Of a stretch of 64,000 bases of DNA, positions 1 through 64,000 are shown piece by piece (within the stretch, counting starts at the first letter, position 1; every line of letters begins with the position of its first letter). The stretch comes from Arenimonas donghaensis DSM 18148 = HO3-R19 (lineage in GTDB: Bacteria > Pseudomonadota > Gammaproteobacteria > Xanthomonadales > Xanthomonadaceae). The position numbers and the translations under genes were made by a program. The stretch spans positions 62,001 to 126,000 of the forward strand of contig NZ_AVCJ01000023.1 of the NCBI RefSeq assembly GCF_000743535.1, written 5' to 3'. The notes below the pieces were generated by a model, which searched no databases, was not told the DNA's origin, and saw only the letters and a list, made by a program, of their open reading frames with translations.

Positions 1-458
1 TAGCGATCCGCGCCAGCGAAGTCACGGTCGCCCTGGCCCCGGTTTCGGCCGCGCCGGCCGTCTACGCCGTGGGCTCCCGCGGTCCGCTGGACCTGGGCGA
101 GATCACCCGCAACGGCACCGAGCTGCAGGCCCCGCTGGCCCAGATCCCGGGCGGCTGGCTGAGCCGCCTGGTGCTGACCAACCGCGGCACGCAGGATCGT
201 GAGTACGAGATCACCGTGTTCGGCGAGACCGGCACCACCATCTCGACCAACAACCTGACCGGCACCGTTGACGCCGAGTCGACCCTGGTGATCGACCTGG
301 ACACCGTGCTCACCGGCTTCACGGGCGGCCTGCCGCGCGCGACGCTGAACGTGACGGTGGCGGCCCCGAACAACACGATCCAGGGCCTGTACCAGATCGT
401 GAACCCGGATTCGGGCTCGATCTCCAACCACGTGATGGTGCGTCCGGGCAGCAACTAG
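1..458 (+). CDS. C-terminal part of a secreted surface-type protein (5' truncated)
   Basis: The reading frame is open from base 3 and ends at TAG 456-458; its start lies outside the window. The visible 151 residues end in a module (about 125 residues, from base 81) that recurs at the end of the next gene. The last 42 residues before the stop are identical in both proteins. The module is rich in T, N, V and G with alternating hydrophobics, as in an extracellular beta-sandwich, and has no cysteines. I do not recognise a catalytic motif. By analogy with the neighbour it should be exported, but its signal peptide is not in view. A strong terminator follows 53 bases after the stop, so it is transcribed separately from the next gene. 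Confidence 0.8.
   Translation, partial: AIRASEVTVALAPVSAAPAVYAVGSRGPLDLGEITRNGTELQAPLAQIPGGWLSRLVLTNRGTQDREYEITVFGETGTTISTNNLTGTVDAESTLVIDLDTVLTGFTGGLPRATLNVTVAAPNNTIQGLYQIVNPDSGSISNHVMVRPGSN
81..455 (+). repeat. C-terminal module, copy 1 (in upstream partial gene)
   Basis: This 125-codon module pairs with bases 2297-2668. The two copies share the peptide NGTELQAPLAQIPGGW and, over 330-455 versus 2543-2668, encode 42 identical residues with only two silent base differences. The stop codons differ (TAG versus TAA). One extra Gly codon is present in copy 1 near base 325. Synonymous positions are conserved too, which suggests recent duplication or gene conversion. Confidence 0.9.
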
Positions 459-510
459 CCTCCAGCTCCCCTCTCGCTGTTACCGGAAAGGGGCCGGGGG
501 AGTGGTCAAA

Positions 511-535
511 CGGGGCCTTCGGGCCCCGTTTTCTT
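511..535 (+). terminator. Rho-independent terminator after the partial gene
   Basis: The stem CGGGGCC (511-517) pairs with GGCCCCG (522-528) around a TTCG tetraloop, followed by a T-rich tail (529-535). The stable UUCG-type loop and T tail make this a clear intrinsic terminator. Confidence 0.9.
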
Positions 536-582
536 GACCCCTGGGCAGTGGCGGAAACCGATTCGTGACAGCCATCCCGGGC

Positions 583-598
583 TGTGACATATTTCACG
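583..598 (+). promoter_or_regulatory. CRP/Clp-like operator upstream of the secreted-protein gene
   Basis: The sequence TGTGACATATTTCACG fits the CRP half-site pattern TGTGA-N6-TCACA with a single mismatch in the last base. It lies 100 bases before the ATG at 698. In Lysobacterales the CRP-family regulator Clp binds this type of site, often in front of exported-protein genes. Binding here is inferred from the motif only. Confidence 0.5.
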
Positions 599-697
599 GG
601 CCGAAATAGCGGGTTCGTGCTAGGTGAGGCCTTTGCGCCGTGCCTCCCAACGATCCCGGGCAGCTGGGGAACCAATCCACTTTGGGGGAATTACGCA

Positions 698-2671
698 ATG
701 AAGCTTGAAAAGATAGGACTGTCGGTCCTGATCGCCTTCGCGTTCACCGCGACGGCATCGGCGAACACGGCCAGTGTCGAATCCGAAATGGCTGCCAAGC
801 GCGCCGCGCTGGCGGCGAACGCCGGCGTCCGCACCAAGCAGGCCGAGCGCCCGGGGATTCCCGTGGCCGGCCGCAGCGTCGAGGAGCTCCGCCAGGAAGC
901 CTCCCTGCTCCGGAGCACGCAGAAGGCAGCGCGTGCGCCCGACCGTCTGAAGAACATCGTGCTCTACAGCGGCGACACCACGGGTGCGCCGACCTGGAAC
1001 CGTCCCAACAGCCTCGTAAGTCTTTCCGGCGTCGGCACCGCGACGCCCTACGTCGTTAACACGGTGACGGTTTCGGCCAACGACAGCTGCGACGTCCTGA
1101 GTATCCAGCCCGGCTGGGACGGCTACCTTCATGTCTACGAGAACGGCTTTGATCCCCTGGACCAGCTGACCAACCTCATCGACCTGAACGACGACTTCCC
1201 CTTCGTCGGCCAATCGGGTTTCACGGGCCTGGCGCTCAACGCCGGCTCGACCTACTACTTCATCACCAGCGGCTTCAGCAACGGTGACTTCGGCGCCTTC
1301 GACACCACCATCGACTGCCCCGTGGCTACGGTCACGGTCACCGGTGGTTCCTTGATCGGTGTCACGCTGGACAATCCGGCCAGCAACGACCCGGTCCTGG
1401 TGGCCAACGAGCTGATCATCCCGCCGGGCCGCACCATTCCCAATACCGGTGCGCTCAACATCAACACCCAGATCGACTATTCGTTCTCGCCGGGCGAGGT
1501 GCGCTACGCGCGCTTCCACTGCCCGGGCCTGGAATTCGAGCCGGGCGCGACGGTCACCTATTCCGGTGATCCGTCCAATACGATCGGCGCGGTCAACGGC
1601 ATCGGCACGGACGCGATTTACTTCTCGATCACCGCCGGTGCGACCCCGGTGGTCGCGGACGACTCGCTTACCGTTGATGGCGACCGCACGCTCACCAGCA
1701 AGGCCCCGATCGACTGCAGCTACGGCCTGTACGACTTCCCGTCGCAGGCGCAGGCGGGCGGCGCGACCGGCCGCGTGGCCACGACCTCGGGTGCCTACGT
1801 GCGCTTCGGGGAAAGCACCGCGCTGCGGGTGGACAACTTCAACGAAGCCATCGCCGACGTGGAATCGCCGGATCCGGCCTACCACTTGTTCGTGACCGCG
1901 CCGGGCACGACCGCCTTCGGGGGTGAAACCAGCCAGATCGGCGAGTTCAGCGTCGGCACGGTGAACACCATCAACGGTACGCCGCAGCCGATCACGGTGA
2001 CCGGCCTGCCGGTGACCACGCCGGAACTGTGGTCCACGGACTCCACGCTGGTCGTCTTCGGTGACTTCGGCACCTCTGGCCTGGCCTACCTGAGCTTCAG
2101 TCCGGATTGCTCCACCCTGGCGGCAGCGTTCGACGGCTGGAACGACTCGTTCGCGTCCTTCACCGGCTGGAACTTCGAGATCGAAAACCTGTTCGTGTGC
2201 TACTACACGAATTTCGAGCCGATCCGCGCCAGCGTCTTCGACGTCGCGCTGGTCACCGACTCGGCCGATCCGTCGCTCTACGACGTGCCTGCCCTGGGCC
2301 CGCTGGCCCTGGGTGAAATCGTCCGCAACGGTACCGAGCTGCAGGCCCCGCTCGCCCAGATCCCGGGCGGCTGGCTGAGCCGTCTGGTGCTGACCAACAC
2401 CGGCTCGATGGACCGCGTCTACCAGATCGAAGTGTTTGGTGAGACCGGAAACACCATCACCACCGACAACCTCAGCGGCACCGTCGCGGCCAACTCCACC
2501 CTGGTGGTGGACCTGGACACGATCCTGACCGGCTTCACCGGCCTGCCGCGCGCCACGCTGAACGTGACGGTGGCGGCCCCGAACAACACGATCCAGGGCC
2601 TGTACCAGATCGTGAACCCGGATTCGGGCTCGATCTCCAACCACGTGATGGTGCGCCCGGGCAGCAACTAA
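698..2671 (+). CDS. Secreted protein with PPC-like N-terminal domain and shared C-terminal module
   Basis: This 657-residue exported protein starts at ATG 698, preceded by a G-rich Shine-Dalgarno (GGGGGA at 684-689). A longer open frame upstream lacks a ribosome site and would bury the signal peptide. Residues 1-22 form a classical signal peptide ending ASA. Residues about 25-85 look helical. Residues about 88-206 resemble pre-peptidase C-terminal-like beta-sandwiches: the W-D-G-Y-L-H-V-Y stretch, then an aspartate-rich loop, then Y-Y-F-I-T-S-G. The long middle part is beta-rich with scattered cysteines. The final 124 codons are the module shared with the upstream gene. No protease or hydrolase triad was recognised. 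A role at the cell surface or in the medium is inferred; its function is unknown. Confidence 0.85.
   Translation: MKLEKIGLSVLIAFAFTATASANTASVESEMAAKRAALAANAGVRTKQAERPGIPVAGRSVEELRQEASLLRSTQKAARAPDRLKNIVLYSGDTTGAPTWNRPNSLVSLSGVGTATPYVVNTVTVSANDSCDVLSIQPGWDGYLHVYENGFDPLDQLTNLIDLNDDFPFVGQSGFTGLALNAGSTYYFITSGFSNGDFGAFDTTIDCPVATVTVTGGSLIGVTLDNPASNDPVLVANELIIPPGRTIPNTGALNINTQIDYSFSPGEVRYARFHCPGLEFEPGATVTYSGDPSNTIGAVNGIGTDAIYFSITAGATPVVADDSLTVDGDRTLTSKAPIDCSYGLYDFPSQAQAGGATGRVATTSGAYVRFGESTALRVDNFNEAIADVESPDPAYHLFVTAPGTTAFGGETSQIGEFSVGTVNTINGTPQPITVTGLPVTTPELWSTDSTLVVFGDFGTSGLAYLSFSPDCSTLAAAFDGWNDSFASFTGWNFEIENLFVCYYTNFEPIRASVFDVALVTDSADPSLYDVPALGPLALGEIVRNGTELQAPLAQIPGGWLSRLVLTNTGSMDRVYQIEVFGETGNTITTDNLSGTVAANSTLVVDLDTILTGFTGLPRATLNVTVAAPNNTIQGLYQIVNPDSGSISNHVMVRPGSN
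2297..2668 (+). repeat. C-terminal module, copy 2
   Basis: Second copy of the module at 81-455. Near-identity at the DNA level covers the region encoding NGTELQAPLAQIPGGW and the final 126 bases, with more divergent sequence between them. That conserved-divergent-conserved pattern fits patchy gene conversion or strong constraint on the two ends. Confidence 0.9.
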
Positions 2672-2698
2672 GCCCGGCACCACCAGGCAACACGGAAA

Positions 2699-2726
2699 CG
2701 GGGCCCTCGCGGGCCCCGTTTTTTTT
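2699..2726 (+). terminator. Rho-independent terminator after the secreted-protein gene
   Basis: The stem CGGGGCCC (2699-2706) pairs with GGGCCCCG (2711-2718) around TCGC, followed by eight T residues (2719-2726). It resembles the terminator at 511-535, so the duplication seems to have included the 3' flank. Confidence 0.95.
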
Positions 2727-2733
2727 GCCCCTT

Positions 2734-2812
2734 TGTAGGAGCGGCTTCAGCCGCGAAGCATTTGACCTTGCCTTGGGCAAGGAAGGACTTCGCGGCTGAA
2801 GCCGCTCCTACA
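2734..2812. repeat. Palindromic intergenic repeat, family A (copy 1)
   Basis: The left arm TGTAGGAGCGGCTTCAGCCG (start 2734) is inverted at the right end, finishing CTCCTACA at 2812. Each arm is itself a hairpin, GCGGCT-TC-AGCCGC. A third hairpin sits in the centre: CCTTGCC-TTG-GGCAAGG (2766-2782). It lies between the converging secreted-protein gene and the gamma-glutamyltransferase gene. There is no T tail, so it is not a simple terminator. Confidence 0.9.
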
Positions 2813-2833
2813 GATTTGTTAGTAGCCGTTTCG

Positions 2834-4564
2834 TCAGTAACCCGCCGCCTGGCCGTCCTTGCGGCTTTCCGAGGCCCCGGCGTACACGCCGGTCCCGGGG
2901 TCGCGGGCGATGGCCTGGTAGCCGCCGTAGGGACCATCCGCGAACTCGATAGTGTGACCCTTGCGCATCAGCGCGCGGATGGTTTCGTAGGCGAAGCCGG
3001 TCTCGAGATTGAGCACGCCGCCATCGCTCATCTCGACCATCTGGCCGGCCGGGTCGGTGCTGCCGTCGTGCTGGATGCGCGGGGCGTCACCGGCTTCCTG
3101 CAGGTTCATGCCGAAGTCGACCAGGTTCATCACGATCTGGGCGTGGCCCTGGGGCTGCATCGCGCCACCCATCAGGCCGAAGCTGACCCAGGGCTTGCCG
3201 TCCCGGGTGATGAAAGCCGGAATGATCGTGTGGAAAGGCCGCTTGCCCGGCGCGAACGTGTTCGGGTGGCCGGCCTTGAGCACGAACTGCTCGCCGCGGT
3301 CCTGGAAGATGAAGCCCAGGCCGGGCGCCGCCATGCCGCTGCCCATGCCGCGGTAGTTGGACTGGATCAGCGACACCATCATGCCGTCCTGGTCGGCGGT
3401 GGTCAGGTAGATCGTATCGCCGTGCTGCAGGATGCCGGCATCGACGGACCGGGCGGCCCGGTCGGGATTGATCAGCTTGCGGCGTTGCGCGGCGTAATCC
3501 TCCGAGATCAGCTCGCGCACCAGTTTCGCGGCCTGTTCCCGGTTCCCGTCGCGCGCCGGGAAGAAATCCGGGTCGGCATACCAGCGCGCGCGGTCGGCGA
3601 AAGCCAGCTTCTTGGCTTCGACGAACAAGTGCACATGCTCGGCGCTGCCGAATTCGATCTTCGAAAAGTCGTAACCCTCGAGGATTTCGAGGATCTGCAG
3701 GGCAGCGATGCCCTGGCCGTTGGGCGGCAGTTCCCAGACGTCGACGCCGCGGTAGTTGGCGCTGGCCGGCTCGACCCACTCGCCCTGGTGGGCGGCGAGG
3801 TCTTCGTAGCGAAGGAAGCCGTCGTTCTCCCGGAAGTAGGCGTCGATGGTGCGGGCGATGTCACCCTTGTAAAAGGCATCGCGGCCCTCGCGGCCGATGG
3901 TCTCGAGGGTGTTGGCCAGGTTGGGGTTCTTCCACAGCTCGCCGGTGCGTGGCGCCCGGCCGTCGACGGTGAACTGCGCGCTGAAGCCTGGCCATTTCGA
4001 TAGCACGGGCACGCTGCGGTCCCAGTAGTAGGCGATGGTGTCGTGCACGGGATGGCCTTCGCGGGCGTAGCGTACCGTCGGCGCCAGTACGTCGGCCATC
4101 GGCAGCTTGCCGAAGCGGCCGTGCAGCGCAAACCAGCCATCCACCGCGCCCGGCACCGTCACCGGCAGCGGGCCATGCGGCGGGATGTCGGTGTACCCGT
4201 TTTCCTGGAACCACTTCAGCGACAGACCCTGCGGCGAACGGCCCGAGCCGTTGTAGCCGTGCAGTTTCTGCGTCCTTGGATCCCAGACCATGGCGAACAG
4301 GTCACCGCCGATGCCGTTGCCGGTCGGCTCCATCAGGCCCAGCGCGGCATTGGCCGCAATGGCCGCGTCCACGGCGCTGCCGCCCTGCTTCATGACGTCC
4401 AGCGCGACCTGGGTGGCCAGGGGGTGCGAGGTGGCGGCCATCGCATGGGGCGCGTAGACCACCGAGCGGGTGGCGAAGTCGCGGCCGGTGATGCGGTCGG
4501 CGGCAGGTGCGCTGCCGGCCGCCGCGGTGGCGGCCAGGGTGAGGGCTATCAACGAAAGTCGCAT
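2834..4564 (-). CDS. ggt: Gamma-glutamyltransferase-family hydrolase, exported
   Basis: This 576-residue Ntn-hydrolase moves or hydrolyses gamma-glutamyl groups of glutathione-like substrates, probably in the periplasm. The start at 4564 gives a signal peptide (residues 1-22, ending APA). An open frame continues upstream, but it would remove the signal from the N-terminus. The G-G-S-A-V-D-A-A-I-A block (residues 61-70) and G-N-G-I-G-G-D (82-88) are typical of the family. The precursor is expected to cleave itself before Thr384 in GDTIYLTTADQDG; this aligns with Thr391 of the E. coli enzyme, although the usual TTH is TIY here. The C-terminal part carries S-F-G-L-M-G-G. It is divergently oriented from the AEC transporter with 120 bases between starts. 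It may belong to the YwrD-like branch rather than classic Ggt. Confidence 0.88.
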   Translation of the reverse strand: MRLSLIALTLAATAAAGSAPAADRITGRDFATRSVVYAPHAMAATSHPLATQVALDVMKQGGSAVDAAIAANAALGLMEPTGNGIGGDLFAMVWDPRTQKLHGYNGSGRSPQGLSLKWFQENGYTDIPPHGPLPVTVPGAVDGWFALHGRFGKLPMADVLAPTVRYAREGHPVHDTIAYYWDRSVPVLSKWPGFSAQFTVDGRAPRTGELWKNPNLANTLETIGREGRDAFYKGDIARTIDAYFRENDGFLRYEDLAAHQGEWVEPASANYRGVDVWELPPNGQGIAALQILEILEGYDFSKIEFGSAEHVHLFVEAKKLAFADRARWYADPDFFPARDGNREQAAKLVRELISEDYAAQRRKLINPDRAARSVDAGILQHGDTIYLTTADQDGMMVSLIQSNYRGMGSGMAAPGLGFIFQDRGEQFVLKAGHPNTFAPGKRPFHTIIPAFITRDGKPWVSFGLMGGAMQPQGHAQIVMNLVDFGMNLQEAGDAPRIQHDGSTDPAGQMVEMSDGGVLNLETGFAYETIRALMRKGHTIEFADGPYGGYQAIARDPGTGVYAGASESRKDGQAAGY

Positions 4565-4684
4565 GGCGCAATTCCCCAGGTTCGGAATGGACAGGGTCGA
4601 GATGGGCGAAGATAACGCAGCCCGGCCTTCGCATTCGGTGAATGCCGCGGCAATGCCCCTCCCTCGCAAGGAATCCACCGCCCG

Positions 4685-5599
4685 ATGGCTTTCGACGCCT
4701 TCGCCCTGATCCTGACCATGCTGGCCCTGGGCCTGCTGTTCCAGCGCCTGCGCGTGTTTCCCGACAGCGCGCCGGAAGTCCTGAACAAGGTCGTGCTTTA
4801 CGTCTGCCTGCCCGCGGCGGTGCTGCGTTATGCGCCGCGCCTGGAACTGGGCCCGGAGGTGCTTGCCGTGGCCGCCGTGCCCTGGGCGCTCTTGGCGGCG
4901 ACCGTGCTGGCGGTCACCGGCATGACCCGCTTGCTGCGCCTGCGCCGCGACCAGCATGCGGTACTGCTGCTGTGCGTGGCACTGGGCAACACCAGTTTCC
5001 TGGGCTACCCGCTGGTGCGCGCGCTGCTGGGCGAAGCCGCGCTGCCGTACGCCGTCATCTACGACCAGTTCGGCGCCTTCCTCATCCTGTCCACGTTCGG
5101 CCTGTACGTACTGGCGCGCTACGGCGGCGACGCCGAACCGACCGCGCGCGACACCGTGCGACGCGTCGCCACGTTTCCGCCCTTCCTGGCCCTGGTCTTC
5201 GGTCTGACGCTGATGCCCGCCGAGCCGCCGGCCTGGATCGCCGGTGCCTTGCAGCGCCTCGCCGACGCACTGCTGCCCCTGGTCGTGCTGGCGATCGGCC
5301 TGGGCCTGAAACTGAAGCTGCCGGGTGACGAACTCAAGCCGCTGGCGGCCGGCCTCGCGCTGAAACTGCTGGTGATGCCCGCGCTCGCGCTCGGCCTGGT
5401 GGCGTGGTTGCCGATGGATGCCATAGCCGCTGACACCGCGGTGCTCGAATCCGCGATGCCACCGATGATCACCGCCGCGGCGTTAGCGATATCGCACCGA
5501 TTGGCCCCGTCGCTGGCTTCGGCTTTGGTCGGCTATGGCATCCTGTTCTCACTCGCCACGCTGCCCGCCTGGGCCTGGCTGCTGACGAACTACCTGTAG
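4685..5599 (+). CDS. AEC-family membrane transporter
   Basis: This 304-residue inner-membrane protein has about ten hydrophobic segments in the five-plus-five layout of the auxin efflux carrier (AEC) family. In bacteria these carry malonate, malate or other small organic anions. Family signals include the early V-L-Y-V-C-L-P-A-A-V-L-R segment and C-V-A-L-G-N-T-S-F-L-G-Y-P (about residues 97-109), which matches the N-T-G-F-L-G-P motif. The ATG at 4685 follows a Shine-Dalgarno AAGGAA. The substrate cannot be told from sequence. The stop codon TAG (5597-5599) is part of a palindromic repeat arm, so the gene's end is shared with the repeat. Confidence 0.88.
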   Translation: MAFDAFALILTMLALGLLFQRLRVFPDSAPEVLNKVVLYVCLPAAVLRYAPRLELGPEVLAVAAVPWALLAATVLAVTGMTRLLRLRRDQHAVLLLCVALGNTSFLGYPLVRALLGEAALPYAVIYDQFGAFLILSTFGLYVLARYGGDAEPTARDTVRRVATFPPFLALVFGLTLMPAEPPAWIAGALQRLADALLPLVVLAIGLGLKLKLPGDELKPLAAGLALKLLVMPALALGLVAWLPMDAIAADTAVLESAMPPMITAAALAISHRLAPSLASALVGYGILFSLATLPAWAWLLTNYL

Positions 5600-5658
5600 G
5601 AGGGGCTTGAGCCCCGAAGTGCCTCGACTCTCCTGCAGGAACGGCCCTGGCCCCGAAG
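5595..5658. repeat. Decayed palindromic repeat with two arms in direct orientation (copy 2)
   Basis: Arm one, from 5595 (TGTAGGAGGGGCTTGAGCCC), and arm two, from 5634 (TGCAGGAACGGCCCTGGCCC), both read rightwards. All other two-arm copies in the window are inverted. Arm one keeps a perfect inner hairpin GGGGCT-TG-AGCCCC; arm two is imperfect. It supplies the stop of the AEC gene and ends just before the Shine-Dalgarno of the next gene. Confidence 0.75.
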
Positions 5659-5680
5659 CTCTGTTTCGACAGGAGTCCAA

Positions 5681-6700
5681 ATGCACAAGTACATCCTGCC
5701 AACCCTGCTCATGCTGGCCGCCGCCGCGTCGGCCCACGTCGAGCCCACCCCGGCCGAAACAGCCGAGCACCGCAACGATTACGCGCGTCTCCTGCTGGCG
5801 GCCGCCAACGCACCGGGCGACCTGGTGTCGGACGCCTACCTCGTGGAGATGATGGCCGTCGTTGGCCTGGCCCAGGCCGACGACGCTGCGATGGATCCGG
5901 CGCTTCACGATGAGCTCGGCGTGGCCCGGGACCGCCTGCAGCAGCGCGTGGCGGCCGGTCTGATGGACGAACCAGCCCTGCTGGCGACGATCGCCCACTG
6001 CCAGGGGCGCTACCTGCAGGGACGTGATTGCACCGCGCACTGGGCGCGCGTCGCGGAGTCTGCGCGCGGCAACGGCTACCTGCACCTCCAGCTGATGAAC
6101 CACGCGGCCGCCCAGGACGATGCAGTGTCCTTCGCGCGGCATGCCCAGATGGCCGCGCAGGCGGGAACGTTCGAGTCGACCCTTCCGGACATCTTCGCGA
6201 GCCTGTATGCCCGTTACCTGCAGGTCCCGGACGCGCTGTGGCCGACCGGCCAGGACCTCGGTGGACCCCGCAAGCAAGCCGGCGTGCTGGCCATGGCCAG
6301 CGGCACCGCGTTCGGGCTTCCTGCCTACCAGCAAACGTTTCGCCACTGCGAGGCCGCGCAGGACGAGGTCCGGCAATGGTGCGTGGCCGTGGCCCGGCGA
6401 CTGGCTGGCGACTCCAGCACGCTCATCGATCGAATGGTCGGCTCCGCGATCCTGCGCAAGCTTGGCTCGGAACAGGACAAGGCCTGGGCCGAGTCGCAGC
6501 GACGCCAGGACCAGTGGCTGTCCCGGGTCGGGTGGACCCTGGAGGATGAGTTCGACGATGCCCTGTGGGACAAGTATTTCGAGGTCTTCGCCAGGCAAGG
6601 CGAGATGGCGGCGATCCACTACGCCAACCAGGCACTTGGCCGCGCCCTCGAGCCGCCGGCCGATTGGCAGCCTTCCGCGTACGGCGCCGAAGTCAAGTGA
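5681..6700 (+). CDS. Secreted protein of unknown function, paralogue A
   Basis: This 339-residue protein starts at ATG 5681 with AGGAG five bases upstream. Residues 1-18 are a signal peptide ending ASA. No known domain was recognised. It aligns along its whole length with the next gene: both carry A-P-G-D-L-V-S-D-A near residue 45, a LYARY-QVP segment near 180, and two cysteine pairs with the same spacing (C-x9-C and C-x10-C). Conserved cysteine spacing in an exported protein suggests disulfides in the periplasm. The regular helices recall TPR-like repeats but no consensus TPR was found. The two genes are 32 bases apart and probably co-transcribed. Confidence 0.8.
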   Translation: MHKYILPTLLMLAAAASAHVEPTPAETAEHRNDYARLLLAAANAPGDLVSDAYLVEMMAVVGLAQADDAAMDPALHDELGVARDRLQQRVAAGLMDEPALLATIAHCQGRYLQGRDCTAHWARVAESARGNGYLHLQLMNHAAAQDDAVSFARHAQMAAQAGTFESTLPDIFASLYARYLQVPDALWPTGQDLGGPRKQAGVLAMASGTAFGLPAYQQTFRHCEAAQDEVRQWCVAVARRLAGDSSTLIDRMVGSAILRKLGSEQDKAWAESQRRQDQWLSRVGWTLEDEFDDALWDKYFEVFARQGEMAAIHYANQALGRALEPPADWQPSAYGAEVK

Positions 6701-6732
6701 AACCACCCGATTGCAGCAACCTGGAGAACACG

Positions 6733-7740
6733 ATGCGAACGGCAGCAACCCTTGGACTCCTTGGCGCAATGATGGCGGCGGTACCGGCGTCGGCCAACGA
6801 GGGCGCACAGGCCGTGGCCAGCCTGAACGTCCAGCTCGCCGCGGCCGAGGCGCCGGGCGACCTGGTCTCGGATGCGGCCTTGTTCAAGCTGTTCCCCGTG
6901 GTGCTCGGGTTCCAGCCGGATCCTGATTCGCTCGACCCGGCGTTGCGTTCCCGTGTGATGGCCGCGCAGATGGCGCTTGGCGAGCGGGTCGCCGGCGGGC
7001 TGGCCACCGACCCGACCGTGCTGGCCCTGGAGCTGCGTTGCCCGCCGGCGGCCAAGGCGTCGCAGGCCTGTGAGGCCCGCATGGATCGCCTGTCCGGACT
7101 GGCGGGTGACAACGCCTACCACCACGTCGTGCTGATGGGCACGGCTACGGCGCTGGGCGACCACGGCGCCGTGCTCGAACACGCCCGCCGTGCCGCCCGG
7201 GCACCGGACTACCACCACGACATAGCTACCGTTTTCTCGTCCCTGTACGCGCGTTATTCACAGGTGCCCGAATCGATGTGGCAGGCGCTGCGCGCGCCCG
7301 AAGGCCAGCGGCGCTCTCCGGGCGTCGAAGCCATGGCTTATGCCGCCGCCGTCGCGCTTCCGCACTACAAGTACATCTTCGACGCCTGCCGCGACCCCGC
7401 GGGCGAACTGCGCAGGCATTGCCTGGATATCGGCCGAAAGATGACGCACGGCTCCGGCGTGCTGCTCGACATCGAGGTCGGTGCGAAAATCGTTGCGAAG
7501 CTCGGTGGCGAGGACGACCAGGCGAAGGCACGACAGAAGCTGCGCGAGGCGCGCTGGCTGGGCCGGGCCGTCGCCACGCCAGAAGACTCGCTCGATGCCG
7601 CGCAGTGGGACGAATTTTTCGCCATCTATGCCCGTGAGGGCGAGCTCGCGGCCATGCGCTACGCCGCCACGGCCCAGGGCATCGCGCTCGTGCCGCCCAC
7701 GGGCTGGACCGGCGAACCGGAAGTCCGGCCCACGTCCTGA
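6733..7740 (+). CDS. Secreted protein of unknown function, paralogue B
   Basis: This 335-residue exported protein is the tandem paralogue of the gene before it. The start at ATG 6733 gives a clean signal peptide (residues 1-20, ending ASA); GGAGA lies seven bases before. Shared landmarks are A-P-G-D-L-V-S-D-A near residue 38, LYARYSQVPE near 174-183, cysteine pairs C-x9-C and C-x10-C, and a D-x-x-x-W-D-x-x-F/Y-x-x-x-x-A-R-x-G-E block near the C-terminus. It ends at 7740 with no gap to the stop codon of the convergent AAA ATPase gene (7741). Function unknown; a shared periplasmic role or heterodimer with paralogue A is a guess. Confidence 0.8.
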   Translation: MRTAATLGLLGAMMAAVPASANEGAQAVASLNVQLAAAEAPGDLVSDAALFKLFPVVLGFQPDPDSLDPALRSRVMAAQMALGERVAGGLATDPTVLALELRCPPAAKASQACEARMDRLSGLAGDNAYHHVVLMGTATALGDHGAVLEHARRAARAPDYHHDIATVFSSLYARYSQVPESMWQALRAPEGQRRSPGVEAMAYAAAVALPHYKYIFDACRDPAGELRRHCLDIGRKMTHGSGVLLDIEVGAKIVAKLGGEDDQAKARQKLREARWLGRAVATPEDSLDAAQWDEFFAIYAREGELAAMRYAATAQGIALVPPTGWTGEPEVRPTS

Positions 7741-9228
7741 TCAGTCAGCTGGCACGGTGCGGCTGCGCGCCCATTCGCGCAGCGCGTTGACCTGTTCGGC
7801 CATCAGCACGCTCAGCGGGCGGGTGGCGCCGACTTCGGACACCACGCGGGCTTCGTCCACCGGCACGCCGTCGGCGTGGGCGGCGTAGAGCGCGCTGACC
7901 ACGGCCTGTTCGATCTCGGCGCCTGAAAAACCATCGGCTGCGTTGGCCAGGGCATCGAGCGAAAACCCTTCCCAGTCCACTTCGCGTTTTTCCAGGTGCA
8001 GGCGGAAGATCTCCGCGCGGGCGCCGTGGTCGGGCAGATCGACGAAGAAGATTTCGTCGAAGCGGCCCTTGCGAAGAAGCTCCGGCGGCAAGTCGTTCAC
8101 GGCGTTGGCCGTGGCGACCAGGAAGACCTTGGACTTGCGCTCTGCCATCCAGGTCAGGAAATAACCCAGCACCCGCCGCGACACGCCGCCGTCCTCGCTG
8201 CTGGCCGAGGCGGCCAGGCCCTTTTCGAGCTCGTCGATCCACAGCACGCAGGGCGAAAGCTGCTCGGCCGAGGTGAGCGCGTCGCGCAGGTTCTTTTCGG
8301 TTTCGCCGTGGTACTTGTTGTACAGGGTGCCGAAATCCAGCCGTACCAGCGGCACGCCGAAACCGCCGGCCACGGCCTTGGCCGCCAGCGATTTTCCGCA
8401 GCCCTGCACGCCCAGCAGCAGCATGCCCTTGGGCGGGTCCAGCCCCGGGGGCAGGGCGTCGGCGGTGAAGGCGGCGCGGCGCTGGTTCACCCAGGCCTTC
8501 AGGCGTGCCAGCCCGGCCACGTCGGCGAACTGAGCGGTGTCGTATTCGAAATGCAGGTGGCCGGACTTGTTGAGCAGCTCGAACTTGAGCTTCGCCAGCT
8601 CGGGCAGGTCGCCGGCCTGGATCGCGCCATCGGCGAAGATCAGGTGCCGTGCCAGGCGCCGGGCCTCGGTCAGCGACAGGCCGCGCAGGTTGCGCACGAT
8701 CGCCCTGAGCGCCTCGGGGTCGACTTCGACGCGCTTGCCGCCGTGCTCGCGCATGTACAGCGCGGCTTCGTCCTTGACGGTCTTGAGCAGCGCGTTTTCA
8801 TCCGGGAGGCGCAGCGAGAATCGCACTGCGTGGTGTTCCAGGTCCGGCGGCAGCTCGATCTTCGCGCCCACCAGCACCAGGCTGTGGTCCAGGCTGCCGC
8901 GGCGCTCGAGCGTTTCACGCAGCAGGCGCTGGGTGGTGGCGTAGCCCAGGTAGGGGTGGAAATCGAGCAGCAGGCAGACACTGCGCTGGTCCAGGCCGCG
9001 GATCGTGCGCAGGGTGGTGGTGGCGTCGGGCGGGGCGATCGGCGGGTCCTCGGTATCGAGGTCCACGCGGCGCATGCCTTCGGTGATCGACCAGCGGTAC
9101 AGCGGCCGCCACACGTTCATCAGCAGGTGCCGGAACAGGTCCACCACCCGCGCTTCGTCCGGTGTCTCGATCACGATCAAGGCCGTGTTGGCACGCACCA
9201 GCGCGGTCAGGTCTTGCAGCTCGCTCAT
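7741..9228 (-). CDS. AAA-family ATPase, Ycf46-like
   Basis: This 495-residue cytoplasmic ATPase has a divergent N-terminal RecA-like region (about 1-220) and one intact AAA module. The Walker A is GVQGCGKS (273-280), the Walker B LWIDEL (329-334), sensor 1 VATAN (371-375) and the arginine finger lies in RKGRF (386-390). A C-terminal helical lid includes GFSGAEIEQAV. The architecture matches the Ycf46/COG0464 group, whose cellular role is not settled in bacteria. The ATG at 9228 is preceded by GAGGAA. It lies downstream of gltBD on the same strand but is separated from gltD by a palindromic repeat, so co-transcription is uncertain. Confidence 0.85.
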   Translation of the reverse strand: MSELQDLTALVRANTALIVIETPDEARVVDLFRHLLMNVWRPLYRWSITEGMRRVDLDTEDPPIAPPDATTTLRTIRGLDQRSVCLLLDFHPYLGYATTQRLLRETLERRGSLDHSLVLVGAKIELPPDLEHHAVRFSLRLPDENALLKTVKDEAALYMREHGGKRVEVDPEALRAIVRNLRGLSLTEARRLARHLIFADGAIQAGDLPELAKLKFELLNKSGHLHFEYDTAQFADVAGLARLKAWVNQRRAAFTADALPPGLDPPKGMLLLGVQGCGKSLAAKAVAGGFGVPLVRLDFGTLYNKYHGETEKNLRDALTSAEQLSPCVLWIDELEKGLAASASSEDGGVSRRVLGYFLTWMAERKSKVFLVATANAVNDLPPELLRKGRFDEIFFVDLPDHGARAEIFRLHLEKREVDWEGFSLDALANAADGFSGAEIEQAVVSALYAAHADGVPVDEARVVSEVGATRPLSVLMAEQVNALREWARSRTVPAD

Positions 9229-9284
9229 CCGGATTCCTCGTGAAGAGCTACAAGATTAGCCAATTCTCCCGGTCCTGGCCGCAA

Positions 9285-9354
9285 CCCTGTGGGAGGGACT
9301 TCAGTCCCGAAGCTCCTGCGGCAAAGCTTCGGGACTGAAGTCCCTCCCACAGGG
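9285..9354. repeat. Palindromic intergenic repeat, family B (copy 3)
   Basis: This is a perfect 30-base inverted repeat (9285-9314 and 9325-9354) around a ten-base spacer. The arm begins CCCTGTGGGAGGGACTTCAG, and the inner hairpin is GGGACT-TC-AGTCCC. It starts one base after the gltD stop codon (on the minus strand) and lies upstream of the AAA ATPase gene. Confidence 0.95.
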
Positions 9355-9355
9355 A

Positions 9356-10741
9356 TCAGAGAAGCTGCCGGGCGATGGCGGTGCCTGCTTCGCGGCCGTC
9401 GAAGACGGCGGTGACCACCAGGTCGGCGCCGCGGACGTTGTCGCCGCCGGCGAAGATCTTCGGGTGCGAGGTGGCGCCCGCAGGGCCACGGGTGGCGACG
9501 CGCCCGCGGGCATCAAGCTCGATGCCCAGGTCCGACCACCACGGCGCCGGGCTGGCGCGGAACCCGAAGGACTGGATGACCACGTCGGCGGCCACGGAGG
9601 CTTCGCTGCCGGGCACCGGCTCGAGCGAACCCGCCCGGCCGCCGCTGGCACGCGTGGCGACCAGCCGAACGCCGCTGACCGCCTGCTCGCCTTCGATGGC
9701 CAGCGGCTGGCGATGGAACATGAAATGCACGCCCTCGGCCCGGGCGTGTTTCACCTCGCGCGCCGAGCCGGGCATGTCGGCTTCGCCGCGGCGGTAGGCG
9801 CAGGTGACCTGGGCCGCGCCCAGGCGCACCGCCGAGCGCACGCAGTCCATCGCGGTGTCGCCGCCACCGAGCACCAGCACCCGGCGCCCGGCCAGCGCGA
9901 ACGGGGCATCGTCGGCGTGTTTTTCGCCGCGCTGGCGGCGCGCGTTCGCCACCAGGAAGGGCAGGGCCGACAGCACGCCCGGCAGCTCCCGGCCGGGCAG
10001 GCCGGCGTCCACCGGGGTCGTGGCGCCGGTGCCCAGGAACAGCGCGTCGTAGTCGCGCAGCAGTCCGCGCGCCATCGTGTCGCCCACGTCCACGCCCAGA
10101 TGGAACACCACGCCCATGCCCTCGAGCACGTCGCGACGCACGTCCATCACCGACTTCTCGAGCTTGAAGGCCGGGATGCCGTAGCTGAGCAGGCCGCCGA
10201 TCTGCTGGTAGCGGTCGAACACGTGCGCCTCGATGCCCGCACGCGCCAGCCGGTCGGCGCAGGCCAGGCCCGCGGGCCCGGCGCCGATGATCGCCACGCG
10301 CCGGCCGCTGGCGCGCACGGCGGAAAGATCCGGTCGCCAGCCCTGCCGGAAGGCCTCGTCGACGATGTATTTCTCGATCGAACCGATCGTCACCGCCTCG
10401 AAGCCGGTATGCAGGGTGCAGTCGCCCTCGCACAGGCGGTCCTGCGGGCAGACCCGGCCGCAGACTTCCGGCAGCGGGTTGGTCGAATGCGCCAGCTCGG
10501 CGGCTTCGAACAGGCGGCCTTCGCGCACCAGCGCCAGCCAGTCCGGGATCGGGTTGTGCACCGGGCACTTCCACTCGCAGTACGGATTGCCGCAGTCCAG
10601 GCAGCGTGCGCTCTGCTCGGCGGCGCCCTCGGCTTCGAAGCCGGCGTGGATTTCCTGCCAGCCCAGCACGCGCAGCTTGGCCGGTACCTCGCGCGGCAGG
10701 CGCCGGGGTACGTCCAGGAACTGGAAGGGCCGGACCTTCAT
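9356..10741 (-). CDS. gltD: Glutamate synthase small subunit
   Basis: This 461-residue flavoprotein passes electrons from NADPH to the large subunit for glutamate formation from glutamine and 2-oxoglutarate. Cysteines 47, 50, 55 and 59 (CLDCGNPYCEWKC) and a second set in CGRVCPQDRLCEGDC supply the two [4Fe-4S] clusters. The FAD fold shows IIGAGPAGLA near residue 150, and the NADPH fold shows VLGGGDTAMD near 290. The start codon overlaps the gltB stop by four bases (ATGA at 10738-10741), so translation is coupled. Length matches the family. Confidence 0.97.
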   Translation of the reverse strand: MKVRPFQFLDVPRRLPREVPAKLRVLGWQEIHAGFEAEGAAEQSARCLDCGNPYCEWKCPVHNPIPDWLALVREGRLFEAAELAHSTNPLPEVCGRVCPQDRLCEGDCTLHTGFEAVTIGSIEKYIVDEAFRQGWRPDLSAVRASGRRVAIIGAGPAGLACADRLARAGIEAHVFDRYQQIGGLLSYGIPAFKLEKSVMDVRRDVLEGMGVVFHLGVDVGDTMARGLLRDYDALFLGTGATTPVDAGLPGRELPGVLSALPFLVANARRQRGEKHADDAPFALAGRRVLVLGGGDTAMDCVRSAVRLGAAQVTCAYRRGEADMPGSAREVKHARAEGVHFMFHRQPLAIEGEQAVSGVRLVATRASGGRAGSLEPVPGSEASVAADVVIQSFGFRASPAPWWSDLGIELDARGRVATRGPAGATSHPKIFAGGDNVRGADLVVTAVFDGREAGTAIARQLL

Positions 10742-13700
10742 GCCGCCCGCCGCAGGTCGTCGGCCAGCTGTTCGAGCGACGCCGCCTTGGGTTTGACCAG
10801 CCAGAACTTGCCGGCGACGTCGCGGAAATCCTCCAGCAGGCGCGTCGCCCAGACGCTGCCGGTGTGCGCGGCGTGCTCGCGCAGCAGGGTGCGCAGGTGG
10901 TGGCGGTGGTGTTCCATGCCTTCGGGCGTGATCCGGTTCACGTCCACCAGCTCGTGGTTGTAGCGGTCGACGAAATCACGGTCGAGGTCGAGCACGTAGG
11001 CCAGGCCGCCGGTGAAGCCGGCGCCGAAGTTCAGGCCGGTGCGTCCGAGCACGGCCACGACGCCGCCGGTCATGTACTCGCAGCCGTGGTCGCCGACGCC
11101 TTCGACCACCGCCAGCGCCCCGGAGTTGCGCACGGCGAAGCGTTCGCCGGCGCGTCCGGCCGCGAACAATTCGCCACCGGTGGCGCCGTACAGGCAGGTG
11201 TTGCCCATGATCGGCGCCTCGCGCGCGACGAAGCCCGCGCCCGGCGCCGGTCGCAGCACGATGCGGCCGCCGGCCATGCCCTTGCCGACGTAGTCGTTGG
11301 CGTCACCGCTCAGGTCCAGGTGCAAACCACCGGCGTTCCAGGCGCCGAGGCTCTGGCCCGCGTGGCCACTGAGCGTGAGCAGGATCGGCGTGTCGGCCAT
11401 GCCCTGGTTGCCGTGCAGGCGTGCAATCTCGCCCGACAGCCGCGCACCGATGCTGCGGTCGCGGTTGCGCACCTTGAAGGCGAACTCGCCGCCGGCGCTG
11501 GCCTGCAGCGCGGCCGCGGTCTCCTCGAGCATGCGCGCGGCCAGTTCGCCGGTGTCGCGGGGCGGATTGCGCGCCTGCTGGCAGTGGCGCGCGGCGTCGC
11601 CTTCGCCGCGGGCAGCCTGCAGGATGGGCGTGAGGTCGAGCCGGCGCTGTCGCGGCGTGTCGCCCGGCAGGCGTTCGAGCAGATCGGTGCGGCCGATCAG
11701 GTCTTCGAGCCTGGCCACGCCCAGGCGCGCCAGCCATTGGCGGACGTCGTCGGCGACGAAGCGGAAGAAGTTCATCGCCATTTCCGGCAGCCCGGTGAAA
11801 TGGTTGGCGCGCAGGCGCGGGTCCTGGGTGGCGACGCCGGTGGCGCAGTTGTTCAGGTGGCAGATGCGCAGGTAGCGGCAGCCCAGGGCCACCATCGGCG
11901 TGGTGCCGAAACCGAAGCTCTCGGCGCCCAGGATGGCGGCCTTCACCACGTCGCGCCCGGTCTTGAGTCCGCCGTCCACCTGCAGCCGCACCCGGCCGCG
12001 CAGACCGTTCAGGCGCAGGGTTTGCTGCACCTCGGCCAGGCCCAGCTCCCAGGGCGTGCCGGCATGGTGGATCGACGACAGCGGCGATGCGCCGGTGCCG
12101 CCGTCATGGCCCGAGACCGTGATCAGGTCGGCGTAGGCCTTGGCGACGCCGGCGGCAATGGTGCCGATGCCGGCGTGCGAGACCAGCTTCACCGACACCA
12201 GCGCCGACGGGTTGACCTCCTTGAGGTCGAAGATCAGCTGCGCCAGGTCCTCGATCGAATAGATGTCGTGGTGCGGCGGCGGCGATATCAGGCCGATGCC
12301 CGGCCGGGCATGGCGCAGCGCCGCGATGGTGGCGTTGACCTTGTGGCCCGGCAATTGGCCGCCCTCGCCGGGTTTCGCACCCTGGGCGATCTTGATCTGC
12401 AGCACCTCGGCATTGACCAGGTATTCGGGCGTCACGCCGAAGCGGCCGGAAGCGACCTGCTTGATCTTGCTGCGTTTCTCGGTGCCGTGGCGCGCCGGGT
12501 CTTCGCCGCCTTCGCCGGAGTTCGAACGCCCGCCGAGGCGATTCATCGCGATCGCCAGCGCCTCGTGCGCCTCGGGGGACAGGGCGCCGAGCGACATGCC
12601 GGCCGAATCGAATCGCGACAGGATCGCGGTCGCCGGCTCGACCGCGTCCATCGGCAGCGGCGCCGCCGCCTCGCGCAGCTGCAGCAGGTCGCGCAGCGCG
12701 GCCGGCGCGCGGCTGTCGACGTGGTCGGCATAGATTCGGTAATCGGCTTCGTCGCCGCTGCGCACCGCGTGCTGCAGGCTGTTGATCACGTCCGGGTTGA
12801 ACATGTGGCTTTCGCCGCCGACCACCAGTTTGTGCCGGCCGCCGACCGCCAGCTCCGCCAGCGGCGACCAGGCTTCCTTCGCCAGCGCCCGGGCCTCGGC
12901 TTCGAGTTCGGCGAATCCGGCGCCCTGGATCCGGCTGGGCACGCCCGGGAAGCACAGCGCCACGACCTCGTCGGCCAGGCCGACGATCTCGAACAGCTGG
13001 GCACCGCGGTAGCTGGCGATGGTGCTGATGCCCATCTTCGAAAGGATCTTCAGCAGGCCCTTCTTGATGCCGCGTCGGTAGCTGCGGCCCAGTTCGGCCG
13101 GGGCGTTGCCGATCTTGCCGGCGACCACGCCCGAGCGCCCCAGTGCGGCGATGGTCTGGTAGGCCAGGTAGGGATAGACGGCCGTCGCGCCGACGCCCAC
13201 CAGGCAGGCGATGGCGTGGGCGCCGCGGGCCGCGCCGGTTTCCACCACCACGTTGGCGCGGCAGCGCAGGCCGGTGGCGACCAGGTGGTGGTGCACCGCG
13301 CCGGTGGCCAGCAGGGCCGGCACGACGGCCTGGCCGGGCTCGGGGTAGCGGTCGGTGAGCACCAGCATGGCCGCGCCGCCGCGCACGGCTGCCTCGGCCT
13401 CGCTGCGCAGCCGGTGCAGGGCCTGTTCCAGCGGTTCGTCGGCGCCCAGGTTGAGCCGCAGCAGCGCGTGCGCGTCGGCGAAACGCGGCATCGCCAGCAG
13501 CTGTCGCAGCTTGCGCTGGCTCAGCACGGGGGAGTTGAGCAATACCTGCACGGCGTTGCCGGGCGTGTCCTCGAACAGGTTGCCCTCCGGCCCCATCTGG
13601 GTCGCCAGCGACATCACCACTTCCTCGCGCAGCGGGTCGATGGGCGGGTTGGTGACCTGGGCGAAGGCCTGGCGGAAGTAGTCGTGCACCGGCCGGATGA

Positions 13701-15204
13701 AATGCGACATCACCGCCAGCGGGGTGTCGTCGCCCATCGAACCGGTGGCTTCCTGCTCGGTTTCCGCCAGCACGCGCAGTTCGGCCTCGCGTTCCTCGCG
13801 GGTCAGCTGGAACAGCACCTGGAAACGCTTGAGCGTGGCCGCGTCGAAGGGCTCGGCGGCCAGGGACGGGTCCACCAGGCTGGTCGAGAGGTATTCCACG
13901 CCCTGCTTGAGCCAGGCCTTGTAAGGCGCGCGGGCCTTGTTGATGGCGTCGATGTCCTCGCTGCCCAGCAGCCGGCCGCGTCCGAAGTCCACCGCCAGCA
14001 TCTCGCCCGGCCCCAGGCGGCCACGGGCCACCACCGCGGCATCGTCGACGTCCAGCACGCCGGTTTCCGAGGCCACCACCAGCACCTTGTCGTCGGTGAG
14101 CAGCCAGCGCGCCGGCCGCAGGCCATTGCGGTCGAGCGAACAGGCGGCGTAGCGCGCGTCGCACATGACGATGCCGGCCGGCCCGTCCCAGGGGTCGGAA
14201 GACAGCCCGTGGTACTGGTAGAACGCCGCCAGGTCCGGGTCCTTGTATTCAAGCGAAGCGGTCGCCGGCGGCACCAGGATGCGCATGGCCTGCAGCAGGT
14301 CCATGCCGCCCATCAGCAGCAGCTCGAGCATGTTGTCCAGGCTCTGCGAATCCGAGCCCTGCAGCGACACCAGCGGCTGCAGTTCGTCGAGGTCGAAGTG
14401 CGGGGTCCGCCAGTGCGCCGCGCGCGCCAGGGCCCAGCAGCGGTTGCCCGCGATGGTGTTGATTTCGCCGTTGTGCGCCAGCACCCGGAACGGCTGCGCC
14501 AGCGCCCAGGCCGGCGCGGTGTTGGTCGAAAAGCGCTGGTGGAAGACCACCGCCGAACTGGCCAACTCGGGCCGGGCCAGGTCCGGGAACAGGGCCGGCA
14601 GCGCCGAGGGCAGCACCATCGCCTTGTAGGCCAGCGTCGCCGCCGACAGGCTGGCGACATAAAACCCGGATTCGGCGGCCAGGGCCTGCTCGGCGGCCCG
14701 CCGGGCCAGGAACAGCCGCCGCTCGAACGCCGCCGGGTCGCCGTCTCCGGGCGCGTGCACGAACACCTGCGCCAGCCGCGGCATGCCCCGGCGGGCCACC
14801 TCACCGCAGGCGTCCAGGTCCACCGGCACGTCGCGCCAGCCCGCCACCGCCAGGCCGCGGCCCTGCAGGGCCTCCGCCAGGGCCTGGCGACAGCGCGCCT
14901 GGCCGCCATCGTTGTCGGGCAGGAAGACCAGGCCGCAGGCATCGCCGGCCCGCCAGGCAATGCCTGCCTCGCCGGCCACGGCCGCCAGGAAGGCCTCCGG
15001 GCGGCGCAGCAGCAGGCCGCAGCCATCGCCGCTGCGGCCGTCGGCGGCGACCGCGCCGCGATGGGTCAGGCGGTCCAGCGCCCGCAACGCGGCGTCGACG
15101 ACCGCCCGCTGGGGACGGTCATCGAGCCGCGCCACCAGGCCGAAGCCGCAGCTGTCGTGCTCGAACGCCGGGGAATACAGCCCCGGGGCTGGCGATGTGT
15201 TCAT
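10738..15204 (-). CDS. gltB: Glutamate synthase large subunit
   Basis: This 1488-residue enzyme takes the amide of glutamine, tunnels ammonia about 30 angstroms, and reduces iminoglutarate to glutamate with FMN. Cys19 in DSCGFG is the N-terminal nucleophile after removal of an 18-residue propeptide, which supports the start at 15204; an in-frame ATG at 15246 would give an unusually placed extra 14 residues. The class II amidotransferase domain comes first, then the central and FMN domains. The 3Fe-4S cysteines sit in CRYLRICHLNNC, and the C-terminal beta-helix domain is intact. A G-rich Shine-Dalgarno precedes the start. With gltD and glnA this completes the GS-GOGAT pathway. Confidence 0.97.
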   Translation of the reverse strand: MNTSPAPGLYSPAFEHDSCGFGLVARLDDRPQRAVVDAALRALDRLTHRGAVAADGRSGDGCGLLLRRPEAFLAAVAGEAGIAWRAGDACGLVFLPDNDGGQARCRQALAEALQGRGLAVAGWRDVPVDLDACGEVARRGMPRLAQVFVHAPGDGDPAAFERRLFLARRAAEQALAAESGFYVASLSAATLAYKAMVLPSALPALFPDLARPELASSAVVFHQRFSTNTAPAWALAQPFRVLAHNGEINTIAGNRCWALARAAHWRTPHFDLDELQPLVSLQGSDSQSLDNMLELLLMGGMDLLQAMRILVPPATASLEYKDPDLAAFYQYHGLSSDPWDGPAGIVMCDARYAACSLDRNGLRPARWLLTDDKVLVVASETGVLDVDDAAVVARGRLGPGEMLAVDFGRGRLLGSEDIDAINKARAPYKAWLKQGVEYLSTSLVDPSLAAEPFDAATLKRFQVLFQLTREEREAELRVLAETEQEATGSMGDDTPLAVMSHFIRPVHDYFRQAFAQVTNPPIDPLREEVVMSLATQMGPEGNLFEDTPGNAVQVLLNSPVLSQRKLRQLLAMPRFADAHALLRLNLGADEPLEQALHRLRSEAEAAVRGGAAMLVLTDRYPEPGQAVVPALLATGAVHHHLVATGLRCRANVVVETGAARGAHAIACLVGVGATAVYPYLAYQTIAALGRSGVVAGKIGNAPAELGRSYRRGIKKGLLKILSKMGISTIASYRGAQLFEIVGLADEVVALCFPGVPSRIQGAGFAELEAEARALAKEAWSPLAELAVGGRHKLVVGGESHMFNPDVINSLQHAVRSGDEADYRIYADHVDSRAPAALRDLLQLREAAAPLPMDAVEPATAILSRFDSAGMSLGALSPEAHEALAIAMNRLGGRSNSGEGGEDPARHGTEKRSKIKQVASGRFGVTPEYLVNAEVLQIKIAQGAKPGEGGQLPGHKVNATIAALRHARPGIGLISPPPHHDIYSIEDLAQLIFDLKEVNPSALVSVKLVSHAGIGTIAAGVAKAYADLITVSGHDGGTGASPLSSIHHAGTPWELGLAEVQQTLRLNGLRGRVRLQVDGGLKTGRDVVKAAILGAESFGFGTTPMVALGCRYLRICHLNNCATGVATQDPRLRANHFTGLPEMAMNFFRFVADDVRQWLARLGVARLEDLIGRTDLLERLPGDTPRQRRLDLTPILQAARGEGDAARHCQQARNPPRDTGELAARMLEETAAALQASAGGEFAFKVRNRDRSIGARLSGEIARLHGNQGMADTPILLTLSGHAGQSLGAWNAGGLHLDLSGDANDYVGKGMAGGRIVLRPAPGAGFVAREAPIMGNTCLYGATGGELFAAGRAGERFAVRNSGALAVVEGVGDHGCEYMTGGVVAVLGRTGLNFGAGFTGGLAYVLDLDRDFVDRYNHELVDVNRITPEGMEHHRHHLRTLLREHAAHTGSVWATRLLEDFRDVAGKFWLVKPKAASLEQLADDLRRAA

Positions 15205-15329
15205 GCGCCCCCCGCGGAAACCGATGCTTTCCCCACGCTCACACACTCATCTAGAGTATCTGCTCGGCTGCCTTCCTCGGCCGCGCCGGCCGGGGTAGAG
15301 TGGCCCTTCGTCCCGCAGCGGAGTGTGTG

Positions 15330-15962
15330 ATGCGCACGATCCTGGTCGCGAGTTCGAAAGGTGGCGCCGGCAAGTCCACCCTGGCCACCAACCTGGCCGC
15401 GTTTTTCGCGCTGGAAGGCAAGCCCACCGCCATCCTCGACGCCGACAGGCAAAAGTCATCCACCCACTGGTGCGAAAAGCGCGCCCACCTCGATTCCGCC
15501 GTGCTGCCGCTCGATGGCTGCCGGCGCAACTGGGACAAACACCTGCCCGAGGGCATCGACCGCCTGGTCGTGGACGCCGCCGCCGGGGCCATGGGCGACG
15601 ACCTCAAGGACTTCCTGGACCGCGCCGACGCCGTGGTGGTGCCGGTGCTGCCCTCGGCGATCGACATCGAGGCCACCGTGCCCTTCCTCGACAGCCTGGT
15701 CACCCACCCGCGGGTGAAGAAGGGCAAGCTGCCCGTGGGCCTGGTCGGCAATCGGCTCAAACCCTGGACCAGCGCCTCCCAGCAGGCCATGGCCCAGCTC
15801 CAGGCCTGGCCCTACCCGCTGGTGGCCCAGCTGCGCGACACCCAGGCCTACGTCCTGCTCGCCGGCCTGGGCAAGTCGGTGTTCGACTACCACTCCGAGC
15901 AGATCCGCAGCCACCAGGATGACTGGACGCCGCTGCTGCGCTGGCTCAAGAAAGCCCTCTGA
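15330..15962 (+). CDS. Orphan ParA/MinD-type ATPase
   Basis: This 210-residue protein starts at ATG 15330. It has the deviant Walker A of the ParA family, SKGGAGKST (residues 9-17), then a hydrophobic strand ending LDADRQ that holds the Walker A' aspartate. DRLVVDAAAGA serves as the Walker B strand. There is no ParB-type partner or parS-like site next to it, so a plasmid or chromosome partition role is doubtful. Orphan ParA proteins can position other cargo. The next gene is sixA, 15 bases downstream, followed by YceI and phospholipase-D-family genes on the same strand, so an operon is likely. A weak -10-like TAGAGT lies at 15296-15301. Confidence 0.85.
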   Translation: MRTILVASSKGGAGKSTLATNLAAFFALEGKPTAILDADRQKSSTHWCEKRAHLDSAVLPLDGCRRNWDKHLPEGIDRLVVDAAAGAMGDDLKDFLDRADAVVVPVLPSAIDIEATVPFLDSLVTHPRVKKGKLPVGLVGNRLKPWTSASQQAMAQLQAWPYPLVAQLRDTQAYVLLAGLGKSVFDYHSEQIRSHQDDWTPLLRWLKKAL

Positions 15963-15977
15963 CCGACAAGGAACGTC

Positions 15978-16454
15978 ATGCGCGAACTGATCCTGCTGCG
16001 CCACGCCCACGCCGAACCGCCCGCCCCGGGCCAGGACGACCTCGATCGCCCGCTGTCGCTGCAGGGGCAGGCCGAAGCCGACGCCGCCGGGCGCTGGCTC
16101 AAGGAACACGGGTACCTGCCCGACCGCGTGCTGGTCTCGCCGGCCCGCCGCACCCGCGAGACCTGCGAGGCGGTCATGGCCGCGCTGGGCTACGTCGAAT
16201 GCCGGCAAGAACCGCGCATCTACGACGCCACCCCCGGCCGGCTGATCCAGATTGCCGACGAAAACCGCGACCAGGGCCGGCTGCTGATGATCGGGCACAA
16301 CCCGGGCTTCGAACAGCTGGCCGCGCTGCTGGCCTCGGGCCAGTCCGGCGATTTCCGCGGCATGCCCGCCGGCGGCGTCGCGGTGCTGTCCCTGCCCGAC
16401 GAGGCCGCGCTCGAGCCCGGCATCGCCACGATCAACGCGTTCTGGTGGCCCTGA
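15978..16454 (+). CDS. sixA: Phosphohistidine phosphatase SixA
   Basis: This 158-residue histidine-phosphatase-fold protein removes phosphate from phosphohistidine. The RHG-type motif LLRHAHAE places the catalytic His at residue 9. Supporting residues are SPARRTRETCE (about 54-64) and the second histidine in IGHNPGFEQL (about 104-113). It is short, as expected for SixA rather than phosphoglycerate mutase. In E. coli SixA acts on the nitrogen phosphotransferase system; no PTS gene is seen nearby. The start follows AAGGAA, and only four bases separate it from the next gene. Confidence 0.92.
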   Translation: MRELILLRHAHAEPPAPGQDDLDRPLSLQGQAEADAAGRWLKEHGYLPDRVLVSPARRTRETCEAVMAALGYVECRQEPRIYDATPGRLIQIADENRDQGRLLMIGHNPGFEQLAALLASGQSGDFRGMPAGGVAVLSLPDEAALEPGIATINAFWWP

Positions 16455-16458
16455 GCGG

Positions 16459-17037
16459 ATGAAATCCAGCCTGGCCGGCGCCGTCCTGGCCCTGGCCACC
16501 AGCGGCTGGCTGCCATCGCAGGCCTGGGCCATAGGCCCCGGCGACGCCCCGGAAATCGACGATGCCGCCTCGCGCGCCGGCATCGTCGTGGACCTTCGCA
16601 TCGGCGGCCGGGTCGAGGGCGATTTCAAGACCCTGGAGGGCCGGATCGAACGCCTGGACGACGGCCGCCTGCAGGTGTGGGTCCGCCTCGATGCCCGCAG
16701 CCTGGTCCTCAACGGTCCCGCCTGGATGGGCCGTTCGATGCGTTCGTCCAAGTTCCTCGACGTCGAGGCCCACCCATGGATCCAGTTCCGCTCCGAGCCC
16801 TTCGACCCGGACCTGGTGCGCGAGGGCGGGGTCATGGCCGGCTCCCTGACCCTGCGCGAACAGGTCCGGCCCGTGCGTTTCCAGGTACAGGCTTCCGGCT
16901 GCGAATCACCCGGTTACGACTGCGAAATCCCGGTGTCGGGCGAGGTCAGCCGCCGCGAATTCGGTATGGAGGCCTACCGCGTCTGGCTGCATGACAGGGT
17001 AGGCTTCGATTTCCACGTCCGCCTCCGGCAACCCTGA
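16459..17037 (+). CDS. YceI-like periplasmic protein
   Basis: This 192-residue protein begins with a signal peptide (cleavage near AWA, residue 24). The rest follows the YceI lipocalin-like pattern: a strand with V-E-G-D-F, then M-R-S-S-K-F-L-D-V-E-A-H-P with Q-F-R-S-E, then G-S-L-T-L-R-E near residue 128. YceI proteins bind isoprenoids or other amphiphiles in the periplasm. Two cysteines (CESPGYDC) near 153-159 may form a disulfide. It sits between sixA and the phospholipase-D-family gene with four- and five-base gaps. Confidence 0.8.
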   Translation: MKSSLAGAVLALATSGWLPSQAWAIGPGDAPEIDDAASRAGIVVDLRIGGRVEGDFKTLEGRIERLDDGRLQVWVRLDARSLVLNGPAWMGRSMRSSKFLDVEAHPWIQFRSEPFDPDLVREGGVMAGSLTLREQVRPVRFQVQASGCESPGYDCEIPVSGEVSRREFGMEAYRVWLHDRVGFDFHVRLRQP

Positions 17038-17042
17038 ACACC

Positions 17043-18884
17043 ATGTCCCCCCGCCTGGTCCTGCCGCTGCTGCTCGTCCTGTTCGCTTCCGGCTGCAGCA
17101 CGCTCAGCCGCAACGAACTGATCGCCGCCACCGACATCGTCGTCGCCGGCCACGCCGCGGCGCCCGACTGCACCGACGAGGCCGATCCGGCCTGCCGCGC
17201 GGTCGCCTCGCCCCTGCTCGGGCTGGGCCACCAGGCCATGTCCGCCTCGACCCCGGACGACCCGCACCACCACGTCACCCTGCTCGACCGGGGCCAGGAC
17301 GGGCTGATCGCCCGGGTCCACCTCATCCGCGCCGCGCGCCGCAGCATCGACCTGCAGACCTTCATCTATGACGCCGACGACGCCGGCCTGCTGGTGCTCG
17401 AAGAGCTGCTGGCCGCCGCACGCCGCGGCGTGAAGGTGCGCCTGCTGCTCGACCAGCTCTATGGCCTGCCCGACCCGGGCCTGCAGGCGGCGCTGGCCGG
17501 CGCCCATCCGAACTTCGAACTGCGCCTGTACAACCCCACCTTCGGTGAGGCCAAGACCCAGCCGCTGCAGTACGCCGCCGGCATCCTGTGCTGTTTCGGC
17601 AAGTTCAACCGGCGCATGCACACCAAGCTGCTGCTGGTGGACGAGGTCGCCGGCATCACCGGCGGGCGCAATATCCAGGACCGCTACTTCGACTGGGCCG
17701 AGGGTTACAACTACCGCGACCGCGACATCATCGTCTTCGGGCCCATCGCCAAGGCCATGAAGGAGAACTTCGAGGCCTTCTGGAGCTTCGAGCGCAGCCA
17801 CAGCGCCTACGCCCTGCGCGACGTGGCCGAACGCCTGCTGCGCGAGGGGACGATACCCACGCACCGCCTGCTCGACCCCCGGCGCGAACGTTCACCGCGC
17901 GTGCTGGCGATGCAGCAGGCCGCGGCCGACGGCACCGCCGTCTACGACCGCCTGGCCCCGCTCACCCTGCCGGCCGGGCGGGTGGAGTTTTTCGCCGACC
18001 TGCCGCAAAAGCACGTCGACGAGCAGCCCGCCTACGAAGACGCCTCGCTGGCCATGCGCGAACTGGTGGACTCGACCCGCGACGAGCTGGTCGTGCAGAC
18101 GCCCTACCTGGTGCTGTCGCGGCCGGCCCGGGCCCTGTTCCGGGAGATCCACGACCGGCCCGATCCGCCCGACGTGGTCATTTCGACCAATTCGCTGGCC
18201 GCCACCGACGCGTTCCCGGTGTACGCGATGAGCCACAAGTACAAGCGCCTGTACCTGCGCGAGCTGGGCTTCCAGATCTTCGAGTACAAGCCCTATCCGG
18301 AAGACGCCCCCATCGACGTCGAGGCCACCGGCGCCCTGGGCGAGGAAACCGCGATGCTGCCGATCTTCGGCTCGGGCTCGTCCGGCTCGGCGACCGGGCC
18401 GGTGCCGCTCAAGCGGGCGGGGGTGCGGGTTGGCCTGCACGCCAAGTCCATCGTCATCGACGACCGCATCGGGGTGGTGGGAAGCCACAACTTCGACCCC
18501 CGTTCGGACAACCTCAACACCGAGTCCATGGTGGTGGTGCACGACGCCCAGTTCGCCGCGGCCCTGCGCGCCAGCATCCAGCGCGACATGATGCCGGCCA
18601 ATGCCTGGACGATCGCCCGGCAGGAGAAGCCGCCCGTGTTCTCGGGGCTCAACTACAGCCTGGGCAAGATTTCGGAAAAGTTGCCGATTTTCGACATCTG
18701 GCCCTTCCCCTACGCCAGCAGCTTCGAACTGCGGGAGGGCTGCAACCCGCTGCCGCCCGGCGACCCGGGCTTCTACGACTGTTACCGGGACGTGGGCGCC
18801 TTCCCGGAAGTCGACCTGCCCCTGAAATCGGTCTATACCCGCATCCTGACGGCCTTTGGTGCCGGCCTGGTGCCCATTCTCTAG
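17043..18884 (+). CDS. Phospholipase-D-family lipoprotein (cardiolipin-synthase-like)
   Basis: This 613-residue protein has a lipobox FASGC with the lipidated Cys18, so it should sit in a membrane facing the periplasm. Two complete HKD motifs make one active site: H193-x-K195-x4-D200 with GGRN, and H466-x-K468-x4-D473 with GSHN. The spacing and overall length resemble ClsC/YmdC-like enzymes that transfer phosphatidyl groups, though those are usually not lipoproteins. A role in envelope phospholipid synthesis or turnover is therefore inferred. It follows the YceI gene by five bases and is probably co-transcribed. Confidence 0.88.
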   Translation: MSPRLVLPLLLVLFASGCSTLSRNELIAATDIVVAGHAAAPDCTDEADPACRAVASPLLGLGHQAMSASTPDDPHHHVTLLDRGQDGLIARVHLIRAARRSIDLQTFIYDADDAGLLVLEELLAAARRGVKVRLLLDQLYGLPDPGLQAALAGAHPNFELRLYNPTFGEAKTQPLQYAAGILCCFGKFNRRMHTKLLLVDEVAGITGGRNIQDRYFDWAEGYNYRDRDIIVFGPIAKAMKENFEAFWSFERSHSAYALRDVAERLLREGTIPTHRLLDPRRERSPRVLAMQQAAADGTAVYDRLAPLTLPAGRVEFFADLPQKHVDEQPAYEDASLAMRELVDSTRDELVVQTPYLVLSRPARALFREIHDRPDPPDVVISTNSLAATDAFPVYAMSHKYKRLYLRELGFQIFEYKPYPEDAPIDVEATGALGEETAMLPIFGSGSSGSATGPVPLKRAGVRVGLHAKSIVIDDRIGVVGSHNFDPRSDNLNTESMVVVHDAQFAAALRASIQRDMMPANAWTIARQEKPPVFSGLNYSLGKISEKLPIFDIWPFPYASSFELREGCNPLPPGDPGFYDCYRDVGAFPEVDLPLKSVYTRILTAFGAGLVPIL

Positions 18885-18926
18885 GTCGATCGCCGTTTGG
18901 CCGGTCCTGGGCCGGCCTGCGTTCGA

Positions 18927-18955
18927 TTGACGCTGCACGCGGCCCGGCCTAGGCT
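18927..18955 (+). promoter_or_regulatory. Sigma-70-type promoter of the YkvA-like gene
   Basis: TTGACG (18927-18932), a 17-base spacer and TAGGCT (18950-18955) match the housekeeping consensus closely. Predicted transcription starts about 30 bases before the ATG at 18992. Confidence 0.7.
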
Positions 18956-18991
18956 GCGCGTTCCAGAAATCGTCCGCCGGAAATCGCCCGC

Positions 18992-19600
18992 ATGCCCCTT
19001 TCGATCAGCTTTGAACTCTCCGACCGCGACCTCGCCCACTTCACCAAGGCCATGGAAACGGCGCGCGCCTCCGCCGGCAACAAGTCCGCCGACGAGATCA
19101 TCAACGCCGCCGCCGGCCTGCTCAAGGGCGCCAACATCGCCGACCTGCCGGACTTCATCGCCCAGCGGCTCGACCGCCTGGACGCCATGATCGCCATGCT
19201 GCGCGACGAAGGCTGGCACCTGCCGGAAGAAGACAAGCAGCGCGTGCTCTCGGCCCTGGTCTACTTCGCCGACCCCGCCGACGTCATCCCGGACAGCGTG
19301 CCGGTGCTGGGCTATTTCGACGACGCCATCGCCATCGAGATGTGCGTGAAGGACCTCAAGCACGAGCTCGACGCCTACGACGAATTCTGCGAATTCCGCC
19401 AGGGCGAGGCCGAGCGCCGCGGCATCGACCCGGCCAAGGCCGGTCGCGCCGACTGGCTCGAAGCCCGTCGCGACGAGCTGGTGGACCGCATGCACCGCCG
19501 TCGCAACCGCGAACTGGGCGGTGGCTACGGCGACAGCTCGGGTTATGCCCGTCGCGGCTACACCCAGGCCTACCGCCCGGGCATGCTGCGCGTCCGCTGA
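18992..19600 (+). CDS. YkvA-like (DUF1232) protein
   Basis: This 202-residue protein holds the DUF1232/YkvA core in its middle: A-L-V-Y-F-A-D-P-A-D-V-I-P-D, then V-P-V-L-G-Y-F-D-D-A-I-A (about residues 88-113). The N-terminal 80 residues are helical and acidic. The tail is basic and glycine/tyrosine-rich (residues about 168-200) and could bind nucleic acid or membrane. YkvA function is not established. It has its own promoter and is followed seven bases later by a thioesterase gene. Confidence 0.8.
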   Translation: MPLSISFELSDRDLAHFTKAMETARASAGNKSADEIINAAAGLLKGANIADLPDFIAQRLDRLDAMIAMLRDEGWHLPEEDKQRVLSALVYFADPADVIPDSVPVLGYFDDAIAIEMCVKDLKHELDAYDEFCEFRQGEAERRGIDPAKAGRADWLEARRDELVDRMHRRRNRELGGGYGDSSGYARRGYTQAYRPGMLRVR

Positions 19601-19607
19601 AGCCTGC

Positions 19608-20036
19608 GTGGACGACCCGTTCCGCCAGCGGCCCGGCGTCGAATCACTCAATGCCCTGCTGCCCGGCACCTCGCCGGGCACGCTGGGCATTCGCCTGATC
19701 GAGCACGGCCCCGACTTCCTTCGCGGCACCATGCCGGTGGACGAACGCACCCGGCAGCCTTTTGGCCTGCTCCATGGCGGCGCTTCGGTGCTCCTGGCCG
19801 AGACCCTGGCCAGCCTGGGCGGCTACCTGTGCCTGGACCCGGCGTCGGGCCAGCAGCTGGCCGGCCTGGAAATCAACGCCAACCACCTCCGGGGCGTCCG
19901 GGACGGTGAAGTCACCGGCACCGCACGGCCGATCCACCTGGGCCGCACGACCCAGGTCTGGGAGGTGCGCATCGAGGATTCAGCGGGCCGCCTGGTCTGC
20001 ATCTCCCGCATGACCGGCGCCGTCATCGGTCGCTGA
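19608..20036 (+). CDS. Hotdog-fold thioesterase, PaaI/YdiI type
   Basis: This 142-residue acyl-CoA hydrolase uses a GTG start at 19608, seven bases after the previous stop. An alternative ATG at 19521 lies deep inside the upstream gene. The active-site segment is P-F-G-L-L-H-G-G-A-S-V-L-L-A-E, with His57 and Glu66 matching the EntH/YdiI pair. The substrate could be DHNA-CoA (menaquinone branch) or a proofreading target. No menaquinone or siderophore genes are in view, so housekeeping proofreading is as likely. Confidence 0.85.
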   Translation: MDDPFRQRPGVESLNALLPGTSPGTLGIRLIEHGPDFLRGTMPVDERTRQPFGLLHGGASVLLAETLASLGGYLCLDPASGQQLAGLEINANHLRGVRDGEVTGTARPIHLGRTTQVWEVRIEDSAGRLVCISRMTGAVIGR

Positions 20037-20043
20037 ACCGTAT

Positions 20044-20112
20044 CCTGTGGGAGGGACTTCAGTCCCGAAGCCTTTGGGCGAAGGGCTTCGGGACTGAAGT
20101 CCCTCCCACAGG
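20044..20112. repeat. Palindromic intergenic repeat, family B (copy 4)
   Basis: A perfect 29-base inverted repeat (20044-20072 and 20084-20112) surrounds an 11-base spacer. The arm starts CCTGTGGGAGGGACTTCAGT, with inner hairpin GGGACT-TC-AGTCCC. It lies between the thioesterase and the acyltransferase genes and ends about 14 bases before a -10 element. Confidence 0.95.
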
Positions 20113-20125
20113 GCCCGGGTTGCGG

Positions 20126-20131
20126 CACAAT
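20126..20131 (+). promoter_or_regulatory. -10 element placing the start point at the acyltransferase ATG
   Basis: CACAAT lies eight bases before the ATG at 20139, so a transcript starting at the normal distance would be leaderless or nearly so. No clear -35 was found; the region it would occupy is the repeat arm. Confidence 0.35.
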
Positions 20132-20138
20132 GTGGCCA

Positions 20139-20930
20139 ATGTCCGCATCAACTCACGCGGCCCGCTCGTCCCGCGACTGGCGGCGACCGCTGCGCTATCT
20201 CTGGCGATTGCCCTTCCTGGTGCTGCACCTGCTGGTGGGGCTGCCGGTCACGCTGCTGCTGATCAATCCACTCAGCGCCCGCATCGAGCTGCGCGGGGAG
20301 CGCCTGGACCACCGGGTCATCCGGCTGTGGTCGGGCACGCTGATGCGCATCTTCGGCTTCCGCCTGCGCCGCTATGGCACGCCGCTGCCGGGCGCGGTGA
20401 TGTTCGTGGCCAACCACGTCAGCTGGATCGACATCGAGCTGATGCACAGCCAGCGCATGATGGGCTTCGTGGCCAAGGCCGAGATCGCGCGCTGGCCGCT
20501 GGTGGGCTGGGTCGCCAGCCGTGGCGGCACGATCTACCACCACCGGGGCAACAACGACTCCCTGCACGGCGTCATGCACCAGATGGTGCAGCGGCTCGAG
20601 CAGGGCCTGGCGGTGGGCGTGTTCCCGGAAGGACGCACCACCCGGGGCGACGCCATCGGCACCTTCCATGCCCGCATCTTCCAGCCAGCGGTGCTGGCCG
20701 GGGTGCCGGCCCAGCCGGTGGCGCTCAAGTACGGCCTGCGCGGCAATGCCCAGACCATCGTCGCCTTCGGCGAACGCGAGAACTTCGTGCAGAACTTCCT
20801 GCGCCTGCTCGGCGAGCCGGGCCGGGTGGCGGAAGTGCACTTCCTCGAGCCGGTGCCCGCCACCGACGACGGCCGGCGGCGCATGGCCGGCACCTGTCGC
20901 GACCGCATCATCGCGGCCATGGCCGGCTGA
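20139..20930 (+). CDS. PlsC-family lysophospholipid acyltransferase
   Basis: This 263-residue membrane-associated enzyme acylates lysophospholipid or a related acceptor. The HX4D catalytic motif is NHVSWID (His93, Asp98); the substrate-binding motif FPEGRTTRGD is near residue 160. A hydrophobic segment (about 22-43) anchors it. I chose ATG 20139 over the in-frame ATG at 20130 because a -10 element lies just upstream of it; neither has a clear Shine-Dalgarno. The following hydrolase gene starts six bases after its stop, so the two are probably one transcript. Confidence 0.9.
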   Translation: MSASTHAARSSRDWRRPLRYLWRLPFLVLHLLVGLPVTLLLINPLSARIELRGERLDHRVIRLWSGTLMRIFGFRLRRYGTPLPGAVMFVANHVSWIDIELMHSQRMMGFVAKAEIARWPLVGWVASRGGTIYHHRGNNDSLHGVMHQMVQRLEQGLAVGVFPEGRTTRGDAIGTFHARIFQPAVLAGVPAQPVALKYGLRGNAQTIVAFGERENFVQNFLRLLGEPGRVAEVHFLEPVPATDDGRRRMAGTCRDRIIAAMAG

Positions 20931-20935
20931 AACCG

Positions 20936-21964
20936 ATGACCGGGCCCGTCGACTATCGCCCGCCACGCTGGCTGCGCAACCCGCACCTGCAATCGCTGCT
21001 CGGTTCCACCACGCTGCGCCGCGCCGCCGGCCGCCGTGCCCTGCGCCGCCTCGGTGCGGTCACCACCGAGCACCTGGTGGAGGTCGAGGACGGCGTGCGC
21101 CTGCAGGGTTTCCACAGCGCCGTGCCCGGCACCACGCCGCGCGGCCTGGTGCTGCTGTTGCACGGCTGGGAAGGCAGCGCCGAATCGAGCTACATGTCCC
21201 ATACCGCGGCTACGCTGCTCAAGCGCGGTTTCGAGGTCTTCCGGCTCAACTTCCGCGACCACGGCGACACCCACCACCTCAATCCCGACCTGTTCCACTC
21301 CTGCCGCCTGGCGGAAGTGGTGCAGGCGGCGGCGGAAGTCTCGCGCCGCTTCCCGGCGCGGCCGATGGCGGCGGCCGGGTATTCACTGGGTGGCAACTTC
21401 GCGCTGCGCCTGGCCCTGGCCGCACCCGGCGCCGGCATCGAACTGGTGCACGCCGCGGCGGTCTGCCCGGCCATCGACCCGGCAGCGGTGCTGCGCACGC
21501 TCGAGGGCGGGCCCCGTTTCTACCACTGGTACTTCATGAAGAAGTGGCGGCGTTCGCTGCAGCGCAAGCGCGAACTCTTCCCGGAACTGCACGATTTCGG
21601 CGACGACGTGCTCGCCATGGACATGCGAGCCCTGACCGGCTGGATGGTGCGCAGGCACACTGAACTGGCCGGCATCGACGACTATTTCGAAGGTTATTCG
21701 GTGTCCGGCGGCCGCCTGGCCGCCCTGCAGGTGCCGGTGAGCGTACTGGCCGCGGCCGATGACCCGGTGATCCCGGTGGACGGCTTCCCGGGGCTGGACC
21801 TGCCGACGCATTCGCGGCTGGAAATCGCCGAATTCGGCGGCCACTGCGGCTTCCTCGAAGGCCTGCACCTGGGCAGTTACGGCGAACGCTGGGTGGCCGA
21901 CCGGCTGCAAGCCGCGGTCGAAGGGGCCGGGGCGGCTACAATGGACGTTTCCGCGCCCGCCTGA
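20936..21964 (+). CDS. YheT-type alpha/beta hydrolase
   Basis: This 342-residue hydrolase begins with the YheT-family signature YRPPRWLRNPHLQSLLGS (residues 7-24). The oxyanion segment is HGWEGSAESSY, and the nucleophile elbow GYSLGGN places Ser150. The acid and histidine are probably D-D-P-V-I-P and G-G-H-C-G-F near the C-terminus. Substrate unknown; YheT proteins are putative esterases or lipases. It is not an OleB-like haloalkane-dehalogenase-type protein, as judged by its N-terminus. Confidence 0.88.
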   Translation: MTGPVDYRPPRWLRNPHLQSLLGSTTLRRAAGRRALRRLGAVTTEHLVEVEDGVRLQGFHSAVPGTTPRGLVLLLHGWEGSAESSYMSHTAATLLKRGFEVFRLNFRDHGDTHHLNPDLFHSCRLAEVVQAAAEVSRRFPARPMAAAGYSLGGNFALRLALAAPGAGIELVHAAAVCPAIDPAAVLRTLEGGPRFYHWYFMKKWRRSLQRKRELFPELHDFGDDVLAMDMRALTGWMVRRHTELAGIDDYFEGYSVSGGRLAALQVPVSVLAAADDPVIPVDGFPGLDLPTHSRLEIAEFGGHCGFLEGLHLGSYGERWVADRLQAAVEGAGAATMDVSAPA

Positions 21965-21972
21965 AGAATCCC

Positions 21973-23991
21973 ATGATCGTCGACATCATCGAAGCCATGC
22001 GCCGTGGCGACCTCGCCGCTGCGCTCTCCGCCGCCCGCGACACCCTGGCCGCCGAGCCCGACAACGGCTCCGCGCACCACCTGCTGGGCGTCTGCCTGCA
22101 GCAGAAGGGCGACCTCGCCGGGGCTCGCAAGGCCTTCGACAAGGCGCTGGAGCTGGCCCCGGACGTGGCCGCCCACCACTTCAGCCTGGCCACCCTGAAG
22201 CTGGCCGAAGGCGACGCCGCCGGCGGCGCCCGCAGCCTGCAGGACGCGCTGGGCCTGGACCCGAACCAGCTGGGCGCCTACGTGCTGCTCGGGCACATGG
22301 CCCTGGGCCGGGGCGATACGGCCGAAGCGGCGCGGAACCTGCGCCTGGCCCAGCGCGTGAACGCCGACCACCCGCAGGTGCGGGTCATCGAAGGCTACGT
22401 GGCGCAGGCCGAAGGCGATCGCGACAAGGCGCTCAAGTGCTTCACCGCCGCCGCCGAAGGCGACCCCAACCTGGCCGCCGCCCAGCTGGCCCTGGGCCAG
22501 GCCTACCTGCAGCGCGGCATGTGGCCCTTCGCCGAACAGGCCCTGGCCAATGCCCTGCGCCTGGACAACTCGCGGGCCCCGTCCACGCTGCGTGCGCTGG
22601 TCGAGGCCCGCCGTCGCCAGGGCAAGGCCGAAGAAACCCTGGCTACCCTGGACGAACTGATCGCGGTGGCGCCGGCCGACCCGCTGGCGCGCGTGCTGCG
22701 CGCCGAACTGAAGATCGACCTGGGCCGCGAAACCGAAGCCGTCGACGACCTGTGCGCCGTGCTCGACGCCCACCCGACCCAGGCGCCGGTGCTGGGCCAG
22801 GCCGTGGCGCTGCTGGTGCGCAGCGGCCGCCCGGACGAGGCCAAGACCCGCGCCGAGGCCGCGCTGGAGAAAGCCCCGGACCAGGACGAACTCTGGAAAG
22901 TCCGGCTCAACGTCACCGGCATGCTGGGCGAAGAAGCCAAGCCGGTGCTCGACCGCTGGCAAAAGGCGATGCCGCAGTCGGCGGCCTGCCTGGAAATGCT
23001 GTGCGGCTACCACGATGCCCTGAAGCAGCCTGAGCAGGCCGGCCAGTACGCCGACCAGGCGCTGGACATCAATCCGGACCTCTACGCCGCCAACCTCTAC
23101 AAGCTGCGGGCCGACTTCGACCAGGACCCGGCGCTGACCCTGGCGCGCGCCGACCGGCTGCTGCCGCAGGCCAAGGACGGTCCGGCCCGGCGCACCCTGC
23201 TCGGCTGGCGTGGCCTGGCGCTTGATGCCCTGGGCCGTCACGCCGAGGCGGCCGATGCCTGGCGCGAGATGGTCCGCCATCCGGCGCCCGGCCAGGTCCC
23301 GCCGCCGCCGGCGGTGCCGGCCGGCGAGGCGCCCGCGGGCAGCATCCCGGGCCGCCTGATCTACTCGCCGCCGGGCGTGCGCGCGGAGTTCCTGCTGCGC
23401 CAGGCGAAATCGCAGCTGGGCCCGAAGCTGCGCCTGGACCGCATTGGCGATGAAAACGTCGGCGACGGGTTTGGCCTGCGCCGGTTCGCGCCGGGGCATC
23501 CGGAGGCCGGCACCGCCGAGCGTTGGGAAGCGTCGCTGCGTGGCGCCGGCCTGGACCCGGCCGAGGCCTGCGACTGGCTGCCACACGTCGACCCGTACAC
23601 CCTCACCGCCCTGGGCGAAGCCCGCGTGCTGGTGCTGCTGACCGACCCGCGCGATGCCCTGCTCAACTGGATGCTGCACGGCAGCCTGCAGAACTACCTG
23701 TTCCTTCCCGACATCCGCGGTGCCGCGCAGTGGCTGGCCTCGGTGCTCGAGGCGGTGGCCGACGAGGCCGAAACCTCCGGTCGCGTCGACCTGGTGCGCC
23801 TGGACACCGATGCCGGCGCCGCCGCCCAGCAGATCGAGAAGGCCCTGGGCCTGGAAGCGCCGCTGCCGGGCCTGTTCGGCACCGGCAGGCGCCTGCCCGC
23901 CGGGCACTGGCGCAAATACCGTGAAACCCTGGCCGACGAATTCGCCGCGCTGGCGCCGGTGGTCGCACGCCTGGGTTACCCGGCCGAATAA
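21973..23991 (+). CDS. TPR protein with degenerate sulfotransferase-like C-terminus
   Basis: This 672-residue protein has about nine tandem TPR-like units in residues 1-420 (for example A-H-H-L-L-G-V-C-L-Q-Q-K-G-D-L-A-G-A with A-F-D-K-A-L-E-L-A-P). A proline-rich linker (about 435-450) follows. The C-terminal 220 residues resemble bacterial sulfotransferases at two places: L-T-D-P-R-D-A-L-L-N-W recalls the 3'-phosphate-binding RDPRD segment, and G-H-W-R-K-Y with A-R-L-G-Y recalls the C-terminal end. The 5' P-loop (normally PRSGTT-like) reads YSPPGVRAEF, so catalysis is doubtful. Starts nine bases after the hydrolase stop; a TACAAT lies at 21937-21942. Confidence 0.75.
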   Translation: MIVDIIEAMRRGDLAAALSAARDTLAAEPDNGSAHHLLGVCLQQKGDLAGARKAFDKALELAPDVAAHHFSLATLKLAEGDAAGGARSLQDALGLDPNQLGAYVLLGHMALGRGDTAEAARNLRLAQRVNADHPQVRVIEGYVAQAEGDRDKALKCFTAAAEGDPNLAAAQLALGQAYLQRGMWPFAEQALANALRLDNSRAPSTLRALVEARRRQGKAEETLATLDELIAVAPADPLARVLRAELKIDLGRETEAVDDLCAVLDAHPTQAPVLGQAVALLVRSGRPDEAKTRAEAALEKAPDQDELWKVRLNVTGMLGEEAKPVLDRWQKAMPQSAACLEMLCGYHDALKQPEQAGQYADQALDINPDLYAANLYKLRADFDQDPALTLARADRLLPQAKDGPARRTLLGWRGLALDALGRHAEAADAWREMVRHPAPGQVPPPPAVPAGEAPAGSIPGRLIYSPPGVRAEFLLRQAKSQLGPKLRLDRIGDENVGDGFGLRRFAPGHPEAGTAERWEASLRGAGLDPAEACDWLPHVDPYTLTALGEARVLVLLTDPRDALLNWMLHGSLQNYLFLPDIRGAAQWLASVLEAVADEAETSGRVDLVRLDTDAGAAAQQIEKALGLEAPLPGLFGTGRRLPAGHWRKYRETLADEFAALAPVVARLGYPAE

Positions 23992-24014
23992 GCCGCGAAC
24001 GCGGGCGGCGGGGT

Positions 24015-24809
24015 TCAGCCGCCCGCAGGCAGCCCGAGCAGCAGCAGCGCGCCCAGGCCGATGCGGTACCAGGCGAAGGGCGTGAAGCGGTGGCTGGAAA
24101 TGTAGGTCAGCAGCCAGCGCACGGTGGCGAAGCCGGTGATCGTCGCGGCCACGAAGGCCACCGCCAGGCCGGCCCAGTCTTCGGTGCCGGCCTCGCCTTC
24201 GAGCACGGTTTCCAGCAGCGCGTAGCCGCTGGCGGCGAACATGGTCGGGATGCCCACCAGGAACACGAACTCCGCCGCCGCCGGCTTGCGGTTCAGGCCC
24301 AGCAGCATGGCCATGAAGATCGCCGCCGCCGAGCGCGACGTGCCGGGGAACACGCCGGCCAGCACCTGGGCCAGGCCCACGGCCACCACGATCGCCCAGG
24401 TCACCTGGCTGCTGGGCGGACCGCGCTCGGACAGCCGTTCGGCCACCAGCATCCAGACGCCACCGATCACCAGTGCCCAGGCAATGGGCGTCACCGTTTC
24501 AGGCAGCTCCCAGCCCAGCAGGCGCACCGGCAAGCCGACGGCGGCCGTCACCGCGAATGCGCCGAGGATCTTGAGCAGGTAGTCGCGCTCGGCCGGCTGC
24601 CGCCAGCCGGTGGCCAGCGACCAGATCCGTTCGCGGTAGACCAGGGTGATCGCCAGGATCGCGCCGGCCTGGATGCAGATATTGAACAGGTCCGACCGGG
24701 CCCCCAGCCAGTGCTGGGCGATGAGCAGGTGGCCGGTGCTGGAGATCGGCAGGAACTCGGTCAGGCCCTCGATGATGCCAAGCAGCAGGGCGGTCAGCAG
24801 GTCGGTCAC
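24015..24809 (-). CDS. uppP: Undecaprenyl-diphosphatase
   Basis: This 264-residue integral membrane enzyme dephosphorylates undecaprenyl diphosphate to recycle the lipid carrier for peptidoglycan and O-antigen. Motif one [15 protein letters not shown] contains the catalytic Glu and Ser; motif two is PGTSRSAAA. Eight or so hydrophobic helices fit BacA/UppP. I chose the GTG at 24809: it gives the family's normal length and N-terminus, whereas the open frame extends 40 codons upstream through repeat sequence. It converges on the TPR gene with 23 bases between the stops. Confidence 0.93.
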
Positions 24810-24882
24810 GAACGGTCCGGGGTCGGTCGGCGAAGCGCTCAAGCATACCCGCCCACCGCCACAGGCTGCCTCCGGACCCCGG

Positions 24883-24961
24883 TGTAGGAGCGCCTTCAGG
24901 CGCGAATATTTTGCCTTTGCCCCTGGCAAAGAAGCGCTTCGCGCCTGAAGGCGCTCCTACA
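24883..24961. repeat. Palindromic intergenic repeat, family A (copy 5)
   Basis: The 24-base arms TGTAGGAGCGCCTTCAGGCG... (24883-24906 and 24938-24961) are perfectly inverted. The inner arm hairpin is GCGCCT-TC-AGGCGC, differing from copy 1 by compensating changes. The central hairpin CTTTGCC-CCT-GGCAAAG is at 24915-24931. It is ten bases upstream of the first NtrC box of glnA. Confidence 0.95.
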
Positions 24962-24970
24962 GGAATGCCG

Positions 24971-24985
24971 GCACCACAACCGTGC
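24971..24985 (+). promoter_or_regulatory. NtrC-type box 2 (distal) of glnA
   Basis: GCAC-N7-GTGC (GCACCACAACCGTGC) fits the NtrC dyad. Its centre is 31 bases from that of the proximal box, three helical turns, which allows two dimers on one DNA face. Confidence 0.7.
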
Positions 24986-25001
24986 AAAAGCTCAAATGAG
25001 A

Positions 25002-25016
25002 GCACCATGATGGTGC
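25002..25016 (+). promoter_or_regulatory. NtrC-type box 1 (proximal) of glnA
   Basis: GCACCATGATGGTGC is a perfect dyad with the GCAC-N7-GTGC layout of the E. coli glnA site. It is centred roughly 100 bases upstream of the expected sigma-54 start point, the usual enhancer distance. Confidence 0.85.
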
Positions 25017-25080
25017 GTGGTGTTCGCCGGTCTGATTGCTCGGCACAGCATAATCAACAACTTAGCAGCGCCTACCCCCT

Positions 25081-25096
25081 TGGCACGCCGCTTGCA
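25081..25096 (+). promoter_or_regulatory. glnA: Sigma-54 promoter of glnA
   Basis: TGGCAC-GCCGC-TTGCA matches the -24/-12 consensus TGGCAC-N5-TTGCA exactly. Transcription should start near 25107, giving a leader of about 30 bases before the ATG at 25136. Together with the two upstream dyads it predicts NtrC-dependent induction under nitrogen limitation. Confidence 0.92.
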
Positions 25097-25135
25097 ACTT
25101 CCCTGCCAGACCCCAACCCGCCAGGAAAGCCTCCC

Positions 25136-26545
25136 ATGCCCTACAGCCATATCGAAAAGCTCATCAAGGACCACGACATCGAGTTCGTGGACCTGCGCTT
25201 CACCGATCCGCGCGGTGTGCAGCACCACGTGACCTACCCGGTTTCGATCGTCGAGCCGGCGCTGTTCGAGGACGGCAAGATGTTCGACGGCAGCTCGATC
25301 TCGGGCTGGAAGGGCATCAACGAGTCCGACATGGTGCTGTTGCCGGATCCGGAGACCGCGCTGGTGGATCCGTTCACCGCCGACCCGACCATCATCCTGG
25401 TCTGCGACGTACTCGACCCGGCCACCATGCAGGGCTACTCGCGCTGCCCGCGCGGCGTCGCCAAGCGCGCCGAGGCCTACCTCAAGGCCAGCGGCGTCGC
25501 CGACCAGGCTTTCTTCGGCCCCGAGCCCGAGTTCTTCATCTTCGACTCGGTGCGCTACGCCAATGAAATGGGCCACACCTTCTTCGAAATCGATTCCGAG
25601 GAAGCGCACTGGAACAGCAAGAAGAAGTACGAAGGCGGCAACACCGGTTACCGCCCGGGCATCAAGGGCGGCTACTTCCCGGTCGCGCCCACCGACACCC
25701 TGCACGACATCCGCGCCGAGATGTGCAAGCTGCTCACCGAGGCCGGCATCGAGGTCGAGGTGCATCACCATGAAGTCGCCAACGCCGGCCAGTGCGAGAT
25801 CGGCACCAAGTTCAATTCGCTGGTGAAGAAGGCCGACGAGCTGCTGACGATGAAGTACATCATCAAGAACGTCGCCCACCGCAACGGCAAGACCGCCACC
25901 TTCATGCCCAAGCCGATCGTCGGCGACAACGGCAGCGGCATGCACGTGCACCAGTCGCTGGCCAAGGGCGGTACCAACCTGTTCACCGGCGACGGCTACG
26001 GCGGCCTGAGCCAGATGGCGCTGTGGTACATCGGTGGCGTGTTCAAGCACGCGCGGGCCATCAACGCCTTCGCCAATGCCTCCACCAACAGCTACAAGCG
26101 GCTGGTGCCGGGCTTCGAAGCGCCGGTGATGCTGGCCTACTCGGCCCGCAACCGCTCGGCCAGCTGCCGCATCCCGTACGTGTCCAACCCGAAGGCGCGC
26201 CGCATCGAGATGCGTTTCCCGGACCCGATCCAGTCGGGTTACCTGACCTTCACCGCGCTGATGATGGCCGGCCTGGACGGCATCAAGAACAAGATCGACC
26301 CGGGCGAGCCGAGCGACAAGGACCTGTACGACCTGCCGCCGGAAGAAGAGAAGAACATCCCGACCGTCTGCCACAGCCTCGACCAGGCGCTGGAAGCCCT
26401 GGACAAGGACCGCGAGTTCCTCAAGGCCGGCGGCGTGATGACCGACGACTTCATCGACGGCTACATCGCGCTGAAGATGCAGGAAGTGACCAAGTTCCGC
26501 GCGGCCACGCACCCGCTGGAATACCAGATGTACTACGGCATCTGA
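25136..26545 (+). CDS. glnA: Glutamine synthetase, type I
   Basis: This 469-residue enzyme makes glutamine from glutamate, ammonia and ATP as a dodecamer in the cytoplasm. Length and sequence track E. coli GlnA: D-G-S-S-I-S-G-W near residue 50, the ATP-binding [12 protein letters not shown], and N-R-S-A-S-C-R-I-P near 340. The adenylylation site is Tyr398 in [10 protein letters not shown], so activity should be controlled by adenylylation (GSI-beta). ATG 25136 has AGGAAAG eight bases upstream; the open frame to its left runs through the promoter and is not coding. Its neighbours do not include glnB or amtB. Confidence 0.98.
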
Positions 26546-26573
26546 GTCCTGGCGCGACAGCAACGGCAAGCAG

Positions 26574-26604
26574 GCGGCCCGGGATTTCCCCGGGCCGCTT
26601 CATT
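26574..26604 (+). terminator. Rho-independent terminator after glnA
   Basis: The stem GCGGCCCGGG (26574-26583) pairs with CCCGGGCCGC (26589-26598) around ATTTC, followed by TTCATT. It lies between glnA and the acetyltransferase gene. The T tail is short, so some read-through is possible. Confidence 0.85.
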
Positions 26605-26619
26605 TCCAGGCCACGTCCC

Positions 26620-27078
26620 ATGATGCACATCGAACCCGACGACCTCACCCGGCCCCAGGTGCACGCCCTGCTGGCCGAACACCTCGCGCAGATGCATGCG
26701 CAGTCGCCCGCGTGCTCCGTGCACGCCCTGGACATCGAGCGCCTGCGCGCGCCGGGCATCACCGTCTGGACCGCGTGGGACGGCGAGGACCTGCTGGGCT
26801 GCGGCGCGCTCAAGGCGCTGGGCCCGCGGCACGGCGAAATCAAATCCATGCGCACCGCGTCGCGGCACCGGGGCAAGGGCATTGGCCGGGCGATGCTGGC
26901 GCACCTGCTGGCCGTCGCACGCGAGCGCGGCTATGAACGACTGAGCCTGGAAACCGGCGCCACCGGACATTTCCTGCCGGCATTGCAGCTCTACGCGTCG
27001 GCCGGCTTCCAGCGCTGCGGGCCCTTCGGCAGCTACGGCGAAGACCCGCACAGCGTGTTCATGACCCGGGAGCTTTGA
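26620..27078 (+). CDS. GNAT-family N-acetyltransferase
   Basis: This 152-residue protein has the GNAT core: K-S-M-R-T then R-H-R-G-K-G-I-G-R-A-M-L for acetyl-CoA pyrophosphate binding (about residues 86-97), and LYASAGFQRCGPFGSY near the end. Closest in style to the YsnE/PhnO-like small acetyltransferases. The substrate is unknown. Two adjacent ATG codons (26620 and 26623) could both serve; the first is given. The coding sequence lies downstream of the glnA terminator. Confidence 0.88.
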   Translation: MMHIEPDDLTRPQVHALLAEHLAQMHAQSPACSVHALDIERLRAPGITVWTAWDGEDLLGCGALKALGPRHGEIKSMRTASRHRGKGIGRAMLAHLLAVARERGYERLSLETGATGHFLPALQLYASAGFQRCGPFGSYGEDPHSVFMTREL

Positions 27079-27085
27079 AGCAGTC

Positions 27086-27101
27086 ATCCGGCACGCCGGA
27101 T
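27086..27101. repeat. Perfect inverted repeat after the GNAT gene
   Basis: ATCCGGC-AC-GCCGGAT starts eight bases after the GNAT stop codon. There is no T tail. It overlaps a weak promoter-like pair (TTGAAG 27075-27080 and GATATC 27099-27104), so it could be an operator of the following gene or a weak processing hairpin. Confidence 0.45.
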
Positions 27102-27135
27102 ATCATCAGGGCATCGGTCAGACAGGGAGTCACAC

Positions 27136-28341
27136 GTGGCCCGTTGGTCCAAGTATCTGTTCTTTACCCTGCTCTTCCTGGTCGTCGGTTACCTGCTGGC
27201 GGTGCAAGTGCTGCGCTGGATGGCTTACGGAGACGAGGAGCAGGCGGCCGTCGCCCTGATGCGCGACCTGCCGCCGCCACCCGCCGGCGACAGTGGCTTC
27301 AAGTACCTGGCCTACGCCGACAAGGACGCGCCGGACGAGGCGCTTGATGCCGCCCTGGCCGCCGACGTCGCGGCCTTCGCGGATTACCACGCGCGCTATG
27401 CCGAACGCCTTGCCGGCGGCACCGATGCTGCGCTCGAACCTGCGGCCACCCCGGGTGCCGACAGCCTGCCGAACCTGCCCGCCGTGCCGGCGCCCGACTT
27501 TGCCTGCAGCTTCAGCCAGGAAGACTGCCTGGCCAGGCTGCGCGGTCACGAAGCCGCCGCCCGCGCCTGGTTGGACGCGGCCGCGCCGCGCACCCGCCGT
27601 GTCGAACAGGCCCTGGCCTCGAGCCATCTGGCCAACCCCTACGCCCTGAATGCCGCGATGCCGTTCCCGGGCTACCAGCAACTGCGTCTTCCGATCAACG
27701 AGATCGCAATGCAGGCGCTGGAAGGCAACGTGGCCGGCGCCTTGCCGCGGGCCTGTTATTTGCTGGCCGATGCGCGCAAGCACCTGCGCAACGACGGACT
27801 GCTGATCGACAAGGTGGTGTTCGCGGCCTTGACCCAGGGGGCATCGGACCTGCTGCTGCGCGTGCGCCGTCTCGATCCCGCGCTGCCGCTGCCCGATGAC
27901 TGCGCCGCAGCCATCGCGCCGGTGGACGTCGATGATTTCCAGGTTTGCAATGCGCTGCGCGGCGAATTCGCGATGATGTCCGAGCTCTCGCGGCAGATGG
28001 ATGAAGCCAACCACGGCTGGCGCACACCCACGCGCTGGGTGCTCACCAGTCACCGCCTGCAGGACGGATGGATGGCTACCGGGCTGGCGCCTTTTTGCAC
28101 CGCCGAGGGGCAGGCCGCCATTGCCCGGGGCGATATCCCCAAGGCCCGGGCACGGGACTACGATCGGGCGTCCCTCGATTTCTGGGCTGCGCCGATCAGT
28201 CACACCCTGGCGTCCATTAGCTCTCCGGCTTACGGCGGTTACCAGCAGCGCCTGCTCGACCACGCGCAGGCGCTTCGGACCAACCTGGAGGCAATCACCC
28301 GGGTCGAGCCTCCGGCCCAGGAGCCGTCTGCCGCCGAATAG
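27136..28341 (+). CDS. Membrane-anchored protein of unknown function
   Basis: This 401-residue protein starts at GTG 27136 with GGGAG six bases upstream. One hydrophobic segment (residues about 6-28) after a short basic stretch acts as a signal anchor, leaving most of the chain in the periplasm. The body is helical and alanine-rich, with a C-x6-C pair in FACSFSQEDCLAR (about residue 120) and three later cysteines. No recognised domain. Its helical, cysteine-paired, exported character recalls the paralogue pair at 5681-7740, but I see no clear alignment. Confidence 0.75.
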   Translation: MARWSKYLFFTLLFLVVGYLLAVQVLRWMAYGDEEQAAVALMRDLPPPPAGDSGFKYLAYADKDAPDEALDAALAADVAAFADYHARYAERLAGGTDAALEPAATPGADSLPNLPAVPAPDFACSFSQEDCLARLRGHEAAARAWLDAAAPRTRRVEQALASSHLANPYALNAAMPFPGYQQLRLPINEIAMQALEGNVAGALPRACYLLADARKHLRNDGLLIDKVVFAALTQGASDLLLRVRRLDPALPLPDDCAAAIAPVDVDDFQVCNALRGEFAMMSELSRQMDEANHGWRTPTRWVLTSHRLQDGWMATGLAPFCTAEGQAAIARGDIPKARARDYDRASLDFWAAPISHTLASISSPAYGGYQQRLLDHAQALRTNLEAITRVEPPAQEPSAAE

Positions 28342-28357
28342 ACTTGCCCGGGGCCGC

Positions 28358-28386
28358 TTGCGGCGTCCTCCCTGGCTGTGCATACT
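28358..28386 (+). promoter_or_regulatory. Promoter of the GntR-ABC operon
   Basis: TTGCGG (28358-28363), a 17-base spacer and CATACT (28381-28386) form a sigma-70-type promoter. The -10 overlaps the repeated operator sequence, as expected for autorepression. Confidence 0.65.
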
Positions 28387-28407
28387 GTGCATATTACGAC
28401 AGCACAG
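28376..28407 (+). promoter_or_regulatory. Operator-like repeats in front of the GntR regulator
   Basis: TGTGCATA occurs twice in direct repeat (28377-28384 and 28386-28393). The outer CTGTGC (28376-28381) and GCACAG (28402-28407) form an inverted pair. The repeats cover the -10, which suggests binding by the regulator encoded immediately downstream. Confidence 0.5.
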
Positions 28408-28419
28408 TTAGCACCGTCC

Positions 28420-28827
28420 ATGGAACTTTTCCTGTCGGCCAGCGACCCGCGGCCGATGTACCAGCAGATCGTCGACCAGGTCACCGCCAAGGTGATGGCA
28501 GGCGACTGGGCGCCCGGGCAGTCGCTGCCGTCCATCCGTGAACTCGCTGCTGGCAGCCATGTCAGCGTCATCACCGTGCGGCGTGCCTACGAGGAACTCG
28601 AACGCGCCGGCGTCATCGCCACCCGGCAGGGCAAGGGCTCGGTGGTGGCCGAACGCGCCGACCTGCCCACGGCCCTGATGCACGACGAGCTGCAGCGCCA
28701 GGCCGACGCCCTGCTGGCGATCGCCACCCGCCTGGGCCTGTCCCGCGCCGACCTGCACCGCTTCCTCGACGCGGCCGCCGATGCGGCCGACGGCCACCCC
28801 GACACCCCGAAAGGATCCACGCCATGA
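28420..28827 (+). CDS. GntR-family regulator, YtrA type
   Basis: This 135-residue DNA-binding protein has the winged helix of the GntR family: P-M-Y-Q-Q-I-V-D-Q-V, then L-P-S-I-R-E-L-A, then V-S-V-I-T-V-R-R-A-Y-E-E-L-E-R-A-G-V-I (about residues 12-68). The effector domain is reduced to about 40 helical residues, the hallmark of the YtrA subfamily that controls neighbouring ABC transporters. ATG 28420 is chosen over the upstream in-frame ATG 28378 because the latter lies in the promoter. Its stop overlaps the ABC gene start by four bases. Confidence 0.9.
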   Translation: MELFLSASDPRPMYQQIVDQVTAKVMAGDWAPGQSLPSIRELAAGSHVSVITVRRAYEELERAGVIATRQGKGSVVAERADLPTALMHDELQRQADALLAIATRLGLSRADLHRFLDAAADAADGHPDTPKGSTP

Positions 28828-29708
28828 CCCCGGCTTTCTCCCTGTCCGGCATCAGCAAGCGCTACCCGGATTTCACGCTGCAGGACATCCACCTGCAGCT
28901 TCCCGAAGGCCAGGTGATGGGCCTGGTCGGTGCCAACGGTGCCGGCAAGACCACCCTGCTGCGTCTGTTGACCGGCCTGGCCGCCGCCGACGCGGGCAGC
29001 GTCGAAGTGTTGGGGCACCGCCTGCCCGAAGCCCAGGTCGCCGCCAAGTGCGACATCGGCTTCGCGTCCGAAGACATGCGCCTGTACAAGGGACAGAGCC
29101 TGCGCTGGCACATGGACCTGGTCAGCCGCATCTACCCGGGCTGGGACGCGACCTACGCAGAACAACTGCTCAAGCGCTTCGACGTGCGCGCCGACCAGAA
29201 GGTCGGCGGCTTCTCCCACGGCCAACGGGTCAAGGCACTGCTGCTGCTGTGCCTGGCGCGCCGGCCGCGCCTGTTGCTGCTCGACGAACCGACCACCGGA
29301 CTCGACCCGGTGGCCCGCATGGAAGTGCTTGAAGCCCTGGCCGACGTCCTGCGCGATGAACAGCGCAGCGTGCTGTTCTCCTCGCACAACACCCACGACA
29401 TCGAACAGCTGGCCGATTCGATCACCTTCCTGCACCAGGGCCGCCTGGTCGCTTCCGCCGACAAGGACCGTTTCCTCGAAAGCTGGCGCCGCGTCGTTTG
29501 CCAGGGCTCGATGCCCGATGGCCTGGCCGCCTGGCCGGAAGTCGCCAGCGCCCGCGCCAACGGCAGCGTGGTCGAGATCAAGGTGCGTGCCTGGAACGAC
29601 GACCTGCCCGGTCGCTTGGCGGCGCAGGGCCTGCAGGTACAGCGCAGCGATGCGATGAACCTCGAAGACATCTTCATTACCTCCGTGCGTTCGGGAGCCC
29701 CGGCATGA
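28824..29708 (+). CDS. ABC transporter ATP-binding protein
   Basis: This 294-residue ATPase has Walker A GANGAGKTT (residues 36-44) and Walker B LLLLDEPTTGLD. The signature motif reads FSHGQ in place of LSGGQ, a variant seen in some export ATPases. The C-terminal 80 residues are an accessory domain. It should pair with the permease that follows (four-base overlap) as a homodimeric exporter or membrane-stress system under the GntR regulator. The cargo is unknown. Confidence 0.92.
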   Translation: MTPAFSLSGISKRYPDFTLQDIHLQLPEGQVMGLVGANGAGKTTLLRLLTGLAAADAGSVEVLGHRLPEAQVAAKCDIGFASEDMRLYKGQSLRWHMDLVSRIYPGWDATYAEQLLKRFDVRADQKVGGFSHGQRVKALLLLCLARRPRLLLLDEPTTGLDPVARMEVLEALADVLRDEQRSVLFSSHNTHDIEQLADSITFLHQGRLVASADKDRFLESWRRVVCQGSMPDGLAAWPEVASARANGSVVEIKVRAWNDDLPGRLAAQGLQVQRSDAMNLEDIFITSVRSGAPA

Positions 29709-30382
29709 GCCTCAACATCCCCGTCATCCGCCTGCTGGTCGTCAAGGACTGGCAGCTGTTCCAGAAGCAGCTGGCGCTCTACGTGCTGGCCGGCCTGGTG
29801 GCGCTGTGTTTCCTTGGCCTGGCCAAACCCTGGGCCTTCTACGTCGGCTCGCTGATGCTGATCATCGTGATGGTCTCGATCGCCTGCTTCTCGATCGCGA
29901 CCTCGCTGATGAACGAGCGCAAGGAAAAAACCCTCGCCTTCGTGATGAGCCTGCCGGTGTCGCCCCTGGACTTCACGGTGGCCAAGCTGGTCGGCAACCT
30001 CGTCACCTTCGCCGCGCCCTTCCTGGTCATCCTGGGCGGCACCGTGGCCGTGGTGCTGTTCACGCCCTTGCCCGACGGGCTCGTGGTGTATTCGCTGCTG
30101 ATCTTCGCCTACATCCTGTTCGCGTTCTGCGTATCGCTGGCGGTGGCGATGTCGGTGGAATCGGAAGGCTGGGCGACCTTCGCCATGATCGGCTCGATGG
30201 TGATGATCAACCCCTTCATCATGGGCATGTCGCAGATTACGGAAATCAACGACCGCGTCAGCGTCGACGCCATCGTGTGGACGCCGGAAGCGCTGGCCGT
30301 GCTGGCCACGCTGCTGGGGCTGGGCGCTGCCATCCTCGGCATCACCACCTGGGTGCAAGCCCGCAAACCGGCGTTCTACTGA
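29705..30382 (+). CDS. ABC transporter permease (ABC-2 type)
   Basis: This 225-residue membrane protein has about six hydrophobic segments. The cytoplasmic loop M-N-E-R-K-E-K-T-L-A-F-V-M-S-L-P-V-S (about residues 70-87) is the coupling helix typical of ABC-2 permeases. The ATG lies inside the ATPase stop region (ATGA overlap). The three genes regulator-ATPase-permease form one operon. Confidence 0.9.
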   Translation: MSLNIPVIRLLVVKDWQLFQKQLALYVLAGLVALCFLGLAKPWAFYVGSLMLIIVMVSIACFSIATSLMNERKEKTLAFVMSLPVSPLDFTVAKLVGNLVTFAAPFLVILGGTVAVVLFTPLPDGLVVYSLLIFAYILFAFCVSLAVAMSVESEGWATFAMIGSMVMINPFIMGMSQITEINDRVSVDAIVWTPEALAVLATLLGLGAAILGITTWVQARKPAFY

Positions 30383-30386
30383 GTCC

Positions 30387-31511
30387 ATGCACGCCAGCGC
30401 CGTGCCGGACCGCCTGCACTACATGGACCATCTGCGCGCGCTGGCGATGCTGGCCGGCGTGTTCTTCCACGCGGCCCTGGCCTACAGCCCCCTGATGCAA
30501 CCGATCTGGCCGATGGCCGACCGCGACACCTCGATAGCGGTGGACGCTATGGTCTGGGGCTTGCACCTGGTGCGCATGCCGCTGTTCTTCCTGGTGGCGG
30601 GATTCTTCGCGGCGTGGATCCTGGCGCGGCGCGGGGGAGGGGCGCTGGCGCGCCAGCGGGTGCGCCGCATCCTGGTGCCTTTCCTGCTCGCCTGGCCCCT
30701 GGTCCTGTGGTCGCTGTCGGCCAGCACCGGCTGGGCGGCGGCCAACGTGCAGCACCCATCGCCACTGCTGCAGATGATTCGCGAATGGATGTCGGAGCCC
30801 GACCGGCCGCGACTGCCGCCGGGCACGGCCCACCTGTGGTTCCTCTATTACCTGCTTGTTTTTGCGGTGCTGCACTGGGCGCTGCGCACGCTCGATCTGG
30901 GGCAGCTGGGCCATCGCTTGCTGCGGCGGCACCCGGCGTGGCTGCTGCTCGGCCTGCCCCTGCTGCTGCTGCCGGCGCTTGCCTCAGTGAGCGCACCGCA
31001 CCCGGCCCCGGAAGGCCTGGTGCCGCAGTTCTGGGCCATCGTCTACTACGGTACGTTCTTCGCCCTGGGCGCGCTGGTGCACGCGCAGCCCGACTGGATC
31101 GAGCGTGCGCGACCGCTGGGCAGGTGGTTGTTGCCCGCCATCGTCCTGGCCTACCTGCTTTTCCTGTGGCGCCTGGCCGTGGATCCGCCGGGTGCCGGGC
31201 AGGCCACCGCGCCCTGGCCCACCGCTGCACTGGAGGCCAGCCTCAGCGTCTGGCTTACCGTCGGCTGCCTGCTTGCCGGCAAGCGCCTGCTCAACCGGGC
31301 CAATCCGGTCATGCGCTACCTGGCGCAAAGCGCTTACTGGACCTACCTGCTGCACCTGCCGCTGTTGTTCGCGATCCAGTACCTGCTGATGGATCTGGCC
31401 TGGCCCTGGCCGCTCAAGTTCGTGGTGGCCAGTGCCGGCACCCTGGCGGTCTGCTTGCTGAGCTACCAGCTGCTGGTGCGGCACACGCCGCTGCATCGCT
31501 TCGTCGGCTAG
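30387..31511 (+). CDS. Acyltransferase-3 family membrane protein
   Basis: This 374-residue protein has about ten transmembrane segments and starts R-L-H-Y-M-D-H-L-R-A-L-A-M, the usual opening of acyltransferase-3 proteins. The paired arginines and R-M-P-L-F-F-L-V-A-G-F-F (about residues 62-73) fit OpgC/MdoC-like O-acyltransferases that modify periplasmic glucans or surface sugars. It starts four bases after the permease stop and might be part of that transcript. The acceptor is unknown. Confidence 0.85.
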   Translation: MHASAVPDRLHYMDHLRALAMLAGVFFHAALAYSPLMQPIWPMADRDTSIAVDAMVWGLHLVRMPLFFLVAGFFAAWILARRGGGALARQRVRRILVPFLLAWPLVLWSLSASTGWAAANVQHPSPLLQMIREWMSEPDRPRLPPGTAHLWFLYYLLVFAVLHWALRTLDLGQLGHRLLRRHPAWLLLGLPLLLLPALASVSAPHPAPEGLVPQFWAIVYYGTFFALGALVHAQPDWIERARPLGRWLLPAIVLAYLLFLWRLAVDPPGAGQATAPWPTAALEASLSVWLTVGCLLAGKRLLNRANPVMRYLAQSAYWTYLLHLPLLFAIQYLLMDLAWPWPLKFVVASAGTLAVCLLSYQLLVRHTPLHRFVG

Positions 31512-31539
31512 GGGGCAGCACCGGCGACGCCGGCTCCAC

Positions 31540-31545
31540 TATGCT
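31540..31545 (+). promoter_or_regulatory. -10 element at the start of ntrB
   Basis: TATGCT lies eight bases before ATG 31553, so the transcript would be nearly leaderless. No convincing -35. The upstream in-frame ATG at 31541 falls inside this element. Confidence 0.4.
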
Positions 31546-31552
31546 TGCGGCC

Positions 31553-32593
31553 ATGTCGTCCTTCCTGCCGCCATCGCTCGATCACCTGGCCACGCCCCTG
31601 GCCTGGCTCGACGACGAGGGCCGGCTGGCCGGCTGCACCCCGGCCTTCGCCAGCTGGCTGGGCGTCAGCGCACGACGCCTGGTCGGACTCGGGCTTTCCG
31701 AGCTGGATGCCGAAGGCGAACGCCTGGTCGAACTGCTGCCGCGCCTGCCCGACACCGGCGGGGCCCTGCGCGTGCGCCGTGCCCGCCTGGCCAGCCCGGG
31801 CGGCGGCGAACGCTTCGCCGACCTGTGGCTGGTCCGCGGCGAGGAGGGTGGCCGTTGGCTTGAAGTCCATCCGGCCGACGAATTCCCCGGCGAAGATCCG
31901 GCCACTGCCTTGCCGGCCGCCCTGTCGGCGGCGTTGAAGGGGCTCGCCCACGAGATCCGCAACCCCCTGGCCGGCATGAAGGGCGCCGCCCAGCTGCTGT
32001 CGCGGCGCGTGGACAGCGACGAGTCGCAGGAGCTGGTGCAGCTGATCGGCGCCGAGGTCGACCGCCTCGCCAGCCTGGTCGAGCGCCTGATGAACCCGGC
32101 GCCGCCGCGCGCGTTCGAACCGACCAACATCCACGCCGTGCTCGAACGCGTGCGCCAGCTGGCCGAGGTCGAAGCCGGTTGGGCGGTGAAGCTGGTGCGC
32201 GACTTCGACCCGTCGCTGCCCGAGTTCGCCGGCGACGCCGACCGCCTGGTGCAGGCGCTGTGGAACCTGGTGCGCAACGCGCTTGAATCCGGCGCCTCCA
32301 ACGTCTGGCTGCGCACCCGCGCCGAACACCACGTGCTGATCGGCGACACCGGCCACCGCCTAGCACTGCGCGTCGAGATCGCCGACGACGGCCGTGGCGT
32401 GCCCGACGACCTGGCCGAACGCATCTTCCTGCCCCTGGTCAGCGGCCGCGCCGAAGGCACCGGCCTGGGCCTGCCATTGGCGCAGCAGGTCGCGCGCGAA
32501 CACGGCGGCTCGCTGGGCTACCGCTCTCGGGCGGGCCACACCGTGTTCACGCTGCTGCTTCCCGTATCCGACCATCCTGAGGACGCCGAATGA
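31553..32593 (+). CDS. glnL: Nitrogen regulation sensor kinase NtrB
   Basis: This 346-residue cytoplasmic kinase phosphorylates NtrC when nitrogen is short and dephosphorylates it with PII. The N-terminal PAS-like domain spans about 1-115. The H-box HEIRNPLAGMKGAAQLL has the phosphorylated His133. The N-box is LWNLVRNALESGA, followed by DDGRGVP and GTGLGLPLAQQV of the ATPase domain. There are no transmembrane segments, as expected. It sits 5 kb from glnA and is separated from ntrC by two genes, which is unusual; the products should still pair. Confidence 0.95.
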   Translation: MSSFLPPSLDHLATPLAWLDDEGRLAGCTPAFASWLGVSARRLVGLGLSELDAEGERLVELLPRLPDTGGALRVRRARLASPGGGERFADLWLVRGEEGGRWLEVHPADEFPGEDPATALPAALSAALKGLAHEIRNPLAGMKGAAQLLSRRVDSDESQELVQLIGAEVDRLASLVERLMNPAPPRAFEPTNIHAVLERVRQLAEVEAGWAVKLVRDFDPSLPEFAGDADRLVQALWNLVRNALESGASNVWLRTRAEHHVLIGDTGHRLALRVEIADDGRGVPDDLAERIFLPLVSGRAEGTGLGLPLAQQVAREHGGSLGYRSRAGHTVFTLLLPVSDHPEDAE

Positions 32594-33147
32594 ACCAGAC
32601 CCCCGGGGCCGCACCCCGCTCGACGTTCGTCACCGCCGTGGGCTGGATATTCCTCGCCATCTCGGCGTTCGGGCTACTGATGGGGATCCTGCAGAACATC
32701 ATGCTGCACACGATGTTCCCGCAGGACGCCTTCGCGCAGATCGCCAGCGATCCCGGGCATCCGCAACTGCCCGGCATCAGCCTGTGGATGATCCAGAACA
32801 TGAGGCTGGTGGCCGCGCTGGTCCTGGTGACGACCGTGCTGCACGTGGTCGCCTCGATCGGCCTGCTGCGGCGCTGGAACTGGGGGCGGCTGCTGTTCAT
32901 CGGCCTGATGGCCTTCGGCATCCTTTCCAACCTCGGTGGACTGGTGTTCCAGGGCCAGATGATGATGCAGATGCACGAGTCATTCTCCGACGTGCAGGCG
33001 ACCCAGGCGGACATGCCGGAACTGGGGTGGTTCATGGTCGCCATCTGGGTGTTTTCACTGGGCATCGCGCTTGCGTTCGCGGCCTTGTATGCCTGGATCA
33101 TCAAGCGGCTGGTCGCGCCCGAGGTGGTGGCCGAGTTCCGCCGCTGA
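32590..33147 (+). CDS. Membrane protein of unknown function after ntrB
   Basis: This 185-residue protein has four hydrophobic segments (about residues 14-38, 72-94, 102-122 and 146-172). Its ATG overlaps the ntrB stop by four bases, so it is translationally coupled to the kinase. Methionine-rich polar loops lie between the helices. No family was recognised. Coupling to ntrB may only reflect operon position. Confidence 0.75.
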   Translation: MNQTPGAAPRSTFVTAVGWIFLAISAFGLLMGILQNIMLHTMFPQDAFAQIASDPGHPQLPGISLWMIQNMRLVAALVLVTTVLHVVASIGLLRRWNWGRLLFIGLMAFGILSNLGGLVFQGQMMMQMHESFSDVQATQADMPELGWFMVAIWVFSLGIALAFAALYAWIIKRLVAPEVVAEFRR

Positions 33148-33211
33148 CCCGCGATCGCCCCCGGCCAGGGCCGCCAGGCCACGCAGCTGCCAGGCGGCTA
33201 TGGCCTGGCGC

Positions 33212-34273
33212 TCAGCAGGCCCCGGAATCGCAGTAGTTCGGACTGGTGGTGTTTGCGGTGCCGGAATCCTGGATGGGCAGCACGGTGCCGAACAGGGCAT
33301 TGCCGGTCGCGGTGTTCTCACGGCTGTCGGTTGCAAAGACAAGGCCGCGTTCGTTGTTGTAGACCTTGCTGTCGAGGAACTGGTTCCGGCGCACCGAGCC
33401 AGGCACGCCGTCGGCACCGAACTGCACGGCGGTCTGGAGTTCGAACAGGCTCATGCCATTGAAGCGGTTGCCGTTGACGCGACGCAGGCCGGTGTTCAGG
33501 CAGCTGCCGGGTGGCTGGCTGTACATCCAGACGCCGAGCGTTCCCGAGGTGTAGCGCTCGCTGACGATGCGGTTGCGCTGCGCATTGAACAGGGCGAGGC
33601 CGCCGTAACTGTTGTCGACGTCATTGCCGGCGATGCGATTGCGATGGGTTTCGTCGGAGAGGACGATGCCGAAGTGGGACTGGTTCTGGATCCGATTGCG
33701 GCTGATGTTGTGGCCATAGGTTTGCATGCCGCAAAGTTCGATCGCGGTGCCGCCGCCGTCGAAGCTATTGCCCCGCACCAGGCCACCGGTGCTGTCGGGT
33801 TGGCCGGCAGCGACGGTGGCGAACTGGATGCCGTGGAAATCCATGCCGAAGAACTCGTTTTCAAGGATCACCGCGTCCTGGCCGTGGTTGTCGGAAATGC
33901 CCATGCCCAGGTCATCGAAACGCACGCCCTCCACCGTCAGGCCCCGGCCGTTCCCCGCGCGCACGCCGAGCCAGAAACCGCGGATCACGCCCGGCCCCCG
34001 GATGGTCACGTTGTTGTAGCTCGAGACGTCGACGCCGATCAGGTCCCGGCCGCCGGACAAGGTGTGGCCATTGAGTTCGATGACCGTGTCGTCGGCGCCG
34101 ATGCCGATCGCGGTGTAGCCACCGGCGGCGGAGCAGTCCAGGTTGGCCGTAAGCACGACGGTGCCGCCGACGAAGTCGCCGCAGGCGACCGCGGCCTCCG
34201 ATTTCGCGACAGGAACCATGGCCAGGGCCAGGACAAGCATCGTGCCATGCGCAAGCGCGGGAAGACGATTCAT
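33212..34273 (-). CDS. Secreted right-handed beta-helix protein
   Basis: This 353-residue protein has a signal peptide (about residues 1-28, ending SEAA) and then repeats of the parallel beta-helix type: V-I-E-L-N-G-H-T-L-S-G-G, N-V-T-I-R-G-P-G-V-I-R-G, G-G-L-V-R-G-N-S-F, then N-R-I-x-G-N and N-R-I-V-S turns. This N-x-I-x-x-N periodicity is that of NosD/pectate-lyase-like folds. No catalytic triad was recognised. Two cysteines lie close together at the C-terminus. It points against ntrB and ntrC and sits between them, with its start 174 bases from the ntrC start; a later insertion is possible. Confidence 0.8.
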   Translation of the reverse strand: MNRLPALAHGTMLVLALAMVPVAKSEAAVACGDFVGGTVVLTANLDCSAAGGYTAIGIGADDTVIELNGHTLSGGRDLIGVDVSSYNNVTIRGPGVIRGFWLGVRAGNGRGLTVEGVRFDDLGMGISDNHGQDAVILENEFFGMDFHGIQFATVAAGQPDSTGGLVRGNSFDGGGTAIELCGMQTYGHNISRNRIQNQSHFGIVLSDETHRNRIAGNDVDNSYGGLALFNAQRNRIVSERYTSGTLGVWMYSQPPGSCLNTGLRRVNGNRFNGMSLFELQTAVQFGADGVPGSVRRNQFLDSKVYNNERGLVFATDSRENTATGNALFGTVLPIQDSGTANTTSPNYCDSGAC

Positions 34274-34410
34274 TTGTGGACGCTCCGGTGCGGGGGACAC
34301 TCGATCAAACGCGGTCTTCCGATCCGTCGGGACAGGCCGCCGGCTGACGCCGTGCTTTCGGCATCGCCCGGGGGCCTGCTTCGGATCCGGCCGCCGGGGC
34401 ACCTCGCTTT

Positions 34411-34425
34411 GCACTATGCTGGTGC
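34411..34425 (+). promoter_or_regulatory. NtrC-type box overlapping a -10 element upstream of ntrC
   Basis: GCAC-N7-GTGC within TGCACTATGCTGGTGCA is a 5-bp-arm dyad of NtrC type. The internal TATGCT (34415-34420) looks like a -10. Binding of NtrC here would block RNA polymerase, giving autorepression as at the E. coli glnL promoter. Confidence 0.7.
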
Positions 34426-34447
34426 AGTTGCAGCCCTGGTACCGACC

Positions 34448-35863
34448 ATGTCCGCCCGAACCGCCCAGCTCTGGGTCGTAGACGACGACCGCACCGTCCG
34501 CATCGTGCTGGCCCAGGCCCTGCGCGACGCCGGCTACCGGGTCGGGGCCTTCGAAGGTGCCTCCGAGGCGCTGGCGGCGCTGGCCGACGGCGAACGGCCG
34601 GACCTGGTGTTCACCGACGTGCGCATGCCCGGGCTCGATGGCCTGGCTTTCCTGGACCAGTTGAAGGAAGGGCATCCGGACCTGCCGGTGGTGGTGATGT
34701 CGGCCTACACCGACGTCGCCAGCACCGCGGGTGCCTTCCGCGGTGGCGCCCACGAATTCCTGTCCAAGCCTTTCGACCTGGACGAAGCGGTGGCGCTGGT
34801 GGAGCGTGCGCTGCCGCCCGAAGAGGCCGGCGAACCGGCCATCGAAACGACCAGCGGCGGCGACGAGCTCATCGGCGACACCCCGGCCATGCGCGAACTT
34901 TTCCGCGCCATCGGCCGCCTGGCGCAGGCGCCGCTGTCGGTGCTGGTCACCGGCGAAACCGGCACCGGCAAGGAGCTGGTGGCACGCGCCCTGCACCGCG
35001 AATCGCCGCGCGCGAAGGGGCCTTTCCTGGCGCTCAATACCGCCGCCATCCCGGCCGAACTGCTGGAGAGCGAACTGTTTGGCCACGAGGCCGGCGCCTT
35101 CACCGGCGCCAACAAGCGCCACGTCGGCCGCTTCGAGCAGGCCGATGGCGGCAGCCTGTTCCTGGACGAAATCGGCGACATGCCGGCCAACCTGCAGACC
35201 CGCCTGCTGCGCGTGCTGGCCGAAGGCGAGTTCTTCCGCGTCGGCGGCCGCGAACTGATCAAGGTGGACGTGCGCGTCATCGCCGCCACCCACCAGGACC
35301 TGGAAGCGAAGGTCCGCGACGGCGGCTTCCGCGCCGACCTGCTGCACCGGCTCGACGTGGTGCGCCTGCGCCTGCCGCCGCTGCGCGAACGCAAGGCCGA
35401 CGTGCCGGCCCTGGCCGCACGTTTCCTGGCCCAGGCTGGCGACGAACTCGACGCCACGGCCAAACGTTTCGACGCCGCCGCCCTGGAGCGCCTGCAAAAA
35501 CACGACTGGCCCGGCAACGTGCGCGAACTGGAAAACCTGTGCTGGCGACTGGCCGTGCTGGCCCCGGGCGACACCATCACGCCGCGCGACCTGGCCAAGG
35601 CCCTGGCCCGCGATCAATCTCCCGGCGCCCCGGCCTGGCAGCTGGCGCTGGCCAGCGAGGTGCGTGCCCGCCTCGATCGTGGCGACACCGGGCTGCACGC
35701 GCCGCTGCGCGAAGCCTTCGACCAGGTGTTGCTGGAAACCGCGCTCGAACACAGCGGTGGCCACCGCCAGAATGCCGCCGAACGGCTGGGCCTGGGCCGT
35801 AATACGATCACCCGCAAACTCGGCGCCCGGCCCCGGCGTGGCAAGCGCAAACCCGCGCCTTGA
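34448..35863 (+). CDS. glnG: Nitrogen regulator NtrC
   Basis: This 471-residue sigma-54 activator has a receiver domain (Asp57 phosphorylated, Lys107 conserved), a AAA+ domain with Walker A GETGTGKE (169-176), the sigma-54 contact loop GAFTGA (216-221) and Walker B GGSLFLDEIGDMP, and a Fis-type helix-turn-helix (A-E-R-L-G-L-G-R-N-T-I-T-R-K-L) at the C-terminus with a basic tail. All key residues are intact. ATG 34448 starts the receiver at the right place; the long open frame upstream covers the antisense of the beta-helix gene. It should act on the glnA boxes and its own promoter. Confidence 0.96.
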   Translation: MSARTAQLWVVDDDRTVRIVLAQALRDAGYRVGAFEGASEALAALADGERPDLVFTDVRMPGLDGLAFLDQLKEGHPDLPVVVMSAYTDVASTAGAFRGGAHEFLSKPFDLDEAVALVERALPPEEAGEPAIETTSGGDELIGDTPAMRELFRAIGRLAQAPLSVLVTGETGTGKELVARALHRESPRAKGPFLALNTAAIPAELLESELFGHEAGAFTGANKRHVGRFEQADGGSLFLDEIGDMPANLQTRLLRVLAEGEFFRVGGRELIKVDVRVIAATHQDLEAKVRDGGFRADLLHRLDVVRLRLPPLRERKADVPALAARFLAQAGDELDATAKRFDAAALERLQKHDWPGNVRELENLCWRLAVLAPGDTITPRDLAKALARDQSPGAPAWQLALASEVRARLDRGDTGLHAPLREAFDQVLLETALEHSGGHRQNAAERLGLGRNTITRKLGARPRRGKRKPAP

Positions 35864-35923
35864 CCCGGGGTTAAGCCGGCTGCTGTCACCCTCCCCGTTC
35901 GCATGCACGACCAAGGAGTCCCG

Positions 35924-36574
35924 ATGAAGACGACCACGACCCTGCTTGCCGCCGCCCTGTCACTGGCCCTTGCGGGCTGCAGCACCGAATCCGCGCCCGA
36001 CGTGCCGACGCCGGCACCGAACGCCGCGCCAGAAGCGCTGGCACCGGCCGACGACGCATCGGGCGCCGCCGGTGGCATCGCGCTCGCGGCGCAGGCCCGC
36101 GTCACCCTGGACCCGGTGCAGGAAAGCGGCGTGGGCGGCGAACTCACCTTCGACCCAGGCGAGGGCGGCCTGCGCCTGCACGGCCAGGTCACCGGCCTCG
36201 CGCCCGGCTCCGCGCACGGCTTCCACCTGCACGAAACCGGTGACTGCAGCGCCCCGGACGCCACCAGCGCCGGCGGCCACTTCAATCCCGACGACATGCA
36301 GCACGGCGACCGCCGGACCCCCGGTCCGCACCACGCCGGCGACATGCCCAACCTGGTCGCCGGCGACGACGGCGTCGCCCCGGTGGACGTGATCCTCGAG
36401 GGCCTGCAGATCGACGGCGAACCGATGCTCGACGTGGTCGGTCGCGCGGTCATCGTGCACGCCCAGGCCGACGACTACGCCAGCCAGCCCACCGGCAACG
36501 CCGGTGCCCGCATCGCCTGCGGCGTGGTCGAACTGAGCCAGCCGGCCCCGGTTTACGACGGCCCGGCCTCGTGA
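35924..36574 (+). CDS. sodC: Cu,Zn superoxide dismutase, lipoprotein form
   Basis: This 216-residue periplasmic enzyme converts superoxide to peroxide and oxygen. The lipobox LALAGC makes Cys19 the lipidated residue, so it is anchored in a membrane. Copper ligands are His101 and His103 (GFHLHE), bridging His119 (GGHFNP) and His179 (IVHA). Zinc ligands lie in HGDRRTPGPHHAGD (His127, His136 or 137, Asp140). Cys108 and Cys199 fit the conserved disulfide. AAGGAG sits six bases before ATG 35924. The stop overlaps the next gene's GTG start. Confidence 0.95.
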   Translation: MKTTTTLLAAALSLALAGCSTESAPDVPTPAPNAAPEALAPADDASGAAGGIALAAQARVTLDPVQESGVGGELTFDPGEGGLRLHGQVTGLAPGSAHGFHLHETGDCSAPDATSAGGHFNPDDMQHGDRRTPGPHHAGDMPNLVAGDDGVAPVDVILEGLQIDGEPMLDVVGRAVIVHAQADDYASQPTGNAGARIACGVVELSQPAPVYDGPAS

Positions 36575-37035
36575 CCGACGGCGACTGGCGAATCCGCGCG
36601 GCGGACGACGGCGACGTCGCCCGCCTGCGCGACTGGGCCGTGGCCATGGCCTGGGAAACCGAACACAAGGCACTCGACCCGGCCACGGTCGACGCCGGAA
36701 TCCGCGCCGTGCTGGCCGAGCCGCGTCGCGGCGCCTACCTGGTGGCCGAACACCACGGTGAGCCGGCCGGTACGCTCATGCTCACCTACGAGTGGAGCGA
36801 CTGGCGCAACGGCGACTGGTGGTGGATCCAGAGTGTCTACGTGGACCCGGCCTTCCGGCGCTGCGGCTGCTACGCCGCGCTGTACCGCCACGTCCTGGCA
36901 CGCGCCCAGGCCAGTCCGGAGGTTTGCGGCATCCGCCTGTACGTCGAACGCGACAACGCCGTCGCGCAAAAGACCTACGAAACCCTGGGCATGGCCGACG
37001 CCGGCTACCGGATGTACGAAGCGCCGACCCGCTGA
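36571..37035 (+). CDS. GNAT-family N-acetyltransferase
   Basis: This 154-residue acetyltransferase begins with GTG in a GTGA overlap with the sodC stop, so it is translationally coupled. The acetyl-CoA site is V-D-P-A-F-R-R-C-G-C-Y-A-A-L-Y (about residues 91-105), with Cys in place of Gly at one turn of the usual R-x-x-G-x-G/A. The C-terminus carries LYVERDNAVAQKTYETLGM, typical of the family. Substrate unknown. Confidence 0.88.
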   Translation: MTDGDWRIRAADDGDVARLRDWAVAMAWETEHKALDPATVDAGIRAVLAEPRRGAYLVAEHHGEPAGTLMLTYEWSDWRNGDWWWIQSVYVDPAFRRCGCYAALYRHVLARAQASPEVCGIRLYVERDNAVAQKTYETLGMADAGYRMYEAPTR

Positions 37036-37042
37036 GCCGGCG

Positions 37043-38947
37043 CTAGAGCCGTTCGCGCCAGGCCTGGAACATCAGCACGCCCCACAGGTGGGTGTGCCAT
37101 TTGCGTTCGCCGTCGAGGAAAGCTTTCCAGGTGCGGCGGATCGGCGCCGGGTCGAAATGGCCTTCCTCGCGCAGCCGCGTCTCGCTCAGCTGCGCTTCGG
37201 CCCAGTCGCGCAGCGGACCCTGCAGCCAGTCACCCACCGGCGCCCCGAACCCCGTCTTCGGATGCTGGACCAGCGCTTTGGGCAGGTAGCGCAGCAGCAG
37301 CTGCCGGGGCAGCCACTTGAGCTCGCCGCGGCGATATTTCATCCGCAGCGGCAGGGTCCAGGCGAAGCTGGCCACGCGCCAGTCCAGCAGCGGCGCGCGG
37401 GCCTCCAGCGACGCCGCCATGCTCGCCCGGTCCACCTTGGCCAGGATGTCCTCGGGCAGGTAGCAGGCGATGTCCATCGCCATCAGCGCGTCGCCGGGCG
37501 TGCCGACGCCGGGCAGGGCGGCGGGATCGTCGTAGGCGGTCTTGCGCCGGTGCGCGCCGATCACCACCGCTTCGGGCAGGCGCCAGCGTGTCATGCGGTT
37601 GCGTGCGTGGCCCTGCAGGTCGCCCGCACGCAGCTCCGCGCGCAGCGCCGCCAGGCCGCCCATGCGCGCGGGTTCGCCGGGTTCGCCGATGCGGTTGGCC
37701 AGCATCGAGCGTGGCAGCTTGCGCAGCCAGGCGTCGTTGCGCAGGGTGCGGGCATAGCGCGAATAGCCGAAGAACAGCTCATCGCCGCCATCGCCCGACA
37801 GGGCAACGGTGACGTGCTTGCGGGTCAGCGCGCACAGCAGGGCGGTGGGCACCTGCGACGAGTCGGCGAAAGGCTCGTCGAAGATGTCCGGCAGCGACGG
37901 CACGAGATCCAGCGCCGCCTGGCCGTCCACGCGCAGTTCGGTGTGGTCGGTGCCCAGGTGCGCCGCGACGCGGGCGGCGTGGGCACTTTCGTCGTGGCGC
38001 AGGTTGTCGAAGCCGATGGAAAAACTGCGCACCGGCCGCGCCGACTGCACCTGCATCATCGCCGTCACCAGGGAGGAATCGGTGCCGCCGGACAGGAAGG
38101 TGCCCAGCGGGACGTCGGCCTCCATGCGCATCGCGGTCGCCTCGCGCAGCAGCACGTCCAGCGTGTCCAGGGCCTCCTGGTCGCCGCCGGCGAACCCGTG
38201 GGCGATGGCTTCGCGCTGGGCGGCGAGGGCGTCGAACCAGCGCTGCGGCGAATGCACCGGGTCCAGGGAACCGGGCCCGGCCTGCAGCGCCGCGGTATCG
38301 AGGCTGAGCAGCGAACCGGACGGCAGCTTGTACACGCCGCGCAGGATCGACCACGGCGCCGGGATGTAGTCGAGCCGCAGCAGCAGCGCCAGCGAATCGG
38401 GGTCGACGCGCGCCTCCAGCGCCGGATGGGCGCGCAGCGCCGACAGCTCGCTGCCGAACACCAGCGCGCCGTCGCCGCTGAAGCCGTAGTACAGCGGTTT
38501 CTTGCCCATGCGGTCGCGCGCCAGCCAGAGCCGGCGCTGCTTGCGGTCCCAGGCGGCCAGGGCCAGCATGCCGTTGGCTTTTTGCAGGCTCTCGGCCACG
38601 CCCCATTCGGCGATGGCGGAGAGCAGCACTTCGGTATCGGAGTGGCCGCGGAAGCCATGGCCCAGGGTCGCCAGCTCCGCCCGCAGCGCGCCGTGGTTGT
38701 AGATCTCGCCGTTGAAGATAATCGCCCAGCGGCCGTCGCGCGACAGCATCGGCTGGTGGCCTTCGGCGCTCAGGTCCAGGATGGAAAGTCGCCGGTGCGA
38801 CAGCACCAGGCCAGCGCCGGGATCGGCCCAGGTGCCGGCATCGTCCGGGCCGCGATGGGCGATGGCCTCGCCCTGGCGTGCGCCCAGGGCATGCAGCGAC
38901 GCGTCGTCGCGCGCCTCCGGGAACCAGCTGCCGGCGATTCCACACAT
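37043..38947 (-). CDS. asnB: Asparagine-synthetase-type amidotransferase (AsnB family)
   Basis: This 634-residue glutamine-dependent enzyme has Cys2 as nucleophile (MCGIAG), the class II amidotransferase motifs IAHRGPDD and FNGEIYN, and a synthetase domain with the PP-loop LSGGTDSS (usually SGGLDSS). S-G-D-G-G-D-E-L-F-F-G-Y follows. It sits next to two surface-polysaccharide-type genes on the locus, as do AsnB-like proteins that amidate sugar acids in O-antigen or capsule. Either free asparagine synthesis or sugar amidation is possible. Three bases separate it from the upstream glycosyltransferase. Confidence 0.9.
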   Translation of the reverse strand: MCGIAGSWFPEARDDASLHALGARQGEAIAHRGPDDAGTWADPGAGLVLSHRRLSILDLSAEGHQPMLSRDGRWAIIFNGEIYNHGALRAELATLGHGFRGHSDTEVLLSAIAEWGVAESLQKANGMLALAAWDRKQRRLWLARDRMGKKPLYYGFSGDGALVFGSELSALRAHPALEARVDPDSLALLLRLDYIPAPWSILRGVYKLPSGSLLSLDTAALQAGPGSLDPVHSPQRWFDALAAQREAIAHGFAGGDQEALDTLDVLLREATAMRMEADVPLGTFLSGGTDSSLVTAMMQVQSARPVRSFSIGFDNLRHDESAHAARVAAHLGTDHTELRVDGQAALDLVPSLPDIFDEPFADSSQVPTALLCALTRKHVTVALSGDGGDELFFGYSRYARTLRNDAWLRKLPRSMLANRIGEPGEPARMGGLAALRAELRAGDLQGHARNRMTRWRLPEAVVIGAHRRKTAYDDPAALPGVGTPGDALMAMDIACYLPEDILAKVDRASMAASLEARAPLLDWRVASFAWTLPLRMKYRRGELKWLPRQLLLRYLPKALVQHPKTGFGAPVGDWLQGPLRDWAEAQLSETRLREEGHFDPAPIRRTWKAFLDGERKWHTHLWGVLMFQAWRERL

Positions 38948-38950
38948 GGT

Positions 38951-39739
38951 TCAGCGCGCCTGTCCCGGCGGGTCCACCACCGGCTGTTTGTTCTGCAGCA
39001 TCCACAGCATGATGGTCTTCTGGCGCACGTAGTTGGCGCGCACGTAGGCGTAGACCAGGCCATGCCAGCCGTCCAGGAAGCCGGCACGCAGCACGTAGCC
39101 GCGCCAGAAGCGCCAGGCCGGCGACAGCACCAGGCGCGCCAGGCTGGCGCGCTTGCCGCGCTTGAAGTCGTGTTCGGCCATCATCCGGGCGTAGCGCTGG
39201 GTTTTTGCCAGCTGCTGTTCCAGCGACCGGTAGGGGAAGTGAAGCAGGTCGCCGGCCAGCGTGCGCACCGGCCCGTCGACGCTCGCGGCCTCGTGGATCT
39301 CGCGCGCGCCACGCCAGCCGCCGCGGCGACGGTCGAACAGGCGCAGCACCCGGTCGGGATAGGCGTTGCCGTGCCGCAGGAAGCGGCCGAAATAATTGGT
39401 AAGCCGTGCAAAGCGGTAGCCGGCGGCGTGTTCGAAGCCCAGCACCTGTTCGGCCCGGATGCTCGCGCGCAGGACCTCGTCGACGCGCTCGTCGGCGTCC
39501 AGGCACAGCACCCAATCGTGCGCGGCCTGCTCGATGGCGAATTGCTTCTGGCTGCGAAAACCCTCGAACGGCCGTTCGAACACCCGCGCACCGGCCTGGC
39601 GCGCCATGGCCGCGGTGGCGTCGGTCGAACCCGAGTCCACCACCACGATCTCGTCGCAGAACGCCAGCGACGCGAGGCAGTCGGCCAGGCGCGCTGCTTC
39701 GTTGAAGGTGATAATGCAGGCCGATAGGCGAGGCGACAT
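38951..39739 (-). CDS. Family 2 glycosyltransferase, WaaE/KdtX-like
   Basis: This 262-residue cytoplasmic glycosyltransferase has the GT-A opening L-S-A-C-I-I-T-F-N-E-A, then E-I-V-V-V-D-S-G-S-T-D-A-T, and the metal-binding V-L-C-L-D-A-D-E-R-V (about residues 76-85). Its length and the motif arrangement match the WaaE/KdtX group that adds a sugar to the lipopolysaccharide inner core. It is upstream of the asnB-like gene in one minus-strand operon. Its start codon abuts the divergent gene at 39756. Confidence 0.88.
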   Translation of the reverse strand: MSPRLSACIITFNEAARLADCLASLAFCDEIVVVDSGSTDATAAMARQAGARVFERPFEGFRSQKQFAIEQAAHDWVLCLDADERVDEVLRASIRAEQVLGFEHAAGYRFARLTNYFGRFLRHGNAYPDRVLRLFDRRRGGWRGAREIHEAASVDGPVRTLAGDLLHFPYRSLEQQLAKTQRYARMMAEHDFKRGKRASLARLVLSPAWRFWRGYVLRAGFLDGWHGLVYAYVRANYVRQKTIMLWMLQNKQPVVDPPGQAR

Positions 39740-39755
39740 GGCCGGAGGGCTGTTG

Positions 39756-40805
39756 ATGGCGGATTACCTGTTGTTCGCGACCGAGCGCTACGCTCTCCCC
39801 ATTCTGTGCCCGCTGGCGGAAACGCTGCAAGCACGGGGGCACGGGGTACATACGCTGTTCATCCGCGGTGCCGCGGGCGCGACCCTGCCGGCGCCTGCGC
39901 GGCCGGTGGACGTACGTGAAGCCGTGGCCTTGCGGCCGCGCGCGGTCTTGAGCGCCGCCAACGACGTGCCCGGCTTCATCGCCGGTGCCAAGGTGCAGCT
40001 CTTCCACGGTTTCAACGTCGAAAAGCGCAGCGACAGCCGCGGCCACTTCCGCGTGCGCGGTCAGTTCGACCTCTACTGCACGCAGGGCCCGGCGACCACC
40101 GCGCCGTTCCAGGCGCTGGCCGCGAAGGCCGGGCACTTCGCGGTGGTCGAAACCGGCTGGCCCAAGCTCGATCCGCTGTTCCGCGCCGAGGATGCGCTGG
40201 CGACCACGCTGCGCGCGGGCGCGTCGGGCCGGCCGGTGGTCTTGTTCGCCTCCACCTTCACCGAACGTCTGAGCGCGGCGCCGCACCTGTTCGACGCGAT
40301 CGCCGCCGAGGTGGCGCGCGGCGAACGCTTCTGGCTGCTGACCCTGCATCCCAAGTGCGCGCCGGCGCTGTTCGAACGCTACCGTTCACTGGCGGGCGCC
40401 AACGCGGCCTTCGTCGAAACCGAACAGCTGGTCAGCGCCCAGCGCGCGGCCGACGTGCTGCTGGCCGACACCACGTCGGTGGTCTCGGAGTTCGTGGTGC
40501 AACGCAAGCCCGTGGTCACTTTCCGCAACCGTGCGCCCAAACCGCACATGCTCGATTTCGACGATCCGGCGCGCTTGGGCGAACAGCTGGCGGCCGCCTT
40601 CGCGCCGGACCCGGCGCGCGATGCCGCCATTGCCGCCTATGCCGACAGCATCCACCCCTGGCGCGATGGCCGCTCCAGCGAACGCGTGCTCGCCGCCACC
40701 GACGCCCTGTTGGCCGGCGAGTTCGGCAGGCTTCGGCGCAAGCCCCTGGCCGGCGCCTGGCGCAGCCTCAAGCTGCGCCGCGAACTGGGCTACTGGGGCC
40801 GCTGA
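39756..40805 (+). CDS. CDP-glycerol glycerophosphotransferase-like protein
   Basis: This 349-residue protein resembles the GT-B-type C-terminal part of TagB/TagF enzymes: L-F-H-G-F-N-V-E-K-R (about 76-85), V-V-E-T-G-W-P-K-L-D-P-L-F, T-L-H-P-K-C, and D-V-L-L-A-D-T-T-S-V-V-S-E-F with the acceptor-site aspartate. In Gram-negatives such proteins may add glycerol phosphate or other groups to surface glycans. I chose ATG 39756, with GGAGG eight bases before; the in-frame ATG at 39738 overlaps the divergent glycosyltransferase start. It converges on the next gene with six bases between stops. Confidence 0.78.
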   Translation: MADYLLFATERYALPILCPLAETLQARGHGVHTLFIRGAAGATLPAPARPVDVREAVALRPRAVLSAANDVPGFIAGAKVQLFHGFNVEKRSDSRGHFRVRGQFDLYCTQGPATTAPFQALAAKAGHFAVVETGWPKLDPLFRAEDALATTLRAGASGRPVVLFASTFTERLSAAPHLFDAIAAEVARGERFWLLTLHPKCAPALFERYRSLAGANAAFVETEQLVSAQRAADVLLADTTSVVSEFVVQRKPVVTFRNRAPKPHMLDFDDPARLGEQLAAAFAPDPARDAAIAAYADSIHPWRDGRSSERVLAATDALLAGEFGRLRRKPLAGAWRSLKLRRELGYWGR

Positions 40806-40811
40806 GAGGTT

Positions 40812-41687
40812 TCATTCCGCCAGGATTTCGCGCGGGTCGCGCCCGGCCGGGCAGTGGTCGAAGGTGACGCGGATGCCGTGGGCCTCGAGCAGCGCGGCGA
40901 ACTGGCGCTGGCGCATCTGGAAGCGTTCGAAGCCCCGGGCCAGCCGCGCGGCGTCGGTATCGGCCGGTGCGAAGCCGCCCTCGGCCCAGGCGTCGATATC
41001 CAGCAACGCCATGCGCACGGCGCCGTCGGCATAACGCGCCAGGGGTTCGGGCGGGGCATCGAGCCACTGCTCGCTCTGCGGCGCCAGCAGGGCGGCCTCG
41101 AGCAGCGGCCACAGTGCGGCGACCCCGGCGTGTTCGTACTGCAGCGCCATCATCGCCACCAGGTCATTGAGGGTCAGCAGGCGCGCGTGTTCCACCGGGA
41201 CTTCGAAGGCCGACTGCGCCAGCAGCGCGGTTTCGGCGCCGGCCATGCCGGTGTCGAGCAGGACTTGTTCGAGCTGTTCGCCCACCGGGGCAACGGCCTG
41301 CGGCTCGCCGCGCAGCAGGATCGGCAGCAGCTTGAGCGGACCGCCGGCGAAAGCCGGGTCCGGCGCCAGCGCGGCGGGCAAGCCGTCGCTGCCGGCACCG
41401 AAGCCGATCACCTGGCCGCCGCCGGCGCCCGGCGCGCGTGCGGCCAACCGGCCCAGCTCGGCGTGCAGCGGATAACCCGGGCGCAGCAATTCCACCGGAT
41501 CGAACAGGCCGGCCACCAGCACCAGGTCCAGGTCTTCGGCGCCGGGCGCCAGCCGGGCCAGGTCCTGCGCGACGCGTCCGGCTAGCTCGCCGGCGGCCTG
41601 CACGCCGATCGCCACGCGGCCCGGTTCGGCGCCGGGCGTGAGTTCAAGGGCAAGGGCCGCCAGGACGCTCAGGTCGGGTTTGGACAT
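40812..41687 (-). CDS. Conserved-looking cytoplasmic protein of unknown function
   Basis: This 291-residue protein lacks a signal peptide or membrane segments and is rich in alanine, leucine and glycine. A glycine-rich stretch (G-A-G-G-G-Q-V-I-G-F-G-A-G-S-D-G, about residues 86-101) might bind a nucleotide or phosphate but is not a known motif. The ATG at 41687 is 80 bases from the divergent methyltransferase start, with a strong palindrome between. I do not recognise the family. Confidence 0.7.
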   Translation of the reverse strand: MSKPDLSVLAALALELTPGAEPGRVAIGVQAAGELAGRVAQDLARLAPGAEDLDLVLVAGLFDPVELLRPGYPLHAELGRLAARAPGAGGGQVIGFGAGSDGLPAALAPDPAFAGGPLKLLPILLRGEPQAVAPVGEQLEQVLLDTGMAGAETALLAQSAFEVPVEHARLLTLNDLVAMMALQYEHAGVAALWPLLEAALLAPQSEQWLDAPPEPLARYADGAVRMALLDIDAWAEGGFAPADTDAARLARGFERFQMRQRQFAALLEAHGIRVTFDHCPAGRDPREILAE

Positions 41688-41706
41688 ACGGGTGCGTGCG
41701 GTGTCG

Positions 41707-41728
41707 GGGTATGATTCCCATCATACCC
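41707..41728. promoter_or_regulatory. Perfect operator-like palindrome between divergent genes
   Basis: GGGTATGAT-TCCC-ATCATACCC is a 9-base perfect dyad. TATGAT is present on both strands (41710-41715 plus, 41725-41720 minus), so each arm could be the -10 of one of the two divergent genes (starts 41687 and 41768). A regulator bound here would control both. Confidence 0.65.
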
Positions 41729-41767
41729 ATCGAAACGTGGACGGCTGGTCCCCCGACCGCCGCAGGC

Positions 41768-42712
41768 ATGGATTTCCAAGACTACAAATCCTTCTGGAAC
41801 GACAAGGCCAGCACGCCGCGCGGCGCGCTGGTGGCGGTGGACGGCAGCCACGACGAGCGCACGGTCCGGCTCACCGGCGCCTTCTCGGCGGCCCAGGCGC
41901 GGGCCGCGCTCGACCTGCAGGCGGCCGACCGGGTCTTCGAACTCGGCTGCGGCGTTGGCCGCATCGGCCGCGAACTGGCGGGCGAAGTCGCCCACTGGCA
42001 TGGCCTGGACATCAGCGAAAACATGCTCGGCGTCGCCCGCGAGCGCCTGGCCGGCACCGGCGACTGCGCGTTCAGCCCGCTGCAGGGTCCGCGCCTGGAC
42101 GCGCTGGGCGACGCGTCGATGGACAAGGGTTATTGCGTCGCCGTGTTCATCCACATGGACAAGGAAGACTTCGTGCTCTACCTGCGCGACGTCGCCCGCG
42201 TGCTGCGTCCCGGCGGCCTGTTCTACTTCGACCACTGGAACCTGGCCCACCCGGTCGGCTGGCGTCGCTTCGCGCTCGAGTTCGAGCAGGCCGCGCGGCT
42301 GCCGGCGGGGCAGCGCAAGGACGTCGCCCGCAACCAGTTCGTGGTGCCGCAGGAAGTCGAGGCCTACGTGCGCGGCGTCGGCCTGGAGCCGGTGCTGGTG
42401 CTCGACGACTCGCCCTGCGTGCAGGTCGTGGCGCGCAAGCCCGACGGCGATGCGCTGGCCGGCGCGCGCGAGGCCGAACGCCTGCGCAACGCCGCGCCGC
42501 GCATCAGCTACGGCGAGCAGTGGACGACCTATTTCGATGCCATCGTGGCCGACGAAGCCGAGGCCCGGGGCCCGCGCCGCCTGGTGGCGCTGCTGGCCGC
42601 GCGTCCCGCCGACGACCCGGTGGCCCGCATGTTCCGCGCCTGGATCCACGGGGCCTGGCAGTCCCGTCCCGACTGGGGCCCGCTGCCCGCCGACCTCGAC
42701 CCCGCCGCATGA
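41768..42712 (+). CDS. Class I SAM-dependent methyltransferase
   Basis: This 314-residue protein has the SAM-binding glycine loop V-F-E-L-G-C-G-V-G-R-I-G-R (about residues 57-69), then L-D-I-S-E-N-M-L for the ribose contact, and motif IV-like M-D-K-G-Y-C-V-A-V-F-I-H-M (about 119-131). The substrate cannot be told; the C-terminal 110 residues are outside the common core. The downstream thiolase starts 34 bases later with its own ribosome site. Confidence 0.85.
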   Translation: MDFQDYKSFWNDKASTPRGALVAVDGSHDERTVRLTGAFSAAQARAALDLQAADRVFELGCGVGRIGRELAGEVAHWHGLDISENMLGVARERLAGTGDCAFSPLQGPRLDALGDASMDKGYCVAVFIHMDKEDFVLYLRDVARVLRPGGLFYFDHWNLAHPVGWRRFALEFEQAARLPAGQRKDVARNQFVVPQEVEAYVRGVGLEPVLVLDDSPCVQVVARKPDGDALAGAREAERLRNAAPRISYGEQWTTYFDAIVADEAEARGPRRLVALLAARPADDPVARMFRAWIHGAWQSRPDWGPLPADLDPAA

Positions 42713-42746
42713 CCCCCCGAACAAGTTCGAGCAAGGAGTGAACCGC

Positions 42747-44024
42747 ATGTCGCCTTCCCGCCGTGTCGCCATCCTGGGCGGTGTCCGCATCCCCTTCGTC
42801 CGCAACAACACCGCCTACCACGACGTCGGCAACCTGGGCATGTCGATCAAGGCCCTGGGCGCGCTGGTGGAGAAGTTCGGCCTGCACGGCGAGCAGCTGG
42901 GCGAAGTGGCCATGGGCGCGGTGCTCAAGCACAGCAGCGACTGGAACATCGGCCGCGAAGCCGCGCTCAGCTCCGGCCTGTCGCCGGCCACGCCCGGCAT
43001 CACCCTGCAGCGCGCCTGCGGCACTTCGCTCGACACCGTCATCACGGTGGGCAACAAGATCGCCCTGGGCCAGATCGAAGCCGGCATCGGCGGCGGTTCC
43101 GACACCACGTCCGACGTGCCCATCGCGGTGAACAAGCGCCTGCGCCGCCGCCTGCTCGACGCCAACATGGCGCGCAGCTTCGGCGCGCGCCTGAAAGCCT
43201 TCAAGGGCTTCAGATTCAAGGAGTTCACCCCGGAGTTCCCGGGCGTCGGCGAGCCGCGCACCGGCAAGTCCATGGGCGAACACTGCGAAATGATGGCCAA
43301 GGAATGGGGCATCACCCGCGAGGCCCAGGACCAGCTGGCCTACGAATCGCACACCAAGGCGGCGATGGCCTACGAGCGCGGTTTCTTCAAGGACCTGGTG
43401 GTGCCCTTCCGCGGCGTCGAGCGCGACAACATCCTGCGCCCGGACACCACCGTCGAAAAACTCGCCACGCTCAAGCCCGCCTTCGACAAGACCTCGGGCC
43501 AGGGCACGCTGACCGCCGGCAACTCCACCCCGCTCACCGACGGCGCCTCGGCGGCCCTGCTGGCCAGCGAAGAGTGGGCCGCCGCGCACAATCTCGAAGT
43601 GCAGGCCTACCTGGTGGATGCGCAGGTGGCGGCGGTCGATTTCGTGCACGGCGAAGGCCTGCTGATGGCGCCGTGCTGGGCCGTGGCGCAGCTGCTCCAG
43701 CGCAACAAGCTGTCGCTGCAGGACTTTGATTTCTACGAAATCCACGAAGCCTTCGCCGCCCAGGTGCTGTGCACGCTCAAGGCCTGGGAAGACCCGGTGT
43801 TCTGCAAGGAAAAACTGGGCCTGGACGCGCCGCTGGGCAGCATCGACCGCGGGAAGCTCAACGTCGTCGGCAGCTCGCTGGCCGTTGGCCATCCGTTCGC
43901 CGCGACCGGTGCGCGCATCGTCGCCACCGCCGCCAAGCTGCTCAAGGAAAAGGGCAGCGGCCGCGCGCTGATCTCGGTCTGCACCGCCGGCGGCATGGGC
44001 GTCGCCGCCATCGTCGAGCGCTAA
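42747..44024 (+). CDS. Acetyl-CoA acyltransferase (thiolase)
   Basis: This 425-residue thiolase has the nucleophile Cys91 in QRACGTSLD, the histidine-bearing Y-E-I-H-E-A-F-A-A-Q, V-G-H-P-F-A-A-T-G-A-R, and the second cysteine in ISVCTAGGMGVA (Cys412). The length and the extra loop after the first third resemble FadI-type enzymes of fatty acid breakdown rather than short biosynthetic thiolases. No fadJ-like partner lies adjacent. ATG 42747 has AAGGAG nine bases upstream. Confidence 0.92.
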   Translation: MSPSRRVAILGGVRIPFVRNNTAYHDVGNLGMSIKALGALVEKFGLHGEQLGEVAMGAVLKHSSDWNIGREAALSSGLSPATPGITLQRACGTSLDTVITVGNKIALGQIEAGIGGGSDTTSDVPIAVNKRLRRRLLDANMARSFGARLKAFKGFRFKEFTPEFPGVGEPRTGKSMGEHCEMMAKEWGITREAQDQLAYESHTKAAMAYERGFFKDLVVPFRGVERDNILRPDTTVEKLATLKPAFDKTSGQGTLTAGNSTPLTDGASAALLASEEWAAAHNLEVQAYLVDAQVAAVDFVHGEGLLMAPCWAVAQLLQRNKLSLQDFDFYEIHEAFAAQVLCTLKAWEDPVFCKEKLGLDAPLGSIDRGKLNVVGSSLAVGHPFAATGARIVATAAKLLKEKGSGRALISVCTAGGMGVAAIVER

Positions 44025-44032
44025 TCCACTTG

Positions 44033-44084
44033 TGTGGGAGGGACTTCAGTCCCGAAGCTTTTCGGGACTGAAGTCCCTCCCACA
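44033..44084. repeat. Palindromic intergenic repeat, family B, minimal form (copy 6)
   Basis: The 24-base arms (44033-44056 and 44061-44084) are perfectly inverted with only GCTT between them. The arm begins TGTGGGAGGGACTTCAGTCC. It lies between the converging thiolase and hemY genes, eight bases from each stop codon, and may stop transcription from both sides. Confidence 0.95.
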
Positions 44085-44092
44085 AAAAGCGG

Positions 44093-45340
44093 TTATGGCG
44101 GCAGCAGGGGAATGCCGTGGGCGTTGCGCACTTCGGCAACCGCCGCGTCGGCGATCTGTTCGCGCAGGCTGCGGCCACCCAGCGCCAGCGGCGGCTCTTC
44201 GCGGCCAAGGCGAAGGGCGTTGGCGTAGGCGATCTGGGCCCGGCCGGCGTCGCCCTGGGCCGTGAAGACATGGCCCAGGCTTTCCCAGGCATCGGCGCCG
44301 GCGCCCTGCGCGAGCGCGCGATGCAGGTAGTCCTCGGCCTTGCCCCATAGATCCTGCGCGCGGCACAGGCTGCCCAGCGCAGTCAGCAGGCCGGGGCTGG
44401 ACGGGTGCTGGGCCAGCCAGGCTTCCGCGCGCGACAGGCGTTTGCCTTCGCGCCCGGGCGGCAGCCGGCCATAAAGCGCCGCCAGCGATTCATCCCAGTT
44501 GGCTTCCAGTGCATCGGCGATTGCGTGCGCGCCGGCGTCTTCCATGCCGAGCGCGGCGGCGCGCTGGGCGAAGGCGCTGGCCACGGGTGCCGCCAGCCGC
44601 AGCCGCTGCGGCAGCGCATGCCAGCGTTGCTGGAGTTCATCGGCCTGCGGAGCCTGGTCGAGCGTGGCCGCGCTGATGCGGACTTCCAGCGCCGCCAGCG
44701 CATCGGCGTCGGCCACCTGGTCGCGGCGCAGCGCGTTGAGCGAGGCATGGGCGTCCATGGCACGTCCGCTGGCGACCTGCGCTTCGGCGCGTTGCCAGGC
44801 GGCGCGCGGCGGCAGCGAGCCGGCGAGGCTGGCCAGGGCTTCCAGGGTTTCTTCGGGCCTGCCCTGGTCCAGCAGCCGCTGCGCCTGTTCAAGCACGGCG
44901 GCGGTGGTGTCGTGCGCGAGCAGCGCGGCGTGGTGGCGGGCGGCGGCTTCCGCATCGCCGCGGGCATCGGCGGCCCGGCGTGCCCCCAGGAGCGCCGGCG
45001 TGCGCAGCGGGGCTTCGTTGGCGGCCTTGGCCAGCAGCTGTTCGGCGCGCTGCCAGCGGCCCTGGTGCAGGGCTTCCAGGCCACTCACCAGGCGGTTGCG
45101 CGCCAGCTGGTGGGCATGCCGGCGCCAGGCCTTGAACGGCAGCCTCAGGACCCACCACAGCGCCCAGAGCCCGAACCAAAGCAGGCCCCAGGCCAGCACG
45201 AAGTACGCCAGGGTGGTCGTGTAGGTGAGGCCGCGGAAACGCACGACCACGTCGCCCAGGTCCTGGGAGAACCAGTGCCAGGCCAGTGCGCCCAACACCG
45301 CCAGCGCCAGCCACCAGAGCAGGCTGCGGTAGAGGTTCAC
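44093..45340 (-). CDS. hemY: HemY-like TPR membrane protein
   Basis: This 415-residue protein has two N-terminal hydrophobic segments (about residues 6-22 and 41-65) followed by a long TPR-like helical region, the arrangement of the gammaproteobacterial HemY (not protoporphyrinogen oxidase). It lies last in a hemD-hemX-hemY operon. Its GTG start overlaps the hemX stop (GTGA). The conserved A-Y-F-V-L-A-W-G-L-L-W near residues 45-55 agrees. Its biochemical role is unclear. Confidence 0.9.
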   Translation of the reverse strand: MNLYRSLLWWLALAVLGALAWHWFSQDLGDVVVRFRGLTYTTTLAYFVLAWGLLWFGLWALWWVLRLPFKAWRRHAHQLARNRLVSGLEALHQGRWQRAEQLLAKAANEAPLRTPALLGARRAADARGDAEAAARHHAALLAHDTTAAVLEQAQRLLDQGRPEETLEALASLAGSLPPRAAWQRAEAQVASGRAMDAHASLNALRRDQVADADALAALEVRISAATLDQAPQADELQQRWHALPQRLRLAAPVASAFAQRAAALGMEDAGAHAIADALEANWDESLAALYGRLPPGREGKRLSRAEAWLAQHPSSPGLLTALGSLCRAQDLWGKAEDYLHRALAQGAGADAWESLGHVFTAQGDAGRAQIAYANALRLGREEPPLALGGRSLREQIADAAVAEVRNAHGIPLLPP

Positions 45341-46350
45341 GGGCTGGCGTCCCGGCCGCGGCGCAGGTCGCGCAGCTGCTGCAGGGCGGCGCCGGCATCG
45401 GGCAGGGCCGGCGCCAGCGGCTGGTCGGCCAGCGCCTGCAGGCGTTCGCGGCGTTCGCGCAGCAGCGCGTCGTCGGCGTACAGGCGCTGCAGCCATTGGT
45501 CGATGCGCTGCAGGCTGGCGCGGAACGCGGCCTGGTCGCGGCGCTCGAGCGCGGTGCGCGCCAGTGCCAGTTCCAGCGCCAGCGTGGCTTCGCCAGTGGC
45601 GCGGTCCGCGGGGGAAATCAGGTCCTGGCTGCTGCTGGGCCGCACCTGCACGATGGCGTCCAGGATGCGCTGCCAGCGCGAGTCGCCAGCACCGGCGGCA
45701 GGCGGCGCGCCCGGAGCGCGGCTCGACAGCCGCGGCAGCGTGCTCTCGAGGGCGTCGAGTTCACCGGCGGCCAGGTCGCGCGGGTCGGCCGGCAAGGCGC
45801 GCAGCGCGGCGATTTCCTGGGCCAGGGTCTGGCGCAGGCTGATGAACTGCGGGTCGGTCATGGCCGCCAGTGCCTGCTGCGCAAGCACCAGTGAGCGCAC
45901 GGCACCGTCGATGTCGCCGGATACGGACAGGCGCGCCTGGGCCAGGCCCAGCAACAGCTCGACTTCGTCCAGGCGCAGGGCCTCGGCACCTTCGGCGGCC
46001 TGCGAGCTGACTTCGCGCAGGTTGTCTTCCAGGATGGCCGCGCGCTGGCCCAGGCCCAGGACTTCTTCACGCAGCAGGCTGGTGCGGGCCTGGGTATCGC
46101 CCAGGCGCTGCTCGAGCGACTGCTGGTTGCGACGCAGCGAAGCGGCGCCCTGTTCGGCTTCGAGCAGGCGGGCGTCGAGCGCCTCGGGGCTCAGGTCGGG
46201 GCCGGCATCATCCGGTGTCGCCTGGTGTGCCCACCACCACCAGCCGCCGGCGACGGCCAGTGCAAGCAGGGCCAGGGCCAGCAGCCAGGCAAAGGGACCG
46301 GCGCCACGGCGCCGTTGGGTTTCGGGAAGATCGTCGTGCTCGGTGTCCAC
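45337..46350 (-). CDS. hemX: HemX-like membrane protein
   Basis: This 337-residue protein has one transmembrane helix (about residues 19-40) after a basic arginine cluster, then a coiled-coil-like helical stretch (about 55-125) and a helical C-terminal domain. It matches HemX, annotated as uroporphyrinogen-III methyltransferase-like but lacking methyltransferase motifs. It lies 30 bases after hemD and overlaps hemY. Confidence 0.88.
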   Translation of the reverse strand: MDTEHDDLPETQRRRGAGPFAWLLALALLALAVAGGWWWWAHQATPDDAGPDLSPEALDARLLEAEQGAASLRRNQQSLEQRLGDTQARTSLLREEVLGLGQRAAILEDNLREVSSQAAEGAEALRLDEVELLLGLAQARLSVSGDIDGAVRSLVLAQQALAAMTDPQFISLRQTLAQEIAALRALPADPRDLAAGELDALESTLPRLSSRAPGAPPAAGAGDSRWQRILDAIVQVRPSSSQDLISPADRATGEATLALELALARTALERRDQAAFRASLQRIDQWLQRLYADDALLRERRERLQALADQPLAPALPDAGAALQQLRDLRRGRDASP

Positions 46351-46380
46351 GGGGGCATCAACTCGGGTATCGGCGCCATG

Positions 46381-47157
46381 CTACCGGAAGCGCCCGCGGG
46401 CAACATCGGCCGCCAGGGCCTCGACCAGGGTCGCCGGCGCGGCGCCCGACGCCAGGACGATGGCCTGGAAGCCCAGCCCGGCCAGGTGGGCGGCGAGCCT
46501 GGCGCTGCTGGCCACCGCCGGCCGCACCCGCACCGCTTCGCGGCAGGCCTCGTCCAGTCGCCGCCACAGGCCGTCGAAGGCCTCCTGGCTGCTCACCAGC
46601 AGCGCACTTTGTCGCGGCAGCTTGCGCAGCATGCGCAGGCGGCCGGCGCGGGGGTGCAGCGGTTCGCGTCGGTAGACGTTGGCGCGGTGGATCTCGCTGC
46701 CGCGCTGGGCCAGGGTTTCGGCGATCAGCCCGCGTCCTCCGGGAGCCGTGACCAGGCCCACCGACGACGGCGGTGGCTGCAGTTCCGGCAGGGCCAGCAG
46801 CGCCTCGGAGTCGGTACCGTCATCGGGCACCCGGACCTCGTCGATGCCCGCACGCTGCAGGGCCCGCGCAGTGGCTTCCCCCAGCGCCAGCCAGGGCTGG
46901 CCCGGCCGCGCGACCAGTGGCAGCTGCCGGCGCGCGAACTGCACCGCCGCCGGACTGGTGACGATGACCAGCGGACAGGCCAGCGCCGCCTGCAGCGCCG
47001 CGCCGGCCGGCAAGGGCCGCAGGGCCAGCGTCGAAATCGAAAGCGTGCGTGCGCCCAGCGTCGTGGCCGCGTGCCGGACCGGCGCATGGCTGCCAGAGGG
47101 GCGCAGCGAGATGACGTACCATCCCGCCAGCGTTGGCGCGGACCGTTGGCTGTCCAT
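46381..47157 (-). CDS. hemD: Uroporphyrinogen-III synthase
   Basis: This 258-residue enzyme closes and inverts ring D of hydroxymethylbilane in tetrapyrrole synthesis. The family is weakly conserved; here W-Y-V-I-S-L-R-P opens the fold, V-T-S-P-A-A-V-Q-F-A is the first domain's conserved loop, and L-L-V-S-S-Q-E-A-F-D-G-L the second. The ATG at 47157 is chosen over an open frame extending 53 codons upstream into the divergent gene. HemC is not adjacent in the window. It leads the hemDXY operon, which supports the call. Confidence 0.88.
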   Translation of the reverse strand: MDSQRSAPTLAGWYVISLRPSGSHAPVRHAATTLGARTLSISTLALRPLPAGAALQAALACPLVIVTSPAAVQFARRQLPLVARPGQPWLALGEATARALQRAGIDEVRVPDDGTDSEALLALPELQPPPSSVGLVTAPGGRGLIAETLAQRGSEIHRANVYRREPLHPRAGRLRMLRKLPRQSALLVSSQEAFDGLWRRLDEACREAVRVRPAVASSARLAAHLAGLGFQAIVLASGAAPATLVEALAADVARGRFR

Positions 47158-47196
47158 GCCGCAAGCTTGGCACAGCCCCGGGGGAAACGGCACGGC

Positions 47197-47646
47197 ATGA
47201 CCGAACTCGACCACATCAACGCGCACTACGACGCCATGCCGCCCGTGCGGGCGATGCAGGTCAGGGCGGTGCGCTACGACGGCCAGTCGCTGGAACTGCA
47301 CGCGCCGCTCTCGCACAACCTCAACGACAAGGCCTGCGCCTTCGGCGGCAGCCTGGTCAGCCTGATGACCCTGGCCGGCTGGGGCCTGATGACCCTGAAG
47401 CTTCGCGAGGCCGGCATCCGCGCCGATGTCTACGTGGCCGACAGCCAGGTCCGCTACCTGGCGCCCCTGTATGCCGACCTCGCCGCCCGGGCGACGCTGG
47501 CGCCCGACGTCGACTGGTCGTCGGTGCTGCAGGCCTGGAACGCGCGTGGCCGGACCCGCGCCGGCATCACGGCGTCGGTGTCGGCCCCGGATGGCAGCGT
47601 CGTGGCCGATCTGCAGGGCCGCTACGCCGCGCTCCGGCCGACCTGA
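47197..47646 (+). CDS. YiiD C-terminal-type thioesterase
   Basis: This 149-residue protein has a hotdog-like pattern: D-K-A-C-A-F-G-G-S-L-V-S-L-M-T-L-A-G-W-G (about residues 44-63), with R-Y-L-A-P-L in a later strand. It corresponds to the stand-alone form of the YiiD C-terminal domain. ATG 47197 has GGGGGAAA upstream. It is divergent from hemD, with 39 bases between starts. Confidence 0.8.
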   Translation: MTELDHINAHYDAMPPVRAMQVRAVRYDGQSLELHAPLSHNLNDKACAFGGSLVSLMTLAGWGLMTLKLREAGIRADVYVADSQVRYLAPLYADLAARATLAPDVDWSSVLQAWNARGRTRAGITASVSAPDGSVVADLQGRYAALRPT

Positions 47647-47666
47647 GACGACGGCGCCGGGGTGTG

Positions 47667-47672
47667 CATAAT
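47667..47672 (+). promoter_or_regulatory. -10 element seven bases before a lipoprotein ATG
   Basis: CATAAT ends seven bases before ATG 47679, so transcription would begin at the start codon itself. A weak -35 (CTGAGA, 47643-47648) is at 18 bases. Confidence 0.45.
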
Positions 47673-47678
47673 GGCGGC

Positions 47679-48104
47679 ATGAAGACCCTGCCCCGCTTCC
47701 TGCATGCCGGCCTCGTCCTCGCCCTGGCCCTGCTTCTGGCCGCCTGCGCCACCAGCGGCCAGCGCAGCCCGCGCGAGGAGACGCTCTACAACTACGTCAG
47801 CGCCGTGCGCTGGAGCGACTTCGACGTCGCGGCGAAATTCCTGGATCCGCAGCTGCGCGAGGCCCGGCCCCTGACCGACCTCGAACTCGAACGCTACCGC
47901 CAGTTCCAGGTCTCGGGCTACGAAGTGAAGTCGGCCAGCGAACCGGCCGAAGGCGAATACCTGCAGGTGGTCGAGATCCGGGTGGTGAACCGCCACACCC
48001 AGGTCGAGAAGGTGCTGACCGACCGCCAGCGCTGGCGCTGGGACCCCGAGGCCAGGCGCTGGTGGCTGGCCAGCGGCCTGCCCGACCTCGACGCCGCCCG
48101 CTGA
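47679..48104 (+). CDS. Small lipoprotein of unknown function
   Basis: This 141-residue protein has a signal peptide ending in the lipobox LLAAC (Cys24 or thereabouts). The mature part is hydrophilic with an alternating strand pattern (Y-L-Q-V-V-E-I-R-V-V-N-R) and a tryptophan-rich end (R-W-R-W-D-P-E-A-R-R-W-W-L), which suggests a compact NTF2-like or beta-sheet fold. An overlapping out-of-frame ATG at 47671 is not used. It sits between the thioesterase and yibN genes. Confidence 0.78.
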   Translation: MKTLPRFLHAGLVLALALLLAACATSGQRSPREETLYNYVSAVRWSDFDVAAKFLDPQLREARPLTDLELERYRQFQVSGYEVKSASEPAEGEYLQVVEIRVVNRHTQVEKVLTDRQRWRWDPEARRWWLASGLPDLDAAR

Positions 48105-48109
48105 CCGGT

Positions 48110-48138
48110 TTGGCCCGCGACGCCGCGGGCCGCATAAT
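48110..48138 (+). promoter_or_regulatory. Promoter of yibN
   Basis: TTGGCC (48110-48115), a 17-base spacer and CATAAT (48133-48138) precede the ATG at 48171 by about 25 bases of leader. Confidence 0.6.
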
Positions 48139-48170
48139 GCCGGCCCCCACGCCGAGCAAACGCGCCGTCC

Positions 48171-48602
48171 ATGGATCAGCTGATCGTTTTCTTCCAAGCC
48201 AACCTGCTGCTGTCCCTGGCCTTGCTGGGCCTGACGGTGGCCCTGGTGTTCACTGAAGTCTCCCGCCTGTTCCGTGGCTTCAAGGGTGTCAGCCCGTCCC
48301 AGCTGACCGCCCTGATCAACCACGAAGACGCGCTGGTGCTCGACATCCGGGGCCAGGCGGACTTCGAGAAGGGCCACATCATCGGCTCGCGCCACCTGCT
48401 GCCGAGCCAGGTCGACCCCGAGGGCAAGCTGCTCGCGAAGGCGAAGGAAAAGCCGGTCGTGGTGGTCTGCGCCGCGGGCATGACCGCCACCGGCGTCGCC
48501 GCGCGCCTGGTCAAGGCCGGCTTCAAGCGCGTGAGCGTGCTCGACGGCGGCATCGGCGCCTGGCAGCAGGCTGGCCTGCCGCTGGCCAAGGGCAAGGCCT
48601 GA
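48171..48602 (+). CDS. yibN: Membrane-anchored rhodanese-like protein (YibN type)
   Basis: This 143-residue protein has one N-terminal transmembrane helix (about residues 8-28) and a rhodanese domain with the active-site Cys100 in VVVCAAGMTATG and the conserved V-L-D-I-R. It would handle sulfane sulfur near the inner membrane. In E. coli yibN opens a yibN-grxC-secB-gpsA row; here secB follows directly and grxC is absent, which supports the name and marks a lineage difference. Confidence 0.88.
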   Translation: MDQLIVFFQANLLLSLALLGLTVALVFTEVSRLFRGFKGVSPSQLTALINHEDALVLDIRGQADFEKGHIIGSRHLLPSQVDPEGKLLAKAKEKPVVVVCAAGMTATGVAARLVKAGFKRVSVLDGGIGAWQQAGLPLAKGKA

Positions 48603-48641
48603 TCCCCCTTCCCCGGCGGTTTCGCCCGGCCCCGGCCGGCA

Positions 48642-48650
48642 TGCGATAAT
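48642..48650 (+). promoter_or_regulatory. Extended -10 promoter of secB
   Basis: TG-C-GATAAT is an extended -10 element, which can work without a -35. The ATG lies 39 bases downstream. Confidence 0.55.
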
Positions 48651-48689
48651 CCCGGGTCTTTCATCGTCTTCATATTCCGGAGTTCCACC

Positions 48690-49196
48690 ATGGCCGAGCA
48701 GAACAACGGCACCGCCGCCGCCGCAACGAACGACCAGCAGGCGCAGTTCACCATCCAGAAGATCTACGTCAAGGACGTGTCCTTCGAAGTCCCGAACGCG
48801 CCGCAGGTGTTCAACGAGCCGGGCCAGCCGCAGCTCGAGCTCAACCTCAACCAGAAGGTCGGTCGCGTTTCCGACGGCCTGTTCGAAGTCGTGCTGCACG
48901 TCACCCTGACCTGCAAGCTGGCCGAAAAGACCGTCTACCTGGCTGAAGTGCAGCAGGCCGGCCTGTTCTCGCTGGCCAACTTCGACGAGCGCACCCTGGA
49001 CATGATGCTCGGCACCTACTGCCCGAACGTGCTGTTCCCGTACGTGCGCCAGACCCTGGGCGAACTGGTGTCCAACGGTGGCTTCCCGCCGTTCTACCTG
49101 CAGCCGATCAACTTCGAGGCGCTGTACGCCGAAGGCCTGCGTCGCCGCGCCGAGCAGGCGCAGGGCGCCCAGGCCCCCGAGGCCGGCAACGCCTGA
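48690..49196 (+). CDS. secB: Protein-export chaperone SecB
   Basis: This 168-residue homotetrameric chaperone keeps preproteins unfolded and delivers them to SecA. Family signs are [31 protein letters not shown] and [15 protein letters not shown] lies seven bases before ATG 48690. It is followed by gpsA after 14 bases, a widely conserved pairing. Confidence 0.97.
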
Positions 49197-49210
49197 AGCC
49201 GGGTGCGCCG

Positions 49211-50233
49211 ATGACCTCGGCCAAGCCGTCGTTCGCCGTGCTCGGGAGTGGTTCCTGGGGCACGGCGCTCGCTTCGCTGATCGCCCGCAACGGGCATCCG
49301 ACCACGATCTGGGGGCGCGACGCCGCCCAGGTCGAGGCGATCGCCCGTACCCACGAGAACCCGCGCTACCTGCCGGGCATCGCCCTGCCCGAAGCACTGC
49401 AGGGCAGCGCCGACCTCGCGGCCACCGTAGCCGCGGCCGACTACGTGCTGGTGGTGACGCCCAGCCACGCTTTCACCGAAACCCTGCGCGCGCTGGCGCC
49501 GCATCGTCGCGCCAACGCCGGCGTCGCCTGGGCCACCAAGGGCTTCGAGCCCGGTTCCGGGCGCTTCCTGCATGAAGTCGCCGCCGAGGCCCTGGGCCCC
49601 GGCGTGCCGGTGGCGGTGGTCACCGGCCCGTCCTTCGCCAAGGAAGTGGCGCAGGGCCTGCCGACGGCGGTCACCGTGCATTCGGACGACGAAAGCTTCG
49701 CCCAGGACATCGCCGGCTCGCTGCACGGCGCCGCGTTCCGGGCCTACACCGGCAACGACATGCTGGGCGCCGAACTGGGCGGTGCGATGAAGAACGTGCT
49801 GGCCGTGGCCACCGGCGTCGCCGACGGCATGGCCCTGGGGCTCAACGCCCGCGCGGGACTGATCACCCGCGGCCTCAATGAGATGCTGCGGCTCAACGTC
49901 GCCATCGGTGGCAAGGCCGAAACCCTGATGGGCCTGGCGGGCCTGGGCGACCTGGTGCTGACCTGCACCGGCGACCTGTCGCGCAACCGCCGCCTGGGCC
50001 TGGCCCTGGGGCGTGGCCAGTCCATCGCCGAGGCGGTGGCCGCCATCGGCCAGGTGGTCGAATCGGTGCAGACCGCCGATGAAGTGATGCGCCTGGCCGA
50101 ACGCCATGGCATCGAGCTGCCCATTTCCGCGCTCGTGCGCGAAGTGCTGCACGGCCATATCACGCCGGTCGAAGGCCTGAAGATGCTGCTCGCGCGCGAG
50201 CAGAAGCCGGAATTCCCCGAAGGCCTGTTCTAA
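49211..50233 (+). CDS. gpsA: Glycerol-3-phosphate dehydrogenase (NAD(P)+)
   Basis: This 340-residue enzyme reduces dihydroxyacetone phosphate to sn-glycerol-3-phosphate for phospholipid synthesis. The dinucleotide loop is [10 protein letters not shown] (residues 12-21). G-P-S-F-A-K-E-V and the catalytic lysine of [10 protein letters not shown] follow, with G-L-G-D-L-V-L-T-C near residue 247. ATG 49211 fits; the gene ends before a palindromic repeat. Confidence 0.97.
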
Positions 50234-50242
50234 GGCCAGGAA

Positions 50243-50329
50243 CCCCGTAGGAGCGGCTTCACAGCCGCGAATCTTCCGGCTTTGCCTTTGGCAAAGAACA
50301 ACTTCGCGGCTGAAGCCGCTCCTACGGGG
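50243..50329. repeat. Palindromic intergenic repeat, family A (copy 7)
   Basis: The arms are CCCCGTAGGAGCGGCTTC... (50243-50271) and its inverse (50303-50329). The left arm has a two-base insertion (CA) in the inner hairpin loop. The central hairpin CTTTGCC-TTT-GGCAAAG (50280-50296) is intact. It lies between converging gpsA and an Ax21-like gene. Confidence 0.93.
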
Positions 50330-50339
50330 CGTTGCTGGC

Positions 50340-50903
50340 TTAGAAGCTGGCGCGCAGGCCCACCTGGTAGGTTTCGGCGTCATCGTCGAAGGTGACGTCG
50401 CCGGTGATGCCCCAGGTCGGGGTCAGCTTGACCAGGCCGCCGACGGTGCCGCTGAAGTTGCCGTCGAAGTCGTCGCCGTCCACGTAGTTGGCCTTCACCA
50501 GGCCTTCGAGGCGATCGGTGAGGCCACTGCGCAGGCCGATCGAGGTGCGGTAGCCGTTGCCGTCGATGGCGCCGCCGGGCACCGCGACTTCGGTGTCGAG
50601 GTAGGCGGCTTCGGCGAACAGGTCGCTGCGGTCGCTCAGCGGCAGGGCGTAACCGAGGCCCAGTTCGCGGCCATCGAGCTTGACCGGCGAGTTGTCGAGC
50701 TCAAGCCGGGTGACGCCAGCCAGGCCGTACACGTTGGACTCGCCGAACTCGAACGAGCCGCGCACCGCGTGGCCTTCGGCATCCCCGTCGGCGTTGACGT
50801 AGCTGCCCTGCACCCAGGTGTTGCTCGGGGATTCCTGCGCCTGGACGGCGAACGGCAGGGTGGCGGCGAAAGCGAGGGCGATTGCGAGCTTGGTGCGTTT
50901 CAT
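50340..50903 (-). CDS. Ax21-like outer-membrane beta-barrel protein, paralogue 1
   Basis: This 187-residue protein has a signal peptide (cleavage after VQA, residue 22) and eight or so amphipathic strands with N-A-D-G-D-A-E-G type acidic loops. It ends with the outer-membrane signature strand Y-Q-V-G-L-R-A-S-F (terminal Phe). It matches the Ax21 family of Lysobacterales, small barrels exported by the Sec and Bam systems. The ATG at 50903 has AAGGAA nine bases upstream. Tandem with a close paralogue 229 bases upstream. Confidence 0.82.
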   Translation of the reverse strand: MKRTKLAIALAFAATLPFAVQAQESPSNTWVQGSYVNADGDAEGHAVRGSFEFGESNVYGLAGVTRLELDNSPVKLDGRELGLGYALPLSDRSDLFAEAAYLDTEVAVPGGAIDGNGYRTSIGLRSGLTDRLEGLVKANYVDGDDFDGNFSGTVGGLVKLTPTWGITGDVTFDDDAETYQVGLRASF

Positions 50904-51056
50904 CGGGGGGATTCCTTTCGTTTGGGGGGAGGCCCGGTCCATGCCGGGCAGGCACGAGTATTCAAAACCTGCCCGAACTCCCGGTTAACGACGGCGCGAA
51001 CCTGAAGGAACCTGCGGCTGAACAGGTTCAGCTATCGCGCCCGGCGATGAATGCGC

Positions 51057-51082
51057 AAGAAAAAGCCCGGCTTGCGCCGGGC
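51057..51082 (-). terminator. Rho-independent terminator of Ax21-like paralogue 2
   Basis: On the minus strand GCCCGGC-GCAA-GCCGGGC (51082-51065) is followed by five T residues and a T-rich tail (51064-51057). It lies 51 bases after the stop of the upstream barrel gene and separates the two paralogues into two transcripts. Confidence 0.9.
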
Positions 51083-51095
51083 CTCTTCTGTTGCC

Positions 51096-51120
51096 TGCAG
51101 GAGCGGCTGAAGCTCCTACA
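51096..51120. repeat. Remnant of a family A palindromic repeat (copy 8)
   Basis: TGCAGGAG (51096-51103) and CTCCTACA (51113-51120) are the two outer ends of the family A element with the central part deleted, leaving a nine-base loop. It lies between the stop codon of the Ax21-like gene and its terminator. Confidence 0.7.
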
Positions 51121-51132
51121 AGCGGTGCGTCG

Positions 51133-51681
51133 TCAGAAGCTGGCGCGCAGGCCGACCAGGTAGGTCTCGCCGCCGTCGCCGACTTCGACTTCGCCGACCA
51201 TGCCCCAGGTCTTGGTGAACTTGTACTGGGCGCCGATGGTGGCGGTGAAGTCACCGTCGAAGTTGTCGCCGTCGACGTAGTTCGCCTTCAGCGTGCCCTC
51301 GAAGTTGGGCGAGAACGAACCACGCACGCCCACCGAGGCGCGGTAGCCGTCGAGGTCGCCGAAACCGTCGACGTCGGCGTTGAGGTAGGAGATCTCGGAC
51401 AGCAGGTCGACGTTCTTGGACAGGCCATGGGCGTAACCCAGGCCGATGTCGAAGGAATCGACGTCGATGTTCGTGTTGTCGATCTCGACGACGTTGTAGC
51501 CGCCGAAGCCGTAGAAGCCGGACTGGCCGAACTCGAAGGAGCCGCGGACGCCGAAGCCGTCGGCATCGCCGTCGACGTTGATGTAGTCGCCTTCGATCCA
51601 GGTGTAGCTGAGCTTGTCGTCGGCCTGCGCGGACAGCGGCAGCAGGGCCGCCAGGGACAGGGCAATCAGGGAACGCTTCAT
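51133..51681 (-). CDS. Ax21-like outer-membrane beta-barrel protein, paralogue 2
   Basis: This 182-residue protein has a signal peptide (cleavage after AQA, residue 20), strands alternating with D-G-D-A-D-G loops, and the C-terminal strand Y-L-V-G-L-R-A-S-F ending in Phe. It aligns end to end with the previous gene and is closer to the Ax21 type sequence (Y-T-W-I-E-G-D-Y-I-N near the start). It is clearly outer-membrane; signalling roles claimed for Ax21 are disputed. GGAAAG precedes the ATG at 51681. Confidence 0.85.
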   Translation of the reverse strand: MKRSLIALSLAALLPLSAQADDKLSYTWIEGDYINVDGDADGFGVRGSFEFGQSGFYGFGGYNVVEIDNTNIDVDSFDIGLGYAHGLSKNVDLLSEISYLNADVDGFGDLDGYRASVGVRGSFSPNFEGTLKANYVDGDNFDGDFTATIGAQYKFTKTWGMVGEVEVGDGGETYLVGLRASF

Positions 51682-51813
51682 GGTGTTCTTTCCAATGTTG
51701 TGGGGCCCCGCGATGCGGGGTGAGCGGAGTATCCGCATGGCGCCACAACGGTTGATTAACGAAAGCCGTTTTTCGCCCGCACCCTGTCGTCAGTCATGGG
51801 TCGCAAATGGGCG

Positions 51814-51867
51814 CTGTGGGAGGGGCGTCAGTCGCGGAGGCCTTCGGGACTGACGTCGCTCCCGCAG
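51814..51867. repeat. Degenerate family B palindromic repeat overlapping the trmL 3' end (copy 9)
   Basis: The arm from 51814 (CTGTGGGAGGGGCGTCAG) and the inverted arm ending CTCCCGCAG at 51867 are family B with several mismatches. Read on the minus strand, the element encodes the last 12 residues and the stop codon of TrmL. Confidence 0.85.
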
Positions 51868-52316
51868 TAGTCAAGCTGCCGCCAGGCTTCGAACACGGCG
51901 ACGGCAACGGCGTTGGAAAGATTCAGGCTGCGCTGGCCGGCGCGCATCGGCAGCGTGAGTCGGTGATGGTCGGGAATACGCGCCATCACCTCGGCGGGGA
52001 GTCCCCGGGTCTCCGGGCCAAACAGCAGCGCGTCGCCGACGTGGTATTGCACGCGATCGAAACGCTGCGTCGCGCGCGCGCTGAACGCGAACACGCGGGT
52101 ATCGCCCAGCGTCGCCAGGCAATCATCGAGGCTCGCGTGTTTACGCACCTGCGCCCACTCGTGGTAGTCGAGGCCGGCGCGCCGAAGTTTCGCATCGTCG
52201 AGATCGAATCCCAGCGGTTCGACCAGGTGCAGGTGGGCGCCGGTGTTCGCGCACAGCCGGATCACGTTGCCGGTGTTGGGCGGGATCTCGGGTTGGTAGA
52301 GGATGACGTGCAGCAT
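51828..52316 (-). CDS. trmL: tRNA (cytidine/uridine-34-2'-O)-methyltransferase TrmL
   Basis: This 162-residue SPOUT-fold enzyme methylates the ribose of the wobble base in tRNA-Leu. The start [17 protein letters not shown] is diagnostic; the knot shows [11 protein letters not shown] (about residues 99-109) and the C-terminal [11 protein letters not shown] (about 129-139). The catalytic core is complete at about residue 150. The tail [12 protein letters not shown] and stop are read from a palindromic repeat. A GATAAT lies seven bases before the ATG, predicting a leaderless mRNA. Confidence 0.95.
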
Positions 52317-52322
52317 CGCGGC

Positions 52323-52328
52323 ATTATC
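52323..52328 (-). promoter_or_regulatory. -10 element seven bases before trmL
   Basis: On the minus strand GATAAT is followed by six bases and then the ATG (52316), so transcription should start at or next to the start codon. No clear -35. Confidence 0.45.
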
Positions 52329-52358
52329 GCCGCGGCGGGGCGCCGGGTGGGCGCGACC

Positions 52359-52586
52359 TCAGGCGTTGCAGTTGAGCCGGCGCGTCAGCAGACCCAGGTC
52401 CCCGGGCACGCGTGCCAGGCCCAGCGGGCCGGCATCCCGGTTGGCCGGCTCGCAGGCCAGGCCGGTGGCGACGACGGTTTCCACCACGGCGCCGGGTTTC
52501 GGCGGCGGCGTTTGCGTAGCCAGTAGTGCCACGCCCAGCAGGGGCAGGGCGAACAGGGCGCGGTGGAGTTGTTTGCTCAGCGACAT
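52359..52586 (-). CDS. Small exported protein of unknown function
   Basis: The 75-residue frame begins M-S-L-S-K-Q-L-H-R-A-L and has a signal-like hydrophobic stretch (F-A-L-P-L-L-G-V-A-L-L-A) followed by a proline-rich segment and a cysteine-containing tail. No convincing ribosome site and no known family; it could also be non-coding. It ends 42 bases before the trmL start on the same strand. Confidence 0.4.
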   Translation of the reverse strand: MSLSKQLHRALFALPLLGVALLATQTPPPKPGAVVETVVATGLACEPANRDAGPLGLARVPGDLGLLTRRLNCNA

Positions 52587-52699
52587 GGCGGCATTCCGAA
52601 ACGGTCTTGCGAAGTCTTGCAGGGACTTCAGCAGGAACCGTGCCAAGCCTCGGAGGCCTTATGAATCAGGGGCTTGGAGTGAGTGTCCGGCGTCCGGAC

Positions 52700-53479
52700 T
52701 CAGCCCCGGACACGGCAGGCGGACAGGGGTTCGGACGCCAGCGCCTGCCAGCGGGCCTCTCCGGCCGGGCGTGCGGGCGCCGGGAAGTCGATGCGGGCCT
52801 GCAGGGGTTCGCCGGCCTCGTCGCGCAGGTTGCTCAGGCCCTCGAAGCGCAGCAGCCGCCGGCTCTCGCGCGCATAGGCGACGTCGATGTGCGGTGCCAG
52901 CAGGCCCCACAGCCCGCCCAGGCGCAGCCGGAAAACCTCGGCGTCCTCGCCGCCGACGCGGTCGCTGCCCCGGCGCCGGACCGTGAATCCGTAGCTGTCG
53001 AGCCGCGAGGGCACGGCGAACTGCAGCTTTACCGCATCACCCGCCAGCAAAGGCTGCCATTGCCGGCGGATGAACTCGTCGAAGCCGGCGTCGGCGACGA
53101 CGCCCGCGCCGGCCTCCAGCTTCGCGCTGCGCTCGGCCTCGGCCGGTGACGGCTGCACCCAGAGCTCCTGCCCGCCGGCTTCCCGGCGCAGGCCCTCGCG
53201 GTAGCCCAGGCGGGCGTCTTCGAAGTGGAAGGCGGGCGCCAGCGCCGAGTCCGCGTAGTCGATGCGCTTGCGTGCGAAGGCGGTGCCGTTGGCGCAGCGG
53301 TACACCACCAGCCGCTGGCGAAGCTGCTGGTCCTGGTGTCGCAGCAGGTGCTGTTCGGTGTAGAGCAGGTCGCCCGACTCGGGGTCGCGCGCGCTGGCCT
53401 CCTGGAAGCCCAGCCCGGCCTGCGCCGGCAGCGATGCGGCCAGCAGGGCCAGCACCAGCGCGGTACGTGCGCTCACCAT
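52700..53479 (-). CDS. Exported protein of unknown function
   Basis: This 259-residue protein has a signal peptide ending AQA (residue 21). The mature chain alternates beta strands and loops (Y-T-E-Q-H-L-L-R-H-Q-D-Q-Q-L-R-Q-R-L-V-V-Y, then R-L-D-S-Y-G-F-T-V-R-R, then L-R-L-G-G-L-W-G-L-L-A-P-H-I), with two cysteines. It may resemble the DUF3108/DUF6134 style of periplasmic beta-sheet proteins but I cannot confirm that. It overlaps the upstream SDR gene by seven bases, so they form an operon. Confidence 0.72.
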   Translation of the reverse strand: MVSARTALVLALLAASLPAQAGLGFQEASARDPESGDLLYTEQHLLRHQDQQLRQRLVVYRCANGTAFARKRIDYADSALAPAFHFEDARLGYREGLRREAGGQELWVQPSPAEAERSAKLEAGAGVVADAGFDEFIRRQWQPLLAGDAVKLQFAVPSRLDSYGFTVRRRGSDRVGGEDAEVFRLRLGGLWGLLAPHIDVAYARESRRLLRFEGLSNLRDEAGEPLQARIDFPAPARPAGEARWQALASEPLSACRVRG

Positions 53480-54186
53480 GGCAGCACCTCGCCATCGCGG
53501 CCGACGAATTCACCGGCGCCCAGGTCCTCGCGCCGGTCCAGCATGTCCAGCAGGTCGCGCACCGATTCGGACGCGGTCACCGGCGCGTTGCTGCCGCCCA
53601 TCTCGGTGCGCACCCAGCCGGGGCTGGCGGCCAGCACGCCGATGCCCATCGGCTTGAGCGCATGGGCCATCTGCACCGTCGCCATGTTCAATGCCGCCTT
53701 GCTGATCGCGTAGCTGGGTGTCCCGAAGGATTGCGCCAGTGCGATCGCCCCGAGCCGCGACGACAGGTTGAACACCCGCGGTTTGCGTCCTTTCGCCAGC
53801 AGCGGTGCCAGCGCCTGGGCCAGCATCAGCGGCGCGACGGTGTTCACGCGCAGGGTGTGCTCGAGCACGTCGGCGTCGAGCGCACCGAACTTCTCGCCCG
53901 CCGGCAGCACGCCGGCGTTGTTGACCAGCAGGTCCACGGCCTCGTGGCTGGCGGCGACTTCGGCCACGAAAGCCTGGCGCGAGCGCGCATCGGCGACGTC
54001 CAGCGGCGCGACGTGCAGGTGGCCGGGGTGGGCGCCGGCGAGTTCGGTCAGCGCATCGGCGTGGCCCGGTTGGCGGCAGCCCGCCACCACGCGCTCGCCA
54101 CGCGCCAGCAGCTGGCGCGTGAACTCCAGGCCCAGGCCGCGATTGGCCCCGGTGACGACGATGGTTCGCGCTGATTTCACGTCCAT
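53473..54186 (-). CDS. Short-chain dehydrogenase/reductase
   Basis: This 237-residue oxidoreductase has the classical SDR marks: nucleotide loop TGANRGLG (residues 12-19), NNAG (89-92), and the Ser142-Tyr159-Lys163 catalytic set (YAISK). P-G-W-V-R-T-E-M follows. The layout resembles the sniffer/C-factor-like group acting on carbonyls, but the substrate is unknown. It is divergent from the M16 protease gene, with 101 bases between the starts. Confidence 0.9.
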   Translation of the reverse strand: MDVKSARTIVVTGANRGLGLEFTRQLLARGERVVAGCRQPGHADALTELAGAHPGHLHVAPLDVADARSRQAFVAEVAASHEAVDLLVNNAGVLPAGEKFGALDADVLEHTLRVNTVAPLMLAQALAPLLAKGRKPRVFNLSSRLGAIALAQSFGTPSYAISKAALNMATVQMAHALKPMGIGVLAASPGWVRTEMGGSNAPVTASESVRDLLDMLDRREDLGAGEFVGRDGEVLPW

Positions 54187-54287
54187 GGCTCCGACTATGG
54201 CCTACGGCCTAGTGTATGGCCCGTCAAGGCAGGCTAGGATTCACGGTCCGCCGGGACGTCCCGACCCGCTTGAACAGGAATCCACGC

Positions 54288-57146
54288 ATGACCCAGACCC
54301 GACACCCGCGCCTGCGCGCCCTGGTCCTGGCCCTCGGCTTCGCCGTGGCCGCCGTCTCCGCGCCGCTGCACGCCAGTGGGCAAGCCGCCGCCGAGAGCGC
54401 GGTGAAGGCCGACATTCCCTACGAGCAGTTCACCCTGCCCAACGGCCTGCGGGTGGTGGTGCACACCGACCGCAAGGCGCCGGTCGTGGCGGTGAACGTC
54501 TGGTACCACGTGGGCGCCAAGAACGAACTGCCGGGCCGCACCGGTTTCGCGCACCTGTTCGAGCACCTGATGTTCCAGTCCAGCGAGAACCACGAAGGCG
54601 AGTTCTTCACGCCGTTCGAACTGGTCGGCGCCACGAACCAGAACGGCACCACCAACTCCGACCGCACCAATTATTTCCAGAACGTGCCGACCACGGCCCT
54701 GGACATGGCGCTGTGGATGGAATCGGACCGCATGGGCCATTTCCTCGGTGCTGTCAGCCAGGACGTGCTCGACGAACAGCGCGGCGTGGTCCAGAACGAA
54801 AAGCGCCAGGGCGAGAACCAGCCCTACGGCCAGGTCTTCGAGCGCCTGCTCAAGGCCAGCTACCCGGAAGGCCATCCCTACAGCTGGACCGTCATCGGCT
54901 CGATGAGCGACCTCAATGCCGCCTCGCTCGAGGACGTGCAGCGCTTCTTCAAGACCTGGTACGGCCCGAACAACGCCGTGCTGGTGCTGGCCGGCGACAT
55001 CGACCTGGCGACCGCCAAGGAAAAGGTCGCCAAGTACTTCGGCGCCATCCCGGCCGGCCCGACCATGGCCCAGCCGGCGGTCAACCCGGCGCCGCGTACC
55101 GAGTCGACCCGCGACGAATTCACCGACCGCGTGCCGCAGGCCCGCGTGTACCGCGCCTGGAACACCGCCGAATACGGCCAGGCCGACGTCGAGCGCCTGC
55201 AGCTGCTGTCGCAGGTGCTGGGCGGCTCGCGCGCCTCGCGCCTGGACAAGCGCCTGGTGCACGGCGACAAGATCGCCGACCGCGTGTCCACCGCCGCCTG
55301 GGGCAACCAGCTGGGCGGCATGTTCTTCATCCAGGCCGACGTCAAGCAGGGCGTTGACCCGGACGTGGTCGAGCAGGCCATCGAAGAGGAAGTCGCGCGC
55401 CTGCTCGCCGAGGGCCCGACCGAGCGCGAGCTCGAACAGGCCCGCACCACCTTCAAGGCCGGCTTCATCCGCGGCATCGAACGCATCGGCGGTTTCGGCG
55501 GCAAGGCCGACGCGCTGGCCGAGTGCACCGTCTACATGCAGGACCCGGGCTGCTTCCGTGAAGGCCTGGCCACCATCGAAACCGCCACCGCGGCCGAGGT
55601 GCAGGCCGCCGGCCAGCGCTGGCTGGCACAGGGCGACCACACCATCGTGGTGACCCCGGGTGACCGGGTCGCCACCGTCGAGGAAGAAAGCGCCTCGCAC
55701 CCGGACATGGCGGACGTGCCGCCGGCCGACCCGAAGTACGACGTGCTTGAAACCGACGTCGACCGCAGCCAGGGCCCGCCGGTGACCACCGAGTTCCCGG
55801 ACCTGGTGTTCCCGCAGCTGCAGCGCACCGAGCTGTCCAACGGCATCAGCGTGATCCTGGCCGAACGCCCGGGCCTGCCGGTGGTGCAGATGAGCCTGCA
55901 GCTGCCGGGCGGCTACGTCGCCGACGCCGGCCGCAAGCTCGGCACCGCCAGCTTCACCATGGGCATGCTCGACGAAGGCGCGGGCAAGTACGACGCGCTT
56001 GGTTTTGGCAACGAAGCCGAACGCCTGGGCGCCAACCTGGGCTCGAGCGCCGCGCTCGACGGGGCCAGCGCCTACCTCTCCGCGCTGAAGGAGAACCTGG
56101 GTGAATCGGTCGCCCTGTTCGCCACCATGCTGCGCACCCCGCGCTTCGACGCGCAGGAAATCGAGCGCGTGCGCCAGGGCTGGATCTCCACGATCAAGCA
56201 GGAAAAGGCCCGCCCGAACTCGTCCGCGCTGCGCCTGCTGCCGCCGCTGCTCTACGGCGAAGGCCATCCCTACGCGATCCCGTTCTCCGGCACCGGCGAC
56301 GAGGCCTCCATTGCCTCGCTGACCCGCGACGACCTGCTGGCCTACCACCGCGATTTCGTGCGCCCCGAGGGCGCCACCCTGATCGTGGTCGGCGACACCA
56401 CGCTCGACGAGATCGTGCCGGTGCTCGAGAAGCACCTGGGCAGCTGGAAGGGCCAGGGCCAGGCCCCGGCGCTGCCGGAGATCGGCCAGGTGGACCTGCC
56501 GGCGCAGCCGCGCGTGTTCCTCGTCGACCAGCCCGGCGCCATCCAGGCCAACATCTTCGTTGGCCAGCTGGCGCCCTCGACCATGGACGAGAAGGCGACC
56601 GAGTTCGAGATCGCCAATTCGGTGCTCGGCGGTGAATTCAGCTCGCGGCTGAACATGAACCTGCGCGAGGACAAGCACTGGGCCTACGGCAGCTACAGCT
56701 TCGTGCAGGCGGCCATGGGCCAGCGTCCGTGGCTGGCTTTCGCGGCGGTGCAGATCGACAAGACCGCCGAGTCGATGGCCGAGCTGCAGCGCGAGATCAG
56801 CCAGTACGCCACCGGCGAAGCCCCGGCCAAGCCGGACGAAGTGGCCAAGATCCAGGCCAGCGAGATCCGCAGCCTGCCCGGCTCGTATGAAACCGCCAAC
56901 GCCGTGCTCGGCGCCATCGGCGGCATCGTGCGCTACGACCGCCCCGACGACTACGTGGTGCAGCGCCAGGCGAAGATCGAGGCGCTGACCCCCGAGGTCG
57001 TCAATGCCGCCGCCAGGACCATCCAGCCGGGTTCGCTGACCTGGGTGGTGGTGGGCGACCTGTCGCAGATCGAGGAAGGCATCCGCGCCCTCGGCCTGGG
57101 CCAGGTGCAGGTGATCGACGCCGACGGCAAGCCGGCCGGCGAATAA
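54288..57146 (+). CDS. Two-domain M16 zinc metallopeptidase, exported
   Basis: This 952-residue protein has a signal peptide (about residues 1-30) and two pitrilysin-type halves. The first has the inverted zinc motif HLFEH (His89, Glu92, His93) and the distal ligand Glu171 in QNEKR. The second half (about residues 500-945) is a related but zinc-less lobe with R-x-x-Y-x-type closure. Two-lobed M16 proteins of this length form one clamshell peptidase in the periplasm. ATG 54288 follows AGGAA. It is monocistronic by position. Confidence 0.92.
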   Translation: MTQTRHPRLRALVLALGFAVAAVSAPLHASGQAAAESAVKADIPYEQFTLPNGLRVVVHTDRKAPVVAVNVWYHVGAKNELPGRTGFAHLFEHLMFQSSENHEGEFFTPFELVGATNQNGTTNSDRTNYFQNVPTTALDMALWMESDRMGHFLGAVSQDVLDEQRGVVQNEKRQGENQPYGQVFERLLKASYPEGHPYSWTVIGSMSDLNAASLEDVQRFFKTWYGPNNAVLVLAGDIDLATAKEKVAKYFGAIPAGPTMAQPAVNPAPRTESTRDEFTDRVPQARVYRAWNTAEYGQADVERLQLLSQVLGGSRASRLDKRLVHGDKIADRVSTAAWGNQLGGMFFIQADVKQGVDPDVVEQAIEEEVARLLAEGPTERELEQARTTFKAGFIRGIERIGGFGGKADALAECTVYMQDPGCFREGLATIETATAAEVQAAGQRWLAQGDHTIVVTPGDRVATVEEESASHPDMADVPPADPKYDVLETDVDRSQGPPVTTEFPDLVFPQLQRTELSNGISVILAERPGLPVVQMSLQLPGGYVADAGRKLGTASFTMGMLDEGAGKYDALGFGNEAERLGANLGSSAALDGASAYLSALKENLGESVALFATMLRTPRFDAQEIERVRQGWISTIKQEKARPNSSALRLLPPLLYGEGHPYAIPFSGTGDEASIASLTRDDLLAYHRDFVRPEGATLIVVGDTTLDEIVPVLEKHLGSWKGQGQAPALPEIGQVDLPAQPRVFLVDQPGAIQANIFVGQLAPSTMDEKATEFEIANSVLGGEFSSRLNMNLREDKHWAYGSYSFVQAAMGQRPWLAFAAVQIDKTAESMAELQREISQYATGEAPAKPDEVAKIQASEIRSLPGSYETANAVLGAIGGIVRYDRPDDYVVQRQAKIEALTPEVVNAAARTIQPGSLTWVVVGDLSQIEEGIRALGLGQVQVIDADGKPAGE

Positions 57147-57159
57147 GCGGCCGGATACA

Positions 57160-57189
57160 TTGCCGGTTCAGCACGGGCGGGGCGACAAT
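57160..57189 (+). promoter_or_regulatory. Promoter of the DUF4156-like lipoprotein gene
   Basis: TTGCCG (57160-57165), an 18-base spacer and GACAAT (57184-57189) precede ATG 57241 with about 45 bases of leader. Confidence 0.5.
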
Positions 57190-57240
57190 CCCGCCCGTGT
57201 TGTTTTTGAAGTCCACGTTCCGCCAAGGGAGTAACGCCAC

Positions 57241-57630
57241 ATGCGCCATCTACTGATTTCCGCCGTCGTCGTCGCCGCGCTGTCCGGCTGCACCTGGGTG
57301 AAGATGGCGCCGGGCGGTGCCGCGGTGAAGGTGGCGGCGGCCGGCCAGGACCTGTCGGCCTGCGAGCGGCGCGGCGAAGTCTCGGTGTCCGTGCGAGACC
57401 GCCTGGGACCCTACGAGCGCAACGACATCAAGGTGCGCGACGAACTCGAAACCCTGGCCCGCAACGAAGCCCCCGGCCTGGGTGCCGACACCGTGCAGCC
57501 CAAGTCCGGGCCCGACGACGGCGAGCAGCGCTTCCTGGCGTTCCGTTGCCGCGGAGCGGCCGCAGCCAGCAGCCAGCCCCGGCCGGCGGCGGGTGACGCG
57601 GCGGCCGAGACTTACCCGATCGAGGACTGA
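57241..57630 (+). CDS. DUF4156-like lipoprotein
   Basis: This 129-residue protein has the lipobox ALSGC with lipidated Cys17, then C-T-W-V-K-M-A-P-G-G. The pattern V-K-V-A...C-E-R-R-G-E-V-S-V-S, R-N-D-I-K-V-R-D-E-L-E-T-L-A-R-N-E-A and G-A-D-T-V corresponds to DUF4156 lipoproteins. Role unknown; probably in the outer membrane. AAGGGAG lies before the ATG. Confidence 0.82.
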   Translation: MRHLLISAVVVAALSGCTWVKMAPGGAAVKVAAAGQDLSACERRGEVSVSVRDRLGPYERNDIKVRDELETLARNEAPGLGADTVQPKSGPDDGEQRFLAFRCRGAAAASSQPRPAAGDAAAETYPIED

Positions 57631-57666
57631 GCCCCGGTCCCGCCTTCACGGCCCCGGCGCCTTAAG

Positions 57667-57695
57667 TTGAGCGCTCGGGGCGAAACGGGTAACTT
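57667..57695 (+). promoter_or_regulatory. oleA: Promoter of oleA
   Basis: TTGAGC (57667-57672), a 17-base spacer and TAACTT (57690-57695) precede ATG 57730, giving a leader of about 28 bases. Confidence 0.65.
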
Positions 57696-57729
57696 TGACG
57701 GGTTTCCCTAACGCTGGGCATTCCCGCTT

Positions 57730-58746
57730 ATGCTGTTCAAGCACGTCTCCATCGCCGGCCTGGCGCACATCGATGCCCCGCATCGGCTGAGCTCGGCGGA
57801 CATCAATACCCAGCTCAAGCCGACCATGGATCGCCTGGGTATCAAGACCGACGTCCTGCAGGACATCGCCGGCATCTTTGCCCGTCGTCTCTGGGACGAC
57901 GAGGTCCAGGCCTCCGACGCCGCGACCCTGGCCGCCGAGAAAGCGCTGGCCGACGCCGGCATCGACCGCGCCCGGGTCGGGCTGCTGGTCAATACCTCGG
58001 TCAGCCGCGACTTCCTGGAGCCGTCCACCGCCTCGATCGTCTCGGGCAACCTGGGCCTGGGCGAGAACTGCCAGAACTTCGACGTCGCCAATGCCTGCCT
58101 GGCCTTCATCAACGGCATGGACATCGCCAGCCGCATGATCGAACGCGGCGAGATCGAATACGCCCTGGTCGTCGACGGCGAAACCGCCAACCTGGCCTAC
58201 AAGAAGACGCTCGAGCGCCTCAGCGGCCCCGACGTCACCGAGGAACAGTTCCGCAACGAACTGGCCACCCTCACCCTGGGCTGCGGTGCCGCCGCGATGG
58301 TGCTCTCGCGCAGCGAGCTCACCCCCGATGCCCCGAAGTACAAGGGTGGCGTCACCAAGGCCGCCACGCAGTGGAACACCCTGTGCCGGGGCAACCTCGA
58401 CCGCATGGTCACCGACACCCGCATGCTGCTCATCGAAGGCCTGAAGCTGGCCACCGCCACCTTCGGCGCCGCCCGCCAGGCCCTGGGCTGGGTGGTCGAG
58501 GAACTCGACGAGTTCGTCATTCACCAGGTGTCCCAGGTCCACACCCAGGCCTTCATCAAGGCCTTTGGCATCGACCCGAAGAAGGTGCTGACCATCTTCG
58601 CCGAGCACGGCAACATCGGCCCGGCCTCGGTGCCGATCGTGCTGAGCAAGCTCAAGGAAATGGGCCGCCTGAAGAAGGGCGACCGCGTTGCGCTGCTGGG
58701 CATCGGTTCGGGCCTGAACTGCTCGATGGCCGAGGTCGAGTGGTAA
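57730..58746 (+). CDS. oleA: Acyl-CoA condensing enzyme OleA
   Basis: This 338-residue thiolase-fold enzyme joins two fatty acyl-CoAs head to head into a beta-keto acid, the first step of long-chain olefin synthesis. The active site is Glu97, Cys123 (DVANACLAFING), His265 (VIHQVS) and Asn295 (EHGNIGPAS). These match the Xanthomonas campestris enzyme's Glu117, Cys143, His285 and Asn315 with a constant offset of 20. The sequence follows that enzyme closely throughout and lacks the features of FabH. No oleB, oleC or oleD is beside it: a terminator follows directly. Confidence 0.93.
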   Translation: MLFKHVSIAGLAHIDAPHRLSSADINTQLKPTMDRLGIKTDVLQDIAGIFARRLWDDEVQASDAATLAAEKALADAGIDRARVGLLVNTSVSRDFLEPSTASIVSGNLGLGENCQNFDVANACLAFINGMDIASRMIERGEIEYALVVDGETANLAYKKTLERLSGPDVTEEQFRNELATLTLGCGAAAMVLSRSELTPDAPKYKGGVTKAATQWNTLCRGNLDRMVTDTRMLLIEGLKLATATFGAARQALGWVVEELDEFVIHQVSQVHTQAFIKAFGIDPKKVLTIFAEHGNIGPASVPIVLSKLKEMGRLKKGDRVALLGIGSGLNCSMAEVEW

Positions 58747-58772
58747 GCCGCTCTTAGCAGAGTGAGCGAAAC

Positions 58773-58797
58773 AGGCCCACTTCATGTGGGCCTTTTT
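58773..58797 (+). terminator. Rho-independent terminator after oleA
   Basis: AGGCCCAC (58773-58780) pairs with GTGGGCCT (58786-58793) around TTCAT, followed by a T run (58793-58797). This closes oleA as a single-gene transcript. Confidence 0.95.
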
Positions 58798-58876
58798 CTT
58801 GGTTGGGCCCGGCGCTATTTCATTCCAGTCCGGCTGCGGCTAGCTTGGCGGGACCTCCCCTGGCCCTGGCCCGAAC

Positions 58877-61402
58877 ATGCGCAAACAGCTGCTGGCTTCT
58901 TCCATCCAACTCGCGGTTGCCTGTGGGTTGGCCAGCGGCAGTGCCCTCGCGCAGACGGACGTCGAACCGGCAACGGCAACTGCGTCCCGGCTGGCCCAGG
59001 CGGCGGATGCCCTGCCGGTGGTCGTGATCGACCGGGCGCAGATCGATGCCTCCGGCCATGTGCTGCTGGCGGACGTGCTGCGCGACCTGCCGCAGGCCTC
59101 GTTCGGCAACTTCCGGCCGCAGTCGGGTTCGAGCGCCCAGGGCATCGCCAACATCGACCTGCGTGGGCTCGGCGCCGGCCGCACGCTGGTGCTGGTGGAC
59201 GGACGCAGGGTATCCCCCAGCCCGTCCTCGGCGGCCTTCGGCGCCGACCTGAACACCATTCCCTTGGCGATGGTCGAACGTATCGAGGTGTATGCCAGCG
59301 GGGCTTCGGCGATCCACGGCCCGGATGCCGTGGGTGGCGTCGTGAACCTGGTGACCCGCCGTGATTTCAATGGGGCACAAATCCGAGTGGGCCATGCCGC
59401 CAGCGAAGTCCGGGGGGGCGATCTGGACGACATGTCCGTGGTGTTCGGCTCGAGCACCGAACGCACGCGTCTGGTGGTTGGCGCCGCAAAGGCGCAGCGC
59501 GGCATGGTGTTCACCCGTGACCAGATCGGCGGCGACGTGCGCGGCGTCGGTTTCTATGGCAACAACTACTACGACTGGAATACCCAGCGGTTCGTGACGG
59601 TGCCCGGATTCGACTGCAACCAGGGCGCGTTCTACGAACTGGCGACCGGCGTCTGTTCGTTCGACTTCAACCAGGTCGCGGCACAGGAGGCGAAGATCGG
59701 CTCTACCTCGGTCTTCCTGCGCGGCGAGCACCAGATCAACGAGCGCTGGCAGGTCCACGCGACCGCCAGCGTGTCGCGCGCTGCATCCTTCGGGCGCTAC
59801 GCACCGACCCCGGGCGCCGTGGTCGTGGATGACGGTACGCCCAACGACATCAACAACGGCGTTGCCTGCGGCGAAGGTGGCTGCGTGCCCGGCACCACCG
59901 ACGGTCTGCCAACCTACTACTACCATCGCTTCGCCGCCGCCGGAAACCGCGATGACAACTCGGAGACCATCCGCAGCGAATTCCTGGTGGGATTCCAGGG
60001 GCCCCTGACCGACCGGCTGGACCTGGACGTTGGCCTGCGTCGCACGAACGAGAAGCTGATCAGCCTGGGGCGCAACTACATCGTTTCCGACCTGGCCAAC
60101 CAGTTGGCCAACGACGGACGCTACGACCTGGCCGATCCTTTCGGTGCCCCGCCGGAGGTCCTGTCCTCGCTGAAAGCGACGACCAGTCGCGAAGCCAGCA
60201 TGCAGCAGGACACGGTTTACGCGTCGGTCCATGCGTCGCTGTTCGGGATGGGTGGCGGTACGTCAGAGGCGATATTCGGCGCAGAGGGGACCAAGGTCCG
60301 CTACCGGGACAACTACGACAGCCTGTCCGAAGCCGGTCGCATTCTTGGCACCGCCGGTAACTCCGCGGGTGGCGATCGTGACGTCAACTCGGTGTTCGCT
60401 CAATGGCGCCTGCCATTCACGTCCAGGCTGGACCTGACGCTGGCGGTCCGCCATGACGATTTCGACCGGCTCGACAGCCAGACCTCGCCCCAGGCCAACC
60501 TGCGCTGGCAACCCTTGGACCTGCTTACGCTGCGGGCGCAGTGGGGGCAGGGTTACCGGACGCCGGGCCTGGACATCACGACCCAGCTACCCAGCCCGTC
60601 CAATCAGACGGTCAATGATCCGCTCACCTGCAGTGCGCTCGCGCAGCCGCCCTCCTGCCTGGTGCAGGTGCCGGTCGTGACCATCGGCAACCCCCTTCTG
60701 GCGTCGGAGAGCTCCGAACACTATGGACTTGGCGTCTTGGTTCGGCCGCTGGACATGCTGCGCATCTCGCTGGATTACAGCAATGTCCGCGTAGCGGATC
60801 GGATCACCCAATATCAGGCCCAGGACGTCGTCAACGCCGACATCAATCCCAGCATTTTTGGTCCGCTGCCCAATGGCCTTGGCGTGGTCCGCACTGCCAG
60901 TGGGAGCATCGGCGAGGTCGTCATCGGCTATGGCAACGGCGGCGCGTCGGAAGTCGACGCCTTGGACCTGGTCATTGGCGCGGATTTGAGCCTGGGGCGC
61001 TACGGCGAGTTGGGCACCGAACTGGCGGTCTCGCACCTGCTGCGCTGGGAGAGCTTCAGCCCAGGCGGCAACGGCTTCCGCCTGGAGGGTCGTTTTGGCT
61101 ACCCGGACACTCGCGCGCGACTGGCGACGACCTGGACCCTGGGCGACCTGAGCTTCGCCTGGCGAGCGCATGGCATCGAGGGCCAATCCAGCGGCGGCGC
61201 CAACAGTACCGTCGGCAGCTACGTCACCCACGACCTGCAACTGGCGTGGAAGGCGCCGTGGAACGCAAGCATCGTCGCCGGCGTCACGAACATCGGTGAT
61301 CGCTACCCGTCCCTGCGTGCGGCCGGCGACCGCTCCTTCAATTTCAATCTCTACGACGCCTACGGGCGCACACCCTATCTGCGCTACACGCAAGCCTTCT
61401 GA
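58877..61402 (+). CDS. TonB-dependent outer-membrane receptor
   Basis: This 841-residue protein has a signal peptide (cleavage after ALA near residue 25), a plug domain (about 40-155: V-L-R-D-L-P-Q-A-S-F, D-L-R-G-L-G-A-G-R-T-L-V-L-V-D-G-R-R-V, V-E-R-I-E-V-Y-A-S-G-A-S-A-I-H-G-P-D-A-V-G-G-V-V-N), and a beta-barrel ending P-Y-L-R-Y-T-Q-A-F with terminal Phe. The plug motif matches the large group of Lysobacterales receptors for peptides, sugars or oxidised substrates. Paired cysteines in extracellular loops (for example C-N-Q-G-A-F-Y-E-L-A-T-G-V-C) are notable. Nothing nearby names the ligand. Confidence 0.9.
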   Translation: MRKQLLASSIQLAVACGLASGSALAQTDVEPATATASRLAQAADALPVVVIDRAQIDASGHVLLADVLRDLPQASFGNFRPQSGSSAQGIANIDLRGLGAGRTLVLVDGRRVSPSPSSAAFGADLNTIPLAMVERIEVYASGASAIHGPDAVGGVVNLVTRRDFNGAQIRVGHAASEVRGGDLDDMSVVFGSSTERTRLVVGAAKAQRGMVFTRDQIGGDVRGVGFYGNNYYDWNTQRFVTVPGFDCNQGAFYELATGVCSFDFNQVAAQEAKIGSTSVFLRGEHQINERWQVHATASVSRAASFGRYAPTPGAVVVDDGTPNDINNGVACGEGGCVPGTTDGLPTYYYHRFAAAGNRDDNSETIRSEFLVGFQGPLTDRLDLDVGLRRTNEKLISLGRNYIVSDLANQLANDGRYDLADPFGAPPEVLSSLKATTSREASMQQDTVYASVHASLFGMGGGTSEAIFGAEGTKVRYRDNYDSLSEAGRILGTAGNSAGGDRDVNSVFAQWRLPFTSRLDLTLAVRHDDFDRLDSQTSPQANLRWQPLDLLTLRAQWGQGYRTPGLDITTQLPSPSNQTVNDPLTCSALAQPPSCLVQVPVVTIGNPLLASESSEHYGLGVLVRPLDMLRISLDYSNVRVADRITQYQAQDVVNADINPSIFGPLPNGLGVVRTASGSIGEVVIGYGNGGASEVDALDLVIGADLSLGRYGELGTELAVSHLLRWESFSPGGNGFRLEGRFGYPDTRARLATTWTLGDLSFAWRAHGIEGQSSGGANSTVGSYVTHDLQLAWKAPWNASIVAGVTNIGDRYPSLRAAGDRSFNFNLYDAYGRTPYLRYTQAF

Positions 61403-61432
61403 CGGCTCGATCATCTGCATCACGGGTGTAGC

Positions 61433-61456
61433 AAGGCCCGCTCTCGAGCGGGCCTT
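61433..61456. terminator. Bidirectional terminator-like hairpin between converging genes
   Basis: AAGGCCCGCT (61433-61442) pairs with AGCGGGCCTT (61447-61456) around CTCG. It lies between the stops of the TonB receptor and the cyclodeaminase-family gene. The flanking T or A tails are short. Confidence 0.75.
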
Positions 61457-61469
61457 CCGGTATCCAGCC

Positions 61470-62522
61470 TCAGGCCGCCTGCTTGCGCGCGGCCTGGGGT
61501 GCCGCGGCCAGCTCGCCGAACAGGTTCTTCGGGTCGGCCAGGGCGGGGATGAGGCTGGCTTCGCGGCCCAGGCCCATTTCCTTGGCGCAATCGCGCACCA
61601 GGCGCAGCGCCGAATAATCCTCCAGCGCGAAACCGACCGAGTCGAACAGGGTGACCTCGGCGATGTTGCGGCGGCCGGCGGCCTGCATGGTCAGCACGCG
61701 CCACAGTTCGGTGACCGGGGAGTTGGCGGGCATCTGCTGCACCTCGCCTTCGATGCGCGACTGCGGCTCGAACTCGACGAACACCGAGGCGTTGGCGACC
61801 ACCTCCGTGGCCAGTTCGGTCTTGCCCGGGCAGTCGCCGCCGACGGCGTTGAGGTGCATGCCCGGCTCGATCATTTCCGGCGTCAGGATGTCGGCATTGG
61901 CCTTGTCCGCGGTGACGGTGGTGACGATGTCGGCGCCGCGCACGGCCTGGGCGACGCCGGTGCTGCGCACCACGCGCAGTTCCGGCGCGGCCGCGGCCAG
62001 GTTGCGCACCAGCTTGTCGGTGGCGGCCGGGTCGACGTCGTACACACGCACTTCCTGGATGCCCAGCAGGTGGTGGAAGGCCAGCGCCTGGAACTCGCTC
62101 TGGGCGCCGTTGCCGATCAGCGCCATGGTCCTGGAATCCTTGCGCGCCAGCAGCTTGGCCGCCATCACCGAGGTGGCGGCGGTGCGCAGCGCGGTGGTCA
62201 GGGTCAGTTCGCTGATCAGGGTCGGCATGCCGGTATCGACGTCGGCGAGCACGCCGAAGGCCACCACGGTGGACAGGCCCAGCTTGGTGTTGCCCGGGTG
62301 GCCGTTGACGTACTTGAAGCTGTATTCCTTGGTATCGGCGACCGGCATCAGTTCGATCACGCCGCCCGGGGAGTGGGCCGCCGAACGCGGGCTCTTGTCG
62401 AAGTCCTCCCAGCGCCGGAAGTCGGCCTCCAGGTAGTCCACCAGGCGGCCGAGCAGGGTCGGCAGGCCGTGGGTCGCGACGATCTGGGTCAGGTCCTGGG
62501 TGGTGAGCTGGGTCATGGTCAT
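61470..62522 (-). CDS. Ornithine cyclodeaminase/mu-crystallin family enzyme
   Basis: This 350-residue NAD-dependent enzyme family converts ornithine to proline and ammonia, or acts on related amino acids. The nucleotide loop is A-L-I-G-N-G-A-Q-S-E (about residues 136-145); M-P-V-A-D-T-K-E-Y-S-F-K-Y-V-N-G-H-P holds the substrate lysine and arginine region, and G-G-D-C-P-G-K-T-E-L is the conserved catalytic aspartate loop. I chose ATG 62522, seven bases after AGGAG; another ATG lies two codons later. It is divergent from an Lrp/AsnC regulator, suggesting amino-acid-induced expression. Confidence 0.88.
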   Translation of the reverse strand: MTMTQLTTQDLTQIVATHGLPTLLGRLVDYLEADFRRWEDFDKSPRSAAHSPGGVIELMPVADTKEYSFKYVNGHPGNTKLGLSTVVAFGVLADVDTGMPTLISELTLTTALRTAATSVMAAKLLARKDSRTMALIGNGAQSEFQALAFHHLLGIQEVRVYDVDPAATDKLVRNLAAAAPELRVVRSTGVAQAVRGADIVTTVTADKANADILTPEMIEPGMHLNAVGGDCPGKTELATEVVANASVFVEFEPQSRIEGEVQQMPANSPVTELWRVLTMQAAGRRNIAEVTLFDSVGFALEDYSALRLVRDCAKEMGLGREASLIPALADPKNLFGELAAAPQAARKQAA

Positions 62523-62604
62523 GGGCGGTCTCCTGGAAGGCGTGAAATCGATGGCGACCATTGTCCGCAGTCCGCCGGTAGCGCGAAACGGCAAAAGTGC
62601 TATG

Positions 62605-62618
62605 GTTTCGTCAGAAAC
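62605..62618. promoter_or_regulatory. Inverted repeat between cyclodeaminase and Lrp/AsnC genes
   Basis: GTTTC-GTCA-GAAAC lies in the 133-base divergent gap and overlaps a -10-like TATGGT for the regulator gene. It is a candidate operator for the encoded Lrp/AsnC protein. Confidence 0.5.
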
Positions 62619-62655
62619 ATGGCAAATAGACAGCCACGAATGACGGAATGACACC

Positions 62656-63075
62656 ATGGATGATCTCGACCGCCGCCTGATCGCCAAACTGCGCCACGAC
62701 GCCCGCGCCCCGGTCGCCGACCTGGCCAAGGCCCTAGGCGTGGCCCGCGGCACGATCACCAACCGCATGGCGCGGCTCGAACGCGACGGCGTGATCACCG
62801 GCTACACCGTGCGGCTGCGGCCCGACTCCGCACCCGACGAGATCTGCGCCTGGACCTCGCTGGCGGTCGAAGGCAACCAGCACCGCGTCATCCGCGCGCT
62901 GCTGGGCGAGCCCGGCGTCGCCGCCCTGCACGACACCAACGGCCGCTGGGACCTGCTCGCCGAACTGCGCGTGGGCAGCCTGGCCGAGCTGTCCACGGTG
63001 CTCGAGCGCATCCGTGGCATCGAAGGCATCAGCGCCAGCGAAACCAGCGTGCACCTGCAGACGCTGCGCGGGTAA
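62656..63075 (+). CDS. Lrp/AsnC-family regulator
   Basis: This 139-residue protein has the AsnC helix-turn-helix at its N-terminus (L-D-R-R-L-I-A-K-L-R-H-D-A-R, then T-I-T-N-R-M-A-R-L-E-R-D-G-V-I, residues about 4-48). The ligand-binding RAM domain follows: V-R-A-L-like strands, then W-D-L-L-A-E-L-R-V and I-E-G-I-S-A-S-E-T. It is divergently oriented from the ornithine-cyclodeaminase-family gene and is the best candidate to control it. The next gene starts ten bases later. Confidence 0.92.
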   Translation: MDDLDRRLIAKLRHDARAPVADLAKALGVARGTITNRMARLERDGVITGYTVRLRPDSAPDEICAWTSLAVEGNQHRVIRALLGEPGVAALHDTNGRWDLLAELRVGSLAELSTVLERIRGIEGISASETSVHLQTLRG

Positions 63076-63085
63076 GGTGGAGCAC

Positions 63086-63415
63086 GTGAGCGACGCCCCT
63101 TCCGACAAGCACTGGAAACTCGACCTTCGTTACGGCCGACGGGTCACCGCCTTCCGTCATTTCACGGTGATTGCCGATGGCATGGCGGGCGAGCTCGGGG
63201 ATGGATTCACGTGCCGGCCGGGGCCGGCGGTGATGACGATGAAAGCCTGGGCCCCGGACGCCGACGAGTCCTGCGCGATGATCCGGGCCATCGGGCGGCA
63301 GATTGGCTTCACGGCCAGCGGCCCGGTCGAGATCTACGAAACGGAAGCCGAAAAGCCGCCCGGCGAGAATCCCTACGGCTACGACATCGGCTTCGTGCCC
63401 TACGACGCGGATTGA
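63086..63415 (+). CDS. Small conserved protein of unknown function
   Basis: This 109-residue protein probably starts at GTG 63086 (another GTG lies at 63077). It contains [18 protein letters not shown], an acidic-aromatic middle and an end [13 protein letters not shown]. No signal peptide; probably cytoplasmic. I recall similar short proteins in Lysobacterales, but no function. It ends 11 bases before the next gene. Confidence 0.75.
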
Positions 63416-63426
63416 CGGACAGCGCC

Positions 63427-64000
<574 letters not shown>

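Follow-up and report, generated by a model that had tools for sequence, protein, structure and literature searches.

What keeps the stems of a hairpin paired while their letters change from copy to copy? The question is raised by nine loci in a 64,000-nt stretch of the Arenimonas donghaensis DSM 18148 genome (contig NZ_AVCJ01000023.1; here, the window), which a sequence-only reading had described as one family of intergenic palindromes with covarying six-base stems. All nine places were found, but the six-base formula (GTRGGAG+N6+TTSA) has no match in the window because it counted the loop T and A twice. The corrected unit, GTRGGA-N5-TTSA-N5-GAA, joins a GTRGGA head, a 5-nt stem, a TTSA loop, a 5-nt partner, and GAA; it has 12 exact matches in the window and none in 100 dinucleotide shuffles. 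In all 12 the partner complements the stem fully (GGGAC, 6; GCGGC, 3; GCGCC, 2; GGGGC, 1), so that the described matching of partner to stem stands except at the degenerate pair at 51815, where stems and partners are unmatched. Seven of the nine loci are inverted pairs forming one long hairpin, the doublet arrangement of REPINs and the usual form according to the sequence-only reading; five of these are intact (2734, 9288, 20046, 24883, and 44033) and one is degenerate. Eight of the nine lie between genes in a simple codon-usage gene call, as expected of mainly extragenic elements, while the degenerate pair overlaps the start of a called open reading frame (Table 1).

TABLE 1 Positions of the nine repeat loci in the window and of two RAYT genes elsewhere in the genome
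Feature	Position	Strand	Remarks
REPIN, GTAG head, stem GCGGC/GCCGC, loop TTCA, inner spacer hairpin	2734..2812; units 2735-2757, 2789-2811	+, -	exact frame, z -13.6; convergent genes either side
REP singlet, GTAG head, stem GGGGC/GCCCC, loop TTGA	5595..5619	+	exact frame; weak fold, z -2.1
REPIN, GTGG head, stem GGGAC/GTCCC	9288..9351; units 9289-9311, 9328-9350	+, -	exact frame, z -12.3
REPIN, GTGG head, stem GGGAC/GTCCC	20046..20110; units 20047-20069, 20087-20109	+, -	exact frame, z -11.9
REPIN, GTAG head, stem GCGCC/GGCGC, stem common to REPs around RAYT1	24883..24961; units 24884-24906, 24938-24960	+, -	exact frame, z -12.0
REPIN, GTGG head, stem GGGAC/GTCCC	44033..44084; units 44034-44056, 44061-44083	+, -	exact frame, z -11.6; convergent genes either side
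REPIN, stem GCGGC/GCCGC, 2-nt loop insertion in + unit, exact - unit	50246..50326; units 50247-50271, 50303-50325	+, -	z -8.9
Collapsed REP remnant	51096..51120 (about)	.	z -1.6; outside called genes
Degenerate REPIN, 2 frame mismatches per unit, unmatched stems	51815..51867; units 51816-51838, 51843-51865	+, -	z -6.4
RAYT1	C1:111605-112018		between two GCGCC REPINs
RAYT2	C8:16787-17197		among seven GGGAC units

Folded as single-stranded DNA, the seven paired loci have z scores of -6.4 to -13.6, with no shuffle equally good; the singlet and the remnant, folded alone, are unremarkable. The REPIN at 44033..44084 is a perfect 24-bp inverted repeat with a 4-nt loop. A search of the window against Rfam at gathering scores returned no match. 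The hairpin repeats of the window are real, far beyond chance.

The 2.98-Mb genome holds 247 exact units, with four matched stem types among them, and none of the reversed pattern; both the high copy number and the unit design, a palindrome behind a GT(A/G)G head, are those of REPs and REPINs. Full pairing was seen in 168 of the 173 units listed (of 247), in 167 by Watson-Crick pairs alone; the off-type units are five mismatches and one wobble, mostly one-sided. Stems changing on one side only, with no correlation between halves, had been named as grounds to reject structural conservation, and that pattern failed to appear. Exact units number 86 for GCGCC, 18 for GCGGC, and 4 for GGGGC/GCCCC. 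The head base goes with the stem: among units with A or C at stem position 4, 86 of 88 with a GTAG head are GCGCC/GGCGC, and 58 of the 61 listed (of 135) with a GTGG head are GGGAC/GTCCC. Stem types largely mark families, each nearly uniform, rather than repairs at single loci, because RAYT1 sits among GCGCC REPs and RAYT2 among GGGAC REPs. With variation mostly between families, the window alone amounts to four stem types, not nine independent covariation events. A published guide model would predict different bases flanking GTAG and GTGG units; this was not seen, both carrying the same pyrimidine-rich CCT flank.

Three RAYT genes are present in the genome (PF01797/NF047646), all outside the window, in agreement with the earlier statement that the window holds none; with two of them flanked by REPs, the suggestion of REP/BIME-like elements moved by RAYT proteins gains support. 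The three proteins score 114.5, 119.8, and 91.9 bits, all over the NCBIfam cut-off of 80 for REP-associated tyrosine transposases, and all three fit the Y1_Tnp / REP_Tyr_transpos profiles. RAYT1 matches the TnpA-REP structure 4er8 (E 0.0011), and the HUH motif reads HWH in RAYT1 and RAYT2 and HWQ in RAYT3. RAYT1 and RAYT2 each have REPs of a single stem type on either side, GCGCC and GGGAC, respectively, the very arrangement that the sequence-only reading had proposed to look for; no RAYT of this genome is flanked by GCGGC or GGGGC REPs. No REP lies within 700 bp of RAYT3 (C12), and the 12 other rows in its clade likewise lack a fully paired unit nearby; the link between RAYT and REP is therefore not universal. 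Arenimonas metalli has two RAYTs, one with GGGCC-type stems and one with GGGAC.

The independent evidence for covariation comes from across species, not from within the window. We scanned 98 RAYT loci for the frame only, demanding no pairing, a design that other kinds of REP would escape. Frame units numbered 304 in about 135 kb near RAYTs; beyond 1 kb, 325 kb held 45, of which 37 were also paired. At 25 of the 98 loci no frame unit lay within 450 bp; elsewhere the nearest unit was fully paired in 66 of 73 cases and fell short in 7, compared with a shuffled mean of 14.9 and a maximum of 26 in 5,000 shuffles. In the 45 of 55 distinct nearest units used for the covariation test, 95.6% of cells were paired, all five pairs had changed on both sides, and covariation was 0.641 versus 0.143 when shuffled; weaker measures that count only pairs and pair types were reached by 29 and 25 of 500 shuffles. 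Stem type changes 31 times on the RAYT tree (shuffled mean, 44; minimum, 40; 200 shuffles) and so tracks that tree more than chance allows.

The repeats are very probably REPs, mostly REPINs: nonautonomous miniature mobile elements copied by RAYTs encoded elsewhere in the genome. The RAYT (TnpA-REP) Y1 enzymes would copy them via a single-stranded, folded DNA stage. Judging from published work on related enzymes, a RAYT would read the GTRG head and the T-T-N-A loop of the folded strand, need a paired stem while being fairly tolerant of its sequence, and cut beside the hairpin. An enzyme that demands pairing but tolerates sequence would let stems drift in matched pairs. GCGCC REPs would follow RAYT1 and GGGAC REPs RAYT2, and the 18 GCGGC units may be relics of a lost RAYT or be served in trans.

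Could the hairpins instead be kept as RNA structures, either terminators or stabilizers of mRNA 3' ends, with selection on RNA producing the covariation and mobility being incidental? Two of the nine loci lie between convergent genes, which counts in favor, but another two separate divergent genes and are upstream of each. No terminator score was given to any of the seven loci covered by a scan of two 20-kb stretches (all but 20046 and 24883), and at none of them is the stem followed by a T run. The gene junction at 44025-44092 speaks both ways. Several relatives carry different, unrelated palindromes there, as if any hairpin served, but in 8 of the 18 relatives examined the orthologous junction lacks the REPIN 44033..44084 and has no hairpin; in A. 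metalli a whole RAYT gene is in place. Occupied and empty junctions would bear on REPIN mobility as a presence/absence pattern between species, which does not by itself establish the mechanism. G-U pairs are also scarce, with 254 of 263 fully paired units near RAYTs held by Watson-Crick pairs only, and units cluster around RAYT genes. We therefore regard selection on RNA as improbable.

Even less probable, to the point of being nearly dismissed, is a single repeat family whose stems were repaired locus by locus through independent compensatory mutations. Such repair would account for four matched stem types within one genome, and the four GGGGC/GCCCC units could derive from GGGAC/GTCCC by a double change; against it stand the near-identical copies within each type, the linkage of head base to stem, and deviants that are mostly one-sided. 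A closer question within the REP/RAYT reading is whether RAYT1 moves still-active GCGGC units in trans or a lost RAYT left them behind; we consider the former a serious contender, somewhat short of an even chance. GCGGC and GCGCC REPINs have the GTAG head and TTCA loop in common, with a 31-nt spacer in both window REPINs of these types; at C1:116167/116229 one GCGGC unit is paired with a GCGCC unit, and a single RAYT in genome G012 is flanked by both stems. On the other side, there are merely 18 exact GCGGC units versus 86 of GCGCC, one RAYT of Arenimonas malthae, a related enzyme, is flanked by GCGGC REPs, and the accessible portion of PMC3686654 documents RAYT loss leaving relic REPs.

Outside the window, the genome contains roughly twelve copies, complete or partial, of a noncoding element of 535 to 625 bp, five of them capped by inverted REPs of two families. 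A hairpin in its core has covarying stems and A-N-GGA loops that hardly vary. As MAFFT opened gaps in the outer stems when aligning the 110-nt modules, 74-nt rows were used. A search with model R1 found this GGA module in 36 of 149 genomes, this one included; in the window the best score was 12.5 bits (E 0.92), which we take as none, and one 126-nt query gave no match in plasmid and phage collections. Among 51 distinct matches, loop 2 reads A-N-GGA-Y in 51 and loop 3 A-N-GGA in 50, and the module thus has several GGA motifs in hairpin loops, as do CsrB/RsmZ-type RNAs, although the matches came from a model itself built on such loops. The genome encodes one CsrA. With G-U pairs in 18 of 1,377 stem cells, selection may be acting on folded single-stranded DNA and not on RNA. 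At nine module loci, Rfam gave the module no match at gathering score; across these and five REP or RAYT loci, one tRNA was above threshold. Sub-threshold matches were mostly animal or plant microRNA models, which we take to fit any long hairpin, together with one match to RsmW (L270; 20.4 of 52 bits, E 6.2) and, at module loci, six to the Yersinia sRNA Ysr224 (16.6 to 25.2 of 70 bits, best E 0.031). A 243-amino-acid open reading frame inside a REP-bounded insert matches no Pfam family over cut-off. RAYT3 was set aside as a candidate enzyme of the module: RAYT3-like loci occur in genomes G002, G011, and G019, where model R1 found nothing.

The candidate RNA TwoAYGGAY presumably carries two AYGGAY loops. 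Like CsrB/RsmZ-type RNAs and TwoAYGGAY, the GGA module has hairpin loops that present GGA and resemble the RsmA consensus, given as ACARGGAUG in the available text of PMC3937308; unlike them, it consists of dispersed repeats, its stems are almost without G-U, and it reaches no Rfam threshold. In Xanthomonas, RsmA binding to RsmU survives GGA-to-AAU changes, according to the accessible part of PMC7694677. Titles and abstract openings from literature searches on RsmA/CsrA-linked repeats in Xanthomonadaceae or Lysobacter included none such; by these searches and Rfam, the element and module are possibly undescribed. We offer only as a speculation, and an unlikely one, that REP ends acquired and spread an undescribed element whose A-N-GGA loops are kept as putative RsmA/CsrA sites while its stems drift in matched pairs. 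Better supported is the weaker form, in which REPs from different families cap a large structured noncoding cargo, not described before, and disperse it. If the stronger form is true, RAYT systems would spread decoys for RsmA, or 3'-end sites that it binds, through Lysobacterales genomes, and the large elements would swap REP ends between RAYT families while spreading.

The window result is mostly a confirmation of a REP/RAYT system in which two resident RAYTs are each surrounded by REPs of their own stem type. Arenimonas is a genus where REP stems change between related RAYTs, and the junction at 44025-44092 offers a natural series across species of nothing, a REPIN, other palindromes, or a whole RAYT. 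The REP-capped element could be used to test for an action of hairpin repeats on RsmA and for the ability of RAYTs to move cargo with a length of hundreds of bases.

No paper naming Arenimonas was among the matches listed in our REP/RAYT literature search. As far as the accessible text of PMC2817692 and PMC3686654 goes, REPs of Stenotrophomonas, Xanthomonas, and Pseudomonas resemble those described here in their GT(A/G)G head and short perfect stem with preserved complementarity, and in RAYT genes bounded by inverted REPs; a GA ahead of the stem is common to Pseudomonas and Xanthomonas REPs and to our units. The same systems (Nunvar 2010, 2013) also have several REP classes per genome with their own RAYT, hybrid clusters, and abundant REP classes without their RAYT. 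What differs is the genome and genus, and the exact TTCA-loop units with GGGAC, GCGCC, and GCGGC stems, which were not met in those portions. REPINs as presented in the available part of Bertels and Rainey 2011 (PMC3116915) are the same inverted-doublet unit, with a whole hairpin, compensatory changes, extragenic placement, and RAYT specificity; some pairs here enclose 500 to 600 bp instead of a short spacer. In the Marinomonas REP loop T-T-N-A, the T, T, and A are critical, with T and A probably paired, and TnpA-REP work indicates that stem mismatch harms REP cleavage (Corneloup 2021; PMC8266576, accessible sections). Compared with the Marinomonas and S. maltophilia TnpA-REP systems in those sections, no GTGG-specific change of cleavage site is visible in the flanks here. 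The critical Marinomonas letters are the invariant letters of the TTSA loop, recovered here from sequence alone, and the REP/RAYT system of A. donghaensis is known biology in a new genome, of the genus Arenimonas.

The nine palindromic repeats that the sequence-only reading had described in the window are real: the window holds 12 exact copies of the hairpin unit GTRGGA-N5-TTSA-N5-GAA (a REP, typed here by its 5-nt stem; an inverted pair is a REPIN), and 100 dinucleotide-preserving shuffles hold none. The formula as literally written in that reading has no match in the window, because the loop T and A were counted in the stem as well as in the loop. Tolerating up to 3 mismatches gave 34 matches against 17.3 expected, and inexact matches were used only where they fell at already known loci. 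Seven of the nine loci are inverted pairs (five intact, one with a 2-nt insertion in one loop, one degenerate); the other two are an intact singlet and a collapsed remnant. Folded as single-stranded DNA, the seven paired loci reach z values of -6.4 to -13.6; the singlet and the remnant gave no standout fold. A codon-usage gene call places eight of the nine loci between genes, with two between convergent and two between divergent genes. Direct repeats were also observed in the window (see the table), and the 181-nt one probably represents two related neighbouring genes.

A count of copies and stem types across the source genome (2,975,084 bases, 51 contigs) returned 247 exact-frame units, 124 and 123 per strand, and no match to the reversed pattern. 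We inspected 173 of these individually, namely the first 100 together with two complete subsets (the 24 units whose fourth stem base is G or T, and the 88 GTAG units in which it is A or C). Because the search pattern imposed no pairing condition, the outcome is a fair test of pairing: 168 of the 173 are fully paired (167 by Watson-Crick pairs, 1 with a G-T pair) and 5 carry one stem mismatch, with 1 more mismatched unit among the fetched loci. The paired units divide into 86 GCGCC/GGCGC, 59 GGGAC/GTCCC (58 GTGG, 1 GTAG), 18 GCGGC/GCCGC, 4 GGGGC/GCCCC and 1 GGGGC/GTCCC. This shows that stems vary between families, each almost uniform and linked to its own head base, and pairs of mixed stem type exist. 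A difference in cleavage-site bases between GTAG and GTGG units was not seen, CCT standing beside both.

Covariation was examined at 98 loci of REP-associated tyrosine transposases (RAYTs): 3 from the source genome, 15 from the same genus (5 duplicates dropped) and the best 80 from a wider search. A search of the 450 bp flanking each RAYT on either side for GTRGGA-N14-GA, which required neither pairing nor a particular loop, found units at 73 of the 98 loci, 263 of the 304 units being fully paired, in a set that is biased to the source genome's REP design because it was fetched with that genome's own RAYTs. The nearest unit was fully paired at 66 of the 73 loci, compared with a mean of 14.9 and a maximum of 26 when 3' halves were re-dealt (5000 draws). 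Units are dense near RAYTs (304 in about 135 kb, versus 45 in 325 kb more than 1 kb away), and 37 of the 45 distant ones are paired. Among 45 of the 55 distinct nearest units, 95.6% of cells are paired and covariation is 0.641 versus 0.143 in shuffles; sliding the partners gave nothing comparable. All five stem pairs change on both sides (equalled by 29 of 500 shuffles), and the number of pair types was equalled by 25 of 500. Mapped on the RAYT tree, stem type requires 31 changes, against a mean of 44 and a minimum of 40 in 200 shuffles.

The source genome encodes three RAYTs by a PF01797 search, all exceeding the NF047646 cut-off and all outside the window. RAYT1, which matches the solved TnpA-REP structure 4er8 (E 0.0011), is flanked on both sides by inverted GCGCC pairs, and RAYT2 stands among GGGAC units, two on one flank and five on the other, which bears out the earlier likening of the repeats to REP/BIME elements moved by RAYTs. 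Both belong, with the RAYTs of A. metalli and A. malthae, to a group of eight Arenimonas rows (97/90) whose stems are GCGCC, GGGAC, GGCCC (the GGGCC type) and GCGGC; the stems therefore changed within the genus. RAYT3 is conserved in Arenimonas and has no REP within 700 bp. The tree places it, with good support, in a clade whose 13 rows all come from Arenimonas or same-genus loci; no row has a fully paired unit nearby. The HUH motif of RAYT3 reads HWQ, whereas RAYT1 and RAYT2 have HWH. Given this motif and the lack of fully paired units in the clade, RAYT3 seems either domesticated or tied to something else. Among RAYT3-like loci, the motif is HWQ in G011 and G022 and HWH in G026, G023, G002 and G019; the motif search returned no answer for G018, G020, G021 and G004.

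In related genomes the same sites can be occupied or empty. One REPIN sits within a 68-nt gap between convergent genes, a junction that we compared in 18 (L325-L342) of 26 same-genus genomes matching the region. Eight of the 18 have no element there, with gaps of -4 nt (G018, G011, G022), 3 nt (G003, G019), 9 nt (G023), 10 nt (G010) and 20 nt (G002). The junction holds a different REPIN-like pair in G008, a whole RAYT gene with its own GGGCC REPs in A. metalli (G026), other palindromes in G021, G020 and G004, and other DNA in G006, G012, G013 and G025; one anchor was not located in G017. The palindromes of G020 and G004 (L326, L327) are long, near-perfect and of another kind (GGGGTCAG...), possibly the ends of another hairpin element family. 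At a second site, near RAYT3, inverted GCGCC REPs enclose an insert of 1.3 kb, whose 243-aa ORF has no Pfam family above the cut-off. Among ten relatives, this gene junction is nearly empty in G004, G023, G002 and G019 (about 8 to 30 nt) and spans about 150 nt in G026, and about 70 nt with a matching REP piece in G020; its right side was unmatched in four.

Features and their coordinates (window positions unless a contig, C, or fetched locus, L, is named)
Feature	Location	Remarks
Direct repeats	4-457; 2220-2670	79% identity over 300 nt and 98% over 132 nt; ~2.2 kb apart
Direct repeat	50329-50509; 51122-51302	181 nt, 77% identical, 793 bp apart
REPIN between convergent genes	44033-44084	gap 44025-44092
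Mixed pair, GCGGC with GCGCC	C1:116167/116229	
Mixed pair, GGGAC with GCGCC	C1:118973/119027	
RAYT3	L033:1399-1911 (C12)	
RAYT3-like loci	L244, L249, L251, L253, L254, L256, L258-L261	
Insert near RAYT3	L075:3363-4647 (C12)	
GCGCC-capped elements	C43:4004-4572; C43:110867-111436; C43:156038-156662; C12:20786-21320	L071-L074
GGGAC-type-capped element	C1:517238-517820 (L085:1433-2015)	one frame mismatch in each unit
GGA module loci	L282:541-614; L278:504-577; L267:540-613; L354-L373; others	often back-to-back doublets
Ysr224 sub-threshold matches	L278:469-570 and 790-890; L280:446-543; L281:474-582 and 590-686; L282:509-601	

Elsewhere in the source genome, four inverted GCGCC pairs 510-600 bp apart surround a non-coding core, forming elements 535-625 bp long that contain large hairpins; none lies in the window. 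Scoring 40 of 75 candidates from a search with the core revealed at least about a dozen copies, some full and some partial, with 76-96% identity to the query copy over most of their length. Five have REPs at both ends, four of them GCGCC and one GGGAC-type, and among the remainder are copies with a single terminal REP, copies with degenerate ends and copies that run to a contig end. In a nine-copy alignment, similarity ends at the REPs where these exist. Three GCGCC-capped copies retain an inner GGGAC-type unit, as if their ends had been exchanged.

The core contains a hairpin with A-N-GGA loops (module 1, the GGA module), which in relatives retains a 58-nt apical part and has outer stems that differ yet stay complementary. 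From 53 matches, 26 rows under 90% identity were taken and 22 aligned; in these, 97.0% of cells are paired and 21 of 27 pairs vary on both sides, neither value being reached in 500 shuffles, although the outer stem pairs at only 10-18 of 26 positions in the four omitted rows, and their omission favours a structural reading. The hand-drawn structure and the RNAalifold prediction concur for the 22 rows. Across all 26 rows, in that register, all 26 outer-stem positions pair in 13, at least 23 in 20 and at most 18 in six. Loop 2 reads A-N-GGA-Y in 51/51 and loop 3 A-N-GGA in 50/51 distinct model matches, the model having been built on such loops and so favouring them. Stems in these 51 matches contain 18 G-U against 1319 Watson-Crick pairs, with 40 unpaired cells, a scarcity of G-U pairs that would suit DNA better than RNA. 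The model finds 11 copies in the source genome, none in the window; of 149 genomes searched, with up to 32 candidates scored in each, 36 carry copies, the source genome among them. G003 carries seven aligned module doublets with their own long inverted ends instead of REPs, and a second module also shows GGA loops and covariation (12 rows). In Rfam, six matches to the Yersinia sRNA Ysr224 fall at module places, all sub-threshold (16.6-25.2 bits, threshold 70).

As sequences, the module loops resemble the RsmA site ACARGGAUG given in one report (PMC3937308) and are putative RsmA-like sites; the source genome has one CsrA gene. For the REPs, a study of related TnpA-REP proteins (PMC8266576) describes recognition of a folded single strand, a GTAG head whose importance varies by enzyme, a T-T-N-A loop critical at three positions in the Marinomonas pair, and cleavage impaired by stem mismatch with several stem letters exchangeable. 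The invariant GTRG and T-T-S-A with a free but matched stem would fit this published scheme by analogy; an enzyme requiring the helix but not its letters would leave covarying stems behind. Hybrid clusters, changes that keep complementarity and REP classes lacking their RAYT have already been described in the REP/RAYT literature (PMC2817692, PMC3686654). The window repeats are an already known kind of element, here in a new genome; the interest lies in a side discovery, the REP-capped element with its GGA module, which is promising but unproven.
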